Shown here: positions 1 through 64,000 of the stretch, in pieces
How positions within the stretch are numbered: position 1 is the stretch's first letter
How the letters are laid out: each line of letters opens with the position of its first letter
Origin: Buchnera aphidicola (Aphis craccivora)
GTDB taxonomy: Bacteria; Pseudomonadota; Gammaproteobacteria; Enterobacterales; Enterobacteriaceae
Direction of reading: 5' to 3'
Length of the DNA stretch: 64,000 nt
Assembly: GCF_005082145.1 (NCBI RefSeq)
Contig: NZ_CP034897.1
Location: 558,001 to 622,000, forward strand
Made by a program: the position numbers and the translations under genes
The notes under the pieces: model-generated
The model's database searches: none
Seen by the model: the letters and a program-made list of their open reading frames with translations, nothing else
Told to the model about the DNA's origin: nothing

Positions 1-344
1 GATCGACCTTTTTTTCGATCTTTAACACCAGCACAATCTAAAGAACCTCTAATTACATGATATCGAACACCAGGTAAATCCTTAACTCTTCCGCCACGTA
101 TTAAAATAACAGAATGTTCTTGTAAATTATGACCTTCTCCACCTATATATGCTGTTACTTCAAATCCATTAGTTAACCTTACACGGCAAACTTTACGTAA
201 TGCTGAATTAGGTTTTTTAGGGGTTGTCGTATAAACTCGAGTACACACCCCTCTTTTTTGAGGGCTATTTGATAAAGCTGGTACATTTGTTTTTATTAGT
301 TTTCGTAAACGAGGTTTTCGGACCAATTGATTAACCGTGGCCAT
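1..344 (-). CDS. rpsL: 30S ribosomal protein S12 (3' end cut by window edge)
   Basis: S12 sits at the decoding centre of the small ribosomal subunit and affects accuracy. The minus-strand frame opens with [12 protein letters not shown] and runs in frame to the left edge, giving 114 of roughly 124 residues; only the last ten or so C-terminal residues are missing. The diagnostic segments [15 protein letters not shown] and [10 protein letters not shown] are intact. ATG at 344 is preceded by an AGGAG-like ribosome binding site. It follows tusB as in E. coli, where rpsG and fusA come next, so the gene opens the str operon. Confidence 0.97.
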
Positions 345-462
345 ATATACTCCTATTTAATAATTAATTTTATGATGAATTTTAACATAAAAAAAAATTG
401 AGATTATATTATAATGTAGAATTATGGGACTGGATATATAAATCAAAACAACTAAGTATAAT

Positions 463-750
463 TTACCAAGTCATCTGTGTTTTATTTTTAAGTGTTAATG
501 AAACGAAATGAAAATAACTAATTAATGTAAAATCACTAGATATATTATTTATAATTCCGCGAGCATAAACATCATCCTTGATAAGATATAAATTTGCCGA
601 GCTAAAAATAATGCTATCTAAAAAAAAATTATTAGTTAAAGCAATTAAAACACCATCTTGCAAAGCTAAAAAATCATCTTGTTTTTTTAACATACTTATA
701 AGAAGAGGTATATTAGTTTTATAAGGAGATTGTATTAAAGTGTGTAACAT
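463..750 (-). CDS. tusB: sulfur relay protein TusB
   Basis: TusB is a small subunit of the TusBCD complex, which relays persulfide sulfur from TusA to TusE for MnmA-dependent 2-thiolation of the wobble uridine in Lys, Glu and Gln tRNAs. The 95-residue length equals E. coli TusB. The start [10 protein letters not shown], the LQDGV motif and the C-terminal SQ/TQMxW ending (KTQMTW) match the family. It lies 12 bases after tusC and about 120 bases before rpsL, the E. coli order tusD-tusC-tusB-rpsL. It is probably cotranscribed with them. No oddities are seen. Confidence 0.95.
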
Positions 751-762
751 AATAAATTTACC

Positions 763-1122
763 TTAAAAATTAATAATTGCGTCATGATCATCTAACTTTA
801 AACGCAAAAAATATGAATTTAATATGTTAACTGGTAATATAAACTCAGTATCAAAATTAACTCCTCTTTGAAATAAAGATAATTTACAACAATAAAAATC
901 TTTTATTTCATACAAAGATAATACAGAAAATAAAGAAGTATAATTACGAGTTAAAATTTTTTCTGATTTATAACTTTTTAATAATTGAAAAATACCATCG
1001 TTGATGAAAAATAAACTTATTTGTTTTAAAATAGAAGAAACTCCTAAAATAGCATCTAATCCTTCTTTTCCGAGAGTTGTTCCATGCGGAGCATGAGAAA
1101 AAACAAAAGCAATTTTTTTCAT
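763..1122 (-). CDS. tusC: sulfur relay protein TusC
   Basis: TusC is the middle subunit of the cytoplasmic TusBCD sulfur-transfer heterohexamer. The 119 residues match E. coli length. The N-terminus MKKIAFVFSHAPHGT with the following glycine-rich turn (GKEGLDAIL) is the DsrF-like fold signature. It sits between tusD (18-base gap) and tusB (12-base gap) and should be translated from one mRNA with them. TusC itself carries no sulfur-accepting cysteine; that residue is in TusD. Confidence 0.95.
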   Translation of the reverse strand: MKKIAFVFSHAPHGTTLGKEGLDAILGVSSILKQISLFFINDGIFQLLKSYKSEKILTRNYTSLFSVLSLYEIKDFYCCKLSLFQRGVNFDTEFILPVNILNSYFLRLKLDDHDAIINF

Positions 1123-1140
1123 AAAAAATATTATATTAAA

Positions 1141-1521
1141 TTAAAATTGTATTATACGATCTGAAATATTTATGGAATTTCCAAATTCTAACAATCCGCT
1201 TAATTGAAAAAAAGGTGCTATATTTCCTTTTGTAAATCTAGATAAAGTATTATCTTCTACCACACCTCTTCTCAATGCAGCACTAGCACACACATATAAT
1301 TTTACACTGTATTTTTGATATAATTTTTGCCAACCTGTAATTAAGTTAAATTCATCAATTGGTGGTTGGTTTATAATATTGGCATTAAGTACACCATCAC
1401 AATAAAAAAAAACACTATTTAATACATGATTCATTTTTATTAATGATTTGCAAAATAAAAAAGCTGTACTTGCATTTTGTGTGCCATAAGCAGCGCCTGT
1501 AACTAAAATTGTATAATGCAT
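1141..1521 (-). CDS. tusD: sulfurtransferase TusD
   Basis: TusD receives persulfide sulfur and passes it to TusE within the tRNA 2-thiouridine pathway. The 126-residue protein keeps Cys78 in the segment [12 protein letters not shown]; the family knowledge is that E. coli Cys78 is the sulfur-carrying residue. The N-terminal [15 protein letters not shown] loop is also typical of DsrE-like folds. It is the first gene of the tusD-tusC-tusB-rpsL run. Retention of the complete complex shows that thiolated wobble tRNAs are still made in this reduced genome. Confidence 0.96.
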
Positions 1522-1547
1522 TATATGTTTTTATATTACCTAATATT

Positions 1548-2303
1548 TTAATTGTTTTTTACATCAATTAACTCTATATCAAAAATTAAAGTAGAACTTC
1601 CTGGAATCCCATTTAAAGGAGTGTTTCCATATCCTAATGAAGGTGGTATAACTAACTTAATTTTTCCACCTTTTTTAATATATTTTAAACCTTCTTGCCA
1701 GCCTAATATTACATCTTTTAATGTAAATACAACAGGCTTTCCTCGACTATATGAATTATCAAATTCTACCCCGTTAATTAACGAGCCCTTATAATGAACT
1801 GTAATTTCTGTATTTTCTGTTATTTCTTCGCCCTTTCCTGGATTTTCTATAATATACATTAAACCACTGTGAGTTTTTCGGGCACCTTTAATTTGAGAAA
1901 ATTTTTCCATATACAATTGTCCTTGAATTAAATTTTCTTTTTCATCTTTTTTAATTTGAATTTTAGTCGCATTTTTAAGTTTTTTTTCTAGATTTTCAAG
2001 AATTTCAGAAATTTCTTGACTAGATAACTGTAAGTTATTTGAAATAGCATCTTGAATGCCTAATAAAAGACTATTTTTGTCTAATTGAATTCCCAACTTT
2101 TTTTGTTTTTCAAAAGATTGATTTACATAATTACCTAAAGAAACTCCTAACGCATATCCTATTTTTTCATTTTCATTTTTAAAAATTTTTTTAGTTTCTA
2201 AAGAAGGTTGAAATTGAGAAATTAACTGTGTTTTTGAATATGAATTAGGAATATAAAATAATAACAATAAAAACATAATTCTTTTTAGTAGAAAAAAAAT
2301 CAT
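1548..2303 (-). CDS. fkpA: FKBP-type peptidyl-prolyl isomerase FkpA, exported
   Basis: FkpA is a periplasmic peptidyl-prolyl cis-trans isomerase and chaperone. Residues 1-23 form a hydrophobic signal-peptide-like stretch ending NSYS. Residues about 40-130 are the helical N-terminal dimerisation domain (IGYALGVSLGNYV). Residues about 145-250 are the FKBP domain, with VHYKGSLINGVEFDNSYSRG, ILGWQEGL and IPPSLGYG. Total length is 251 against about 270 in E. coli. It lies 26 bases upstream of tusD on the same strand and is divergent from slyX, as in E. coli. Confidence 0.94.
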   Translation of the reverse strand: MIFFLLKRIMFLLLLFYIPNSYSKTQLISQFQPSLETKKIFKNENEKIGYALGVSLGNYVNQSFEKQKKLGIQLDKNSLLLGIQDAISNNLQLSSQEISEILENLEKKLKNATKIQIKKDEKENLIQGQLYMEKFSQIKGARKTHSGLMYIIENPGKGEEITENTEITVHYKGSLINGVEFDNSYSRGKPVVFTLKDVILGWQEGLKYIKKGGKIKLVIPPSLGYGNTPLNGIPGSSTLIFDIELIDVKNN

Positions 2304-2429
2304 TTATTGCTCCATTAAATAAATTTTTATTTTTTAAAAATTTTATATTAAATAATCTTTCTTAAAATAAAATTATTTTATATAATATTAAATAGAAAAT
2401 AATAAAAAATTAAAAAAATAAAAATAAAA

Positions 2430-2618
2430 ATGAAAAAAAATAACAAAAAATTTTATCTTCAAAAAAAATATATTAAAGCACTGAAAAATAAAATTTTACT
2501 GCATCAAATAGAAATAAAAAATATTCAAGAAAATATAAAATATTTATCAAAAAAATTAAATTATATAAATTTATATATTAATCGATTATCGGGAATAAAT
2601 CGACCTCCACACTATTAA
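2430..2618 (+). CDS. slyX: SlyX family protein
   Basis: This is a 62-residue, lysine- and asparagine-rich helical protein of unknown biochemical function. The recognition rests on three points: it sits divergently next to fkpA exactly as slyX does in E. coli; it is a short predicted coiled coil (residues about 15-50, heptad-like I/L spacing such as IKNIQENIKYLSKKLNYI); and it ends in the family-specific PPHY. E. coli SlyX has 72 residues. No strong Shine-Dalgarno sequence is visible before the ATG. Sequence conservation is otherwise low, so function is not inferred. Confidence 0.8.
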   Translation: MKKNNKKFYLQKKYIKALKNKILLHQIEIKNIQENIKYLSKKLNYINLYINRLSGINRPPHY

Positions 2619-2657
2619 TTGCAATTTCATTTTTTATGCTTATTTTTTAAAAAAAAA

Positions 2658-3872
2658 TTATATAATTTTTTCTAAAGCACAACAAAAACGACTCATACCT
2701 TCAATAATATCAGATTCTTTAATAATTAATGAAGGTGCCATTCTAATTACATTATTGCCTGCGACTAATAAAATTACACCTTCTATAAATGCAGCGTTCA
2801 AAATATCATATATTTTTCCAACAAAATTTTTTTCTAATACAATACCAATGAGTAAACCAATTCCTCTTATTTCTGTAAATAATTTAAAACGTTTATTAAT
2901 AATATTTAACTCAAATATAATTCTATGTAATTTCTTTTTAACACCAGATAAAACATCCTTTGTATTAATAATATCGATTGTTGCTTCAGCAACTGCACAA
3001 GCAAGAGGATTTCCTCCATATGTTGTGCCATGAATTCCAGGTTTAATAAAAGATTGAATTTCACTTGTCGTTAACATTGCACTAATTGGAAAGCCACCTC
3101 CTAAAGATTTAGCAATAGTTAAAATATCAGGTTTTATTCCATAATGTTCATATGCAAATAATTTACCAGTTCTACCTATACCTGTTTGTATTTCATCAAA
3201 AATTAATAATACATTATATGTATCGCATAATAACCGAAGTTCTTTAACAAAAGATTTTGAAGCGGGAATAATTCCGCCTTCACCTTGAATTAATTCTAAA
3301 ACTATTGCGCAAGTATTTTTATTGATTATCTTTTTTACAGTTTCAATTTTATTAAATTCAGCATGCTGAATCCCTAAAGGCTTAGGTCCAAAACAATCCG
3401 AGTATTTTGACTGTCCACCAACAGAAACTGTAAATAATGTTCTACCATGAAATGAATTATAAAAAGAAATAATTTGATTTTTTTTTAAATGATATTTCTT
3501 AGTCGAATAATAACGTGCTAATTTAAACGCTGCTTCATTTGCTTCAGCACCTGAATTAGCAAAAAAAACATAAGATGCAAAACTTGATAAAACTAGTTTT
3601 TTAGCTAATCTTAAAGCCGGTTCATTTGTGAAAATATTACTAGTATGCCATATTTTTTTACTTTGATAATTTAAAACTTCATTTAATATAGGATGACAAT
3701 GACCTAATGATGTAACTGCAATACCACCAGAAAAATCAATGTATTCTTTTCCTTCTTGATCCCAGAGACGACTACCTTTTCCTTTTACGGGAATAAAAAA
3801 AGAGGGATTATAAAAAGGCAAAATTAAATTATTAAAACTATTTCTTGTAACTGATGTTTTTTTTAATATCAT
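2658..3872 (-). CDS. argD: acetylornithine/succinyldiaminopimelate aminotransferase
   Basis: ArgD is a PLP enzyme that transaminates N-acetylglutamate semialdehyde in arginine synthesis and N-succinyl-2-amino-6-ketopimelate in lysine synthesis; both are amino acids an aphid symbiont supplies. The 404 residues align through the family: NSGAEANEAAFKLAR (phosphate binding), DEIQTGIGRTG, and the Schiff-base lysine K255 in TIAKSLGGGFP. Length matches E. coli (406). It is convergent with slyX, with a 39-base gap. Confidence 0.96.
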   Translation of the reverse strand: MILKKTSVTRNSFNNLILPFYNPSFFIPVKGKGSRLWDQEGKEYIDFSGGIAVTSLGHCHPILNEVLNYQSKKIWHTSNIFTNEPALRLAKKLVLSSFASYVFFANSGAEANEAAFKLARYYSTKKYHLKKNQIISFYNSFHGRTLFTVSVGGQSKYSDCFGPKPLGIQHAEFNKIETVKKIINKNTCAIVLELIQGEGGIIPASKSFVKELRLLCDTYNVLLIFDEIQTGIGRTGKLFAYEHYGIKPDILTIAKSLGGGFPISAMLTTSEIQSFIKPGIHGTTYGGNPLACAVAEATIDIINTKDVLSGVKKKLHRIIFELNIINKRFKLFTEIRGIGLLIGIVLEKNFVGKIYDILNAAFIEGVILLVAGNNVIRMAPSLIIKESDIIEGMSRFCCALEKII

Positions 3873-4200
3873 TAAATTTCCTAAAATATATATTTACTAA
3901 ACTAATAAACTTTTAAAAAATAAAAAATATATTTTTAAAAATATTTAAGAATTTAAAGAAAAAATAAAAAATTTATTAAGTAAAAAGTTTAAATCAACAA
4001 AATTAAAATATACATTATATTTTATTAAATTTAAACTTATTTTAATAATAAAATCAGAAGTAAATAACTTCTTTATATGTAATTTAAAAAAATATTTTAG
4101 ATTTTTAAGATCTTAATAAAATTATAATTTCAACAAATAATATATTAAAAATATAAAATAGTTTTTAATACTTTAAAATTTTTAAAATTTATAAAAACAG
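3873..4200. other. AT-rich intergenic spacer argD-tsgA
   Basis: These 328 bases between the divergent argD and tsgA genes contain no frame with recognisable protein similarity, no tRNA-like structure and no clear hairpin. They must hold the promoters of both genes, but at this A+T content candidate -10 boxes are too common to pick one. Confidence 0.6.
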
Positions 4201-5379
4201 GTGAAAAAAGTGAAAAACTTTAATCAAATAGGACTTACATGGATTAGTTTTTTTTCATACGCTTTCACAGGTGCATTAATAGTCGTTACAGGAATGATAA
4301 TGGGAAATATTGCTTCTTATTTTGATTTATCTATATCTCAAATGAGCAATATTTTTACTTGTTTAAATGCAGGTATATTAATATCAATTTTACTTAATTC
4401 TTGGTTGATTAATATTGTTTCATTAAAAAAACAATTAATATATGGATTTATATTTTCAATAATTGCAATTTTAGGAATAATATTTTCTAAAAATATATTA
4501 TTATTTTCTATTAATATTTTCATACTGGGATTAGTAAGCGGTATCACTATGTCAATTGGTACTTTTATTATTACAACGTTGTATTCTGGCTCAAAAAGAG
4601 GATCACAGCTTTTATTAACTGATTCTTTTTTTAGTATGTCTGGAATGATATTCCCTATTATCACAGCATATTTACTAGAAAATAAATTTTTATGGTATTG
4701 GATATATGTATGTATAGGAATTATTTATTTTATAATTTTTATTTTATCAGTTAATTTGAAATTTCCAGAATCAAAAGAAAAAATAATTCATACAGAAAAA
4801 ATTAAAAAATGGAATTTTAATATAGTTTTGTTATCAATGTCTGCATTATTATATATTCTAGGTCAGTTAAGTTTTATTTCTTGGGTACCTCAATATGCAA
4901 CAGAAATAATGAACATTAATATAAAAAAAACAGGGGATTTAGTAAGTAATTTTTGGATGGCATATATGATTGGTATGTGGTTTTTTAGTTTTATAATAAA
5001 ATTTTTTAATTTAAAACATATATTTGTTTTTTTATCTGGTATTTCCGCAATACTTATGTATGTATATATACATAGTTCGAATTATTTAATAATGCAATAT
5101 ATTATTATTAGTTTAGGATTTTTTTCTAGCGCTATTTATACTATAATTATTACATTAGCTTCATTACAGACAAAAAAACCATCAGCAAAATTAATAAATA
5201 TAATTTTATTTTTTGGAACTATTGGAACTTTACTAACATTTATTATTACTAGTCCTATTGTTGAAAAAAAAGGAATATATGCAACTTTAATATGTTCAAA
5301 TATCTTATATAGTATAGTATTTTGTTTATCTTTGATAATCGTAATAAATAGCACAAATAAAATATATTTTAAAGAATAA
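4201..5379 (+). CDS. tsgA: MFS transporter TsgA
   Basis: This is a 392-residue integral membrane protein of the major facilitator superfamily with about 12 hydrophobic segments. It aligns with E. coli TsgA throughout: LTWISFFSYAFTGALIVVTG near the start, LNAGILISILLN, ILGLVSGITMSIGTF, TDSFFSMSGMIFP and LGFFSSAIYTIIITLAS. The natural substrate of TsgA is not established. The start is GTG at 4201; a second GTG lies 9 bases on. It keeps the E. coli neighbourhood (near trpS). It is convergent with trpS and shares a hairpin terminator with it. Confidence 0.93.
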   Translation: MKKVKNFNQIGLTWISFFSYAFTGALIVVTGMIMGNIASYFDLSISQMSNIFTCLNAGILISILLNSWLINIVSLKKQLIYGFIFSIIAILGIIFSKNILLFSINIFILGLVSGITMSIGTFIITTLYSGSKRGSQLLLTDSFFSMSGMIFPIITAYLLENKFLWYWIYVCIGIIYFIIFILSVNLKFPESKEKIIHTEKIKKWNFNIVLLSMSALLYILGQLSFISWVPQYATEIMNINIKKTGDLVSNFWMAYMIGMWFFSFIIKFFNLKHIFVFLSGISAILMYVYIHSSNYLIMQYIIISLGFFSSAIYTIIITLASLQTKKPSAKLINIILFFGTIGTLLTFIITSPIVEKKGIYATLICSNILYSIVFCLSLIIVINSTNKIYFKE

Positions 5380-5430
5380 AAAATATTTTATAGATAAAAT
5401 AATTATTATACAAATAATGTTTTATATAAT

Positions 5431-5465
5431 AAATAAACTAGAATATATTTATTTCTGGTTTATTT
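5431..5465. terminator. bidirectional hairpin terminator between tsgA and trpS
   Basis: The arms at 5431-5443 and 5453-5465 can form 13 base pairs with one wobble around a 9-base loop. The hairpin lies between the convergent ends of tsgA and trpS, the expected place for a shared terminator. The U tract is imperfect. Confidence 0.6.
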
Positions 5466-5484
5466 ATCTAATAAATTAAAAAAA

Positions 5485-6492
5485 TCAATCTATTCCTATA
5501 GCAGAATATACTTTTTTTAAAGTTTCTTGAGATTTTAAACGAGCTTTAATTGCTCCATTTTGAATAATTTTTTTTAAAAAACATTCATCATTACGATAAA
5601 TCATATAAGACTTTTGCAACTTAATTAAAAATTTAGATATGCTATCTGAAACAATATTTTTAAATTCACTATATAAAACTCCATTTAATTCTTTTTCTAA
5701 AATATTAATTTTTTTATTAGTTACAGCAGAAAGAATTTCTAATAAATTTGAAATACCTAATTTCTTATTAGTATTATAATATATTTTTGGGGGATTATCT
5801 GAATCTGTAATAGAATTTTTGATTTTAGAAAAAATAGAAGAAACATCTTCTAATAAAAAAATAACATTATTTTTATTAATATCAGATTTAGACATTTTTT
5901 TTGTAGGATCCAATAGAGACATAATTTTAGAACCATTTTGACTAATAACAGGTTTAGGTATAGTAAAAACATTTCCATATAAAAGGTTAAATCGATTAGC
6001 TATACTACAGGTTAATTCTAAATGTTGTTTTTGATCTTTTCCTACTGGAACAAAATTTGTTTGATATAACAAAATATCTGAAGCCATTAAAATAGGATAA
6101 TTAAATAAACCAATATTGCTATTTTCAGCAGAATTTTGTTTTCTTTTTACTTTAAATTGAATCATTCTAGATAATTCGCTAAATTTACTAAAACAACTCA
6201 AAATCCAATTTAATTGACTATGCTGATAAACCTGTGATTGAACAAAAATAATACTTTTATTAGGATCAACACCACAAGCTAAATATAAAGCTAAAGTATC
6301 TAATATTTCATTTTTTATTTTTTTTTTTTTATTTATTGTAGTTAAAGCGTGCAAGTCTGCAATGCAATATAAACATTCATATTTATTTTGCATATTTGAC
6401 CAATGACGCATTGTTCCAATATAATTTCCAATAGTTAATTTTCCAGAAGGCTGTATAGCGCTAAACAATATTGGTTGAGAATTAATAAGCAT
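5485..6492 (-). CDS. trpS: tryptophanyl-tRNA synthetase
   Basis: TrpS charges tRNA-Trp. This 335-residue class I synthetase has the HIGH-equivalent TIGNYIG at residues 20-26 and the KMSKS loop at 199-203. Other conserved segments are IQPSGKLT, YPILMASDILLYQ and VPVGKDQKQHLEL. Length equals the E. coli enzyme (334). It follows rpe with a 28-base gap on the same strand, consistent with the E. coli aroK-aroB-dam-rpe-gph-trpS operon with damX, dam and gph deleted. Confidence 0.97.
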   Translation of the reverse strand: MLINSQPILFSAIQPSGKLTIGNYIGTMRHWSNMQNKYECLYCIADLHALTTINKKKKIKNEILDTLALYLACGVDPNKSIIFVQSQVYQHSQLNWILSCFSKFSELSRMIQFKVKRKQNSAENSNIGLFNYPILMASDILLYQTNFVPVGKDQKQHLELTCSIANRFNLLYGNVFTIPKPVISQNGSKIMSLLDPTKKMSKSDINKNNVIFLLEDVSSIFSKIKNSITDSDNPPKIYYNTNKKLGISNLLEILSAVTNKKINILEKELNGVLYSEFKNIVSDSISKFLIKLQKSYMIYRNDECFLKKIIQNGAIKARLKSQETLKKVYSAIGID

Positions 6493-6520
6493 GAATTAAA
6501 TATCCTAAATAAAAATACTA

Positions 6521-7207
6521 TTAATGAATAGACTTAACATGAGAATATTTTAATTCTTGACGAATTTTTGCAATAATCCTATGATAGTCAGGGTAATCAA
6601 AAATTCCAGAACCAATTACAAATACATTCGCTCCAGAAAAAGCTATTTCAGAAATATTTTCTAATTTAACTCCTCCATCTACTTCTAAAAAAATATCTAG
6701 TGAATTTAAATCAATTCGTTTACGTACTTCACTTAATTTATTAAACGTAGATGGTAGAAATGTTTGATTTCCAAAACCTGGATTTACCGACATTAATAAA
6801 ATTAAATCTAATTTATCTATTATATAATCTAAATAATTAAGTGAAGTAGATGGATTAAATGCTAAACCAGCTTTACATCCGTGCTCTTTTATTAAATTTA
6901 AAGTTCGATCAATATGATTAGTTGCTTCCGGATGAAATGTAATAAAATTAGCTCCTGCTTTAGCAAATTGAGGAATTAAATTATCTACAGGTTTTGTCAT
7001 TAAATGAACATCAATAGGCGTAGTAATATTATAATTTCGAAGCGATTTTAAAATCATAGGACCCATTGTTAAATTAGGAACATAATGATTATCCATTACA
7101 TCAAAATGAATCCAATCACCACCTGCATCAATAACTTTTTTTGCATCTTTCCCTAAACGTGCAAAATCAGCAGATAAAATCGATGGGGCTAATAAAAAAT
7201 TTTTCAT
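6521..7207 (-). CDS. rpe: ribulose-phosphate 3-epimerase
   Basis: Rpe interconverts ribulose 5-phosphate and xylulose 5-phosphate in the pentose phosphate pathway. The 228-residue TIM barrel keeps the metal and catalytic residues: Asp36 in HFDVMDN, His68 in DVHLM, the [11 protein letters not shown] loop and EVDGGV. It lies in the aroK-aroB-rpe-trpS series. The 239-base gap before aroB sits where E. coli has damX and dam; no trace of either could be read. Confidence 0.97.
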
Positions 7208-7446
7208 ATTAACTGTCTCAGTTTACATGACTTACATAGATGATTAATAATAAAAAAATAAAATATATTTTATAAATAGTATTATAGACTTTTATGTGCT
7301 TTTTATTTTTATAACATTAAAAAATTAACGTAAATAAAAAACTATTTCATAAATAATACAAAAATTATTTTAGTATCAAAAACTAAAAATTTTTTGGTTG
7401 TTAAAATAAAATCTAAATTTAAAAATATTCTATAATATAAAAAAGT

Positions 7447-8529
7447 TTATTGAGAATCTTTAATTGCAGTTAAAATAATATTTTTATCTATTCCGGTAAA
7501 AACTTTGGCTTTTCCTATAGAAATAGGAAGTACTAATCTCATTTCTCCCGAAATTACTTTTTTATCACGCATCATATACGGTAAATATGCAACCGCAGAC
7601 ATATTTTTAGGTCCTTTTATAGGTAATCCAACTTTTTTTAATAAAGAAAGTATTCTGTTATAATCTACTTTTTTTAAATACCCAAGTAACTCTGATGTAC
7701 GAGAAGCCATAACCATACCCACTGATATCGCTTCACCATGCAACCAACTACCATATCCAGCATGCGCTTCGATAGCATGACCATATGTATGACCAAAGTT
7801 TAATAACGCTCTAAAATTTTTTTCTCGTTCATCAAGAGAAATAATTTTTGATTTTAATTCACAGCATTTTTTAATGCAAAAACACATAGATTCATGATCT
7901 AACAATAATATTTTTTCAATATTATTTTCTAACCAATTAAAAAAATTTTCATCAAAAACAATGGCATACTTAATAATTTCAGATATTCCTGAAATTAATT
8001 CGTTATGAGGTAATGTTTTTAAAAAATCAATATCCACAATAACCGAAGATGGTTGCCAAAAAGAACCAACCATATTTTTTCCTAACAAATGATTTACTCC
8101 TGTCTTACCTCCTACAGAAGCATCGACTTGAGATAAAAGAGTAGTTGGAATTTGAATAAAACGAACTCCTCTTTGATAAATAGATGCTGAAAATCCAGCT
8201 AAATCACCTATTACTCCTCCACCTAAAGCGATTAACGTAGTATCACGAGAATGTTTTTTTTCGAGTAAAGCAGAAATGACCATTTCTACTTCATTTAACG
8301 TTTTAAATTGTTCACCATCTGAAATAATTACTTGATCTACTTTTATCCCTGATTTTCTTAATTGAAAAAATACTTTATCTTTTAAAAGATTAGCTAATGT
8401 TTTATTTGTTACTAACATAGCTTGATTTCCAGATTTTAAAGGGGCAAAAATATTATCTTTTTCAATAATACCCGATCCAATATTAATTGGATAACTACGT
8501 TCACCTAAAATAACTTTTAACTGTTCCAT
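7447..8529 (-). CDS. aroB: 3-dehydroquinate synthase
   Basis: AroB converts DAHP to 3-dehydroquinate, the second shikimate step, leading to aromatic amino acids. The protein has about 360 residues starting [15 protein letters not shown], which aligns with the E. coli N-terminus; an ATG nine bases upstream would add three residues. Conserved motifs are [45 protein letters not shown] and the zinc histidine region [12 protein letters not shown]. It follows aroK with a 42-base gap. Confidence 0.96.
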
Positions 8530-8571
8530 AATTATCACGCTCTAATAATGTGTTATAAATAGTTATTAATA

Positions 8572-9093
8572 CTATATTTTTTCTAATAAACGAATTATAT
8601 TATATGCAACAGATTTAGCACTTTGAGTATCAGTGTGAATTTTAAAATCAGCTATTTCCTCGTATAATGGGTTTCTCACAAGAGCTAAATTTTCTAATAT
8701 AACTTTATTTGATACACCTGTTTGTAATAATGGTCGTTTTTTATCTCTTTTTGTACGTGATAACTGTTTTTCAATTGTTGTTTCTAAATATATAACAATA
8801 CCTCGAGCTGATAATATATTTCTATTCTCTTTAAATTGTACTGATCCTCCACCGGTAGCAAGAATGATTCCTTGTTTTTGTGTGATCTCATTAATAACTT
8901 TGACTTCTCTTTGTCGAAAACCATTTTCACCTTCAACATCAAATACCCAACTTATCGTAGCTCCAGTGCGCTTTTCAATTTCCTGATCTGAATCAAAAAA
9001 TTCCATATTAAGTTGTTGAGACAATTGACGACCAATGGTACTTTTACCAGCACCCATAGGTCCAATTAAAAAGATATTTCGTTTTTCTGCCAT
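8572..9093 (-). CDS. aroK: shikimate kinase I
   Basis: AroK phosphorylates shikimate at the 3-hydroxyl. The frame is open for another 20 codons upstream, but the start at 9093 gives [19 protein letters not shown], identical in layout to E. coli and exactly 173 residues, so the upstream methionine was rejected. The Walker A loop GPMGAGKST, shikimate-binding DSDQEIEKR, the GGG of ATGGGSV and the LID arginines RDKKRPLL are intact. It is the first gene of aroK-aroB-rpe-trpS. Confidence 0.96.
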
Positions 9094-9535
9094 ATTTTTA
9101 TTACTAAAATAATTCGTTAAAATTACCTTTGCTGCATATATTAATGCTAGCAAGACATAAAACGCTAAAAATAGAATAATTAAATTTAAATTATATTACT
9201 TTTAAATTTTTAATTAGCAAAAATATTTAATAAATATTCTAAATTAACGTACCTAGAGTATTTAAAAAAATAATATTATAAATATTTATAGTTTTTGTAA
9301 ACATTGCATAAATTATTTGATTCCTTATAGTCAATTAATTATTTTTAAAAAAATATTTGAAAATAATTTAGAACTAAAACATATTCTAGCAGAGTCAAGA
9401 TTATTTTTTCTATATTTCTTTATAATTTTATTATAAATATTTTTTAAATATTTTATAAACTAAAAACTTGACGTTATCTACTTTTTCAGATTAAATATAA
9501 GAAATATTTTACATTGTTTTTTATTTTTTAATAAA
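9094..9535. other. AT-rich spacer upstream of aroK
   Basis: These 442 bases between the divergent aroK and tRNA-Ser genes hold no readable gene remnant. They should carry the aroK and tRNA-Ser promoters. A TTGACG box at 9468 with downstream TA-rich sequence is a possible tRNA promoter -35 but is weak evidence. Confidence 0.5.
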
Positions 9536-9620
9536 GGTGAGATGTCCGAGAGGCTTAAGGAACACGCCTGGAAAGCGTGTATATGGAAACGTATCAAGGG
9601 TTCGAATCCCTTTCTCACCA
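9536..9620 (+). tRNA. tRNA-Ser (GGA anticodon)
   Basis: The sequence folds as a class II tRNA with a 7-bp acceptor stem (GGTGAGA with TCTCACC), a D arm with AGGCTTAAGG, anticodon loop CTGGAAA with anticodon GGA, an extra variable arm, and TTCGAAT in the T loop. It is very similar to E. coli serW/serX. No CCA is encoded; the discriminator reads A, whereas E. coli tRNA-Ser has G73. Confidence 0.96.
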
Positions 9621-9634
9621 AAAAAAATAAAAAT

Positions 9635-10342
9635 CTAGATTAATAAAGCAGCCTCTAAAGATAAAATAATCATATCATTAAAACTAGATTCTCTATCTTT
9701 GGATGAAACAGACTCTTTCTTTAAAATATGATCAGAAACTGTACAAATAGATAAAGCTTGTGCTTTAAATTCAGATGCAACAGAATATATTCCTGCTGTC
9801 TCCATATCTATACCAACAATATTATACTTTTTTAAAATACCTAACATATCTTGATTAGTATAAAAAGAATCAGTAGTAAAAAAATTACCAATAAAAACTT
9901 TAAAATGCATTTTTTTTGCAGCTAAAAAAACATTATAAATTATATTAAAATCCGCAATAGCAGCATAATCATGATTATGAAATCGTATTCTATTAAATTT
10001 CGAATCTGTCGAAGCACCTAACCCAATAACAATATCACGTAAGTTTATATCATCACGCACAGCACCACAAGTTCCTATTCGAATAATTTTTTTTACATTA
10101 TATTCTGTTATTAATTCTCTAACATAAAGAGCTGCAGAGGGTATACCTATACCATGACTCATCACTGAAACTTTTTTGTTTTTATAATATCCTGTATAAG
10201 CCAGCATTAATCGTGTTTTATTAATTTGCTTAAAATCATTTAAATAATTTTCAGCAATATATTTTGCCCTTACAGGATCACCAGGCATTAAAATGACATC
10301 TGAAAAATCATTTTTTTTACTATTGATATGGAAAGTAGACAC
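9635..10342 (-). CDS. deoD: purine-nucleoside phosphorylase
   Basis: DeoD reversibly phosphorolyses purine nucleosides to base and (deoxy)ribose 1-phosphate. The 235-residue protein has the hexameric PNP signatures MPGDPVRAKYIAENYL, SHGIGIPSAALYVREL, IRIGTCGAV, GIDMETAGIYSVA and the catalytic aspartate in CTVSDHI. It lies 32 bases after deoB on the same strand, the E. coli deoB-deoD order. The product of DeoD is the substrate of DeoB, so the pair forms a salvage unit; deoA and deoC are not present here. Confidence 0.96.
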   Translation of the reverse strand: MSTFHINSKKNDFSDVILMPGDPVRAKYIAENYLNDFKQINKTRLMLAYTGYYKNKKVSVMSHGIGIPSAALYVRELITEYNVKKIIRIGTCGAVRDDINLRDIVIGLGASTDSKFNRIRFHNHDYAAIADFNIIYNVFLAAKKMHFKVFIGNFFTTDSFYTNQDMLGILKKYNIVGIDMETAGIYSVASEFKAQALSICTVSDHILKKESVSSKDRESSFNDMIILSLEAALLI

Positions 10343-10374
10343 TTATTTTTTCCTTGTTTTTAAAGTAAATATTT

Positions 10375-11607
10375 TTAAAACATATGTTGACCATATTGCA
10401 TTTTTGATAATGAAAAATATTTAGCAATTGTTTGTCCTATATCAGAAAAAGTTTTTCGATGACCTAAAAAATTTATCTTTTTAGCAGGAGAATATATTAA
10501 TATTGGAATATTCTCTCTAGTGTGATCTGTACCTACCCAGGTAGGATCACATCCATGATCTGCAGTAATAATAAGCAAGTCTTTTTCTTTAACTAAATTA
10601 ATCATATTTAATAACTGATTATCAAAAAATTCTAAACCTTTAGCGTATCCAGAAACATCACGACGATGTCCCCAAACAGAATCAAAATCTACAAAATTAG
10701 TAAATACAATAGTATTGTTCTTTGCTAATTTCATTTCATTTATAGTTGTATTACACAATTCTTCTAATCCAGAAGATTTTATGCTTTTAGTAATACCAAC
10801 ACCTGCATAAATATCTGAAACTTTTCCTATTGCAATTACTTCACCTTGTTTTTCATTAATTAACTTTTCCATAACAGTAATAGAAGGCGGTTTTATTGAT
10901 AAATCTACTCTATTTCCTGTTCTTTGAAAATTTAAATTATTAGTTCCAATAAAAGGACGAGCAATAACTCGTGCTATTTTATATTTATTTTTATTAAGTA
11001 ACATGCGAATGACATGACATAATTTATAAAGATTAGATAATCCAAATGTATGCTCATGACATGCTACTTGAAAAACAGAATCAGATGAAGTATATAAAAT
11101 TGGCTTTCCTGTCTCTAAATGTTTTTCGCCTAATTTAGTAATTATTTCTGTACCAGATGCATGACAGTTACCAAGAATACCAGGTAATTTAAAATTTTTT
11201 ATAATGTCATTTATTAAAACATTGGGAAATGTATTATTAACTTCTTTAAAATAATACCAATCGTCTAATACTGGAACTCCAGCTATTTCCCAATGCCCAG
11301 AAGTAGTGTCTTTTCCTGAAGAAATTTCACTAGCAAAACCATAACTAGCAATAATTTCAGTGTTATTTAATTTTTTATGAAAACCTAAAGGATATTTTCC
11401 TGTTGAAGCTTTATATGCTTGCATAATACCTAACTTTTCTAAATTAGGGATCTTTAAAAAACCTTTTCTTCCTTTATTCGCTTTTCCCAAAAAGCATTTT
11501 TCTACTATATGCCCAAATGTATCAGCACCATAATCATTAAATTTATTAGAATCAATACTTGATCCAATTCCAAAAGAATCTAAAATCATTAAAAAAACAC
11601 GTTTCAT
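10375..11607 (-). CDS. deoB: phosphopentomutase
   Basis: DeoB interconverts ribose 1-phosphate and ribose 5-phosphate, linking nucleoside breakdown to the pentose phosphate pathway. At 410 residues it is close to E. coli (407). It has the alkaline-phosphatase superfamily metal motifs: ILDSFGIG near the start, the phosphorylated threonine region [26 protein letters not shown], and [10 protein letters not shown] ... [11 protein letters not shown]. It is followed immediately by deoD. Confidence 0.97.
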
Positions 11608-11642
11608 TTTGAATACCTAAAAATAAATAAAAAATATTTATA

Positions 11643-13229
11643 TTACTGCTCTCTTACTTTTTTAAAATTAATATCAATATATCGAGATATCATGATATTC
11701 AAGTTTGCTTTATTAGGTGCTAAATACGTTAAATTATTAAAATTATCTAATGCTAAATAAGATTTATTTTTATTTGAAAATATATCGATACTCTTTTTAT
11801 TATTTGATGTAATCCATCGAGCAAATTGAATATTCACTTTTTCGTATATTGCATCTATTTTATATTCAATTTTTAAACGTTGAATTACTATATCAAATTG
11901 CAATATACCAATAGCTCCTAAAATTAAATGATTATTATTGATAGGATAAAAAACTTGTATTGCACCTTCTTCTGATAATTGCATTAATCCTTTTTTTAAT
12001 TGCTTTTGTTGTAATGGATTTTTTAAAAAAATTCGTCGAAATATTTCTGGAGCAAAACTAGGAATTCCAATAAAATTTATTTCTTCACCTTCTGTAAAAG
12101 AATCTCCAATTTTTATTGTTCCATGATTATGTATACCAATTATATCTCCAGGATATGCTTTTTCTATAGAAAATCTATCTCCGGCTATAAAATAAAATGC
12201 ATCAGAAATAATAATGTTTTTCTTTGTTCTTACATGTCTCAATTTAATACCTTTTGTATATTTTCCAGATACAATTCTAATAAAGGCTATACGATCACGA
12301 TGTTTTAAATCCATATTAGCCTGAATTTTAAATACAAAACCTGTAAAATATTTTTCATTAGGTTGTATTTTTCTTTTATTAGTATTTCGATAAATAGGAA
12401 AAGGCGCCCATTTTATTAAACTTTCTAATATATGATCAATACCAAAATTACTTAATGCACTACCAAAAAAAATAGGTGTAATAATACTTTTTAAAAAATC
12501 TTTTTTATTAAATTTTAAATATACATTACTAATCAATTTTAATTCTTCATAAACTTGAAAATTTAAATCTGAACTAATATAGTTTTTTAATAAATTTTCA
12601 TTTAAACAATTATAATTAACTTTAAAAATATTAGGTTCATTAAATTTATTATAAAAATAAATTAATTTTTCATCTAGATGAAAAACACCTTTAAAATTTC
12701 TACCGCAACTAATAGGCCATGTAATAGGTATACAAGATAATTTTAACTCTTTCTCAATCTGATCTAAAATTTCTATTGGCTCAAGACTATCACGATCTAG
12801 CTTATTCACAAATGTAATAATAGGAGTATTATGTAAACGACTTACATCCATTAATTTTTTTGTTCTTTCTTCTATTCCCTTTGCTGCATCAATAATTAAT
12901 AAACAGCAATCTACAGCAGTAAGAATTCGATATGTATCTTCTGAAAAATCTTGGTGACCTGGAGTATCTAATAAGTTAATTAAAATATTTTTATATTTAA
13001 ATTGAATAACAGATGTTGTAATAGAAATTCCCCGGTCTTTTTCAATTTTCATCCAATCTGATTTAGCATATTTCCCACTTCCTCTTGCTTTTACTGTGCC
13101 AGAAGTACGAAGTATTTTCCCTAAAAGTAACATTTTTTCTGTAACAGTCGTTTTTCCAGCATCAGGATGCGAAATAATCGCAAAAGTTCGTCTTTTTTTT
13201 ATTTCTGATTCATAATTTAAATTACACAT
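11643..13229 (-). CDS. prfC: peptide chain release factor 3
   Basis: RF3 is a GTPase that removes RF1/RF2 from the ribosome after termination. The 528-residue protein starts with the G domain: SHPDAGKTT (G1), RGISITTSV (G2), [12 protein letters not shown] (G3) and NKLDRDS (G4). The EF-G-like domains follow. Length matches E. coli (529). It lies 35 bases upstream of deoB on the same strand. Start ATG at 13229 is preferred because the N-terminus lines up with the family. Confidence 0.97.
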
Positions 13230-13436
13230 ATAGACTCTATTAAAAAAATAATTTGTTTTTATAAAAATTTAATGTAAAAATTTTATTCGAGATAATTTAC
13301 TTAAAACATATTTATTTACATAATTATATTTTTATATGTAAAATATTTTTAAAATAAATAAATGGGTATAAATTAAATTATATGTAATAATAAAATATTT
13401 ATCATTAAATTATAAATTAAGAACAGAGTTACTTTA

Positions 13437-14450
13437 ATGAAAAAAAAAAATATATATATTGCATATACAGGTGGAACTATTGGAATGCAAAAATCAAACA
13501 ATGGATATATTCCTATAACTGGTTACTTTCAAAAACAATTAATTAAAATGCCAGAATTTCATAGTCCAGAAATTCCAAATTTTTTTATCAAAGAATATAA
13601 CCCATTAATTGATTCTTCTAATATGAGCCCAATAGAATGGCAAAAAATCGCAGATGATATTAAAAAAAATTATTATAAATACGACGGATTTGTTGTTCTT
13701 CATGGAACAGATACTATGGCATATACAGCTTCAGCATTATCTTTTATTTTAGAGAATCTAGAAAAACCTATTATTATAACTGGTTCTCAAATTCCTATAG
13801 CAGAAATCCGGTCAGACGGAACACAGAATTTATTAAATGCATTATTCATGATAGCAAATTATCCTATTAATGAAGTAACTGTATTTTTTAATCGAAAACT
13901 GTATAGAGGTAATAGAACTACTAAATCTAATGCTGATGGTTTTAATGCATTTTCTTCTCCTAATATAGCTCCTTTATTAGAAGTAGGAATAAATATTCGT
14001 TATTTATATAAAAATAAGTCTTTAAAAAAATATAAACATTTAAAGGTGTATAAAATTAAACCTCAACCTATTAGCATTATTACTATATATCCAGGAATTT
14101 CTAGTAAAATTTTAAAAAATTTTTTATTGCATCCAGTAAAAGCTTTAATCTTATGTACATATGGAATCGGAAATGCACCTCAAAATAAAGATTTTTTAAA
14201 AGAATTATATATTGCTTCTAAAAAAAATATTATCATAATAAATCTAACACAATGCACATCTGGAAATGTTAATATGAATGGATATGCAACAGGTAATTCG
14301 CTTAAAAAAGTTGGAGTTATTAGTGGTTATGATTTGACAATTGAAGCAGCTTTAACTAAATTACATTTTTTATTAAGCCAGGATATTTCAATAGAAAAAA
14401 TTCGTATACAAATGCAAAATAATTTACGGGGTGAATTAACACATTATTAA
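13437..14450 (+). CDS. ansA: L-asparaginase I (cytoplasmic)
   Basis: AnsA hydrolyses asparagine to aspartate and ammonia. In an aphid symbiont, host-supplied asparagine is a plausible nitrogen source (inference). The 337-residue protein has both asparaginase signatures: AYTGGTIGM near residue 10 with the first catalytic threonine, and VVLHGTDTMAYTAS near residue 85 with the second. RGNRTTK and TQCTSGNVNM are also conserved. It reads away from prfC, with a 207-base divergent spacer holding both promoters. Confidence 0.95.
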   Translation: MKKKNIYIAYTGGTIGMQKSNNGYIPITGYFQKQLIKMPEFHSPEIPNFFIKEYNPLIDSSNMSPIEWQKIADDIKKNYYKYDGFVVLHGTDTMAYTASALSFILENLEKPIIITGSQIPIAEIRSDGTQNLLNALFMIANYPINEVTVFFNRKLYRGNRTTKSNADGFNAFSSPNIAPLLEVGINIRYLYKNKSLKKYKHLKVYKIKPQPISIITIYPGISSKILKNFLLHPVKALILCTYGIGNAPQNKDFLKELYIASKKNIIIINLTQCTSGNVNMNGYATGNSLKKVGVISGYDLTIEAALTKLHFLLSQDISIEKIRIQMQNNLRGELTHY

Positions 14451-14497
14451 CATTTTTATAATTTTAGAAAATATTTCAATAATTTAAAATACTTCTC

Positions 14498-15073
14498 TCA
14501 ATAGAAAGAATGATGCCCATGTAAATGTTGAGTTTGATCGATTACTTTTTTTATTTCAGGGAAAGAAGATAATATTTTTCTTTCAACCATTTCTTTTAAA
14601 GTAACTCCTATCATTGAACATCCATTACATCCTCCGCTAAACTCTATGAATACTGTGTTATTTTCAGAAATATTAATTAAATTTATTTTTCCACCGTGTA
14701 ATAATAACTGTGGATTAATTTCTATATTTAAAAAATTTTTTATTTGTTCTTTTAAAGAAAGTTGCTGGTTTGAAATATTTTTTTTTGCATAAGGAGCTTT
14801 AAATGTAAGCTGTGAGTTTAACTTATCTACTATTAAATCAATTTCAGAATTTTTTAAAAAATGAATAATAGATTTGTTAACATAAACATAAAAATTATTA
14901 TATTCTAATTTAATATCAGATTCTTCTATTTCATCTAAAGAACAATACGCTACTTTACATTCTGCATTTTGCATGCCTGGGTTAATGATAAAAACACGGA
15001 TTTGAGTGCCTTTAGGTTCTTTAGACAAAAGTGAAATAAAATAATTTTGAGCTTGATTGGAAATTTTGATCAT
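14498..15073 (-). CDS. nfuA: Fe-S biogenesis protein NfuA
   Basis: NfuA carries and delivers [4Fe-4S] clusters to apo-enzymes. The 191-residue protein has the N-terminal degenerate A-type carrier domain (about 1-100) and the C-terminal Nfu domain with the cluster-binding Cys149 and Cys152 in [10 protein letters not shown], the same numbering as E. coli. It is divergent from bioH, as in E. coli, though gntX is gone. Likely clients here include radical-SAM enzymes. Confidence 0.96.
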
Positions 15074-15208
15074 AATGATTTTTAAAATAGTTTTAATTGA
15101 TTTTAATTGTTAATTTTAATTATAATAATTTTACTAATTAATTAACCTAAATACAAGCAAATTGTAATTTTATATTATTAAAAATACTTAAATTATTAAA
15201 ACATAAAA

Positions 15209-15985
15209 ATGAAAAAATTTACTTGGCAAACTAAAGGAACTGGAGATATTAATATTGTTATATTAAATGGATGGGGTGTTAGTTGTGAAATATGGTTTTT
15301 TATAGTTCAAAAACTTAGTATTTATTTTAAATTACATGTAATTGATTTCCCAGGAATAGGAAAAAATAAAGCACTCAATTTCATTGATATTCAACAAATA
15401 ATTGAAATATTAAATTTTTATATGCCTAGAAATTCTATTTATTTAGGATGGTCACTTGGAGGGTTAATTGCAACTAATTTTGCTCTATTATACCCTAAAA
15501 AAATTTTAGGATTAATTCATGTAGCTTCTTCACCTTATTTTATAAAGCAAAAAAACTGGCCAGGAATAGAAAAAAAAAATGTACATTATATGTATAATAA
15601 TTTAGTAAATAACTATTACGAAACAATCAACAGCTTTTTGTCTTTACAAACATTAACCCAAAAAAAATGTTTTAAAGATTTAAAAATATTAAAAAAAATA
15701 TTATTCCAGAAAAATAACATACCTAATCAAAAAACGTTAAAAAAAGGATTAGATATACTATTGTCAGTAGATTTAAGATCTAAAATATCTATGATTAAAG
15801 TTCCATTTTTACGTATATATGGATCTTTAGATAGTTTAGTACCTAAAAAAGTTTCTAATTTAGTTGATTCGCTATGTCCTAATAGTAATTCTATCATTAT
15901 AGAAAAAACAGGACATGTACCTTTTATTTCACATAAAGAAGAATTCTGTTCTATCTTGCTAGAGTATTTTTTTAAAAAAATTTAA
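15209..15985 (+). CDS. bioH: pimeloyl-ACP methyl ester carboxylesterase
   Basis: BioH removes the methyl group from pimeloyl-ACP methyl ester, ending the fatty-acid-type route to the biotin precursor. The 258-residue alpha/beta hydrolase has the nucleophile elbow GWSLGG with Ser82, Asp208 in YGSLDSLVP and His236 in KTGHVPFISH, a complete triad. The oxyanion-loop motif that reads HGWG in E. coli reads NGWG here. It is divergent from nfuA and convergent with ssb; a strong hairpin separates bioH and ssb. Confidence 0.95.
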   Translation: MKKFTWQTKGTGDINIVILNGWGVSCEIWFFIVQKLSIYFKLHVIDFPGIGKNKALNFIDIQQIIEILNFYMPRNSIYLGWSLGGLIATNFALLYPKKILGLIHVASSPYFIKQKNWPGIEKKNVHYMYNNLVNNYYETINSFLSLQTLTQKKCFKDLKILKKILFQKNNIPNQKTLKKGLDILLSVDLRSKISMIKVPFLRIYGSLDSLVPKKVSNLVDSLCPNSNSIIIEKTGHVPFISHKEEFCSILLEYFFKKI

Positions 15986-16001
15986 AGAATACTCAAAAAT
16001 A

Positions 16002-16032
16002 TAGCCCCCAAAAAAATGGGGCTAAAAATATT
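16002..16032. terminator. bidirectional terminator between bioH and ssb
   Basis: TAGCCCC at 16002-16008 pairs perfectly with GGGGCTA at 16018-16024 around a 9-base A-rich loop, followed by a T-containing tail. This GC-rich hairpin stands out in the AT-rich spacer between two convergent genes. Confidence 0.85.
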
Positions 16033-16043
16033 TTTCAATTAAC

Positions 16044-16553
16044 TTAAAATGGAATTTCATCATCAAAATCTATTTCTGAAGAATCCATTTGTTCCTTTTT
16101 TAATTTATATTTTTCTATATTCTTAGATGTATCAATAGTTTCTGTTTTTTTTGTTTTTAAAATACTATTATTTTCATTAATAGAAAGATGATTAGAATTA
16201 GAATTTCGGTTTCCAAGCATTTGCATTGTACCACCAATATTTACTATAACTTCTGTTGTATATCGTTCTAAACCATTTTGGTCTTGCCACTTTCTTGTTT
16301 GAAGCGAACCTTCAATATATACCTGAGAACCTTTTCGTAAATATTCTCCAGCTATTTCAGCTAACTTTCCAAATAAAACTACTCTATGCCATTCTGTTTT
16401 CTCTTTAGTTTCACCTGTATTTTTATCTTTCCAATTTTCTGAAGTTGCAAGCGTCATATTTACTACTGCATTACCATTTGGCATATATCGTACTTCTGGA
16501 TCTTGACCTAAATGACCAATTAAAATTACTTTATTGACACCTCGACTTGCCAT
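16044..16553 (-). CDS. ssb: single-stranded DNA-binding protein
   Basis: SSB coats single-stranded DNA during replication and repair and recruits partners through its tail. Residues 1-110 form the OB fold ([53 protein letters not shown]). A low-complexity linker follows. The C-terminus ends DFDDEIPF, the conserved acidic partner-binding tip. The 169 residues compare with 178 in E. coli. It is divergent from dnaB across a 642-base spacer. Confidence 0.97.
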
Positions 16554-17195
16554 AATAAAAACTCCATTTTTAAATTAATTAATATAAATATATTTTTAAA
16601 TAGAATTTTTAATTATTTAAAGTAAGTAATAAATATTTAATTTATTATTAATCAATAAATATTTAGTAATAAAATATATAAAAAATACTTTACTAAAATT
16701 TTTAACTTATTACTTTATATAAAGTAAAATTATTTCTTTGTTTTTATTAAATTATTTTTTAAAAATAAAACTATCATATAGTTTTAAAAATCTAAATATT
16801 TATAAAAATATAAAATATGATAAAATTATATAAATAAAAAATTATAGAAATTTTTAAAATTAATTTATATTACTTTGTAATATAAAAATTTTTATATTAG
16901 TAAATTTCTATCTGTTTAAAAATTCATTTAAAAATAAATTTTAATACTATTAATATTTTAAAAAATATTCCTCGTAAAAACGTATTCCCCTTATGTTATT
17001 AGTAAAAGTATAACTTACAAAGTAATTTTATTACAAATAAGGTGAAAGATATACATTTTATAAAAAAATTAAATAAATACTTTCAAAATTACGAAAATAA
17101 TATTTAAAATTATTTAAAAGATATAAAGTAAGTTTATTAGCAAATAGTTTATTGTTGTAATATTAGAATATAATTTCAAAGTGATCTGCTAAATA
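16554..17195. other. long AT-rich spacer ssb-dnaB
   Basis: These 642 bases separate divergent ssb and dnaB, where E. coli has uvrA, aphA, tyrB, alr and others. No pseudogene could be read in any frame. The spacer contains an 18-base perfect palindrome at 16710-16727 and related TTAC-TTT/AAA-GTAA elements near 16868-16884 and 17012-17024. No tRNA or terminator was found. Confidence 0.55.
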
Positions 17196-18593
17196 ATGGT
17201 ATATGCAATATATATGGGTAAAAATAAATTATATTTAAATCAAATTAATAAATTAAAAATTCCTCCACATTCAATAGAAGCAGAACAATCAGTATTAGGT
17301 GGTTTAATGTTAGACAATGAACAGTGGGATTCTGTTTCAGAACATGTAGTTGCTGATGATTTCTTTAGTAAACCGCATCGTTTAATATTCCAAGAAATGA
17401 AACTATTGTTAAATTCAGGGCATCCAATCGATTTAATTACATTATCTGAATCTTTAGAACAAAAAGGACAATTAGAAAGCGTTGGTAGATTTTCTTATTT
17501 AGCTGAGTTATCTAAAAATACTCCTAGTACAGCAAATATTACTGCTTATGCTGACATAGTAAGAGAACGTGCAATTGTAAGAGAAATGATACTAGTTGCT
17601 AATAAAATAGCAAATGCAGGATATGACACACAAGGACGAAAAAGTGAAGAACTCTTGGATTACGCAGAATCTAGTGTTTTTAAAATAGCAGAAAAACGTT
17701 TTAAAAAAGATTCAGGACCAAAAAATATTGAACAAGTACTTGATGAAACTATTGGTAGTATTGAAAAACTATTTTTATCTCCTAATGATGGAGTAACAGG
17801 AATTAATACAGGATATCAAGATTTAAATAAAAAAACATCAGGATTACAACGCTCTGAACTAATAATCATTGCAGCACGACCTTCTATGGGAAAAACAACT
17901 TTTGCAATGAATTTATGTGAAAACGCTGCTATGTTATATGATAAACCAGTTTTAATTTTTAGTTTAGAAATGCCTGGGGAACAAATTATGATGCGTATGT
18001 TAGCTTCGTTGTCTAGAGTTAATCAAGCGCGTATTAGAACTGGAAAACTAAATGATGAAGATTGGTCTAGAATGTCAGGAACAATTAATGTCTTACTTAA
18101 AAAAAAGAATATTTATATAGATGATTCTTCGGCTCTTACACCTAGCGAAGTTCGTTCTAGGGCGCGTCGTATTTATCGTGAAAATAATGGTTTAACTTTA
18201 ATTATGGTAGATTATTTACAACTAATGCGAGTTCCATCTCTTTCAGATAATAGAACTCTTGAAATTGCTGAGATTTCAAGAACATTAAAAGCGCTTGCAA
18301 AAGAATTACAAGTTCCAGTAATCGCTTTATCACAATTAAATCGTTCTTTAGAACAACGAGCAGACAAAAGACCGGTAAATTCAGATTTACGAGAATCTGG
18401 TTCTTTAGAGCAAGACGCAGACTTAATTATGTTTATATATCGCGATGAAATATATCATGAAAACAGTGATTTTAAAGGTATAGCAGAAATTATCATTGGT
18501 AAACAAAGAAACGGACCCATTGGAACTATTAGTTTAACTTTTAATGGACACTGGTCTAGATTTGACAACTATTGCAACCCTAAATACGACTAA
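17196..18593 (+). CDS. dnaB: replicative DNA helicase DnaB
   Basis: DnaB is the hexameric 5'-3' helicase of the replication fork. The 465-residue protein has the N-terminal primase-interaction domain (PPHSIEAEQSVLGGLMLDN), a linker, and the RecA-like domain with Walker A ARPSMGKTT, Walker B LIMVDYLQLM and the C-terminal RNGPIG loop. The start at 17196 gives MVYAIYMGKN; the ATG at 17214 is an equally possible start because the E. coli N-terminus is not conserved here and no clear ribosome site decides it. Confidence 0.97.
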   Translation: MVYAIYMGKNKLYLNQINKLKIPPHSIEAEQSVLGGLMLDNEQWDSVSEHVVADDFFSKPHRLIFQEMKLLLNSGHPIDLITLSESLEQKGQLESVGRFSYLAELSKNTPSTANITAYADIVRERAIVREMILVANKIANAGYDTQGRKSEELLDYAESSVFKIAEKRFKKDSGPKNIEQVLDETIGSIEKLFLSPNDGVTGINTGYQDLNKKTSGLQRSELIIIAARPSMGKTTFAMNLCENAAMLYDKPVLIFSLEMPGEQIMMRMLASLSRVNQARIRTGKLNDEDWSRMSGTINVLLKKKNIYIDDSSALTPSEVRSRARRIYRENNGLTLIMVDYLQLMRVPSLSDNRTLEIAEISRTLKALAKELQVPVIALSQLNRSLEQRADKRPVNSDLRESGSLEQDADLIMFIYRDEIYHENSDFKGIAEIIIGKQRNGPIGTISLTFNGHWSRFDNYCNPKYD

Positions 18594-18725
18594 TTTGAAA
18601 ATTAAATAAATACTATTTTAAAAGAAAACTATAATTTTATTATTATACAAAATTTCAACTGAAAGTTGTATATTATATACAACTATAGTTTTTATCCAAT
18701 TAAAATTAATATAAACTTAAAATAT

Positions 18726-19685
18726 ATGAATAAAAAAAAGACCCTAAAAATTGGAATAGTAATGGATCCAATTCAATTAATTAAAATTGAAAAAGACTCT
18801 AGTTTTGCTATTTTGCTTGAAGCTCAAAAAAGAAATCATCAAATTCATTATATAGAAATGAATGATTTATATTTAAAAAAAAATCAAGCATATGCAAGAA
18901 CACGTTTTATAAAAATACAAAAAAAAATAAAAAATCATTTTAATTTTATTCAAGAACAAAATATTTCATTAAATGAATTAGATGTTATATTAATGCGCAA
19001 AGATCCACCATTTAATATGGAATTTATATATGCAACTTATATTCTTGAACGTGCAGAAAAAAACGGTGTATTAATTATTAATAAACCAAAAAGTTTAAGA
19101 GATTGTAATGAAAAAATATTTGCATCATTATTTGATAAATTTACACCAGATACATTAGTTACTCGCAATATATCTCAAATGTATAATTTTTGGAAAAAAT
19201 ATAAAGATGTAATTATTAAACCTTTAGATAACATGGGAGGTACAAATGTTTTTCGTATTAAAGAAAATGATACAAATTTTTTAGTAATTTCAGAAATTAT
19301 GACTAATTATGAAAAAAAATACTGTATGATTCAATCTTATTTACCATCGGTAAAATATGGAGATAAAAGAATACTAATCATTAATGGAAAAGTAATTCCT
19401 TGGTGTGTAGCAAGAATTCCGAAAAAAGATGAAACAAGAGCAAATATAGCAGCTGGGGGTAAAGCTCAAATAAAAAAACTTGATGAAAAAGATTGGGAAA
19501 TAGCAAATTATTTATCCCCTATTTTAAAAGAAAAAGGACTAATTTTTGTTGGATTAGATATTATAGGTGATAAATTAACAGAAATAAATGTTACTAGTCC
19601 AACATGTATTTGTGAAATTGAGCTAAATATAAATATTTCTATTACTGGTATGTTAATGGATTACATTGAAAATCAAATATATTAA
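18726..19685 (+). CDS. gshB: glutathione synthetase
   Basis: GshB ligates glycine to gamma-glutamylcysteine to make glutathione. The frame is open 60 bases further upstream, but the ATG at 18726 gives MNKKKTLKIGIVMDPI, which lines up with E. coli, and 319 residues. ATP-grasp features are visible: ILMRKDPPFNMEFIYAT, KPLDNMGGTNVFR, VARIPKKDETRANIAAGG and TEINVTSPTC. ruvX follows after 17 bases, a conserved pairing in enterics once yqgE is removed. Confidence 0.96.
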   Translation: MNKKKTLKIGIVMDPIQLIKIEKDSSFAILLEAQKRNHQIHYIEMNDLYLKKNQAYARTRFIKIQKKIKNHFNFIQEQNISLNELDVILMRKDPPFNMEFIYATYILERAEKNGVLIINKPKSLRDCNEKIFASLFDKFTPDTLVTRNISQMYNFWKKYKDVIIKPLDNMGGTNVFRIKENDTNFLVISEIMTNYEKKYCMIQSYLPSVKYGDKRILIINGKVIPWCVARIPKKDETRANIAAGGKAQIKKLDEKDWEIANYLSPILKEKGLIFVGLDIIGDKLTEINVTSPTCICEIELNINISITGMLMDYIENQIY

Positions 19686-19702
19686 ATAGAGAATAAAAAA
19701 TA

Positions 19703-20110
19703 ATGGTGATTGCATTTGATTTTGGAATTAAAAATATTGGAGTAGCTGTAGGCGAAAAAATTATTAAAAAAGGAAAAGCGTTAAATAAATTAGCCGCACA
19801 TAATGGACGTCCAAATTGGAACGATATAAAATATTTATTAAAAATGTGGAAACCCAGTTGTATTATTGTAGGACTACCTCTAAACATGGATGGAACACGA
19901 CAAAACATAACAAAAAAAGCAGAAATATTTGCTAATTTATTAAAAAATAAATTTAATGCTTCTGTTGAATTACACGATGAACGTTTAAGCACAAAAGAAG
20001 CTAGATCTTTAATATTTAATCAATACGGTTTTAAAGCATTTAAAAAAGATCAAATTCATTCTACTGCAGCTGTTGTTATCTTAGAAAGTTGGTTTAATCA
20101 ATCTTTATAA
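19703..20110 (+). CDS. ruvX: putative pre-16S rRNA nuclease / YqgF resolvase-like protein
   Basis: YqgF/RuvX is an RNase H-fold protein implicated in 5' maturation of 16S rRNA. The 135 residues (138 in E. coli) contain the fold's acidic motifs: AFDFGIKNIGVAVG at the N-terminus, IIVGLPLNMDGT in the middle, and DERLSTKEA near residue 95. The start ATG is preceded by a GAG-AATAAA stretch. It follows gshB directly and is probably cotranscribed. Confidence 0.94.
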   Translation: MVIAFDFGIKNIGVAVGEKIIKKGKALNKLAAHNGRPNWNDIKYLLKMWKPSCIIVGLPLNMDGTRQNITKKAEIFANLLKNKFNASVELHDERLSTKEARSLIFNQYGFKAFKKDQIHSTAAVVILESWFNQSL

Positions 20111-20136
20111 TAATTAATTATATCTAATTTTAAAAT

Positions 20137-20814
20137 ATGAAAAATATCGAAAATAATATAAAAATTCTTAAAAAAAAAATTCAATATTCATTGGAAAACA
20201 ATAATTCTTTATTAAAGAAAATTAAAATTATCGCCGCCAGTAAAAATCAATCAGTTGAAAAAATCCAAATAGTTTTATCATCTGGAATATATGAATTTGG
20301 AGAAAATTACATTCAAGAAAGTATTCATAAAATTAAAAAACTAAAAAAAAATAACAAAATTATTTGGCATTTTATAGGAAAGTTGCAATCAAAAAAAACT
20401 AAATTAGTTGCTCAATATTTTGATTGGTGTCAAACTATCGATCGAGAAAAAATTGCAATTTTATTAAATAAATATAGAACAAACAAAAAAATTCCAATGA
20501 ATGTTTTAATACAAATCAATATTTCTCAAGAAGAAAATAAAAATGGTATTTATATAAAAAATTATAAAAAACTAGCAAATATTGTTTCTAAAATGCCTAA
20601 TCTTAATTTTCGAGGAATTATGGCAATGCCTAAAAAAGAAAAAGAAATCATAAAATATTGTGATTATGAAAATATCAGAAATATATTTAATATTTTAAAA
20701 AATGAATATAAATCAGTTGATACACTATCATTGGGAACTAGTTTTGATGTTAAAACAGCTCTCATGTATAACAGTAATATGATTAGAATTGGAAAAGATA
20801 TTTTTAATTCTTGA
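20137..20814 (+). CDS. yggS: PLP homeostasis protein YggS
   Basis: YggS is a single-domain PLP-binding TIM barrel that buffers the cofactor and has no known catalytic reaction. The 225-residue protein has the PLP lysine at Lys36 in IIAASKNQS, the same number as E. coli. FGENYIQES, WHFIGKLQSKK, RGIMAMPK and the C-terminal LSLGTSFD ... RIGKDIF motifs follow the family. It lies 26 bases after ruvX and 44 bases before hemW, all on the plus strand. Confidence 0.94.
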   Translation: MKNIENNIKILKKKIQYSLENNNSLLKKIKIIAASKNQSVEKIQIVLSSGIYEFGENYIQESIHKIKKLKKNNKIIWHFIGKLQSKKTKLVAQYFDWCQTIDREKIAILLNKYRTNKKIPMNVLIQINISQEENKNGIYIKNYKKLANIVSKMPNLNFRGIMAMPKKEKEIIKYCDYENIRNIFNILKNEYKSVDTLSLGTSFDVKTALMYNSNMIRIGKDIFNS

Positions 20815-20858
20815 TATTTTCAAAGAAATATATTACTTTGTTTAAAAAATAAAATATT

Positions 20859-21989
20859 ATGCTAAAATTACCTCCAATTAGTTTATATATCCATATTCCT
20901 TGGTGTATCAAAAAATGTGGATATTGTGATTTTTATTCATATGTTAGCAAAGAAATAATTCCAGAAACAGAATATATTAAAAGTTTGCTAAAAGATTTAG
21001 AAAAAGATTTAAAATTAATATATAAAAGAAAAATAAATAATATTTTTATTGGTGGAGGAACACCTAGTTTACTTCATAATATATCTATTAAAAATTTAAT
21101 AACAGGAATAAAAAAAAGAACAGAGCTTTCTAAGTTCTCAGAAATTACTATAGAATCTAATCCAAAATTAATAGAATACAAAAATTTTAGAAATTATAAA
21201 AAATCAGGAGTTAATCGATTTTCTTTAGGTGTTCAAACATTTAATTCAAATTTACTAAAAAAAATAGAACGTACATATAATAAAAAAGAAGTTATTACAG
21301 CAATAAAAGAAATAAAAAAAATCAATAATAATTTTAATATCGATATTATGTATGGATTGCCAACTCAATCATTAAATAATGTTTTATCAGATTTAAAAAA
21401 TGCTGTTAAATTCAATCCAACACATATATCATGGTATCAATTAACCATAGAACCTAATACTTCATTCTACAAAAAAGATTTACACTTACCACATGAAAAT
21501 ATTATATTTGAAATGTTCAATCAAGGTGAAAAATTTTTAAAAAAATCAGGTTATATAAAATATGAAATATCTTCATATGTGAAATCAAAATATAAATGCA
21601 AACACAATCTTAATTATTGGAATTTTGGAGATTATATCGGAATAGGATGTGGTGCTCATGGTAAAATCACTAAAGTAAATGGAGATATTATTAGAACTGT
21701 TAAAAATAAAAATATCAATGACTTTATAAATGGTAAGTATTTAAATGCTAAGCAACTTATTTTAGATAAAGATAAACCTTTTGAATATTTTATGAATGCT
21801 TTTAGGTTATATAAACCTATTTATAAAAAACATTTCCAAGAACGCACTAATATTAGTATCTCAAATATAGAAAATAATATTAAACAAGCATTAAAAAAAA
21901 AATATTTAATAGAAAATAAAGATTATTGGGAAACAACAAAAAAAGGAAAAATATTTCTTAATTCATTATTAAAAATTTTTTTAAATTAA
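20859..21989 (+). CDS. hemW: radical SAM heme chaperone HemW
   Basis: HemW binds heme and a [4Fe-4S] cluster and helps insert heme into target proteins; it was earlier mis-named as an anaerobic coproporphyrinogen oxidase. The 376 residues (378 in E. coli) carry the radical-SAM cysteines 16, 20 and 23 in PWCIKKCGYCDFYS, then FIGGGTPSLL, GVNRFSLGVQTF, DIMYGLP and the GIGCGAHG loop. Its stop is 7 bases from the convergent trmB stop, leaving no room for a separate terminator. Confidence 0.94.
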   Translation: MLKLPPISLYIHIPWCIKKCGYCDFYSYVSKEIIPETEYIKSLLKDLEKDLKLIYKRKINNIFIGGGTPSLLHNISIKNLITGIKKRTELSKFSEITIESNPKLIEYKNFRNYKKSGVNRFSLGVQTFNSNLLKKIERTYNKKEVITAIKEIKKINNNFNIDIMYGLPTQSLNNVLSDLKNAVKFNPTHISWYQLTIEPNTSFYKKDLHLPHENIIFEMFNQGEKFLKKSGYIKYEISSYVKSKYKCKHNLNYWNFGDYIGIGCGAHGKITKVNGDIIRTVKNKNINDFINGKYLNAKQLILDKDKPFEYFMNAFRLYKPIYKKHFQERTNISISNIENNIKQALKKKYLIENKDYWETTKKGKIFLNSLLKIFLN

Positions 21990-21996
21990 AAAATAT

Positions 21997-22713
21997 TTAA
22001 AATTTAGACTGAAATACTAAATTAAAGATTTGATTTCCCAAAAAATATGCTTTTTTTTCAAACCTTGTTTTTATGTTAGGAATAGAGTCTTTGATAAAAT
22101 TATTTGTGTCAGATAAATTTAAATAATTATCAATTTTTTTTATTGTATTTAATATATAAGAAGCATATTCTTTTGAATCAGTTTTGATATGTAAAATACC
22201 ACCAAAAATTAATTTTTTTAAAATTTTTTTTAAAAAAATATATTGTATCATTCTTCTTTTATGGTGACGTTTTTTAGGCCAAGGATCAGGAAAAAAAATC
22301 TGTATTTTTGATAATGTATGATTAGAAATCATATTTTCAATTACTTCAATTGCATTATAATGTATAATTTTTAAATTTTCTAAATTAGAAACATAAGCAA
22401 AACGTAAACAAGAACCTATTCCTGATTGATATACTTCAATGCCTAAAAAATTATAATGATCAGAATGAATTGCTGTTTGTACTAAAGATTCGCCTGATCC
22501 AAAACCAATATCTAAAATAATTGGATAATTATATTTAAAAACTGATCTAAAATTTATAGGTGTTAATTGATAATTAATTCCAAATAAAGACCAATACTCT
22601 TTAATCGATTGCAATTGAGATTTAGTTATTCGGCCTTTTCGACATACAAAACTTTGGTTTTGTCTTAAAAATATCCCATTTTTATATTTAGGTGTTATAA
22701 TGTTATTTTTCAT
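21997..22713 (-). CDS. trmB: tRNA (guanine-N7-)-methyltransferase
   Basis: TrmB makes m7G46 in the variable loop of tRNAs. The 238 residues match E. coli (239). The SAM-binding motif ILDIGFGSGESLV and the catalytic/tRNA-binding FPDPWPKKRHHKRR are intact. The C-terminus lines up with TRFEKKAYFLGNQIFNL. It is divergent from mutY with a 117-base spacer, the same arrangement as in E. coli. Confidence 0.96.
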   Translation of the reverse strand: MKNNIITPKYKNGIFLRQNQSFVCRKGRITKSQLQSIKEYWSLFGINYQLTPINFRSVFKYNYPIILDIGFGSGESLVQTAIHSDHYNFLGIEVYQSGIGSCLRFAYVSNLENLKIIHYNAIEVIENMISNHTLSKIQIFFPDPWPKKRHHKRRMIQYIFLKKILKKLIFGGILHIKTDSKEYASYILNTIKKIDNYLNLSDTNNFIKDSIPNIKTRFEKKAYFLGNQIFNLVFQSKF

Positions 22714-22830
22714 ATTTCAGTAAATTATTAATTATAAAATATTTGATAAAATCATATATTTATATCTTAACTTTTTTTAAAAAAAAATACAGCTATATTA
22801 CTTTTTTAACTGATAAATAGTTCTATTAAA

Positions 22831-23871
22831 ATGACACTTCATATTTTTTCACAATTAGTTCTGAACTGGTATCATTTAAACGGAAGAAAAAACCTTCCTT
22901 GGCAAAGAGATAAAACATTATATAGAGTTTGGATATCTGAAATAATGTTACAACAAACCCAAGTAAAAACTGTTATTCCATATTTTAAAAAATTTATATC
23001 AAAATTTCCAAATTTAAATTCTTTAAATAATGGTACTTTAAATGAAATTTTATATTTGTGGAGCGGTCTAGGATATTATAAGAGAGCTAAAAATATTTAT
23101 GAAACAGCTAAAATTATAAAAAATAAATTTAATGGAAAATTTCCAAAAAATATTTTAGATTTAGTAAAATTACCAGGTATAGGAAAATCTACTGCAGGAG
23201 CTATTTTATCTTTTACATTAAATTATTTTTTTTCTATTTTAGACGGAAATGTAAAAAGAATATTAATCCGATATTATGGGATTTCTGAATGTTTAAAAAA
23301 TACTAAAACTGAAAAAAAATTATGGAATTTAATAGAAAATATAACTCCTATTCATAATACTGGCGCTTTCAATCAAGGAATAATTGATATCGGCGCATTA
23401 ATTTGCACTTCTAAAATACCTAAGTGCAACATTTGTCCATTAAACACAAAATGTATTGCTTATAAAGAAAAAGAATGGAAAAAATATTCTTTTCAAAAGA
23501 ATACTATAAAAAAAATAAAAAAAAAATACTGGTTTGTTATAATTTATTTTCAAAATACAATTTGGATGCAAAAAAATACTATAAAAAACATTTGGAATAA
23601 TTTATTTTATTTTCCAAGCTTTGAAAAAAAAAATGATGCTATACAATGGATGAAAAAAAATCAAATTAATGTTAAAAATATCAAAGAAATGAATTCTTTT
23701 TGTCATGAATTTAGTCATTTTACAATGTATGCTAACCCAATACTAATAAAATTATTTTTTAAACATAATTGTTTTAATACTAAAAAACAAGGAATTTGGT
23801 ATAATTTAAATAAACCTCAAAAAATTGGCTTACCTAAATTAGTAGAAAAAATTTTAAAATTATTAATATAA
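22831..23871 (+). CDS. mutY: adenine DNA glycosylase
   Basis: MutY removes adenine mispaired with 8-oxoguanine, preventing G:C to T:A changes. The 346-residue protein has catalytic Glu37 in WISEIMLQQTQV, the helix-hairpin-helix LPGIGKSTAGA, Asp138 in DGNVKRIL and the [4Fe-4S] cysteines 192, 199, 202 and 208 (C-x6-C-x2-C-x5-C). The C-terminal NUDIX-like 8-oxoG recognition domain is present but divergent. yggX follows after 29 bases, as in E. coli. Confidence 0.96.
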   Translation: MTLHIFSQLVLNWYHLNGRKNLPWQRDKTLYRVWISEIMLQQTQVKTVIPYFKKFISKFPNLNSLNNGTLNEILYLWSGLGYYKRAKNIYETAKIIKNKFNGKFPKNILDLVKLPGIGKSTAGAILSFTLNYFFSILDGNVKRILIRYYGISECLKNTKTEKKLWNLIENITPIHNTGAFNQGIIDIGALICTSKIPKCNICPLNTKCIAYKEKEWKKYSFQKNTIKKIKKKYWFVIIYFQNTIWMQKNTIKNIWNNLFYFPSFEKKNDAIQWMKKNQINVKNIKEMNSFCHEFSHFTMYANPILIKLFFKHNCFNTKKQGIWYNLNKPQKIGLPKLVEKILKLLI

Positions 23872-23900
23872 TTTTTCAATAAAAGGAAAAATTAAAATCA

Positions 23901-24140
23901 ATGTCTCGTAAAATTTTTTGTGTATTTTTACAAAAAGAATCTGAAGGTCATGAATTTCCACCATATCCAGGAGAGCTAGGAAAAAAAATATACTATAAAA
24001 TATCTAAAAAAGCCTGGAGACAATGGATTATTCAACAAACTAAATTGATAAATGAAGAAAAATTAAATATGATGAATGCAATAGATCAAAAGAAAATAAA
24101 AAAATATATGCAATTATTTTTATTTAAAAATATTACCTAA
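23901..24140 (+). CDS. yggX: probable Fe(2+)-trafficking protein YggX
   Basis: YggX is linked to iron handling and protection of Fe-S clusters from oxidants. The 79-residue protein keeps [16 protein letters not shown] with the conserved Cys7, [10 protein letters not shown], and [20 protein letters not shown]. It is about 12 residues shorter than E. coli YggX (91) because the C-terminal tail is lost. An AAGGAAAA ribosome site precedes the ATG. The mutY-yggX pair, both tied to oxidative damage, is conserved. Confidence 0.94.
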
Positions 24141-24201
24141 AAATAAAAATATATTTTAAATAAAATTTACATTAAGTTAAACATGTTGATTTATTAAAAA
24201 A

Positions 24202-24984
24202 GTGCTCATATTCGATTCTGGTATAGGAGGGATTTCTATATTAGAAAATATTAAAAAAAATCTTCCTAATATAAATTATATATATTTATTAGATAATGAA
24301 GGGTTTCCTTATGGAGAAAAAAAAGAATCTTTTATTATAGAAAGAAGTATTAAAATAATTAATACAATTAAAACAATCTATCCAATCAAATTAGTTGTTG
24401 TTGCTTGTAATACCGCAAGTACAATATCTTTATCTATATTAAAAAAAACTTTTAATATTCCTATTATTGGAGTTTTACCTTCGTTAGATAAAGCAATTAA
24501 AATAACAAAAAACAATAAGATTGGTTTTATTGCAACTAAAGCAACAATACAAAGTATATATATTAAAAAAATTATATACAAACATATTCATCGTAAAAAT
24601 ATAAAAATAATAGCAACAAATAAACTCGCAAAAATTGCTGAAAAAAAAATTCGAAAATTATCAATTTCTAATTTAGAGTTAAAAAAAATTTTTAATTCTT
24701 GGATTACACTTTCAGTACAACCTGATACGATTTATCTTGGTTGTACTCATTTTTTATTTTTAAAAAATGAAATTCAAAATATTTTTTATAAACCAATTAA
24801 TTTTTTAGATACTCATGAAAGTGTAACTGAAATAGTTAAACAATATTTTATAAAAAATAAAACAAAACAAAATATAAAAGAAAATATTTTTTTATATTCA
24901 CAATATAATAAAGAACTTAATAATTTATTATGGGTATTAAAAAAATATAAATTTAACCGTATTGAAAAAATTAATTTAGATTAA
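24202..24984 (+). CDS. murI: glutamate racemase
   Basis: MurI makes D-glutamate for peptidoglycan. The 260-residue protein starts at GTG with MLIFDSGIGG, so the catalytic acid region is right at the N-terminus and the usual leader before it is absent. Catalytic Cys69 (VVVACNTAST) and Cys181 (LGCTHF) are both present, with DNEGFPYGEK between. An upstream ATG at 24183 is out of frame and soon stops. The 3' end overlaps the convergent sbcB stop region by 14 bases. Confidence 0.92.
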   Translation: MLIFDSGIGGISILENIKKNLPNINYIYLLDNEGFPYGEKKESFIIERSIKIINTIKTIYPIKLVVVACNTASTISLSILKKTFNIPIIGVLPSLDKAIKITKNNKIGFIATKATIQSIYIKKIIYKHIHRKNIKIIATNKLAKIAEKKIRKLSISNLELKKIFNSWITLSVQPDTIYLGCTHFLFLKNEIQNIFYKPINFLDTHESVTEIVKQYFIKNKTKQNIKENIFLYSQYNKELNNLLWVLKKYKFNRIEKINLD

Positions 24985-26431
24985 TTTTTTGATAAAACAA
25001 AGTTTTATATTTTTCAAAAATATATTTTAATAGTTTATTTAACAAATTTACTTTTTCTATATCATAAGAAAATTTTTCTAAAAGATTTTCAATCTTATTT
25101 ACATATTCCTTCAAAACTAATCGATTAAAAACTTTAAAACAATGATCAAACCAAATTTTTTTTTCATTAGTATTTAATATGAATATAAAATTTCGAGCTT
25201 TATATCGAAAAAAAAGTTCTTTTAAACGTATATCTTTAAAACCTAATGTAATATTTTTTAAATGTATCGGATTGGTATTACTAATTTTTTTTATTAATTG
25301 TTTATCTTGTAAGTTAAAAAAACCATGATAAATTTTTAAATCTACATTTGAAATTTCTTGAAAGATATTTATTTTAGAAAGGAAAAATTTTATATGATTT
25401 ATTATAAAATAATTTAATTTAATTAAATTTATTTTCTCATCTATGTAAAAATCTTTTAATTTTAATCTTTCAGCGTCTTCTGTTCGGATAAATTGAATAG
25501 GAACTAATATAGGACAACGGTTAAAATATATCAATACTATTCCTAAATCAAATAAATTTTTACTATTTACATTTTGATAATGATTTTTTTTAAAAAATTC
25601 AATTAATTTTTTAATATCTTTAAACAAATCTATTGCAATTAATAGATTGCTATTATTTTCATCCCAGAATAGAGGTAATATAAAACTCATATTATTACGT
25701 ATAACAGTAAAATAACTAGAAATATAAAGAATAGGTTGAAAACTATTTATATTAATTAATTTATATAATTCATTTTTTTTTCGATATTTAAAAAAAAAGT
25801 TAAATAATTTTGGTTGTTTTTTTCTTATAAGTTTTGCGAGCTCAATAGTAGCATAAACATCAGAAATTGCATCATGCGCATTATAATGTAATATATTATT
25901 TTCTTGAGTTAACTCAGATAGTTTAAAAATAGGAAAACCAAGATTATTTTTAGGCCATTTAATACCATGAGGTCTTAAAAGATAACATACTCTCATAATA
26001 TTTAATAAATCCCAACGAGAATTATTATTCTTCCAACTCCATTCATATGGATCTAAAAAATTACGATAAAATATATTTCTTGTAATTTCATCATCAAAAG
26101 CAATATTATTATAACCTACTATACAAGTATTAGGTTTAATTAAAATATTATATATTTTCCTGGAAAATTCATATTCATTAGTTCCATGTTTAAATGTATA
26201 CTGTGGAGTAATTTTAGTTGTTAAAATAGAATAAGGTTCTGGCAAATAATCATCAGATGGAAAGCAATAAAAACATTTTGGTTCTTCAATAATTGTTAAA
26301 TTTTCATCTGTTCTAATAGATGCAAATTGAGCAGGTTTGTCTAATGATGTATGTGTTCCAAAAGTTTCATAATCATAAAATAATAAAGTAAATAAATTTT
26401 TTTGATAAAGAATTTTTTTATGTTTGTTCAT
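24971..26431 (-). CDS. sbcB: exodeoxyribonuclease I
   Basis: Exonuclease I degrades single-stranded DNA 3' to 5' in recombination and mismatch repair. The 486-residue protein (475 in E. coli) has the DEDDh residues: Asp20 and Glu22 in FYDYETFGTH, VGYNNIAFDDEITRN, and AHDAISDVYAT. LLRPHGIKWP and the SH3-like and C-terminal helical regions follow. Its last 14 bases overlap murI on the opposite strand. Confidence 0.94.
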   Translation of the reverse strand: MNKHKKILYQKNLFTLLFYDYETFGTHTSLDKPAQFASIRTDENLTIIEEPKCFYCFPSDDYLPEPYSILTTKITPQYTFKHGTNEYEFSRKIYNILIKPNTCIVGYNNIAFDDEITRNIFYRNFLDPYEWSWKNNNSRWDLLNIMRVCYLLRPHGIKWPKNNLGFPIFKLSELTQENNILHYNAHDAISDVYATIELAKLIRKKQPKLFNFFFKYRKKNELYKLININSFQPILYISSYFTVIRNNMSFILPLFWDENNSNLLIAIDLFKDIKKLIEFFKKNHYQNVNSKNLFDLGIVLIYFNRCPILVPIQFIRTEDAERLKLKDFYIDEKINLIKLNYFIINHIKFFLSKINIFQEISNVDLKIYHGFFNLQDKQLIKKISNTNPIHLKNITLGFKDIRLKELFFRYKARNFIFILNTNEKKIWFDHCFKVFNRLVLKEYVNKIENLLEKFSYDIEKVNLLNKLLKYIFEKYKTLFYQKINLN

Positions 26432-26760
26432 TACATAATCTTAATAATTTAAATAACTAAATTTATAAAAGAATTTCTTTTAATAAATTAAAAGAAATTG
26501 TTATAAATATTCTAAATACTATTTATATAAAAATATTTATACATATAAAATTTATAAATAAATTTAAAAGAAAAATAAAAGAAATACCTGATATTAAAAA
26601 ACAATCAAAATAAGAATTTTATTAATAATTTAAAAAAATATATTATATCAGATATAAATTGAGAGGAAATTAAAAAATAATTTTACGATAAAATGAATAT
26701 ACAGGTAAAATTGATAATTATAATATAAATTAAAATATTATAAATTTACATTAAATTTTT
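26432..26760. other. AT-rich spacer sbcB to tRNA-Asn
   Basis: This 329-base stretch upstream of sbcB and downstream of tRNA-Asn shows no protein remnant, tRNA or clear hairpin on either strand. It presumably holds the sbcB promoter. Confidence 0.5.
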
Positions 26761-26833
26761 CTCCCCTGACTGGGCTCGAACCAGTGACATACGGATTAAC
26801 AGTCCGCCGTTCTACCAACTGAACTACAGAGGA
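26761..26833 (-). tRNA. tRNA-Asn (GTT anticodon)
   Basis: On the minus strand this gives a standard cloverleaf almost identical to E. coli asnT: acceptor TCCTCTG with CAGGGGA (one G-U pair), D loop AGTTCAGTTGGTAGA, anticodon loop CTGTTAA and T loop TTCGAGC. The discriminator is G and no CCA is encoded. Confidence 0.97.
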
Positions 26834-26968
26834 ATATCAATATTTATATCAAAAATTTACATATCTGTCAAATATATATATAAAATTAAAAATTAACTAT
26901 AAATTTTTTAAAAGAAGTCTAGATTATTATAAGAAATTCATTTATAGTAAAAGGTATAAAAATATTAA

Positions 26969-27041
26969 GGCCCTTTAGCTCAGTGGTTAGAGCAGGCGAC
27001 TCATAATCGCTTGGTCGCTGGTTCAAATCCAGCAAGGGCCA
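26969..27041 (+). tRNA. tRNA-Ile2 (CAT anticodon, lysidine-modified)
   Basis: The sequence matches E. coli ileX nearly base for base: GGCCCTT acceptor, AGCTCAGTGGTTAGAGC, anticodon loop with CAT, and GGTCGCTGGTTCAAATCC. The CAT anticodon with ileX-type body means this is the AUA-reading isoleucine tRNA, whose C34 must be converted to lysidine by TilS, rather than a methionine tRNA. No CCA is encoded. Confidence 0.95.
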
Positions 27042-27131
27042 TAAAAACTAATAAACTAAAATATAAAATATTTTTAAATATTAAAAAATAACATTAACTA
27101 AATTTTTCATCATTAATTAGGATTCAAATTG

Positions 27132-27775
27132 ATGGAATGGAAAAAAGAATTTATTGAGTTTCTTTTAAAAAAAAAGTCTTAAATTTTGGAACATTTATAC
27201 TAAAATCAGGACGAACTAGTCCTTATTTTTTTAATTCAGGATTATTATCAACAGGTAAAGATACTGCTAAAATTGGATTGTTTTACGCACGCGCAATAAT
27301 GGATTTAAATATTAAATTTGATGTATTATTTGGACCTGCTTATAAAGGTATTCCTATTGTAGTTTCTACTTCTATAGCGTTAAAAAATCAATATAATTTA
27401 GATATTCCATATTCTTTTAATAGAAAAGAAGAAAAAAAATATGGAGAAAAAGGAGAACTGATAGGTGGAAATATAAAAAATAAAAAAATTATTATTTTAG
27501 ATGATGTAATAACTTCAGGAATGTCAATAAACCATTCAATTAAAATAATTGAAAAAGAAAATTCTAAAATATCTTCAATTTTTGTTTTGCTTGATCGAAA
27601 AGAAAAAAGAGAGAGTAACTTACACAAGGTTAATTATCTAAAAAAACAAAAAACTCATAAAATCAACTCTATTATTACAATAAACGATTTGATTATTTAT
27701 CTTTCAAAAAAAGAAAAATTAAAAAAATATGCTTCTAAATTAATAGAATATCATGCAGAACATGGAACTTTTTAA
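27132..27775 (+). pseudogene. pyrE: orotate phosphoribosyltransferase, broken by a 1-base poly(A) frameshift (possibly rescued)
   Basis: PyrE joins orotate and PRPP to form OMP in pyrimidine synthesis. ATG at 27132 opens MEWKKEFIEFLLKK, then a run of nine A (27167-27175) shifts the frame and a stop follows at 27180. One more A would give LLKKKVLNFGTFILKSGR and continue in frame to 27775, giving 214 residues against 213 in E. coli. Everything after the tract is conserved: SPYFFNSGL, LFGPAYKGIPIV, and the PRPP loop IILDDVITSGMS. The otherwise intact sequence argues for recent breakage, slippage rescue or a sequencing error rather than an old pseudogene. It is convergent with dut, 11 bases apart. 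Confidence 0.9.
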
Positions 27776-27786
27776 AAATCTTATAT

Positions 27787-28251
27787 TTATATTCCAGAAT
27801 GACCAAATCCGCTTTTAAAACGAGCAGTTTTCTTAAATTTTTTGACTATAGAAAATTTTGGGCGAATAATTGGAACAAATACTATTTGTGCAATTCTATT
27901 ATTAGGATAAATAAAAAAATCTTTTACACTCCTGTTCCATAGTGAAATCATTAATTCACCTTGATAATCTGAATCAATTAAACCTACTAAATTCCCTAAA
28001 ACAATACCATCTTTATGACCTAATCCAGATCGGGGTAAAATTAAAGCAGTAATATAAGGGTTTTCAATATATATTGAAATTCCAGTTGGAACTAAAACAA
28101 CTTCTTTTGCAGGTAAAATTATTTTTTTACTTATACATGCTTTAAGATCTAGTGCAGAAGATCCAGAAGTAGCATATTCAGGTAAAAAACTATCGTTACT
28201 TTTAACTTCTTTAGTATTTAAAAATTTAATTTGAATTTGATTTGTATTCAT
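27787..28251 (-). CDS. dut: dUTP diphosphatase
   Basis: Dut hydrolyses dUTP to dUMP, supplying dTMP synthesis and keeping uracil out of DNA. The 154-residue trimeric dUTPase has its motifs in order: SALDLKACI (1), PRSGLGHKDGI (2), GLIDSDYQGEL (3), NRIAQIVFVP (4) and the C-terminal GFGHSG (5). E. coli orders dut and pyrE close together, as here. cysQ lies 35 bases upstream on the same strand. Confidence 0.97.
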   Translation of the reverse strand: MNTNQIQIKFLNTKEVKSNDSFLPEYATSGSSALDLKACISKKIILPAKEVVLVPTGISIYIENPYITALILPRSGLGHKDGIVLGNLVGLIDSDYQGELMISLWNRSVKDFFIYPNNRIAQIVFVPIIRPKFSIVKKFKKTARFKSGFGHSGI

Positions 28252-28286
28252 ATTTTATTAACGTGTTATTAAAATATATTTTAAAA

Positions 28287-29039
28287 TTACGATAAAACTA
28301 AAAAATCTGGATTAATTAACGATACTCTAGAAATCAAGGAATAATTTAAGCTTTTTCTTTCATTATATGAAATTACTTTTCCCCCTGCAGCTGCAACAAT
28401 AGCATGTCCTGCTGCAGTATCCCAGATATATGTTTTTCCAAATCTTGCGTAAACCTGCGCTTTTCCTTCTGCTACATAACAAAACTTTAAAGATGAACCT
28501 AATTTTTTTATTGTATACTTTTCGGTTTTCTTCAAAAAATCATGTAGTTTTTTATTTGGATGCGAACGACTAATAATAAATTTTGGTATATTAGATCGCA
28601 TTACAGAGATGCTTTCTTTATATCCTTCTGAATTTATTTTATAAGCTTGTTTTTTATAAGCGTAATATAAAGTATTAAAAAAAGGAGCATATACAACACC
28701 TAATATAGGTATTCCATATTCAATTAAACTAATATTAACTGTAAATTCACCATTTTTTTTTAAAAATTCTTTTGTTCCATCTAGCGGATCAATTAACCAA
28801 TAAGTATTCCAATTTTTATTATATTTAATATCATCAAAATCTTCTTCAGATAAAATTGGAATATTTGGCGAAATAGTAGTTAATCCACTTTTAATAATTT
28901 TATTAGCAATTTTATCTGCATTAGTTACAGGACTTTTATCAAGTTTATAAGAAATATCTAGTAATGCACCACTAGAATTATAAACTTTCATAATAGCAGC
29001 CCCGGCATTACGAGTGATTTTACAAATCTCTTTAAACAT
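28287..29039 (-). CDS. cysQ: 3'(2'),5'-bisphosphate nucleotidase
   Basis: CysQ removes the 3'-phosphate from PAP (a by-product of PAPS-dependent sulfate reduction) and related bisphosphates. The 250-residue inositol-monophosphatase-fold protein has the metal sites ILSEEDFD, DPLDGTKEFLKK and WDTAAGHAIVAAAGG. Length is close to E. coli (246). It lies 21 bases after the rplI start region on the same strand, keeping the E. coli cysQ neighbourhood near rplI. Confidence 0.95.
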   Translation of the reverse strand: MFKEICKITRNAGAAIMKVYNSSGALLDISYKLDKSPVTNADKIANKIIKSGLTTISPNIPILSEEDFDDIKYNKNWNTYWLIDPLDGTKEFLKKNGEFTVNISLIEYGIPILGVVYAPFFNTLYYAYKKQAYKINSEGYKESISVMRSNIPKFIISRSHPNKKLHDFLKKTEKYTIKKLGSSLKFCYVAEGKAQVYARFGKTYIWDTAAGHAIVAAAGGKVISYNERKSLNYSLISRVSLINPDFLVLS

Positions 29040-29060
29040 CTAACACCATTTTAAAATAAA

Positions 29061-29513
29061 TTATTTTTTAGCAATTATATTAACTATCAAATGTTCATAT
29101 ACTTCGCTATGCGGTTGAAAAATTACTTGATGCTCTCCTACATGACGCAATACTCCATTTGGTAATTTTATTTCTTTTTTATTAATTTTTATACCTAATT
29201 GAAATATTTCTTTAACAATATCTCTTACACCTACAGAACCAAATATTTTATTTTCTTTTCCAACTTTTGAAGGAATTGTGATAGATTTGATTTGCTTTAT
29301 TTTATCAGCACGAGATTTAGCAAGTAGTAACTCATTAATATTTTTTTCTTTTAATTTAATTTTTTGATCTTCAAAAGATTGAATATTTTTTTTATCAGCT
29401 AAAATAGCTTTTCCTTGAGGAATTAAATAATTTCTAGCATAACCTGATTTAACTTTCACGATTTTTCCAGAATCACCTAGGTTTTTAACTTTTAATAAAA
29501 GAATTACTTCCAT
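29061..29513 (-). CDS. rplI: 50S ribosomal protein L9
   Basis: L9 is a two-domain protein bound to domain V of 23S rRNA. The 150 residues match E. coli (149): N-terminal MEVILLLKVKNLGDSGKIVKVKSGYARNYLIP (seen in two conserved blocks), a long connecting helix, and a C-terminal RNA-binding domain (GSVGVRDI, HSEVYEHLIVNI). It follows rpsR with a 48-base gap in the rpsF-rpsR-rplI operon. Confidence 0.97.
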   Translation of the reverse strand: MEVILLLKVKNLGDSGKIVKVKSGYARNYLIPQGKAILADKKNIQSFEDQKIKLKEKNINELLLAKSRADKIKQIKSITIPSKVGKENKIFGSVGVRDIVKEIFQLGIKINKKEIKLPNGVLRHVGEHQVIFQPHSEVYEHLIVNIIAKK

Positions 29514-29561
29514 TATTTATTATTCTCTTTTAAATTTAAAAATATAATCATTAATTTTATA

Positions 29562-29789
29562 TTAACGATGTTGGTCGGTATAAGGAATCAAAGCAAGATA
29601 TCTTGCTTTTTTAATAGCTCTTGATAATTGACGTTGATATTTAGCTCTTGTTCCAGTAATACGACTTGGAACAATTTTACCATTTTCTGTAATATAATTT
29701 TTTAACATAGAAATATCTTTATAATCTATTTCTTGAATACCTTCTGCTGTAAAACGACAAAACTTTCGACGACGAAAATAACGGGCCAT
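29562..29789 (-). CDS. rpsR: 30S ribosomal protein S18
   Basis: S18 pairs with S6 on the platform of the small subunit. Starting at 29789 gives [17 protein letters not shown] and exactly 75 residues as in E. coli; an ATG three codons upstream was rejected. [14 protein letters not shown] is fully conserved. In E. coli priB lies between rpsF and rpsR; here the gap is about 100 bases, too short for priB, so that primosomal gene is absent from the operon. Confidence 0.97.
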
Positions 29790-29892
29790 ATAAAACATCC
29801 TTTAAAATTAAAAACAAAATAATTTTTAAATTTATATATATTTTTAAAAATTTTTATAAAAAGTATTTAAATAAAAATAAATTAATTAATAA

Positions 29893-30234
29893 TTATTTTT
29901 TTTCTTTTTTTTCTTCTTTTAGCTTAATTATAGGAGATGCTTCATTAATTGCTTTTTTAACTGATATAATCATATTTCTAATAATAGCAATATTAAAACG
30001 AAAATCTGTTTCCAATAAATTAATAACTTTAGGATAAGTTTCTATATTCATAAGAACATAATGTGCTTTATTCAATTTATTAATAGGATATGATAATTGT
30101 CTTCTGCCCCAATCTTCTAAACGATGTATAATTCCTGAATTATCAAGAACTATTTTTTTATATTTTTCAATTATTGTACTAATTTTATCGCTATAGTCAG
30201 GATGCACTATAAAAACTATTTCGTAATGACGCAC
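29893..30234 (-). CDS. rpsF: 30S ribosomal protein S6
   Basis: S6 binds S18 in the small subunit. The start is GTG at 30234, preceded by AAAGGAGC, giving [17 protein letters not shown]. The conserved [26 protein letters not shown] block is present. The 113-residue protein lacks the acidic C-terminal tail of E. coli S6 (the glutamylated end) and ends EEKKEKK. It heads the rpsF-rpsR-rplI operon. Confidence 0.97.
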
Positions 30235-30428
30235 AAAACGCTCCTTTTGGGTTTTTTAATTTCCTAGATTATAAAATTATAAAAATAATAGCTATTTCAA
30301 GGAAATAAGGAACTATTATATAAAATGATAGCTATTTTAAATACATGGTATTTTAATTTAATGAAAAAATCAATTAAATTTGATCTGATAAAAAATATAA
30401 AAAATAAAATTTTTAAAAATTAAATTTA

Positions 30429-32630
30429 TTAAAGACATAAAGATAATTCTATTTTTTTTTGGTGTAAATTAACAGAAACTACTTTTACTTTTAAAGTATC
30501 ACCAAGACGAAAAGTATTTTTAGTCGATTTTCCAATAAATTTTAGTCCAATGGAATCAAAATAATAATAATCATCACTTAAATTTTCTAAACGAACTAAT
30601 CCATCAATCAAATATTTATTTAAACGAACGAAAAAACCAAAAGAAGTAACATTTGAAACCACTCCAGTAAATATATTTCCAATTTTTTTTTCCATAAAAT
30701 CACACTTCAACCAATCCATAACATCTCTATTAGCTTCGTCTGCACGTCTTTCAGTCATAGAACAATGTATACCAATTTTTTTTATATTCATATCATATAA
30801 ATTAGACTTAAAAAAGTTATTTTTTTTTAAATTTTTTTTATTTTTATCTATTTTAGATAATACTTTTTTAATTGCTCTATGTAAAATAAGATCAGGATAC
30901 CTTCTAATTGGAGAAGTAAAATGTACATAACTAGATAAAGATAAACCAAAATGCCCTCGGTTTTCTGGAGAATATACCGCTTGTTTCATAGATCTTAATA
31001 AGATAGTTTGAATCATCTCGTAATCTGAACGATTTTTAATACTTTTTAATAAATCAGAATAATGAATAGATTCTGGCACTTCACCGCCAGACAATGATAA
31101 TCCCAACTCATTTAAAATAATTCGGCAATTTATAATACTATCTTGATCAGGACGATCATGATTTCGAAATAAAATTGGATATTGATATTTTTTTATAAAT
31201 TTAGCTGAAGCTATATTAGCTAATATCATACATGATTCAATAAATTTATGTGCATCGTTTCTAATATGTTGATAAATTTTTTTAATTTTAAAATTAGAAT
31301 CTAAAACAAATTTAGTTTCAATATTATCAAAATACACACCTTTTTTAGAAACATCATGTTTTTTTAATGTTTTTTGTAAAAAAAACAAATTTTTAATTTG
31401 TTTCAATAATTTATTATATTTTAAACAAAGTTTAATATCACCATTCCAAATTTTAAATATTTCGTCATATGTAAAACGTCCTTGAGAAGATATTACCGCT
31501 TCATAATGTTTATATTTAATTAATTCCCCTTCTTCTGACAAACTCATTTCACATATCAAGCATAAACGTTCCGAATAAGGGTTTAAAGAACATAAATCTG
31601 TAGATATCTTTTCTGGCAACATAGGAACAACTAATGAAGGGAAATATACAGAATTTCCTCTTTTTAAAGCCTCTTGATCTATAGGGGTTCCAGGTTTAAC
31701 ATAATAACTAACATCTGAAATAGCAACCCATAAATTCCAACCTTCTTCTCCACTATTTTTTTTTTTACAAAAAATAGCATCATCAAAATCACAAGCATCT
31801 TTTTCGTCAATAGTAAAAAATGGAAGATGTCTTAAATCTACACGATTTTTAAATTCTTTTTGATCGAATTTATCATTTATTTGATATAATTGATTTTTAA
31901 CTTCTTTAGACCATATATAGGGAATAGAATGAGTTCGTATAGCAATATCTGTAGCAAGAGTAGTTTGCATTTCTTTTCCGCCAAGAACTTCTACTATAAT
32001 TCCCTCAATTTTATTTTTTTTATTTAAAAATTTTTTATTTAATTTAACAACAACAACAGATCCTATAGAAAGTTTTTTTGTTAAAGTTGATGAAAAAACA
32101 AATATTTTAAAATTAAATCTATTATCATTTGGAACAACAAATTTTATCTTTTTTTCAATGTAATAACGACCTACAATTAAAACATTATTTGGTTTTAATA
32201 TTTTTAATACTTTTGCTAAGCTTCTTCCTTTTTTTTCAGATTTTATAACATGTGCTAAAATAATATCACCATGAATACATAATTTCATTTGCTCAGCAGA
32301 AAGCCAAAGATCTTCTTTTAATGTTTCACTTCTAAGAAAACCATATCCATCTCTATGACCTATTACTTTTCCTATAACTATATTAATATTTTCTAAAACA
32401 ACGTAACAACAATTATATGTATATATAATTTGCTTATCTCGTTCCATTGCTCTTAATCTACGACGTAATGCTTTTTTCGATTCTTGGTTGTCAATGCTAA
32501 ATTTTTTTTCTATTTTTTTTAAATTTATTAAATCTTTATCTGTTCTTAAAAAAGACAAAATACATTCTCTACTAGGAATAGGATTTGTATATTTTTTATG
32601 ATTATGTTTTTGGTAGGTATCTACTACCAT
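30429..32630 (-). CDS. rnr: ribonuclease R
   Basis: RNase R is a processive 3'-5' exoribonuclease that can digest structured RNA. The 733-residue protein has an N-terminal winged-helix/cold-shock region (residues 1-240), the RNB catalytic core with IDEKDACDFDDAIF (metal-binding aspartates) near 275, HFTSPIRRYPDLILHR near 575, and a C-terminal S1 domain from about 650. It is about 80 residues shorter than E. coli, mainly because the basic C-terminal tail is missing. It follows purA with a 77-base gap; nsrR of E. coli is absent. Confidence 0.96.
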   Translation of the reverse strand: MVVDTYQKHNHKKYTNPIPSRECILSFLRTDKDLINLKKIEKKFSIDNQESKKALRRRLRAMERDKQIIYTYNCCYVVLENINIVIGKVIGHRDGYGFLRSETLKEDLWLSAEQMKLCIHGDIILAHVIKSEKKGRSLAKVLKILKPNNVLIVGRYYIEKKIKFVVPNDNRFNFKIFVFSSTLTKKLSIGSVVVVKLNKKFLNKKNKIEGIIVEVLGGKEMQTTLATDIAIRTHSIPYIWSKEVKNQLYQINDKFDQKEFKNRVDLRHLPFFTIDEKDACDFDDAIFCKKKNSGEEGWNLWVAISDVSYYVKPGTPIDQEALKRGNSVYFPSLVVPMLPEKISTDLCSLNPYSERLCLICEMSLSEEGELIKYKHYEAVISSQGRFTYDEIFKIWNGDIKLCLKYNKLLKQIKNLFFLQKTLKKHDVSKKGVYFDNIETKFVLDSNFKIKKIYQHIRNDAHKFIESCMILANIASAKFIKKYQYPILFRNHDRPDQDSIINCRIILNELGLSLSGGEVPESIHYSDLLKSIKNRSDYEMIQTILLRSMKQAVYSPENRGHFGLSLSSYVHFTSPIRRYPDLILHRAIKKVLSKIDKNKKNLKKNNFFKSNLYDMNIKKIGIHCSMTERRADEANRDVMDWLKCDFMEKKIGNIFTGVVSNVTSFGFFVRLNKYLIDGLVRLENLSDDYYYFDSIGLKFIGKSTKNTFRLGDTLKVKVVSVNLHQKKIELSLCL

Positions 32631-32707
32631 ATTTACTTCTCCAGTTACATAGTTTAATTAAAATATTTTAAATATTTTCATATTAAAATTTATTTTTAAA
32701 CATAGAA

Positions 32708-34000
32708 TTATAAAAAAAGATTTCTTACTAAAATAGTATCATTACGATCTGGACCTGTAGAAATCATATCAACTGGAATTCCTGCAATTTTTTCAATACA
32801 TTTTATGTAATTCTTTGCAGCTTTGGGTAAATCTTCTATTTTTTTGATACCTGAAGTTTTTTTCATCCAACCTGGATATACTTCATATACTGGTTTCATA
32901 TTTTCTAAATTATTACAAGATAAACTAGTATGAAATTCTAATGTATTTATATTTTGATAAGCTATACAAATTTTTATTTCTTTTAAATTATCTAAAACAT
33001 CTAACTTTGTTATACATAATGCAGATAAAGAGTTCAATTGCACTGAATAACGTAAAGCTACACCATCTAACCATCCCGTACGTCTTTTTCGACCTGTAGT
33101 AGATCCAAATTCATTACCTTCTTTAGAAAGATAACTATCTGTTTCATCAAAAAGCTCAGTAGGAAAAGGACCATTACCTACTCGTGTAGAATAAGCTTTT
33201 GTTACTCCTAAAATATAGTCTAAACTTTTTGGGCCAACTCCTGTTCCAGTAATAACTCCACCTACAGTACTATTAGAAGAAGTAACATAAGGATATGTGC
33301 CATGATCAATATCTAGAAGACTACCTTGTGCTCCTTCAAAAATAATCATTTTTTTATTTTTAATTGCTTCATATAATATTATGTTAGTATCTGTTATCAT
33401 ATCATTGATTATATTTTTAAATTTTAATAAATCTTTTAAAATCACTTTATAATCAAATGATTTATCTTTATAAATAGAAACTAATTGAGCATTATAATAA
33501 TTAACTATTTTTTCTAATTTTAAAGATAATTTTTTTTCATTCTTTAAATCCCCAACACGTAAAGAACGTCGAGCAATTTTATCTTCATAAGCTGGCCCAA
33601 TACCTCGTCCTGTTGTGCCAATAGCATTAATTCCTAATGTTTTTTCACGTGCTATATCCATAGCAATATGAAATGGTAAAATCAAAGAAGCAGAATCGGA
33701 AATAAAAAGACGTTGGTGAATAAAAAAATTATTTTTTTTTAACATTTCTATTTCTTTAACTAACTCAGAAATAGAAACTACAACTCCATTTGAAATTATA
33801 CCAATAACATTTGGATGTAATAAACCTGATGGGATTAAATGAAGAACAATTTTTTTTTGATCAACTACTAATGTATGACCAGCATTGTGTCCTCCATGAA
33901 ATCTAACTACATAAGAACTATATTTAGATAAATAATCAACTATTTTTCCTTTACCTTCATCACCCCATTGAGTACCTAATATTACAATATTTTGTTTCAT
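32708..34000 (-). CDS. purA: adenylosuccinate synthetase
   Basis: PurA joins IMP and aspartate using GTP, the first committed step to AMP. The 430-residue protein (432 in E. coli) has [14 protein letters not shown] at residues 9-22, the catalytic histidine in [28 protein letters not shown] and [14 protein letters not shown]. It lies 20 bases after hflC on the same strand, preserving the hflK-hflC-purA order. Confidence 0.98.
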
Positions 34001-34020
34001 TTCTTTAAAATACCTATTTT

Positions 34021-34950
34021 TTATTTTTGATTTGAAATAATTTGGTTCATATATTGAAAAAATTTATTATCAGAACTAATTAAAATAAGATTATTATTAT
34101 TTTTAAAACTATTTTCATAAGCATGTAAACTTCGAACAAATAAATAAAAAGAAGAATCTTTTTTCAAATTATCTGAAAATAATTTTGCAACTTTAGCTTC
34201 TCCTTGACCTTTTAATATTAAGGCTTCTTTCTTTGCTTTTGCTAATATCATTGAAACTTTATAGTCAGCCATTGCTCGTAATTTTTCTGCTTTTTCTTGC
34301 CCTTGAGAACGTTGACTTCTAGCAACAGCTTCTCGTTCTGCTCTCATTCTATTATATATAGCTTCAGAAACTTCAGTAGGCAAATTAATTTGTTTAATAC
34401 GAACATCTACAACCTCAATACCTAAAGCATTCATGCTATTAACATTCATTTTAGATGAATTTGTTAAATTTACCGTTCCTTTATTTAAAGACTGAAGTAC
34501 ATCTGTTGTCAATCTACCTCTAGAATCAGTTACAATTTCTTTTACGTTTAAACATCCTATTTCAGAACGTAATCGATCACTAAATTTTCTTTTTAATAAA
34601 ACTTCAGCTTGAAAAATATCTCCGTTTCCAGTAGCTAAATAATAACGACTAAAATCACTAATACGCCATTTTATATAAGAATCTACAATAAGATCTTTCT
34701 TTTCTTTTGTAACAAAACGGTCAGCTTGATTATCCATGGTATGAATACGAGCATCTAACATTTTTACACTTTCTAAAAATGGAATTTTAAAATGCAATCC
34801 AGGATCATAAACTAATGTTTTTTGATCTTTATTTCTTAAAACTTTTCCAAATTGTAATACAATTCCACGTTCTCCTTCTTTAACAATAAATAATGAAGAA
34901 GAAAGCAAAAAAAGTAAAATACTTGAAAAACAAATTAATAGTTTATTCAT
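34021..34950 (-). CDS. hflC: FtsH protease modulator HflC
   Basis: HflC, with HflK, forms a large inner-membrane SPFH complex that encloses and modulates the FtsH protease. The 309-residue protein starts with one transmembrane segment (residues about 4-24), then the SPFH domain ([27 protein letters not shown]) and the coiled region [23 protein letters not shown]. It is a little shorter than E. coli (334). It follows hflK by 4 bases, so the two are probably translationally coupled. Confidence 0.96.
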
Positions 34951-34954
34951 ATAT

Positions 34955-36184
34955 TCATTCTCTCTCTATATTTTTAATATCATTTCGTATTGAATTTATA
35001 CGTCGTTGTTTGAAAAAATTATTAGGAGATAATGAAGATACATAATTAATCTCTCGATCTTTTTTTGAAAAATTAGATTTATTTTTTATTGATTTAGTTG
35101 AATTTAAAAATAATTTATTATTTTTTTTTATATCATTGATAAAACTATTTAAAGATAAAAACAATGTTGAATTGCTATTTTTATCAATAAAAATTTTTTT
35201 AGTACGACTTAATAATCTTTCCATAGATTCTATATAAATTCTTTTAAGGGTAATTTCTTTTGCTTTTTTATATTCTGGTAAGATTTTTAAAAATCTTATA
35301 ACTTCTCCTTGAGCCTCTAAAATTATACGAGAAGAATATGCTCTAGCTTCCTCTAAAATACGTTGAGCTTTTCCCTTGGCTTTAGGTTGAACTTCATTTG
35401 CATATGCTTCAGCTTCACGTACATATTGTTCTCGATTTTCACGAGCAGCAATTGCATCATCAAAAGCGGCTTTTACTTCTTCAGGAGGTCTAGCTGTTTG
35501 GAAATTAACATCTAATATAGTGATACCCATATTATATGGTTTAATTGTTTCTTCGATTTCTTTTTGAGTGTCATGTCTTACTAAAGTACGTCCCTCAGTT
35601 AAAATGCGATCCATAGTAGAGCGTCCAATAACTCCACGTAGAGCACTATCGGTTGCTTGTCTTAAACTATCATCTGGATATGCAACAGAAAAAAGATAAC
35701 TAGAGGGATTAGTAATTTTATATTGTACATTCATTTCTACACGTACTACATTTTCATCAGAAGTTAACATTACACCTGAAGTTGCTAGTTCACGAACTGT
35801 TTCAACATTAACAGCTTGTACATTATTAATAAAAACTGGTCTCCAATTTAATCCAGGTTCAACTAAATGACTAAATTTTCCAAAATGAGTGACTACTCCT
35901 CGTTCAGCTTCTTTAATAGTATAAAAACCACTAGCACACCAGACTATAAAAGCTATAAAAATTAAAATTAGAAAAGGATTAATTTTTTTATTTAATGAAT
36001 TTGAAGAATTAGCTGTATTAATTATATTATTAATATTTTGTAAATATTTTTTAAAATTTATTAAATTTTTTTTTTCATTACTTCTTTTTTGTTCTTTTTT
36101 TTCAGAATAATCTTTTTCTGAACCATTTTTCTTTCCCCAGGGATCTAGTTCTGGTTCATTATTATTTGGTTTATTCCAGGCCAT
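34955..36184 (-). CDS. hflK: FtsH protease modulator HflK
   Basis: HflK is the partner of HflC in the FtsH-regulating membrane complex. ATG at 36184 gives MAWNKPNNNEPELDPWG like E. coli; a methionine four codons upstream was rejected. A hydrophilic N-terminus with a DPWG motif is followed by a transmembrane segment (about 70-90) and the SPFH domain (YTIKEAERGVVTHFGKFSHLVEPGLNW, read in blocks). The glycine-rich N-terminal stretch of E. coli is replaced by K/N-rich sequence. About 409 residues. Confidence 0.96.
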   Translation of the reverse strand: MAWNKPNNNEPELDPWGKKNGSEKDYSEKKEQKRSNEKKNLINFKKYLQNINNIINTANSSNSLNKKINPFLILIFIAFIVWCASGFYTIKEAERGVVTHFGKFSHLVEPGLNWRPVFINNVQAVNVETVRELATSGVMLTSDENVVRVEMNVQYKITNPSSYLFSVAYPDDSLRQATDSALRGVIGRSTMDRILTEGRTLVRHDTQKEIEETIKPYNMGITILDVNFQTARPPEEVKAAFDDAIAARENREQYVREAEAYANEVQPKAKGKAQRILEEARAYSSRIILEAQGEVIRFLKILPEYKKAKEITLKRIYIESMERLLSRTKKIFIDKNSNSTLFLSLNSFINDIKKNNKLFLNSTKSIKNKSNFSKKDREINYVSSLSPNNFFKQRRINSIRNDIKNIERE

Positions 36185-36382
36185 TTTATGCCTCATTAAT
36201 TAGTTTTAATGCTATATCATATACTTTTAACAAATTCAAAATAATATATCTTATATTTAAAGATATGAAAACTGTATTTTTTTAGAATTTTCTAAAAATT
36301 AATTAACATAAAATTCTTTGATAATACAAAAAAAATAAATTTCATATTCTAAAAAAATATAATATTTTATATATTTTTAACA

Positions 36383-37351
36383 TTAAATATCAAATTTATA
36401 TTTTTTTTTAAGAATACCTGATATTTCTTGAAAAACAATATCTGGAGTAGAACTGATTAAAAAATGAATATTTTTCCATTTTTTTAACCATGTTAATTGA
36501 TGCTTAGCTAATTTTCTTGTTGCAAAAATAATTCTTGAAATCATTTCTTCATAATTAATTTGATATTCAAGATATTCCCACATCTGTCTATACCCTATAC
36601 ATCGTATAGATGGTAATTGTTTATTTAAATCACCTCTAAAAAATAAATTTTCTACTTCTTTTTGAAAACCTAACATTAACATTCTTTTTAGACGTAATTC
36701 AATTTTTTCATATAACCATGCTTTACTCTTAGGTAAAATAGCGAATTGAACTATATTAAACGGTAATTTATTAAATGAATCATTTTTTAAAGATGTTAAC
36801 GTTTTTCCAGAAATATAAAATACTTCTAATGCTCTTAATAATCGTTGAAAATCATTTTTATGAATATTATTAGCGGATATAGGATCTATTAAATTTAATT
36901 TATCATGCAAAAAATATTTATTAAATTTTGCTTTATCTAGTAAATATTTTCTAATTTCAACATTTGAAGGAGGTAAATTAGATAAACCATATAATAATAC
37001 ATGATAATAAAACATTGTACCTCCAACTAATAACGGTATTTTTCCTAATTTTAAAATATTTATAATCTCTTTATACGCGTCTGTTCTAAATTCAGCTGCT
37101 GAATAAACTTCACTAGGATCTTTAATATTTAATAAACGATGTGGATGCATTTTTAAATCTAAATAACTTGGTTTATCTGTTCCAATGTTCATATCACGAT
37201 AAATTAAAGCAGAATCTACACTAATTATTTCTACTGGTAAATATTTTCTAAGATATATAGCAATACTGCTTTTACCGCAACCAGTAGGGCCTATTAAAAA
37301 AAAAATAATTGGTTTTTTAAATTGAAAAATTTTTATATTTTTAATGTACAT
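36383..37351 (-). CDS. miaA: tRNA dimethylallyltransferase
   Basis: MiaA transfers a dimethylallyl group to A37 of tRNAs reading U-initial codons. The 322-residue protein has the P-loop FLIGPTGCGKSS, ISVDSALIYRDMNIGTDKP, PHRLLNIKDP, LLVGGTMFYYHVLL, and IRCIGYRQMWEYL. The P-loop reads GPTGCGKS rather than GPTASGKT. The start at 37351 is only about 20 bases from the remains of mutL, matching the mutL-miaA order of E. coli; hfq and hflX are absent before hflK. Confidence 0.96.
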   Translation of the reverse strand: MYIKNIKIFQFKKPIIFFLIGPTGCGKSSIAIYLRKYLPVEIISVDSALIYRDMNIGTDKPSYLDLKMHPHRLLNIKDPSEVYSAAEFRTDAYKEIINILKLGKIPLLVGGTMFYYHVLLYGLSNLPPSNVEIRKYLLDKAKFNKYFLHDKLNLIDPISANNIHKNDFQRLLRALEVFYISGKTLTSLKNDSFNKLPFNIVQFAILPKSKAWLYEKIELRLKRMLMLGFQKEVENLFFRGDLNKQLPSIRCIGYRQMWEYLEYQINYEEMISRIIFATRKLAKHQLTWLKKWKNIHFLISSTPDIVFQEISGILKKKYKFDI

Positions 37352-37372
37352 AATATTTAATCAATATTTATT

Positions 37373-38930
37373 TTATATAATAATTTTGAAAGATGTCATT
37401 TGAATATCAATAAACAAAAATATTCTATTTTAATAATAGAACCTTATCTGAATAACTCTAAGATTTTTTACATCAATATATGACTATCAAATCATTTTAA
37501 AATTTTTTAATATTAATCTTATCATTACAAAAGTAAATGAAAAAATTTGATATTAATTAATCAATATTCTTTTATAGAATATAAGGTGTTTTTTAAAATA
37601 ATATATTTTTAAATAAAATAAAAGAAAATCTAAATTTAAAACGTATTAATTGATTTATAAAACAAAATTTTATACTGCATAAAGCTAATAATAAATTGAA
37701 AGTTAAATAATAAAATTTAAGTATATGTTATTTAAATATAATATTGTTATTCATTTTGTTCAGTATTTTTTTCAAAAAATACAAAAATAAATATAAAATC
37801 GTTGAGATAATAAATTAATTCATAATATTTTTAATAATCATTAATAATCTCAAAGAATAAAAAGATTTATCTTTTTCTTTTTCTTTTGAATAAATATTAG
37901 TAAAGTTTTAAAATAATTTTTTTATTTTTCTAAAAATATTTTTTAATTTATTAACAATAAAAAATATAAAAATATTTAATAAAATATAGCTTTTTTCTAA
38001 AAAAATTATACGAAAACGACTGAATTTGATTTTTTGAAATATTTATAACCAAATTTTATATAAAAATATAAATTTTATTAGATTTATTAAGTATAAATTG
38101 ATTTTCAATAGAGTAAATATTAATATTTATTTTACTAGAAGGTATATAAATATATAAAATAAATAAATAATTAATTTTAACACCTATTATCTCATAATAA
38201 GCATTGAAAAATAGCATTATTTATTACGATATTATAAAATAAATTGATTATTAATATAACAATATTCAATATTTTTAAAAAATTTTAAAAAATGCGAAGG
38301 ATATATAATCCACTGAAACAACTTAATAATCACTTTTTAACTGTTATTAAATAGGAAACATCAAAATTATCAAATACTTAATTTAACTGAAGTATTATAT
38401 CATTAAAACTTTTTGTGTTATTATAATTTATAATTAAATTTTTATTTTTCGAATAAGATATATAAATTAAAATAAGTAAAGCTATTTTTGTTGTCATGTT
38501 GTAAACTTTTAAAAAATATGATTTTTTGATATTTAAAAATTTAAGATAAATTAGTATTATAAAATTAATTTTCTACTATAATATTTCATATCATTATATT
38601 GATAACAAGAAATCAATATAACTCTTAAAACCGTTTTAATACTTGATAATACTTCATTCGAAATCTAAATGTATTAATAATAGTTAAATTGGGAAAAATA
38701 GAAATTTTTATGAGGGAAAATTGCAAGTAATAATTCATTTTTTATTGATTTTATAGAAGTTATCTTTAATAACCATGGATTTAAAATCATTTTCTTCAAT
38801 ATTAATCTCAATATTTTCAGATTTTACATCAATGCTTTTCATAAAACTTCTTTAATTACAGAAATTTATCTTTCAATTTTTTCTCTAAATGAAATTTTAT
38901 TAGATATACTAATTAGTAAAAAATGAACAA
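37373..38930 (-). pseudogene. mutL: DNA mismatch repair protein MutL, extensively decayed
   Basis: No long frame exists here, but pieces of MutL can be read in order on the minus strand across three frames. Near 38916-38850 are SNKIS, EKIER and SVIKE (N-terminal ATPase). Near 38840-38740 is KSIDVKSENIEINIEE then MVIKDNFYKINKK (the DAGA...IxDNGxGI block). HKNFYFSNLTIINTFRFR follows, then KIALLILIYISYSKN near 38490-38430, EYCYINNQF near 38255-38230, and PSSKININIYSIENQFIL near 38140-38080 (the VDVNVHPAKHEVRF block). LFIDIQMTSFK then a stop at 37373 resembles the C-terminus. Position just upstream of miaA is that of E. coli mutL. Many stops and shifts mean it cannot encode MutL. Confidence 0.88.
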
Positions 38931-38967
38931 TTATTTTTTATTTATTTATAGTTAAATTATATTTAAA

Positions 38968-40149
38968 TTAATTATATAATTTTTTAGAAAAAATTTCATT
39001 AATAGACGTATATTCGGAAATAATTAAATTTATTTCTTGGCTATCTAATTGTAAATGAGAAATCTGACTTAATGTTTTTTTTATCCCTAATGTTTTTATT
39101 AAATTATCAATTTTCATTGATTCTAAATCATTTTTATTTCTATAATACAATGCTGCTGCAATACCTTTTATTAAATTAAAATATGATAAATTATATTTTT
39201 TTGCTAATAATAAAGGTTTTATTAAACGTTCATTTTTAGCTAGTTTTTGCAGTGGATTTCGAGCAATACGTTCAATTTTATCTAATAAAAAAGGGTTTTG
39301 AAAACGAGTTAAAATTTTATCAATATAAGAAAAATGATTTTGTTGATTAAAATTATACTTTTTAATTAATGTTAATCCGCTTTCTTGCATTGCATTTTTT
39401 ACAATATTTTTTATATCCTGATCTTTAATGCTTTCATATATATTTATATAGTTTTTTATCCAACCTAAATATGCTGTTATAGCATGACCTGTATTTAATG
39501 TTAAAATTTTTCTATCTATAAAAGATTTTAAATTATTGCTAATTGTCATATCAATGATTTTAGGGATAGTTCCTTTAAATTGTTTTTTATCAACAATCCA
39601 TTCTTTAAAATTTTCTGCAATTAAAGATAGAGTATTTTTTTCAAAAGAAGAAGATATTGATGGTATAATAGTATCAATACTACAGTTAACAAAACCAATA
39701 TTTTCATTTAGATATTCATGATATTTAATAGGAATGATTTTAAAAATAATATCTCTTAAATAAGAGCTAGCTTGAATTTTATTTTCACAAGCAATAATAT
39801 TTAATGGAGTTTTAGATTTCAATTTAATTTTTAATATAATTCCTTTTGCTAAGATAAGCGCAATTTTATTAAGAGAAATTGCTCCAATTGCAGTTGTGAT
39901 TAAACTAACATTAGATATTATGTTTAAGATTTCAGGATTATTTAAATTAACCGCTTGAAAATTATTTATATCAATAATTTTTTCATAATTATATCCTACT
40001 AACTTCACTTTATATTTTTTATAGTAATTTAATGCATCTATTAAATTTTGATTTATATCAGTAAAAGTAAGATCAAAACCAGACTGTAACATTGTTTTCC
40101 CAATAAAACCACGACCAATGTTTCCAGCGCCAAAATGTAAAACTTTCAT
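38968..40149 (-). CDS. mtlD: mannitol-1-phosphate 5-dehydrogenase
   Basis: MtlD oxidises mannitol 1-phosphate to fructose 6-phosphate with NAD. The 393-residue protein (382 in E. coli) begins with the Rossmann motif MKVLHFGAGNIGRGFIG and has the catalytic signature RKILTLNTGHAITAYLGW. It lies 21 bases after mtlA on the same strand, the E. coli mtlA-mtlD order. The third gene, the repressor mtlR, is absent; the mutL remnant follows instead. Confidence 0.96.
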   Translation of the reverse strand: MKVLHFGAGNIGRGFIGKTMLQSGFDLTFTDINQNLIDALNYYKKYKVKLVGYNYEKIIDINNFQAVNLNNPEILNIISNVSLITTAIGAISLNKIALILAKGIILKIKLKSKTPLNIIACENKIQASSYLRDIIFKIIPIKYHEYLNENIGFVNCSIDTIIPSISSSFEKNTLSLIAENFKEWIVDKKQFKGTIPKIIDMTISNNLKSFIDRKILTLNTGHAITAYLGWIKNYINIYESIKDQDIKNIVKNAMQESGLTLIKKYNFNQQNHFSYIDKILTRFQNPFLLDKIERIARNPLQKLAKNERLIKPLLLAKKYNLSYFNLIKGIAAALYYRNKNDLESMKIDNLIKTLGIKKTLSQISHLQLDSQEINLIISEYTSINEIFSKKLYN

Positions 40150-40170
40150 ACTAAAATCCTAATTAAATTT

Positions 40171-42063
40171 TTAAACATTAAAATGTAATAAAACTTCTTT
40201 TATATTTTTTGTTTTAGATAATTTAGTAATAATATCTGGATTATCTAATGCATTTGTAATCTTGCTAACTACCATAACATGTTCATTATTTTTAGCTGCA
40301 ATCCCAATTACAAGATACGCTATATCATCAATGTTATCTCCGAAACGTACACCGTTGGGAAATTGACAAAAAATTATTCCAGTTTTTAAAATATTATCTT
40401 TTGCTTCTATAGTACCATGCGGTAATGCGATATGCTCTCCTAACCATGTAGATGTAATTTTTTCTCTCTCTAACATTGCATCAATATAATCATTTTTAAC
40501 ATAACCTTGTTCTACTAAATGTTTTCCGACTATTTTAATGGCTTCTTCTTTATTATTAGCAAATTGATTAAGAATAATATTTTTTTGACTCAATTGAAAT
40601 AATTTTTCTGATTTATTTTTTTTATTAAAATCATTTTTTTTAGTTGTATATATTTTATTATAAAAATTTTTATTTTTAATTAATTTATTTACTAAAGCAT
40701 CATAAAACATGTTATCAAGAAAACTAACTAAAGATATATGTTTAGCATTAGGAGCATGCTGTTTAGCACGAGAAGTTAAATTTTTATGTGTTATTACAAT
40801 GTCAGCGTTTTTAGGTATACAATGAATAGAAACATTATGTATAGATATATCTATTAAATTTTTTTTTCTTATTTTTTCACGAAGAATACTTGCTCCTATT
40901 GCACTTGATCCCATTCCAGCATCGCAAGCAACTACAATAGTATTAATATCTTTAAAAAAATAATCTGATTTATCATTTTTATAATTTAATAAATTATCAT
41001 CAATTATCTTTTCAGATGACTCAACAAACTTTTTATTTTTATGATCAATTAATTTTAATAATATAATAGCACTTAAAAAAGAAACGAAAAAAGAAGAAAA
41101 AATAGAAAAAATATTAATATAATAAAAATTTTTTTTTGTCATTGCTAAAATAGATAAAATAGATCCTGGTGAAACTGCTCCAATTAAACCACCTTGAAAA
41201 AAAATAAGTATAAAAATATTGGTCATACTTCCTAAAATAAGAGATAATAAAAATTTTGGATTCATTAGAACATAAGGAAAATAAACCTCATGAACTCCAC
41301 CTAAAAACTCGATAATCGCAGCTCCTCCAGCTGATTTATAATAATCTCCTTTTCCGAAAAAAAAACATGCAAGTAATACACCTAAACCTGGCCCTGGATT
41401 AGATTCTATTAAAAAAAATATAGAATTTTTATTTTCCAATATATCTTGAAGACCTAACGGAGAAAAAATCCCATGGTTAATTGTGTTGTTTAAAAAAAAT
41501 ATTTTAGCAGGTTCAATTATTATAGCTATAAAAGGCAATAAATTATAATGTATAATTGTTTTTAATAAACACCCTATAGAACTTGAAGTCCATTCAATAA
41601 AAGGTCCTATAATAAAAAATGAAATAATTGTTAAAAATATTCCAATTATTGCAATAGAAAAATTATTAACTAACATTTCAAAACCATTTTTTATTTTATC
41701 TTTCACTAAAATATCAAAATTTTTAATAATCCATCCACCTAATACTCCAGATACCATACCCCCTAATAACATAGGTATTTTAGTACTTGTAATCATACCA
41801 ATTGTAGTAATACTTCCAATTATACCCCCTCTTTCTCCTCCAACTAACCGACCTCCTGTATACCCAATAAGAATGGGTAATAAATAAAATATCATAGGTG
41901 AAATTAATTCTGCTAAAACTTTATTTGGCTTCCAACCTAAAGGCATAAATAAAGCACTCATGATACCCCATGCAATAAAAATGCTTATATTAGGCATCAT
42001 TATATTACTTAAAAATTGACCAAAATTTTGTATTTTAAATTTAATTGATTTAAACATATTCAT
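40171..42063 (-). CDS. mtlA: mannitol-specific PTS enzyme IICBA
   Basis: MtlA imports and phosphorylates mannitol through the phosphotransferase system in the inner membrane. The 630-residue fusion has the membrane IIC domain (residues about 20-340, [22 protein letters not shown]), the IIB domain with phosphocysteine Cys380 in [11 protein letters not shown], and the IIA domain with phosphohistidine His549 in IALPHGT. All three modules look intact (E. coli 637 residues). With mtlD and pgi it feeds imported mannitol into glycolysis. Confidence 0.97.
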
Positions 42064-42191
42064 TGCTCATAATCTAGAAAAAACATTTAGTCAAGTAATA
42101 ACTAATTAAATAATAAGTTTTATTTAAAATTTAATATAAAACATAAAATAACTACTTAAAACTAATCATAACTAAAACAATTAAATTAATA

Positions 42192-43850
42192 TTATTTGTA
42201 AAAAGATTTATAAAAATTTATTAAACCTTTAGTAGAAGAGTCAAAATATTTATTATTTTCTATATTGTAAAAATTTTTATAAATATTTTTAGCTAAATTT
42301 TTTCCCAATTCTACACCCCATTGATCAAAACTAAAAATATTTAATAAATGACCCTGTACAAAAATTTTATGCTCATATAAAGCAATTAACACACCTAAAT
42401 TATAAGGTGTAATTTTTCGTATTAAAATGGAATTTGTAGGTTGATTTCCTATGCATTGCTTAAATAAAAAATTTTTATCTATTTTATTTAAATGTTTTGT
42501 ATTTTTTTTAAAAATAGTTTTTTCTTTTAAAAAAGATTTTTCTGAAGTTCCAAAAGCTAATGCTTTAGTTTGAGCTAAAAAGTTACATATTAGTTTAATA
42601 TGATGATTATCTATATGATTATGTGAAATGATAGGAACAATAAAATCACTTGGGATTAGTTTAGTACCTTGATGCATTAACTGAAAAAAAGCATGTTGAC
42701 CATTCGTTCCTGGTTCCCCCCAAATAATAGGTCCAGTTTGATAAGATATTTTTTGACCTTTTTTATCTATTGATTTACCATTAGATTCCATATTAGATTG
42801 TTGAAAATAAGCTGAAAATCGATGCATATATTGATCATATGGAAATATTGCTTCTGTTTCAGAACCAAAAAAATTAGTATACCAAATACTAATAAGTGCT
42901 AATATTATTGGTATATTTTTTTTATATTCTGAAGTATAAAAATGGTTGTCCATAGCATGAGCTCCATTTAAAAACTTTTCAAAATTATTAAATCCAATAG
43001 ATAAAATAATAGATAATCCTACAGAAGACCACAATGAAAAACGACCACCAACCCAATTCCAAAATTGAAAAATATTTTTAATATTAATACCAAAATCTAA
43101 TGCATTGTTTATATTAGCAGATAAAGCAAAAAAATGTTTATCTAAACTAGATTTATCTTTTGAATATTTTAAAAACCATGTTTTTGCGCTATTTGCGTTA
43201 ATGATTGTTTCTTCCGTAGTAAACGTTTTAGAAGCTATTAAAAAAATCGTTGTTTCAGGATAAATTTTTTTTAAAACTTCGGTAAGGTGAGTACCATCAA
43301 TATTTGAAACATAATGTATGTTTAAATGATTCTTATATGGACGCAATGCTTCTGTAACCATATACGGTCCTAAATCAGAACCTCCAATTCCTATATTGAC
43401 AACATCTGAAATAGATTTTCCAGTGTAGCCTTTCCATTTTCCAGTAATTACTAATTCTGAAAAATCTTTCATTTTCTTCAGTACATGATTAACTTCAAGC
43501 ATAACATTGCAATTATCTACAAAAATTGGAGAATTTCGTCTATTACGCAAAGCAATATGTAAAACAGATCGATTTTCTGTTTCATTTATTTTTTCTCCAG
43601 AAAACATTGATTTAATTGCTTTTTTAACATTCATTTCTTCAGCTAAATCTAATAAATATTTTAAAGTATTTTCAGTAATACGATTTTTTGAAAAATCAAC
43701 TAACATTTCATTTTCAAAACAAATAGAAAATTTTTCAAATCGATTAGCATCTAATAAAAAAAGATCTCTTAAATGCACATTTTTTATCATTTTAAAATGA
43801 TTTTTTAAAATGCTCCAAGATCTAGTTTGTACAAGATTAATGTGTTTCAT
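42192..43850 (-). CDS. pgi: glucose-6-phosphate isomerase
   Basis: Pgi interconverts glucose 6-phosphate and fructose 6-phosphate. The 552-residue protein (549 in E. coli) has the family signatures [38 protein letters not shown] with the catalytic glutamate, and the C-terminal [26 protein letters not shown]. It is upstream of mtlA on the same strand. No regulatory signal could be identified in the 128-base gap. Confidence 0.98.
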
Positions 43851-44019
43851 TTGAACGATCTCTTAAATAATTTATATATATTTAAATTATTATACTATAA
43901 TGTTTTAAGTGTCCAATATCTATTCGTAATAAATTTTAAGAGATTTTTAAAAAATTTTGATTTTTTAAAAATACAAAAATGTTATATAATAAAACATAAT
44001 TTATATAAAATAAAACCTT

Positions 44020-44562
44020 ATGAAATTTAATAATAAAAATTTGATTTGGATAGATTTAGAAATGACAGGACTAAATCCTAAAATCCATCGAATTATTGAA
44101 ATTGCTACTTTAATTACAGATGCACAACTAAATATAATTTCAAAAGGACCAGTGATTGCTATTAATCAAAAAGAAAAACACATATTACTAATGAACGAAT
44201 GGAATCAAAAAACTCATATGAAAACTGGACTAATTGAAAGAGTTAAACAAAGTACTTACAATGAATTTAAAGCAGAATCTAAAACTATACTTTTTTTAAA
44301 ACAGTGGGTTCCTTTAAAATCATCTCCTATATGTGGAAACAGCATATATCAAGATCGAAAATTTTTAAATCAATATATGCCTAATTTAGAGAATTATTTT
44401 CATTATCGTTGTATTGATGTTAGTACTATTAAAGAATTAGTATCACGTTGGCATCCTAAGATAAAAACATTCAAAAAAAAAAAAAAACATACTGCTTTAG
44501 ATGATATACAAGAATCAATAATGGAATTAAATTTTTACAAAAAAATTTTTTTTAATATTTAA
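44020..44562 (+). CDS. orn: oligoribonuclease
   Basis: Orn degrades very short RNAs to mononucleotides. The 180-residue protein (181 in E. coli) has the DEDDh residues Asp12 and Glu14 ([10 protein letters not shown]), Asp112 ([11 protein letters not shown]), and His157 and Asp162 ([10 protein letters not shown]). Five lysines (152-156) immediately before the last motif are encoded by a run of 15 A at 44473-44487. The frame is intact, but any slippage there would remove the catalytic His and Asp. It is divergent from pgi. Confidence 0.96.
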
Positions 44563-44679
44563 TTAAACTAAAAAATTTTATAAAAAATTAATATAAAATA
44601 GGTTTTTTAAAAGTAAAGCTTGATTAATCAGCTTTCTCTAGATAAAATATATAGAATATTTAAAAGTACTTTAAATTTC

Positions 44680-44755
44680 GCGGGAATAGCTCAGTCGGTA
44701 GAGCACAACCTTGCCAAGGTTGGGGTCGCGAGTTCGAATCTCGTTTCCCGCTCCA
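44680..44755 (+). tRNA. tRNA-Gly (GCC anticodon)
   Basis: The sequence is a near-exact match to E. coli glyV-type tRNA: acceptor GCGGGAA with TTCCCGC, AGCTCAGTCGGTAGAGC, anticodon loop TTGCCAA, T loop TTCGAAT. The discriminator is T and CCA is encoded at 44753-44755, unlike most tRNA genes in this window. Confidence 0.97.
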
Positions 44756-44802
44756 AACTATAATTTTACAATGAATATTTGCTAAAAGATCAAGGAAAAT
44801 TT

Positions 44803-45697
44803 ATGATTTTTTGTCATTCTTACAAATGGATCATATTAGCTTTTTTATTAATGAGTTTTCAGGTGAAATTTGAAAAAAATATTAAAAACAACAACATTAA
44901 TAAAATAATATTCGTTAAAAAAATAAATAATTATCAAAAAAAAAATAGTTTTTTCTCATACTAATAAAAACAAAATAATTAAAAGAACAAAAAAAATTAC
45001 TATATTAATAGATCCAGGACATGGTGGACAAGATCCAGGATCAATTGGGCATAGAGGACTAAAAGAAAAAGAAATAACTTTAAAAATTGCTATTCAATTA
45101 AAAAAATTATTAGATAAAGATAAACTATTTAATGCTGTTTTAACACGTAACAATGATTCTTATTTATCTTTAAAAAAAAGAAAAAATTTTTTAAAATATC
45201 AAAATGTAAATTTATTACTATCTATTCATGTAGATTCTTCACAAAAATCATACGTATCAGGAATATCAATTTGGATTGTTTCAAACAATCGAATGCACCG
45301 TGAAATTAATAATTTTATAAAAAATAAAAAAGAAAAAATTTATTTTTATAAAAATATAGAAGATATATTTAAAAATAATAAAAATGACATATATTTAAAA
45401 AAAACAATTCTTGATTTACAATTTAATAATTTTCAAGCTATGGAAATTAAATTATCAAGTTGTATATTCCAAGAATTTAAAAAAATTATCAAAGTAAATA
45501 AAATTAAACCAAATTATGCTAGCTTAGGAATATTAAGCTCTATAAACACACCGTCTATTTTAATTGAAACTGGATTTATTACAAACTTTGAAGAAGAAAA
45601 AAAATTAAAAACAATTGCTTATCAAAAAAAAATAGCTAATACTATTTACGCTTCATTAAAAAATTATTTTCAAAATAAATCTACATCTGTTTTTTAA
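44803..45697 (+). pseudogene. amiB: N-acetylmuramoyl-L-alanine amidase, broken by a 1-base poly(A) frameshift (possibly rescued)
   Basis: Amidases of this family cleave septal peptidoglycan during daughter-cell separation. ATG at 44803 (AAGGAAAA site before it) gives a signal-like hydrophobic N-terminus (WIILAFLLMSF) and a K/N-rich linker. At 44936-44945 a run of ten A shifts the frame; with nine A it would continue for a total of about 297 residues. After the shift the Amidase_3 domain is complete: DPGHGGQDPGSIG, KEKEITLKIA, LSIHVDSS and ILIETGFITNFEEE, holding the zinc ligands and catalytic glutamate. The next in-frame ATG (45293) lies beyond the first two zinc motifs. The E. coli AMIN targeting domain and the AmiB length (445) are missing, so AmiC is an alternative name. 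Confidence 0.85.
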
Positions 45698-45742
45698 AAA
45701 ATATTGAACAAAATAATTTAAATAATTTCTTTACAGAATATT

Positions 45743-45778
45743 TTTTAAGCATCAAAATATTATTTAAGATGCTTAAAA
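45743..45778. terminator. bidirectional hairpin terminator between amiB and rpmE
   Basis: TTTTAAGCATC at 45743-45753 and GATGCTTAAAA at 45768-45778 pair perfectly over 11 bases with a 14-base loop. The stem lies between convergent amiB and rpmE and has T-rich/A-rich flanks suitable for termination in both directions. Confidence 0.75.
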
Positions 45779-45834
45779 TAAAAAAATTATTTTTTTAAAT
45801 CATAAATAAAAAAACAATTTTATATAGTTTCTCA

Positions 45835-46041
45835 TTATTTAGTCATTTTAAAACGTTTTTTAAATCTTTCAACACGTCCTCCAGTATCAATAATTCTTTG
45901 TTTTCCAGTATAAAATGGATGACATTTTGCACATATATCTAGATTTAGATTATGATTAACAGTTGAAAAAATTTCAATTATATTTCCACATGAACAAGTA
46001 GCTGTTATCTGAGAATAATAAGGATGTATTTTTTTTTGCAT
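45835..46041 (-). CDS. rpmE: 50S ribosomal protein L31
   Basis: L31 bridges the large and small subunits. The 68-residue protein is the zinc-binding form with Cys16, Cys18, Cys37 and Cys40 (TCSCGN and [14 protein letters not shown]). The [14 protein letters not shown] tail is conserved. E. coli L31 has 70 residues. In E. coli rpmE is near priA, cytR, ftsN and hslV; here priA and cytR are gone and ftsN follows at once, divergently. Confidence 0.97.
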
Positions 46042-46142
46042 AGAAAATTTTCCTAAATTTATTAAAAATATTCATTATATTATACAATTATTAGTATATT
46101 AATTATTAATTTTTTTAAAAAATAAAAACAAAAATAAAAAAT

Positions 46143-46392
46143 ATGTATAACAATCAAAATAAAATTAATTCAATGTATTTTAAAAAAAAAAAAAAAAATT
46201 AAATTTAATAAATATAATTTATTTATTATCTTATTAGTAATAATTATTTCTTTAATTTTTTTCAATATATTTCTAAAAAAAACAAATAATACACAAAAAA
46301 AAATATTTATTCAAAACAAAGAAGATGAAAATACATTACCTGCTAAACCAAAGGAAAGATGGAAATATATTAAAAAATTAGAAAATTTATAA
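46143..46392 (+). pseudogene. ftsN: minimal cell-division protein FtsN, frameshifted in a 17-A tract (possibly rescued)
   Basis: FtsN activates septal peptidoglycan synthesis. ATG at 46143 opens MYNNQNKINSMYF and enters a run of seventeen A (46182-46198). With sixteen A the frame would continue through a basic stretch, one transmembrane segment (LFIILLVIIISLIFFNIFL) and a periplasmic tail ending LPAKPKERWKYIKKLENL, total 82 residues. That tail matches the E. coli FtsN segment LPPKPEERWRYIKELES, part of its juxtamembrane essential region. The SPOR domain is absent. Position directly before hslV is that of E. coli ftsN. As printed, the frame stops just after the tract. Confidence 0.82.
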
Positions 46393-46516
46393 AATAAATA
46401 CTTTTAAAAAAATATTTATTTAAACAAATTAATTATTAATTAATAATAACATGTAATTTATATATAAAACTTTATATATTTCTAAATAAAAACGTTATTT
46501 TTAAGAGGTTTTTCTT

Positions 46517-47047
46517 GTGACCACAATACTAAGTGTAAGATTAAAAAATAAAGTAGTAATCGGAGGTGATGGACAAGCAACTTTAGGCAATACTATTATG
46601 AAAAGTAATGTCAAAAAAATTAGAACTCTTTATCATGAAAAAGTAATTGCTGGTTTTGCAGGAGGAACTGCAGACGCCTTTACTTTATTCGATATGTTTG
46701 AAAAAAAATTATCTATATATCAAGGTCAATTACAACGATCAGCTATCGAATTAGCAAAAGATTGGAGATCTGATAAAATGCTCAGAAAATTAGAAGCTTT
46801 ATTAGCAGTTGCTGATAAAGAAACCTCACTAATCATTACTGGAAACGGAGATGTAATACAACCTGAAGATGATTTAATTGCAATTGGATCAGGAGGATCT
46901 TATGCTCAATCAGCTGCTCGTGCGTTAATCGAAAATACTAATCTTAATGCCAAAAAAATAGTAGAAAAATCACTTAATATTGCCGCAAATATTTGTATAT
47001 ATACAAATCATATTTTTACTATAAAAGAACTACTTTCAGAAAAGTAA
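46517..47047 (+). CDS. hslV: ATP-dependent protease subunit HslV
   Basis: HslV is the proteolytic chamber of the HslUV (ClpQY) protease. The start is GTG, with a TAAGAGG site about ten bases before, giving [20 protein letters not shown]; Thr2 becomes the N-terminal nucleophile after methionine removal. The 176 residues equal E. coli. [14 protein letters not shown] and [15 protein letters not shown] are conserved. hslU begins 11 bases after the stop, so both are made from one mRNA. Confidence 0.98.
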
Positions 47048-47058
47048 GGATTATTTAT

Positions 47059-48390
47059 ATGTCTGAAATGACTCCCCCTCAAATTGTTGCTGAACTTGAT
47101 AAATTTATTGTTGGTCAAGAAAAAGCAAAAAAAGCGGTATCTATTGCATTAAGAAATCGTTGGCGTAGAATGCAATTAAATAATGAATTAAGACAAGAAA
47201 TTACACCCAAAAATATTTTAATGATTGGTCCTACTGGAGTCGGAAAAACAGAAATTGCTAGAAGATTGGCTAAATTAGCTAATTCTCCATTTATTAAAGT
47301 AGAAGCAACTAAATTTACTGAAGTAGGATATGTAGGAAAAGAAGTAGATTCAATCATTAGGGATTTAACTGATGCTGCTATAAAAATGGTTCGAATTAAA
47401 AATATTGAAAAAAATAAATCTAGGGTAGAAGAAATAGTTGAAGAAAGAATATTAGATATTTTAGTTCCAAGACCTAAAAATAATTGGACAGAAAACGAAA
47501 AAAATGAAAGTCTTTTAAATACTTTACAGATATTTCGTAAAAAATTAAGAGAAGGTGTTCTTGATGATAAAGAAATTGAAATTAACTTACTAGCTACTAC
47601 TATGGGTGTTGAAATTATGGCGCCTCCTGGTATGGAAGAGTTAACTAATCAATTACAATCTTTATTTCAAAATTTAAGTGGTCATAAAAAAAACACAAGA
47701 AGATTAAAAATTAAAGATGCAATTTTATTACTCAAAGAAGAAGAAGCTGCAAAATTAGTAAATCCAGAAGATATTAAAAAAGAAGCTATAGATGCAGTCG
47801 AACAAAATGGAATAGTGTTTATTGATGAAATAGATAAAATATGTAGAAGAAGTGATGTATCCGGACCAGATGTTTCAAGAGAAGGTGTTCAAAGAGATCT
47901 CCTTCCATTAATAGAAGGTTGCACTGTATCTACTAAATATGGAATGGTGAAAACAGATCATATTTTATTTATTACATCTGGTGCATTTCAAACATCTACA
48001 CCTTCTGATTTAATACCCGAATTACAAGGTCGACTTCCAATTAAAGTAGAATTAAAAGCATTAACAATAGATGATTTTGAAAAAATACTCACTGAACCTA
48101 CTGCATCAATTACAACTCAATATAAAGCGTTAATGGAAACAGAAAAAGTATATATAAATTTTACAAAAGAAGGAATTAGAAATATTGCAGAAGCAGCATG
48201 GAAGGTAAATGAATCCATGGAAAATATAGGGGCTCGTAGATTACATACAATATTAGAAAAGTTAATGGAAGATATTTCATTTAATGCTAGCAATAATAGT
48301 GGAAATACAATTGAAATAGATGCGAAATATGTTAGCAAACATTTAGATCAATTAATATCTAATGAAGATCTTAGTCGCTTTATTTTATAA
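47059..48390 (+). CDS. hslU: ATP-dependent protease ATPase subunit HslU
   Basis: HslU is the AAA+ unfoldase that feeds HslV. The ATG at 47059 gives [20 protein letters not shown] and exactly 443 residues, as in E. coli; an open extension upstream inside hslV was rejected. Walker A is GPTGVGKTE, Walker [10 protein letters not shown], the pore motif lies in [11 protein letters not shown], and the C-terminus ends EDLSRFIL, which docks into HslV. A hairpin terminator follows. Confidence 0.98.
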
Positions 48391-48400
48391 AAATAATTAA

Positions 48401-48446
48401 AATATTTATCCATTAAAAAATTATATAAGATGGATGAATATTTTAT
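48401..48446 (+). terminator. hairpin terminator after hslU
   Basis: AATATTTATCCAT at 48401-48413 pairs with ATGGATGAATATT at 48430-48442 (13 pairs, one G-U) and is followed by a T-rich tail. It separates hslVU from the ibpA promoter. Confidence 0.75.
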
Positions 48447-48460
48447 TTTATAAATTACTA

Positions 48461-48487
48461 TTGAAAAAAAAAAAAAAGATCATATAT
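48461..48487 (+). promoter_or_regulatory. candidate sigma-32 heat-shock promoter of ibpA with poly(A) spacer
   Basis: TTGAAA at 48461-48466 resembles the sigma-32 -35 element and CATATAT at 48481-48487 is a -10-like element. The gap is mostly a run of 14 A (48464-48477). From memory, published work on pea-aphid Buchnera (Dunbar and colleagues, 2007) showed that losing one A in the homopolymer of the ibpA heat-shock promoter changes aphid heat tolerance, and this is the matching location. Confidence 0.65.
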
Positions 48488-48491
48488 CAGT

Positions 48492-48572
48492 TAAGAAACT
48501 TTTTTAAATCTTAAAAATACTATTTAAATTAAATAATTAAAATATATTTTATAAATAAAAAGGAGTTTTTTA
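48492..48572 (+). promoter_or_regulatory. candidate RNA thermometer in the ibpA leader
   Basis: Bases 48492-48505 can pair with 48559-48572 in a continuous 14-bp helix (three G-U pairs) that covers the Shine-Dalgarno AGGAG at 48561-48565 and the first base of the start codon. The loop is about 53 bases, AT-rich. E. coli ibpA has a ROSE-type thermometer in the same position, so a heat-melted switch is a reasonable reading, but it is inferred from pairing alone. Confidence 0.45.
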
Positions 48573-49048
48573 TGTCTTATCGTTCACTTTCTTTTTTACC
48601 AAGTATTAATCATAATAGTGTTTTTTCAGATAGATTTAATCAAATTGATAAAATGTTTAGTACTTTAACAGGAGAAAAACCGCTATCAGACACACCATTA
48701 TATAATTTGATTCAGATTAACGAAAAAAAATATAAATTAATATTAAGTGTTCCTGGGTATGAAGAAAAAGAATTAGATATATCTGTACATAATAATCAAC
48801 TTATAATTCAAGGAAAAAAAGAAAAACACAATCAAGATAATGCAAAAATAAATAAATATTTACATAAAGATATTATATTTAGTAATTTTTCTTTAAGTTT
48901 TAATTTTGATCATAAGATACAAGTAAATAAAGCCAATTTATCTTTAGGTTTACTAGAATTAAATTTTGAATGCAATATTCCAGATGAAGAAAAACCTAAA
49001 AAAATATCTATTAATATCCCTAATAATGCACAAATTAGCAATAAATAA
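48572..49048 (+). CDS. ibpA: small heat-shock protein IbpA
   Basis: IbpA holds denaturing proteins in a refoldable state. The 158-residue protein has the alpha-crystallin domain at about residues 40-145, beginning YNLIQINEKKYKLILSVPGYEEKELDI and including LSLSFNFDHKIQVNKANL, read in blocks. The C-terminal I-x-I-like tail is ISINIPNN. A strong AAGGAG site precedes the ATG. It stands alone between two terminators with its own heat-shock-like promoter; ibpB is absent. Confidence 0.95.
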   Translation: MSYRSLSFLPSINHNSVFSDRFNQIDKMFSTLTGEKPLSDTPLYNLIQINEKKYKLILSVPGYEEKELDISVHNNQLIIQGKKEKHNQDNAKINKYLHKDIIFSNFSLSFNFDHKIQVNKANLSLGLLELNFECNIPDEEKPKKISINIPNNAQISNK

Positions 49049-49083
49049 AATATAAGTAATGTTTAAAAACACAAGAAAATTTT

Positions 49084-49125
49084 AATAATCATTGTACTTA
49101 AATCTAAATAAGTACAATGATTATT
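49084..49125 (+). terminator. hairpin terminator after ibpA
   Basis: A perfect 17-bp stem (49084-49100 with 49109-49125) closes an 8-base loop 36 bases after the ibpA stop, followed by a T-containing tail. It is one of the strongest hairpins in the window. Confidence 0.85.
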
Positions 49126-49160
49126 TAAAATAATTTTTAAATAATGTATAGGAATATAGA

Positions 49161-49916
49161 ATGAATCCTTGGATTAATGCTAAAGTTTTAAAAATAAAAA
49201 AATGGACTACAAATTTATTTAGTATTTTTTTAAAAGCACCTATATCAGTGTTTCAAGCGGGACAATTCACAAAATTAGCTATATGTGAAAATGATAACAC
49301 AAAAAAAATTCAGAGAGCATACTCATTTGTTAATGCTCCAAGTAGTCAAAATTTAGAAATTTATATTGTTCGTATTCCAAATGGTAAGTTAAGTAATCTT
49401 TTATATAATTTAAAAAGTGGAGATAATTTATTTATTAAAAAAAAATCATATGGATTTTTTATTCTTCAAGAAATACCTGACTGTGAAATATTATGGATGT
49501 TTGCAACTGGAACTGCAATTGCTCCTTATTGCTCTATATTACAAGAAGGTGGTAAAGATATTGAAAGATTTAAAAATATTGTTTTAATACATGCTGTTCG
49601 ATATAAAAACGAGTTAACTTATCTTCCTTTAATGAAACAACTATGTTTAAAATATAATGGAAAATTGAAAATTCAAACTATAGTAAGTCGAGAAAAAGAT
49701 AATAATTCTTTACCAGGAAGAATTCCTTTTTTATTGAAAAATAAAATCATAGAAAATAAAATTGGATTAGAAATTAACCGAAAAAACTCACATATCATGT
49801 TATGTGGAAATCCTTCAATGGTAAAAGAAACATATTTATTACTGAATGAATTGAAAAATATGACTAAACATTTAAGAAAAAAACATGGACATATTACCAT
49901 GGAAAATTATTGGTAA
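49161..49916 (+). CDS. fpr: ferredoxin/flavodoxin-NADP+ reductase
   Basis: Fpr moves electrons from NADPH to flavodoxin or ferredoxin, feeding radical-SAM and Fe-S enzymes. The 251-residue protein (248 in E. coli) has FAD-binding [11 protein letters not shown] and [11 protein letters not shown], the NADP motif [39 protein letters not shown], and ends HITMENYW with the C-terminal aromatic residue. It reads toward the decayed epmA on the opposite strand. Confidence 0.96.
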
Positions 49917-49924
49917 ATTTAACT

Positions 49925-50798
49925 AATAATAATTAGATAAAAATCAACCATAATTTATACTGTTTAAAAATTACCATCTATTTTATATAAGTAAATTTAT
50001 TGCATATTTTTCTTATTTATCACTCATTAAATATTTTTTATTCTCTAAATAATCTATTAACTTATAAAATCCATTTCTCAAATTAATTCCTTTAAAAATA
50101 TTTTAAGTTTTTTGTGTAATAGAATTATTTTAATTATTTAAAAAAACAAGATAAGCTTGTTAGATAAGAAATCATATACAAATATAGATTTTCTTAAAGA
50201 ATTTTTATCAATAAAGTAAATAATATTTCTATATAACGTATTTAAATTTTTTTCAAATCATGTTGCATATCTAAATTAAATTTTTTTAAAATTTCATATA
50301 ATTCAGTAACATGAATAAAACAAAGATCTATATTTAAGTATTTTATAAAAATACTTTTTAATAAGAAATTTTATCTGATTTTTTCAAATTTTAATATTCT
50401 TTGAAAAAAAATTTATTTTATCAATGAATTTATTTGTAGAGCATGAAATTTGGAATGATTAGAAAATCCTAACTTCTGAATTATAATATTTTTATACATT
50501 CTTCATTTTTCAAACTACAAAATATTTAATATATTAGATAGTTTTATCTGCTAGTAAACATTTCATTATGTTATTCTGGATTAGTTATCAACTATAATTT
50601 CAGTATATTTAAGTGTTTTCTGGAGAAAAAATAATTAGTTCAAATAGTGTTAAATTTATATCTATTACTGTTGATTTAGATAATGATAGAGTTTCTGTTT
50701 GTAAAATTTTTTCTAAAAAATAAACGAATATTATTGATAATATTTGCTTTTTTAATTAAATCTTTAATATAAATCGCTTAGTTGCTAACTTTTTACAT
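49925..50798 (-). pseudogene. epmA: EF-P-(R)-beta-lysine ligase EpmA (GenX/PoxA/YjeA), decayed
   Basis: EpmA is a LysRS-like enzyme that attaches beta-lysine to elongation factor P. The minus-strand start keeps an AAGGAAG ribosome site and ATG at 50798, but the next codon is TAA. Fragments readable in order are DLIKKANIINNIRLFFRKN, then ETLSLSKSTVIDINLTLFEL, NIMKCLLAD, CSLKNEEC, KYLNIDLCFIHVTELYEILKKF (in two blocks) and, near 50100-50041, KGINLRNGFYKLIDYLE, matching E. coli KGIELANGFHELTD. At least eight stops and several shifts are present. The last third is barely recognisable. Confidence 0.85.
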
Positions 50799-50883
50799 AT
50801 AACTTCCTTTTAAAAATTTATATAAAAATAAAATTTAATATTTTAATATTATTACAGTTAAAATAAAAATTATCTATAAAAAA

Positions 50884-51393
50884 ATGAAAAAAATGAAAAA
50901 AACAGCAATATATCCAGGTACATTTGATCCAATTACATATGGGCATTTAGATATTATAACTCGTGCAATAAAAATTTTTGATAATATAATTATTGCTGTT
51001 TCTTCTAATAATTTAAATAAAAAAACTATTTTTAGTTTAAAAGAACGTATTAAATTAACTAGATTAGCTACATTGCATCTTGATAACATAAAAAAAATAA
51101 TTGGTTTTAATGATCTTTTAGCAAATTTAGCAAAAAAGGAAAATACTAATATCTTAATTAGAGGAGTACGAACAATATTTGATTTTGATTATGAAATAAA
51201 ACTAGCTGCTATAAATAAACAAATATATCCTGAATTAGATAGTATATTTTTACTTTCATCTAAGGAAGTTTCATTTATATCATCATCTTTTGTAAAAGAA
51301 ATTGCTAAATATAAAGGTAATGTAGAACCATATCTTCCAAAAGAAATACATTTTGCTTTATTAAAAAAAATTAAAAAAATTTCAAATAAGTAG
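50884..51393 (+). CDS. coaD: phosphopantetheine adenylyltransferase
   Basis: CoaD adenylates 4'-phosphopantetheine, the penultimate step to coenzyme A. The start MKKMKKTAIYPGTFDPITYGHLDII has the nucleotidyl-transferase TxGH-like motif; the ATG at 50896 could be the start if the first four codons are leader. RGVRTIFDFDYE and the C-terminal FISSSFVKEIAKYKGN motif are conserved. 169 residues against 159 in E. coli. A strong bidirectional hairpin follows. Confidence 0.96.
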   Translation: MKKMKKTAIYPGTFDPITYGHLDIITRAIKIFDNIIIAVSSNNLNKKTIFSLKERIKLTRLATLHLDNIKKIIGFNDLLANLAKKENTNILIRGVRTIFDFDYEIKLAAINKQIYPELDSIFLLSSKEVSFISSSFVKEIAKYKGNVEPYLPKEIHFALLKKIKKISNK

Positions 51394-51424
51394 TATTTTA
51401 TTAATATAAATTTTAAAAATTTAT

Positions 51425-51460
51425 AAAAAATAATAGGGTATATAACCCTATTATTTTTTT
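51425..51460. terminator. bidirectional terminator between coaD and the orphan gene
   Basis: AATAATAGGGT at 51429-51439 pairs with ACCCTATTATT at 51445-51455 around a 5-base loop, flanked by an A run on the left and a T run on the right. This is a textbook bidirectional intrinsic terminator for two convergent genes. Confidence 0.9.
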
Positions 51461-51482
51461 TAAAAAATGTTTCTTCAAAAGA

Positions 51483-52463
51483 TTAATTAATTACATATGA
51501 ATGTTTTATTATTGGTGCTTTTGTATATGAAAAAATTACACTACTTTTTACCCCGTAAGAATGGTGATGTGTTACATCATTTGCATCTATAGAATAAAAT
51601 TCGGATAAATTAGTAGCAATTATTCTGATAGTACCATCTTCTAAATGAGTAATCTCATAATAATTTTTTGCACGTACAATTCTAGATTTATTTAATTCTG
51701 GATGTTCAGCCATTAATTTTAAGTATGCTTGTTTTAATAATGCTGGATTTGCATATTGAGAAATAAACTTTTGTTCTATATCATTAGTAATTAATTTTTT
51801 AAAACCTTCCATCATACCTTCTTTGGTTGTAGAAGATATTAAATGTCCATCAATTAAAAAAACTGCGGAATCAAAATCTATCATAAAATATTTATCGAAA
51901 TGCTCAGGAATCTCCAATTTTTCATACATATCTTTATAAGTTACTTTGCTTTTTGCTTTTGAAAGTGATGGAGATTCATCAAAAACTGTCCAAGTATTTT
52001 TGTTATTTTTAAGATGATTAAAATGATTTTTTTCAATGTTTGTGTTTATTTTTTCTTTAAATACTTGGTTTTCTATTAAATTTTGCTCTTGAACTTCTAT
52101 ATCGAAATTTTCATCTAAATCACTTGGATATCGTATTTTAAAATTTTCTTCTTTTGGAATTTCAACATTTAAATCAGGGAAAGAACTTTCATATTCAGGA
52201 TGTTTAGGATTGTGATTTAATTTGTTGATTACTCTTAATCTTCCTTGGTCTCTTATTTTCTCTATTAAAGCATGTATAAATAATTTCGAAGACTCAATTG
52301 TTTTTTTCAGTTTTTTAACGTATTCAACTAAACTATCAATTTTTTCATCTACTTTTCTTGTAGATTCATCTTTTGAAGATCCAACAATAAACTCATAACC
52401 TGCATCAAAAATTTTTTTAAAGGTAGTACCATTAAATAAATCTATAGCGGCATTTTTAATCAT
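51483..52463 (-). CDS. orphan protein, C-terminal part of a split gene
   Basis: This 326-residue frame has no family I recognise. It is hydrophilic, with no signal peptide, no membrane segment and no cysteine. Features are a helical, charged N-terminal part (KVDEKIDSLVEYVKKLKKT), an acidic middle with ESSFPDLNVEIPKEENFK, and a C-terminal domain with better-conserved-looking composition (FMIDFDSAVFLIDGHL, THLEDGTIRIIATNLSEFY, VTHHHSYGVKS). The open frame continues upstream of this ATG without a stop to the 9-T (minus-strand 9-A) tract at 52661-52669, where it would join the neighbouring frame if one more A were present. From memory, Buchnera genomes carry lineage-specific orphan genes called yba in this region; this may be one, but I cannot verify it. 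Confidence 0.75.
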   Translation of the reverse strand: MIKNAAIDLFNGTTFKKIFDAGYEFIVGSSKDESTRKVDEKIDSLVEYVKKLKKTIESSKLFIHALIEKIRDQGRLRVINKLNHNPKHPEYESSFPDLNVEIPKEENFKIRYPSDLDENFDIEVQEQNLIENQVFKEKINTNIEKNHFNHLKNNKNTWTVFDESPSLSKAKSKVTYKDMYEKLEIPEHFDKYFMIDFDSAVFLIDGHLISSTTKEGMMEGFKKLITNDIEQKFISQYANPALLKQAYLKLMAEHPELNKSRIVRAKNYYEITHLEDGTIRIIATNLSEFYSIDANDVTHHHSYGVKSSVIFSYTKAPIIKHSYVIN

Positions 52464-52591
52464 ATTATAAGCTGCAGATATTTTTTCTTTTAATTGATTA
52501 ATTATATATTCGCTTATATCTTTTAAATTTAATTTTTTAATTGTTTCTTTAACTAATTCTAATAAAGCATAAAAAGTATTTGGGAAAAAGT

Positions 52592-53008
52592 CTAAAATAG
52601 ATTGAATAATTGATTTAAAATCGGTTTCATAAGAGGTTTGAGAAGGGGATTCAGAAGCAGTTTTTTTTTCAAAGAATTTTCAGTATCTAATTCATTAATT
52701 TTATTAGTATTAATTTCATTGTTTTGTTTTTTTTGTTCTATTACTTTTTTTTCTACAGCCTCTAGTTGTGACAAATATTTATTATATAATTCTTCTAACT
52801 TAATTAAGTTTTTTTCAGTTTCAGAGTAAGAAATTGTAACTTTACTACCGTTTTTGTTATCTTTATTTTTATTTTTGTTTTCGATATTTTCAATTATTTC
52901 TTTACGAATACGTTCAATCTCTTTAGGATCTATTTTAATTTCTGATTTATTATTGTGTTCTAAATACATTGGATTTAATTTATCAACTAGATTAATATTA
53001 GATGACAT
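52592..53008 (-). CDS. orphan protein, N-terminal part of a split gene
   Basis: This 138-residue frame starts at ATG 53008 behind an AAGGA site. Residues 1-55 are polar and rich in N, K and E; residues about 60-100 look like a coiled coil (LIKLEELYNKYLSQLEAVEKKVIEQ, by heptad spacing). After Lys114-116, encoded by the nine-A tract, the translated tail becomes a repetitive L/K/P sequence (LLLNPLLKPLMKP) unlike the rest, a typical out-of-frame tail. In the shifted frame the protein would continue TASESPSQTSYETDFKS and run to 51483, for about 508 residues in all. No family is recognised and there is no cysteine. Confidence 0.7.
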   Translation of the reverse strand: MSSNINLVDKLNPMYLEHNNKSEIKIDPKEIERIRKEIIENIENKNKNKDNKNGSKVTISYSETEKNLIKLEELYNKYLSQLEAVEKKVIEQKKQNNEINTNKINELDTENSLKKKLLLNPLLKPLMKPILNQLFNLF

Positions 53009-53234
53009 AATTTTTTTTCCTTTTTTAAAACTATTTAAACTATAAACTTGTTTAAGTAAAAATATTTTTATTAATCTTTAAAAACATTTTTTAAAAATTA
53101 ACAAAAAATAAATTTATTTTAATTTAATATTTTTTATTTTTAATATACATATAAAAAATAAAAAATTGTTATTTAGTATATTCTAAATCTATTTTTAGAA
53201 AAGTCAATTATTAATAATAAAAAATAAAAATATT

Positions 53235-53984
53235 ATGAATATATATTTAATTATAAAAAGTAAAAATACAAGAATACAAAAAATAATTAATGAACACAAT
53301 ATCAATCATGATGAAAACGCTTCTATGGCTTTGATAATAGATAAAAATACATTATCATTATATAATCGTTTAAAACCTCATGAAAAAATTATTAAAGTCG
53401 ATTTTTTATCTAAACAAAATAATTATAGATGTTTGAAATTTAAAAAAAAAAATGAAGCACTTTATAAAGCATTAGGAATTAAAAATAATTATTTCCCTTC
53501 TGTTATAGACGCAACAGCAGGATTCGGAAGAGATGCATTTTTAATTTCTTTTTGGGGTTGTCATGTTATTATGATTGAGCGACATCCAATAATTGCTGCT
53601 TTATTAAAAGATGGTTTACAACGGGCATATAAAAGCGAAAAAATTGGAAATTGGTTACAAAAAAGATTACATTTAATGTTTTATGATAGTTTTAAAATGT
53701 TTCAAATGCCAATTTTACAACCAGATATTATTTATTTAGATCCAATGTATCCAATAAATAAAAAAAAAGCATTGCCTAAAAAAAATATGCAACTTTTACG
53801 AAATATCATAGAAAATAATAATGATGATGAGAATCTACTAAATATTTCTAGAAAAATAGCAAAAAAAAGAATTATTGTCAAAAGACCTTTTTATGCTAAA
53901 TCTTTATCTAAAGAAAAATTAGAGTTTTCAATAAGTAATAAAAAAAATCGTTTTGATATATATTTACCTTTTAAATCAAAATAG
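53235..53984 (+). CDS. rsmJ: 16S rRNA (guanine(1516)-N(2))-methyltransferase
   Basis: RsmJ (YhiQ) methylates G1516 of 16S rRNA. The 249-residue protein (250 in E. coli) has the SAM-binding motif VIDATAGFGRDAFLI, the acidic loop MIERHPIIAALLKDGL, and the catalytic IYLDPMYP. KRPFYAKSL near the C-terminus is also typical. In E. coli rsmJ (yhiQ) and pitA are close neighbours, as here. The stop codon lies within the hairpin that ends the transcript. Confidence 0.95.
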   Translation: MNIYLIIKSKNTRIQKIINEHNINHDENASMALIIDKNTLSLYNRLKPHEKIIKVDFLSKQNNYRCLKFKKKNEALYKALGIKNNYFPSVIDATAGFGRDAFLISFWGCHVIMIERHPIIAALLKDGLQRAYKSEKIGNWLQKRLHLMFYDSFKMFQMPILQPDIIYLDPMYPINKKKALPKKNMQLLRNIIENNNDDENLLNISRKIAKKRIIVKRPFYAKSLSKEKLEFSISNKKNRFDIYLPFKSK

Positions 53985-54016
53985 GAGTACAACTTAATAA
54001 AAATGTACTCCTATTT
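53979..54016. terminator. terminator hairpin overlapping the rsmJ stop codon
   Basis: AAATAGGAGTACA at 53979-53991 pairs perfectly over 13 bases with TGTACTCCTATTT at 54004-54016, loop 12 bases. The TAG stop of rsmJ is inside the first arm. It serves convergent rsmJ and pitA. Confidence 0.8.
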
Positions 54017-54038
54017 AAAATTATAATTGAGATTTTAT

Positions 54039-55496
54039 TTATTGTATTAAAAATAATGCTATCCAATATAAGAAACTAGAAAGTAAAATAGAAATAGGTA
54101 AAGTTAATATCCATGCAATAATAATATGTTTTACAGTACTGTTTTGAATTCGATCTCCATCAGCTAACATTGAACCTGCTACTGATGAAGATAAAATATG
54201 TGTTGTAGAAACAGGTATTCCTGTATAACTAGCTATTCCAATAGAAAAAGCAGCAGTTGTTTGAGCGGACATAGCCTGTGCATATGTCATTCTTCTTTTT
54301 CCTATTTTTTCACCAATAGTTACAACAATACGTTTCCAACCAAACATTGTACCTATAGATAAAGCAAATGCAATCATTAGTATCATACCAATTGGTGCAT
54401 ATTCTACAGTTTTAAGTATTTCTTTTTTAATTTTATATAAAATAATTTTTTCATTTTTATTAATATTAAAATTAGTTATTTGATCAATATTTTCAGAAAT
54501 ACAAAGTAAAAAATGACGTAATTGGAATCGTTGCTTTATATTTAATGTTTTATAATTATATACATTATGTAATAAAATTTGAGTTTTTTTTGCATTCTTC
54601 ATTATATTAGAATAATTGAAGTATAATTTTTTATTATTATCGTTTTTTTTAATGTTTTTTAAAAAATTATCTGAATAATATTTTTGTAAATAATTAATTG
54701 ATTTTTTTGTATAAATAATTTCCTTTTTAGAAGCATTTAGATTTACTAAAAAGTTAGCTGGAACAATACTAATTAAAACAAGCATGATAAGTCCAATTCC
54801 TTTTTGTCCATCATTTGCTCCGTGTGCGTAACTAACTCCTATAGACGATAAAATCAATGCTATTCTAATTGAAAGTGGAGGGCTTTTTTTTCCTTTATTT
54901 TTTTCACGTTCTAACGGGTTCATATGAATTTGATTGAATTTTTTATATTTATTTGTAATATACCGCAACAAAAACATTAAAATTCCAGAAATTATTAATC
55001 CTATAATAGGAGATAAAATTAACGATATAAAAACGTTTAAAATTTTAGGTATATTTAATGCATTTACTAAAGAAGAACCTGTGGTAATTGCATTAGTTAA
55101 ACCAATCCCAATAATTGCGCCGATAAGAGAATGTGAACTAGATGCAGGTAAAGAAAAATACCAAGTAGATAAATTCCATAAAATAGCAGCAAGTAAAATA
55201 GAAAAAACCATCGCAAGTGCATGTTGAGAATTACTATTTAATAGTAAATCGTTAGGTAATAAATGAACAATAGCATATGCTACTGTTAAACCCCCAAGTA
55301 AAACACCTAAAAAATTAAATATACCAGATATTAAAACCGCAATATTTGCAGACATAGCTCTAGTATAAATTAAAGTAGAAACAGCGTTTGCTGTATCATG
55401 AAAACCATTAATAGCTTCATAAAATAAAACAAAAAATAAAGCTAAAAAAATAAATAAACTATGATTCAAGTCAGAATAAGAAAATAAATATAGCAT
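54039..55496 (-). CDS. pitA: low-affinity inorganic phosphate transporter PitA
   Basis: Pit proteins import metal-phosphate complexes driven by protons. The 485-residue membrane protein (499 in E. coli) has the PHO4 family duplicated signatures: EAINGFHDTANAVSTLIYTRAM near residue 30 (read in blocks) and TAAFSIGIASYTGIPVSTTHILSSSVAG near residue 430, plus SYAHGANDGQKGIG. The cytoplasmic loop around residues 255-360 is K/N-rich. It is convergent with rsmJ. Confidence 0.95.
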   Translation of the reverse strand: MLYLFSYSDLNHSLFIFLALFFVLFYEAINGFHDTANAVSTLIYTRAMSANIAVLISGIFNFLGVLLGGLTVAYAIVHLLPNDLLLNSNSQHALAMVFSILLAAILWNLSTWYFSLPASSSHSLIGAIIGIGLTNAITTGSSLVNALNIPKILNVFISLILSPIIGLIISGILMFLLRYITNKYKKFNQIHMNPLEREKNKGKKSPPLSIRIALILSSIGVSYAHGANDGQKGIGLIMLVLISIVPANFLVNLNASKKEIIYTKKSINYLQKYYSDNFLKNIKKNDNNKKLYFNYSNIMKNAKKTQILLHNVYNYKTLNIKQRFQLRHFLLCISENIDQITNFNINKNEKIILYKIKKEILKTVEYAPIGMILMIAFALSIGTMFGWKRIVVTIGEKIGKRRMTYAQAMSAQTTAAFSIGIASYTGIPVSTTHILSSSVAGSMLADGDRIQNSTVKHIIIAWILTLPISILLSSFLYWIALFLIQ

Positions 55497-55598
55497 AATA
55501 TTTTAGCCATTTTGATGAATTGAACTAAGTTTATTATCCTTGAGAAACTACCTTTTAGGAAAGTAAAATATAATAATTTTTTTTAAAAAATATTTTAT

Positions 55599-56804
55599 TT
55601 AATTAAGTTGTTTTAATTTTACAGACAAAAATATTCCATAAATCAAAACAATTGTCATAAAAATTGAAATTCCAAACCATTTCGAATACAACCAAAAAAA
55701 CCCACCAAATGTTCCAAATACACTAGAACCTGAATAATAAAAAAATAAATATAAAGAAGTAGCTTGTACTTTTGAAAACTTTGCATATGAACTAACCCAG
55801 CTACTGGCAATTGAATGAGATGCAAAAAATCCTCCTGAAAAAATTATCAATCCTAAAATAATCATGATAATGTGGTTAAACTGGGTAATAATTAAACCTA
55901 AAATCATTAATAATAATGATATTATTAATATGTTTCCTTTATTATATTTGCTCGTTAAAATTCCAGCTTTAGGAGAACTATAAACTCCAGTTAAATATAT
56001 AATAGACAATAATCCTATGCTTGAGGAACTAAATAAAAATGGTTTTAATATTAATCGATATCCAATATAGTTAAAGATAGTAACAAAGCTTCCCATTAAT
56101 AAAAAACCTATCATATAAAGAATAAATAGTATTGGGTTTTTTAAATGTGAATAAAAATTATTTAAAAATTTTTTATAATTAATTGGAATTGGATAAAAAT
56201 TTTTTGAAGGGGGTAAAAGATATATAAATAAAAAAGATGATATTAAAGAAAAACAACCAGTGATAAATAATGCAGTATTCCATGAAAAATATTCTGCTAC
56301 AATACTACTAAGGATTCTTCCAAAACATCCGCCTACAGTATTTCCACTAATATATAATCCAATACAAAATGATAGTGAATGAAAATGAATTTCTTCCACT
56401 ATATATGTCATTCCAATTGCAACAACTCCACTTAAAGATAATCCTATCAAAGCACGAAGAAAAATTATAATTTTCCAATGCTCTACAATAGAACACAAAA
56501 TTGTTAAAATTGATGCAATTAATAAAGATGTAGACATAATTAATTTTCGACCAATGACATCTGATAAAATTCCCGTAAACAATGTTCCTACAGCCATAGT
56601 TGCAGTTGTGGCAGATAAAGATAAACTACTTTCAGTTGCAGTTAAAAAAAATTGTTTTGAAAATATTGGTAAAATTGATTGCACGCAATATAAAATAGAA
56701 AAACTAGAAAATCCTCCTAAAAAAAGAGATAAAATAATTTGATTAAATTCTTTTGTATTCTTCTTAATATATGTTTTTTTTTCAGTAATACTTTGATTTT
56801 TCAA
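55599..56804 (-). CDS. ynfM: MFS transporter, YnfM type
   Basis: This 401-residue protein has 12 hydrophobic segments and aligns with E. coli YnfM along its length: LYCVQSILPIFSKQF, LFTGILSDVIGRK, RALIGLSLSGVVAIGMTYI, LYISGNTVGGCFGRI, GFLLMGSFVTIFNYIGYR and SGGFFASHSIASSWV. YnfM is a putative drug/arabinose-type exporter with unproven substrate. Retention of a metabolite transporter in such a small genome suggests a role in exchange with the host cell (inference). dapF lies 29 bases downstream of... its own start region on the same strand. Confidence 0.9.
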   Translation of the reverse strand: MKNQSITEKKTYIKKNTKEFNQIILSLFLGGFSSFSILYCVQSILPIFSKQFFLTATESSLSLSATTATMAVGTLFTGILSDVIGRKLIMSTSLLIASILTILCSIVEHWKIIIFLRALIGLSLSGVVAIGMTYIVEEIHFHSLSFCIGLYISGNTVGGCFGRILSSIVAEYFSWNTALFITGCFSLISSFLFIYLLPPSKNFYPIPINYKKFLNNFYSHLKNPILFILYMIGFLLMGSFVTIFNYIGYRLILKPFLFSSSSIGLLSIIYLTGVYSSPKAGILTSKYNKGNILIISLLLMILGLIITQFNHIIMIILGLIIFSGGFFASHSIASSWVSSYAKFSKVQATSLYLFFYYSGSSVFGTFGGFFWLYSKWFGISIFMTIVLIYGIFLSVKLKQLN

Positions 56805-56833
56805 AACTCTTAAAAACTCCTATAATTAATATT

Positions 56834-57688
56834 TTATATGTATATATAACCTTCATAAATATGTTTTGCTGGTCCTGTCATATATAAAGAATTTCCAAAA
56901 CCTTTCCATTCAATGAACAAATTTCCACCTAATAACTCAACTTTTACATTATTAGAAAGAAGATTCTTTGCAACACCTACTGCAACTGCAGCACATGCAC
57001 CGCTTCCGCAAGCTTTTGTTTCTCCTTCATTGCGTTCATGAACTCTTAATTTAATATGATCTTTTTTTAAAATTTGCATAAAACCTACATTTATCCCATT
57101 AGGAAAAATAAATTTTTTTTCTATTATTTCACTAATAGCTTTTACAGGTGCATATTTTATAGATTGCACTTGAATAACACAGTGAGGGTTACCAATTGAA
57201 ACTAAACTACATAATAAGTTGTTATTAATAATTTTTACTGAAAAATTATGATTTTTTAATTTTTCAGAATTTATTATTGAGTTTAATTTAAAGATAGGTT
57301 CGTTCATATTTATTTCAATTATGTCTTTAGAAATAAAATTAATAATTATATTTTTTTTATTAGTGCTAAGATTTATTCTCTTTTTATTAGTTAAACCTTT
57401 TAATATTAAAAATAATCCAACACATCTAGCGCCGTTTCCACATTGTTCGACTTCATTTCCATTTGAATTAAAAATACGATAATGAAAATCAAATTTAGAA
57501 TTATATGATTTTTCGATAAGTAATAATTGATCGAATCCTATTCCTGTATTTCGATTTGATAATTCTTTTATTTTTAATGAAGATACAACAAAATCTTGTG
57601 TAATTGATTCAATAACCATAAAATCATTACCTAAACCATGCATTTTAGAAAAATTAATTTTTTTTCTGTTGTTAATGTTTAAGTGCAT
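56834..57688 (-). CDS. dapF: diaminopimelate epimerase
   Basis: DapF converts LL- to meso-diaminopimelate, the precursor of lysine and peptidoglycan. The 284-residue protein carries both catalytic cysteines, Cys83 (EQCGNGARC) and Cys227 ([14 protein letters not shown]), offset by ten from E. coli Cys73 and Cys217 because of a longer N-terminus ([10 protein letters not shown]). [13 protein letters not shown] and GNPHCVIQV are conserved. It precedes ynfM on the minus strand and is divergent from cyaY, as in E. coli. Confidence 0.96.
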
Positions 57689-57798
57689 TTAAAATCCCAA
57701 ATAGTTTGTAATTTTATATAAAAGTTTTTAAGTTAAATAAAATTATACAGATTTTATTTATTTGTAAAAATTAATTAAATAAATTTTAGGAAATATTC

Positions 57799-58146
57799 AT
57801 GAAAAATAAAATAATTTCTAACCAAAAAAATAATTTTTATAAACTAGTAAATGAATTATTTCTTAAAATTGAAGATAATTTAAATTTATATATTGATAAA
57901 ATTGATTTTGATTATGAAATACAAGATTATATGATCACTATTACTTTTTCAAACAAAAGCGTGATTATAATTAACAAACAAGAATTCTTACAGCAAATTT
58001 GGTTGGCTACAAAATTAAATGCATATCATTTTAACTATCATGTAAATAAATGGGTTTGCAATCGTAGTAATAAAAGTTTTTGGGAAATATTCCAAAAATC
58101 TTTTTCTATGCAATCTAATACAAGTTTAAAGTTTGATAATATTTAA
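57799..58146 (+). CDS. cyaY: iron-sulfur cluster assembly regulator CyaY (frataxin)
   Basis: CyaY is bacterial frataxin, which binds iron and tunes IscS-dependent cluster assembly. The 115-residue protein (106 in E. coli) has the frataxin core: [31 protein letters not shown] and [15 protein letters not shown]. The acidic ridge of helix 1 is partly kept ([18 protein letters not shown]). It lies between dapF and hemC, matching the E. coli dapF-cyaY-hemC neighbourhood. Confidence 0.95.
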
Positions 58147-58239
58147 AAATTTTTAAATATATCATCAATAATTACATATTTTATTATGATTTTATAATGA
58201 TTTTTGAAAAAATATTTTATACTAAATATGAATAGTAAT

Positions 58240-59169
58240 ATGAAAAAAAAAATATTAAGAATTGCTACTAGAAAAAGTCCTTTAGCTTTAAAACAAACTA
58301 AATATGTTGAAAAAAAAATATTATCTTTATATCCTGATCTAAATATACAATTAGTACCTATAGTTACACATGGAGATAATATTTTAAATAAATCACTTTC
58401 TAAAATTGGAGGAAAAGGACTTTTTATAAAAGAATTAGAATTTGCTCTACTTGAAAATAGAGCGGATATTGCAATACATTCAATGAAAGATCTTCCTGTG
58501 CATATTACTAAAGAGTTATGTTTAGTTAGTATATGTAAAAGAGGGAATCCATTGGACTCATTAATTTCTAATCATTATAAATCTATCAATCAATTACCTA
58601 AGGGAGCAGTAGTTGGAACATCAAGTTTAAGAAGACAGTGTCAATTAATAACTTATCGACCAGATTTAATTGTTTCTCCTTTAAGAGGAAATATAGAAAC
58701 AAGAATAGCTAAGTTAGATCAGGGTAAATATGATGCAATAATTTTGGCAGCCGAGGGATTGAATAGGTTAAGTCTAAAACATCGGATTACTCAAATTATA
58801 CCTGCTGAATTATCACTTCCTTCGTGTGGACAGGGCGCTATTGGAATACAATCCAGGTTACACGATAAAAAAATATTATTTTTTTTATCACGTTTAAATC
58901 ATATTAATACTTTTATTGAAATAAGTACAGAACGTGCATTTTGCAAAAATTTAGAAGCAGGATGCCAAATTCCAATTGGAAGTTATGCAGTTCTTAAAAA
59001 AAATAAAATTTGGCTTAGAGGTTTGGTTGGTTCGCCTGATGGAGCAGTTATATTAAAAGGAGAAAGAACAGGATGGTATGATACTGCAGAAGAAATGGCA
59101 TACTCTTTAGCCAATGAATTGCTTGATAATGGCGCTCGAAAAATTCTTGATGATATTTATACTAAATAA
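58240..59169 (+). CDS. hemC: porphobilinogen deaminase (hydroxymethylbilane synthase)
   Basis: HemC polymerises four porphobilinogens into hydroxymethylbilane. Starting at 58240 gives [14 protein letters not shown], in step with E. coli and with the dipyrromethane-bearing cysteine at residue 242 ([11 protein letters not shown]), the E. coli number; ATG 58228 (four residues longer) is also possible. [39 protein letters not shown] and RGNIETR are intact. hemD follows after 11 bases. Confidence 0.96.
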
Positions 59170-59180
59170 TTGAATTAAAA

Positions 59181-59929
59181 ATGAAAATATTAGTGATGCG
59201 ACCTTCTCCTGAAGGCGAAAAATTAGTAAATATACTAAATGATATAGGAATTTTATCTTGGCATTTTTCTTTGTTTGATTTTTTACCTAGTACAAGTTCA
59301 ATTAGTTTATCAAAAAAAATTTATAAATTATATATATCAGATATAATTCTTATTTTTTCTAAAAAATCTGTTTATTATACAAATTTATATCTAAATCAAA
59401 ATAATTTGCATTGGCCTATTATTCCAGATTATTACACAATTGGTAAAGGTACAGCAATATTTCTTAAAAAATATGTTAAAAAAAAATTTTATTTCCAGAA
59501 AATGAAGAAAATAGTGAAGCTTTATTAAAGCTTTTACATAAAAAAGATATTAGTAAATCTAAAATAATTTTATTAAAAGGAGAAAATGGCAGGAAATTAG
59601 TAGAAAAAAACTTAAGAAAAAATAATTTTAATATATCTATTATAGAATGTTATAAAAAAATTTTTAAAAACATAAATAATCATTCAGAAATAAAAAAATG
59701 GCGTTCTTATGGAATAAATACGTTAATAGTAACTAGTGGTGAAATTTTAAATAGATTAAATGAAACAATTGATATTTTAAACAAAAATGAATGGTTATTT
59801 AAATGTAAAATATTTGTCGTAGGGAAACGATTAAGTCAAATAGCTAAAAAAATAGGATGGAAGGATATTATTATATCTAATTATGCTGATAATAAAAATT
59901 TACTAAAAATTGTTAAAAAATATAATTAA
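59181..59929 (+). pseudogene. hemD: uroporphyrinogen-III synthase, broken by a 1-base poly(A) frameshift (possibly rescued)
   Basis: HemD cyclises hydroxymethylbilane to uroporphyrinogen III. ATG at 59181 gives MKILVMRPSPEGEKL and reads well to KKYVKKK, where nine A (59478-59486) put the frame out and a stop appears at 59526. With ten A the frame continues KKKILFPENEENSEALLKLL (E. coli QKILYPQDREISEVLLQL) to a stop at 59929, about 249 residues against 246. Beyond the tract ILLKGENGRKLVEKNL, IIECYKK, VTSGEILNRL, VVGKRLSQIAKKIGW and YADNKNLL all match. Both halves are conserved, so the break is recent or rescued. It is in the hemC operon. Confidence 0.9.
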
Positions 59930-59936
59930 ATTTTAT

Positions 59937-60010
59937 TCGGCGAAAGAGGATTTGAACCTCTGACCTACTGGTCCCAAACCAGTTGCGCTACCAAGCTGCG
60001 CTATTCGCCG
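59937..60010 (-). tRNA. tRNA-Pro (TGG anticodon)
   Basis: The minus strand folds to a cloverleaf matching E. coli proM: acceptor CGGCGAA with TTCGCCG, D arm AGCGCAGCTTGGTAGCGC, anticodon loop TTTGGGA with TGG, T loop TTCAAAT. Discriminator A; no CCA encoded. Confidence 0.96.
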
Positions 60011-60021
60011 TTTTAAGTGTT

Positions 60022-60098
60022 TGGGGTGGCTAATGGGACTTGAACCCATGACCACTGGAATCACAATCCAGCACTCTACCAACTGAGCTATAGCCACC
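60022..60098 (-). tRNA. tRNA-His (GTG anticodon)
   Basis: Matches E. coli hisR: GGTGGCTATAGCTCAGTTGG with the extra G at position -1, anticodon loop TTGTGAT, T loop TTCAAGT, C73 and encoded CCA at the 3' end (60022-60024). It lies 11 bases from tRNA-Pro and is probably cotranscribed with it. Confidence 0.96.
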
Positions 60099-60126
60099 AA
60101 AATAAAATGATTTTTATCTTAATAAG

Positions 60127-60200
60127 TGCGCTCGACAGGATTTGAACCTGGTACCTCTATCTCCGGAAGATAGTGCTCTATCCAAATGAGCTACGAGCGC
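60127..60200 (-). tRNA. tRNA-Arg (CCG anticodon)
   Basis: Matches E. coli argX: acceptor GCGCTCG with CGAGCGC, D arm AGCTCATTTGGATAGAGC, anticodon CCG in TTCCGGA, T loop TTCAAAT. No CCA encoded. It is first in an Arg-His-Pro cluster that corresponds to argX-hisR-leuT-proM of E. coli without leuT. Confidence 0.96.
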
Positions 60201-60322
60201 ATTTATAAGATATGGATTAAATTTTATGATTAATCATTGTTATTGTCCAGCTTTTTTTATAAAAAATTTTAAGATTAAAAAATTATTTTTTAAATTATAT
60301 TAGTATTATTAATATTAATATT

Positions 60323-61582
60323 CTAAGAACGTTTCATCATATCAAAAAATTCGTCATTAGTTTTAGTCATAGACAATTTATTTAATAAGAACTCCATTGC
60401 GTCTATTTCACTCATAGGATGAATAATTTTTCTTAGTATCCACATTTTTTGAAGCTCATCTGGCAAGGTTAATAATTCTTCTTTTCTAGTTCCAGATCTA
60501 TTATAATCAATAGCTGGAAAAACACGTTTTTCTGCTATTTTTCTAGATAACGGCAACTCCATATTACCTGTACCCTTAAATTCTTCGTAAATTACTTCAT
60601 CCATTTTTGACCCTGTATCAACTAATGCAGTTGCAATTATTGTTAAACTACCACCTTCTTCAACATTTCGAGCAGCACCAAAAAATCGTTTTGGTCTATG
60701 TAATGCATTGGCATCAACTCCTCCTGTTAATACTTTTCCTGAAGCTGGCACAACAGTATTATAAGCACGTGCTAAACGAGTAATGGAATCAAGTAATATA
60801 ATGACATCTTTTTTGTGCTCAACTAATCTTTTAGCTTTTTCAATAACCATTTCTGCTACTTGTACATGTCTTGATGCAGGTTCATCAAAAGTAGAAGCAA
60901 CAACTTCACCTTTAACTAATCGTTGCATTTCCGTAACTTCTTCTGGTCGCTCATCAATTAACAAAACCATTAAAACACAATCTGGATGATTATAAGCTAT
61001 ACTTTGTGCTATGTTTTGTAGTAATATTGTTTTCCCTGCTTTTGGGGGTGCTACAATTAAACCTCTTTGACCTCTTCCTATAGGTGAAGCTAAATCTAAT
61101 ACTCTTGCAGTTAGGTCTTCTGTTGAACCGTTTCCTCTTTCCATTCTTAGTCGAGAATTAGCATGTAAAGGTGTTAAATTTTCAAACAAAATTTTACTTC
61201 TTGCATTTTCAGGTTTATCATAATTAACTTCATTAACTTTTAATAAAGCAAAATATCTTTCTCCTTCTTTAGGTGGTCTTATTTTTCCTGAAATAGTATC
61301 ACCAGTTCTTAAATTAAATCTGCGAATTTGACTAGGTGAAACATATATATCATCAGGACCAGCTAAATAAGAGCTATCAGAAGAACGAAGAAATCCAAAT
61401 CCATCTTGTAATATTTCTAAAACTCCATCTCCAAATATATCTTCTCCACTTTTTGCGTGTTGTTTTAAAATGGCAAAAATAATATCTTGTTTACGCATAC
61501 GCGCTAAATTTTCCAACCCCATTTTTTCACCAAGAATAATTAATTCGGAAACTGGCATATTTTTAAGTGCGGTAAGATTCAT
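60323..61582 (-). CDS. rho: transcription termination factor Rho
   Basis: Rho is the hexameric RNA helicase that ends transcription. The 419 residues equal E. coli: N-terminal [15 protein letters not shown], the cold-shock-like RNA-binding domain ([24 protein letters not shown] in blocks), P-loop [13 protein letters not shown], Walker [15 protein letters not shown], and Q/R loops including [10 protein letters not shown]. trxA lies upstream on the same strand, the E. coli trxA-rho order (rhoL gone). The 5' leader is 119 bases. Confidence 0.98.
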
Positions 61583-61701
61583 AATGGTGGGTTCTTAGTA
61601 AAATCGGGGTAAATCTTGAAATGATAATTTTGACATAGTATTTATTTTTTTATTAATAAATTTTTTAAAAAATTTAATTATTAAATTAAAAATTAGTAAA
61701 T

Positions 61702-62028
61702 TTATTTAATATTCTCATCTAAAAAATTTTGGAGTTGCAATTTGGAAATTGCTCCAATTTTAGTTGCAAGAACTTGGCTTTTATGAAATAACAACAATGC
61801 AGGAATTCCTCGAATAGAATACATTGGTGCTGTTTTTGGGTTTTTTTCAATATTTAATTTTCCAATTTGTATTTTATTAATATATTCGTTTGCTATTTCT
61901 TCTAAAATAGGTGCTAACATTTTACATGGATTACACCAATCTGCCCAAAAATCAACTAATATAAAACCTGTTGTTTTTAAGACTTTCTCTTCAAAATTTT
62001 GATCAGTTAATTCAATAATATTATTCAT
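61702..62028 (-). CDS. trxA: thioredoxin 1
   Basis: Thioredoxin reduces disulfides, including ribonucleotide reductase and PAPS reductase. The 108-residue protein keeps the redox pair Cys32 and Cys35 and the cis-proline loop [11 protein letters not shown]. The active site reads WCNPC rather than the classical WCGPC, with Asn in place of Gly33. The loop after the cis-proline region ([12 protein letters not shown]) is also altered from KNGEVAATKVGA. It lies between rep and rho as in E. coli. Confidence 0.96.
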
Positions 62029-62167
62029 TTTATTATTTACTCTATAAAGAAAATTAAAGTTAAAAAAAATTTAATTTTTTTAAAAATATTGTTTACAATA
62101 TTATCATTTTTAAAAATTGATTCAAACTAAAATTACAGAATTTTTATATTTTACTATTTTAAAAAAA

Positions 62168-64000
62168 TTATTTTTTTATTTTAATTTTTTGTTTTAAGTC
62201 ATTTATCTTTTTGATATTATATTTTATATTTTTTGTAGAATTAGTTAAAATAACATCTTGATCCCAATGTAAGTCTTCTTCAGGTAACTCAAATAAAAAT
62301 CTGCTAGGTACTGTATACAATTTTTGACCATATTGCATTCTTGTTTCACAATATGTTAAAAACAATTGTTTTTTCGCTCGAGTTATTCCTACATAAGCTA
62401 ATCTTCGTTCTTCTTCTATGTTATTTTCATTAATACTTCTTATATTAGGTAAAATACCTTCACTCATTCCGATAATAAAAACAGAAGAAAATTCTAATCC
62501 CTTAGATGAATGTAGTGTCATTAGTTGTACTTGATTAGAATCTTTAGGTTTTTCATTATTAATTATATCACGAAGCGTCATTTTTGTAATAATTTCTAAT
62601 AGACTCATAGGTTTTTCAAAATTATTTCCTTTAATTAAACTTTTTATCCAATTAGATAACATATAAATATTATTTGTACTATTTTTAATTTTGTCAGATT
62701 CTTTTAAATTTTTTGATAACCATGATTCATATGCAGTGTCATGAATAATAATATCTAAAATATTAGAAGGTTGCGAAATAGATAATAAAGTAACTTTTTT
62801 TATCCAAGAAATAAATTTTTTTATTTTATTTACTGTTGATATTCGTAAAAAATTTTTTATTTCTGGATCATCGATTACTTGAAAAAAACTTATTTTTTTT
62901 TTAATAGCAAATTCTTCTATTTTATTAAGTGTAGTTATTCCTATTCGACGACATGGAGTGTTTAACACTTTTGAAAAAGCATAATTATCATTATGGTTAA
63001 TAATTAATCTAAGATAACTTAATAAGTCTTTGATTTCAGGACGAGAAAAAAATGATGAATTATTAGAAATATTATAAGGAATATTTCGTTTTAAGAATAT
63101 TTTCTCAAGAATTTGAGATTGATAATTGCCCCGATATAGTATAGCATAATCTCTATATTCTAATTTATTTTGAGAACATTGACAAATTATTTTTTGCGCT
63201 ATTTTTTCTGCTTCAATTTCTTCATTTTTAGCAATTATAATATTTATTTTATTTCCATATTTTAATTTAGAAAATAATTTTTTTTGAAAATAATTTGGAT
63301 TATATGAAATTAGTTTATTTGCAACTTTTAATATTCTTCCATAAGAACGATAATTTTGTTCCATTTTTATAATTTTTAAAGTAGGAAAATCTTTTTTCAA
63401 TAAAAAAATATTTTGAGTTGTAGCGCCTCTCCATGAATATATTGATTGATCATCATCTCCAACTAAAGTGAAATTAGAGCGTTTATTTGTTAACATTTTA
63501 ATTAATTCATATTGACTGTTACTAGTATCTTGGTATTCATCTACTAGTAAATAAGTTATTTTTTCTTGCCAACGATGTTTTATAATTTTATTTTTTTTAA
63601 ATAATAATATTGGTATACAAATTAAATCATCAAAATCTAATATATTTGATTCACGTAAATGAATAGTGTATTTTTTATAATAATATGCAAAATCTTTTTC
63701 TTGACTGGATTTTGATAATAATTCAACATCTAAAGGTGTATAAAATTTATTTTTCCAATAGGAAATCGTAAAAATTAAATTTTTTAATAATTTTGTATCA
63801 TTTTTAATTTTTTTATTAGTTATTTTTTTTAATAATGATATTTGATCTTTTTCATCAAATAAAGAAAAATTAGAATTTAATCCTAAGAAATTGATTTCTT
63901 TTTTAATAATTTGTAATCCAAACGAATGAAACGTTGAAATAATGATTCGCTGTATTTCAAATATATTTAAATGTTCTAAAAGACGCGTTTTTATTTCATA
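62168..64000 (-). CDS. rep: ATP-dependent DNA helicase Rep (5' end beyond window)
   Basis: Rep is a superfamily 1A 3'-5' helicase that clears proteins ahead of replication forks. The frame is open from 62168 to the right edge, giving 610 of about 670 residues; the N-terminal Walker A is outside the window. Present are STFHSFGLQIIKKE, NILDFDDLI, LLVDEYQDTS (motif II), VVGDDDQSIYSWRG-type motif III (LVGDDDQSIYSWRG), EQNYRS (IV), QLMTLHSSKGLEF (V) and EERRLAYVGITRAKK (VI). ATG at 63496 is internal, not the start. Confidence 0.96.
   Translation of the reverse strand, partial: YEIKTRLLEHLNIFEIQRIIISTFHSFGLQIIKKEINFLGLNSNFSLFDEKDQISLLKKITNKKIKNDTKLLKNLIFTISYWKNKFYTPLDVELLSKSSQEKDFAYYYKKYTIHLRESNILDFDDLICIPILLFKKNKIIKHRWQEKITYLLVDEYQDTSNSQYELIKMLTNKRSNFTLVGDDDQSIYSWRGATTQNIFLLKKDFPTLKIIKMEQNYRSYGRILKVANKLISYNPNYFQKKLFSKLKYGNKINIIIAKNEEIEAEKIAQKIICQCSQNKLEYRDYAILYRGNYQSQILEKIFLKRNIPYNISNNSSFFSRPEIKDLLSYLRLIINHNDNYAFSKVLNTPCRRIGITTLNKIEEFAIKKKISFFQVIDDPEIKNFLRISTVNKIKKFISWIKKVTLLSISQPSNILDIIIHDTAYESWLSKNLKESDKIKNSTNNIYMLSNWIKSLIKGNNFEKPMSLLEIITKMTLRDIINNEKPKDSNQVQLMTLHSSKGLEFSSVFIIGMSEGILPNIRSINENNIEEERRLAYVGITRAKKQLFLTYCETRMQYGQKLYTVPSRFLFELPEEDLHWDQDVILTNSTKNIKYNIKKINDLKQKIKIKK

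Follow-up and report, generated by a model that had tools for sequence, protein, structure and literature searches.

Frame breaks beside A runs in five Buchnera genes: mostly old, shared states that may be bridged by transcript slippage

How can five genes in a single stretch of a Buchnera aphidicola (Aphis craccivora) genome each be interrupted by one change of reading frame beside a long A run, and are their products lost or still made? The window, meaning the whole 64,000-nucleotide stretch that was analyzed, contains pyrE, amiB, ftsN, hemD and an orphan gene in this condition. An initial annotation had located the five runs, and all of them have the position and length that it gave. All-frame translation agreed with it on a single change of frame in each gene, flanked by open frames. 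When the pieces were searched apart, they matched the families PyrE, AmiB, HemD (both pieces) and, weakly, FtsN (E 2.5e-6). The breaks had been placed inside the homopolymers; a long A run does adjoin the frame change in all five genes, while the pyrE lesion itself probably lies upstream of the run.

Split genes in the window and across the genus

The features of the five genes are as follows.

27132..27182, plus strand: pyrE upstream frame, ATG to stop (start spacing compared in 36 genomes)
27167..27175, plus strand: pyrE A9 run, where both frames are open (A9 in 14/14 split genomes)
27176..27775, plus strand: pyrE downstream frame, orotate phosphoribosyltransferase (TIGR00336, E 2.5e-48)
44803..44964, plus strand: amiB upstream frame, signal-peptide-like N-terminus (equivalent in 32/33 genomes with the enzyme domain)
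44936..44945, plus strand: amiB A10 run, overlap of the two frames (G007: A10, same offset)
44946..45697, plus strand: amiB downstream frame, Amidase_3 domain (PF01520, E 2.3e-46)
46143..46202, plus strand: ftsN upstream frame, short N-terminus (frame translation and comparison with relatives)
46182..46198, plus strand: ftsN A17 run (length varies among relatives)
46199..46392, plus strand: ftsN downstream frame, hydrophobic segment (NF008179, E 2.5e-6 on part)
51483..52679, minus strand: orphan downstream frame, 398 codons (matched in 34/36 genomes)
52592..53008, minus strand: orphan upstream frame, 138 aa, MSSN start
52661..52669, minus strand: orphan A9 run on the coding strand (T9 on the plus strand), in the frame overlap (A9 in 32/32 split genomes)
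59181..59528, plus strand: hemD upstream frame (NF004582, E 2.8e-26)
59478..59486, plus strand: hemD A9 run (A9 or A10 here in 21/24 same-offset genomes)
59487..59929, plus strand: hemD downstream frame, C-terminal half of uroporphyrinogen-III synthase (PF02602, E 1.4e-17)

The comparison set comprised 36 genomes of the genus, in which the genome of the window is designated G000 and its closest relative G007. Judged from these sequences, most of the five breaks are old and shared across the genus. The breaks of pyrE, hemD, the orphan and amiB persist across species, and a private or recent origin was rejected for these four. That five breaks were noticed in one window is mainly due to most of them being old, shared states.

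Of the 34 genomes of the genus in which the orphan was matched, 32 carry it split, and the overlap of its two frames contains exactly A9 in every split genome (32/32; mean chance 0.07 for random stretches of the same gene). The columns flanking the run are approximately 60% identical in an alignment anchored on A9, in which the figure for the tract itself holds by construction. No split was found in any of the 28 matching genomes from 12 other genera, and the break thus most simply arose once. Its direction is -1 in 29/32 split genomes, with the other offset in G001, G006 and G013. Searches of Pfam and NCBIfam returned no known family for the orphan at 0.001, and no weak family match was consistent over its 32 members.

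hemD could be classed in 33 genomes and is present in split form, not lost, in 27. The direction is -1 in 24 of these, with the other offset in G013, G018 and G035; the common direction accounts for 24/33 genomes, each at A9 or A10. In other genera, 7/10 matching relatives have an open hemD of 244-270 aa. pyrE is split in 14/36 genomes, always in the -1 direction (14/14) and with three changes on the tree. Its state was defined by the spacing from the start to an anchor, which is 47 nt instead of 48 nt in split genomes. The initial annotation held that this run has nine A and needs ten, a view at odds with the relatives, in which the run is nine long in 14/14 split and 18/22 unsplit genomes. 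Because the run is alike in both groups and the spacing is 47 nt in one, the lost base probably lay just upstream of it, and the run is probably not itself the lesion but a candidate place for slippage.

For amiB, the signal peptide and the enzyme lie in different frames in 25/32 genomes. The overlap contains a run of at least nine in 21/22 cases (chance 0.12) and has the other offset in 8/22; the frames overlap little or not at all in G012, G019 and G035, and a stop in the same frame was found in G003 and G016. ftsN is more variable. It is open in G007, with A13, so that the A17 break is absent there; it is also split in G021 and G034 (A14), in G030 (A13) and in others, giving 13 split and 11 open among the 24 genomes read by eye of 30 listed. 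The exact ftsN run length in this genome could be a reading error.

As a whole, a single break at a homopolymer run with otherwise open sides, the pattern of slippage-rescued endosymbiont genes, was found in all five genes and in their relatives, apart from exceptions such as hemD of G018. Breaks at long runs are partly expected, since indels are commoner in long runs anyway. The chance purity of A runs is likewise a caveat to a slippage reading: in-frame A runs of at least nine in the window are still at least nine in 155/495 orthologue cells, reaching 73% at single sites, and in conserved proteins, for instance, an in-frame A9 stays exactly nine in 25/34 genomes for cysQ and 21/33 for hemC. 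Because these runs and that of unsplit pyrE are also often kept, run purity is striking mainly in the orphan. Among the literature found, no title or opening of an abstract names hemD, pyrE or the orphan as a conserved split gene of Buchnera. When plasmids were searched with a neighbouring protein, the matches were distant ones only.

Mismatch repair and selection beyond the breaks

The breaks had been linked to a loss of mismatch repair, on the basis of a dead mutL in the window. The gene is indeed a remnant, whose pieces show 35-43% identity to the MutL frame that is open in G007.

37336..38937, minus strand: mutL remnant (tblastn with the G007 MutL frame, E 3e-69 over two pieces)

No MutS_V domain was found in the whole G000 genome. 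In G007, by contrast, the frames of both MutL (581 aa) and MutS (811 aa) are open, yet the splits of pyrE, hemD, the orphan and amiB are present there too; repair loss is therefore not their cause. pyrE is split in 7/21 genomes with both MutS and MutL versus 7/13 with neither (Fisher p 0.30), where presence includes short frames (mutL of G003 and G031, 385 and 406 aa; mutS of G012 and G016, 278 and 402 aa). Gene states for the repair and tree comparisons were entered by hand from the split calls, with amiB counted as split in 27 genomes, including two same-frame stops and three cases of little or no overlap. Long A/T runs differ neither in number nor in length with mismatch-repair state (p 0.42 and 0.63). 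Repair loss was rejected as the driver. Fast tract drift following repair loss does not fit the orphan run, which is invariant in all split genomes.

Between G000 and G007, the downstream parts of the five genes have dN/dS values of 0.058-0.376 (pyrE 0.058, ftsN 0.21, hemD 0.226, amiB 0.364, orphan 0.376), compared with 0.078-0.294 for eight control genes, indicating purifying selection beyond the break. Values are higher for the hemD downstream part in two of eight pairs (0.60), for the orphan upstream part in five pairs (0.44-1.03) and for the ftsN downstream part in two other pairs (0.81, and 1.11 over 38 codons). Given these two ftsN values and its open frame in G007, ftsN is the weak case for selection.

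Slippage and rival explanations

We consider it likely that RNA polymerase slippage at runs of about nine or more restores the frame in some transcripts. The relatives carry the same errors and the genes still appear to be under selection, which suggests that full proteins are probably made by slippage at the runs. Runs of nine A or T are described as good slippage sites for bacterial polymerase in vivo (PMC5009743), and 151/157 insertions reported in Buchnera transcripts lie in homopolymers (PMC5574713). In the proposed mechanism, hemD, the orphan, pyrE and amiB would be old split genes rather than fresh pseudogenes, whose reading frame shifted by one base long ago beside an A or T run. RNA polymerase would slip on runs of about nine or more, leaving part of the mRNA one base longer or shorter, and ribosomes would read through the slipped mRNA to give some full-length protein. 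Selection would then maintain both parts of each gene and would hold the run at exactly nine in the orphan at least. ftsN, and orn and miaA in other species, would represent mostly longer runs with more frequent switching between in-frame and out-of-frame states. The sequences themselves show split frames shared between genomes, the run lengths, purifying selection beyond the breaks, the lack of a start codon for a restart in hemD and ftsN, and the link between hemD and its pathway. We infer three further elements, namely that slippage occurs, that the polymerase and not the ribosome is its agent, and how much protein results.

Two readings would dispense with any rescue. The view that a homopolymer indel struck each of these genes and that they are now ordinary decaying pseudogenes draws on reports of such indels as a common inactivating lesion in Buchnera (PMC3164680) and of HemD pseudogenised in pea-aphid strains (PMC3890641). 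We nevertheless regard it as very unlikely, as the same breaks are kept over the genus, the downstream frames are long and stop-free, and downstream dN/dS is well below 1 in most pairs. Real decay looks different, as in mutL here and in hemD of G014 and G002; relaxed selection with further lesions was not found, in contrast to mutL and G014 hemD. The earlier view that this is not ordinary decay is thus borne out by recurrence in relatives and by selection downstream. Assembly error in homopolymers, which had been proposed as a possible refutation, has a bearing on ftsN, as long runs are hard to read and the A17 break is not seen in G007. For the other four genes, the same frames recur in the assemblies of other species, which speaks against it. 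Overall, its probability is practically negligible.

The other two readings concern translation. In -1 ribosomal frameshifting, the mRNA would be faithful and the ribosome would slip back one base on the A run of pyrE, hemD and the orphan. The slippery heptamer of such sites is A AAA AAA or A AAA AAG, as in E. coli dnaX. In G000 these three genes change frame by -1 with a heptamer in phase, and this direction prevails among split orphans (29/32), hemD (24/27) and pyrE (14/14). The pyrE stretch after the run also folds better than shuffles in G000 and G007 (z -2.47 and -2.81), but the fold is equally strong in unsplit G001 (z -3.76) and G017 (-2.73) and not seen in split G021 (z +0.81) and G023 (-0.77). 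Neither the orphan (z +0.93) nor hemD (z -1.06, +0.47, +0.32) has a steady downstream fold; among the few genomes folded (5 + 6 stretches, one wrong-strand stretch, L042, being dropped), no stimulatory fold of the dnaX type emerged, and a downstream fold was rejected as a stimulator. Furthermore, ribosomal slippage of this kind cannot account for amiB and ftsN here, nor for three orphans, all of which need the opposite direction, and a seven-base site would suffice for the ribosome, yet the orphan run is nine in 32/32. We therefore hold it to be unlikely. Translation of the downstream half alone, giving two separate proteins, could start at an ATG 117 codons into the amiB downstream frame or, in pyrE, at a TTG 33 codons in, the first ATG, GTG or TTG there. 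However, no ATG, GTG or TTG occurs among 146 codons of the hemD downstream frame, 66 codons of that of ftsN likewise lack a start codon, and the first downstream ATG of split orphans lies anywhere from codon 33 to 201, which renders separate proteins exceedingly improbable. Polymerase slippage remains the best account of the five broken genes to be drawn from these comparisons, in line with the slippage-dependent expression suggested at the outset.

Known systems and the hemD pathway

Rescue by poly(A) slippage, reported for Buchnera and Blochmannia (Tamas et al. 2008), involves the same type of symbiont and a break in an A run. In the reported cases, transcript slippage corrects 12-50% of the mRNA (PMC5009743); they are described as cell wall genes and a histidine gene, whereas here other genes are concerned and splits extend to up to 32 genomes. 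Old homopolymer frameshifts kept by selection are the subject, by its title, of a study of Blochmannia (Wernegreen et al. 2010), a different genus; the present comparison covers 36 genomes and adds an A9 fixed in one gene, along with the tie of hemD to its pathway. Thermus dnaX shares a run of nine with productive polymerase slippage, but its longer product lies in one open frame and slippage yields the shorter one, while here slippage would give the longer (PMC5009743). E. coli dnaX, with -1 ribosomal frameshifting, resembles three of the genes in its A-rich slip site and direction (PMC5009743); unlike there, no steady stimulatory fold was found here, and other genes need the other direction.

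We give an even chance to a broader claim, that expression of at least three genes (orphan, hemD and amiB) has come to require a fixed nine-base A/T run across most of the symbiont genus, a state older than the split of the two large aphid tribes. Full-length protein would then come only from slipped transcripts in most species, and HemD would be made in most species, explaining siroheme synthesis. If this is true, frame-broken symbiont genes cannot be counted as lost from sequence alone, HemD being an example. With the unvarying orphan A9, one could test for how long selection holds a slip site, and whether sites of this sort serve as a dial for keeping a protein at low abundance.

One Buchnera study describes HemD as very rare among sequenced genomes and as pseudogenised in pea-aphid strains, where it suggests a relatively recent loss (PMC3890641). 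Within the genus, hemD is tied to its pathway: in genomes with lost or damaged sulfite reduction, the gene is missing or riddled. A genome-wide search with the upstream half of hemD gave no match in G002 and G026, the two of 36 genomes without a sulfite reductase domain; their stretches contain hemC in fragments or not at all, and G002 keeps a downstream hemD fragment. In G014, the sulfite reductase frame is short (398 versus 574-588 aa), hemC contains stops and hemD has three. hemD of G018 has two breaks, at A12 and A9, though its sulfite reductase and hemC look whole.

Split genes in the window

The window covers main-contig positions 558001-622000 of a 641,853-base genome and contains five genes, namely pyrE, amiB, ftsN, hemD and an orphan gene (51483-53008, minus strand, in two overlapping frames), each with one frame change and an open frame on either side. 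In gene content and order the window matches Buchnera, the endosymbiont of aphids. The positions and lengths that the initial annotation assigned to the A runs of these genes were all correct. When the pieces were searched separately, PyrE, AmiB and both halves of HemD were identified, the match for FtsN was weak, and the orphan pieces matched no Pfam or NCBIfam family at a threshold of 0.001. The pyrE run does consist of nine A, but the proposal that the lost base lay within it probably does not hold: since split genomes and most unsplit ones have the same run length of nine, the base was probably lost just upstream.

Two further features were observed. About 970 bases at 49917-50883 lack an open frame of 60 aa and perhaps represent an eroded gene, and an intergenic run of 14 A (48464-48477) lies downstream of an ORF ending at 48390.

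Distribution and age of the splits

The orphan gene was matched in 34 of the 36 genomes of the genus (the window genome and 35 others, labeled G001-G035). It is split in 32, and the frame overlap in each carries exactly nine A (A9). Both other copies retain A9: in G035 the first part is damaged, and in G030 (locus L107) a single 515-aa frame is found again, restored a few dozen bases downstream of the run, so that the intervening peptide differs. Outside the genus, 28 of 295 sampled family genomes matched, representing 12 genera, and our script found no orphan split in any of them. The orphan family as a whole occurs in 31 of the 295, spanning these 12 genera plus Buchnera.

Among the 33 genomes of the genus in which hemD could be classed, 24 are broken in the same direction as the window genome and 3 in the opposite one; the remaining 6 retain a single frame, although one of these (G014) has three stops. 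The break lies at an identical A9 or A10 site in 21 of the 24, and at an adjacent A9 or A10 instead in G011, G022 and G033; G018 carries two breaks, at A12 and A9. In the other genera, hemD was detected in 10 of the 28 genomes, being open for 244-270 aa in 7 of these, and was not found in 18.

The breaks distributed in this way are old. Because the hemD and orphan splits are common in the genus, while in the other genera sampled the orphan is unsplit and hemD, where detected, mostly open, the simplest reading is that both originated in the stem lineage of the genus. Judging from a tentative strain identification, they are probably common to symbionts of the aphid tribes Aphidini and Macrosiphini. 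One study sets the divergence of these symbionts at 65 million years (PMC3164680).

For pyrE, 14 of the 36 genomes have the split, every time with A9. Its states can be explained by three changes on a tree built from 13 proteins; the simplest reading is a gain at the base of a clade of 14 genomes, a reversal in G028 and an independent gain in G025. Of the 33 genomes that have the amiB enzyme domain, 32 also show a signal-peptide-like start. This start is out of frame with the enzyme in 25 and shares its frame in 2, where a stop intervenes; the other 5 are open throughout. The frames overlap by at least 12 bases in 22 of the 25, and 21 of these overlaps contain an A or T run of at least nine (chance 0.12). 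ftsN, with states read by eye in 24 genomes, is split in 13, at run lengths of 9 to 19, and open in 11.

The hemD gene also tracks its pathway within the genus. The sulfite reductase domain is present in 34 of 36 genomes and missing from G002 and G026, where the first half of HemD had no genome-wide match and cysQ is absent or stop-riddled; hemC survives as pieces in G002 and was not found in the G026 stretches examined. In G014 the sulfite reductase frame is short (398 versus 574-588 aa), and hemC and cysQ have stops. The genes cysQ (28287-29039 in the window), hemC, hemD and sulfite reductase are jointly lost or remnant in G002 and G026 and all damaged in G014. The remaining 32 genomes in this comparison, which leaves out G009, retain hemD, split in 27 and open in 5, with G018 the least clean. 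In PMC3890641, HemD is termed very rare among sequenced Buchnera and a relatively recent loss is proposed for pea-aphid strains; our results suggest, in contrast, that hemD is split and retained in most Buchnera species.

Selection and expression of the split genes

Substitution patterns indicate that the split genes are under selection. Relative to G007, the closest relative, which has four of the splits too, dN/dS past the break was 0.058 for pyrE, 0.226 for hemD, 0.364 for amiB and 0.376 for the orphan, against 0.078 to 0.294 for eight control genes. Other values run contrary: 0.598 (G030-G034) and 0.599 (G014-G018) for downstream hemD, 0.44 to 1.03 over five pairs for the first part of the orphan, and 1.11 (G018-G022) and 0.81 (G003-G031) for downstream ftsN. 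For hemD (146 codons past the break) and ftsN (66), restart does not offer a route, since these stretches contain no ATG, GTG or TTG.

The shift in pyrE, hemD and 29 of the 32 orphans corresponds to one added RNA base or a -1 ribosome slip; in amiB and ftsN of the window genome it has the opposite direction. Ribosomal slippage seems an unlikely explanation: a -1 slip fits the former group, but no steady helper fold was found among the few genomes folded. RNA polymerase slippage could produce both directions and is the probable mechanism. Bacterial RNA polymerase is known to slip in vivo at nine A or T in a run (PMC5009743). A Buchnera transcript survey counts against polymerase slippage, with no restored frame observed (PMC5574713).

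Repair status and control genes

The initial annotation regarded mutL as dead, and a remnant was indeed confirmed; no MutS domain was found in the whole genome. Its suggestion that the tracts may drift quickly because mismatch repair is lost was not supported, and the evidence is against repair loss as the driver of the breaks: splits and long runs are no more frequent without repair. With MutS and MutL both scored present in 21 genomes (four of these frames being short) and absent or broken in 13, the p values, which are guides only because the species are related, were 0.30 for pyrE, 0.35 for hemD, 0.68 for orn and 0.14 for miaA; for amiB the difference was in the opposite sense (0.04).

Rescue by slippage has already been described in symbionts of both aphids and ants, as have old frameshifts in homopolymers that ant symbionts retain. 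Our comparison adds depth and breadth: hemD and orphan splits that persist through most of a genus, an unvarying A9 in the orphan, a tie of hemD to pathway loss, and the evidence against repair loss as the driver.

Seven of 16 control genes were without lesion (dut, mtlA, pgi, purA, rplI, rpmE and rpsF). Lesions elsewhere comprised cysQ and hemC decay in G002/G014, one rnr frame change (G016), candidate single stops, and frame breaks in orn and miaA. Those in orn lie at A10-A16 and affect 7 of 35 genomes; those in miaA lie at A10-A12 and affect 4 of 35 (G014, G018, G022 and G023). In the window, orn (oligoribonuclease) has an in-frame A15 at 44473-44487, and miaA (36383-37351) is open.
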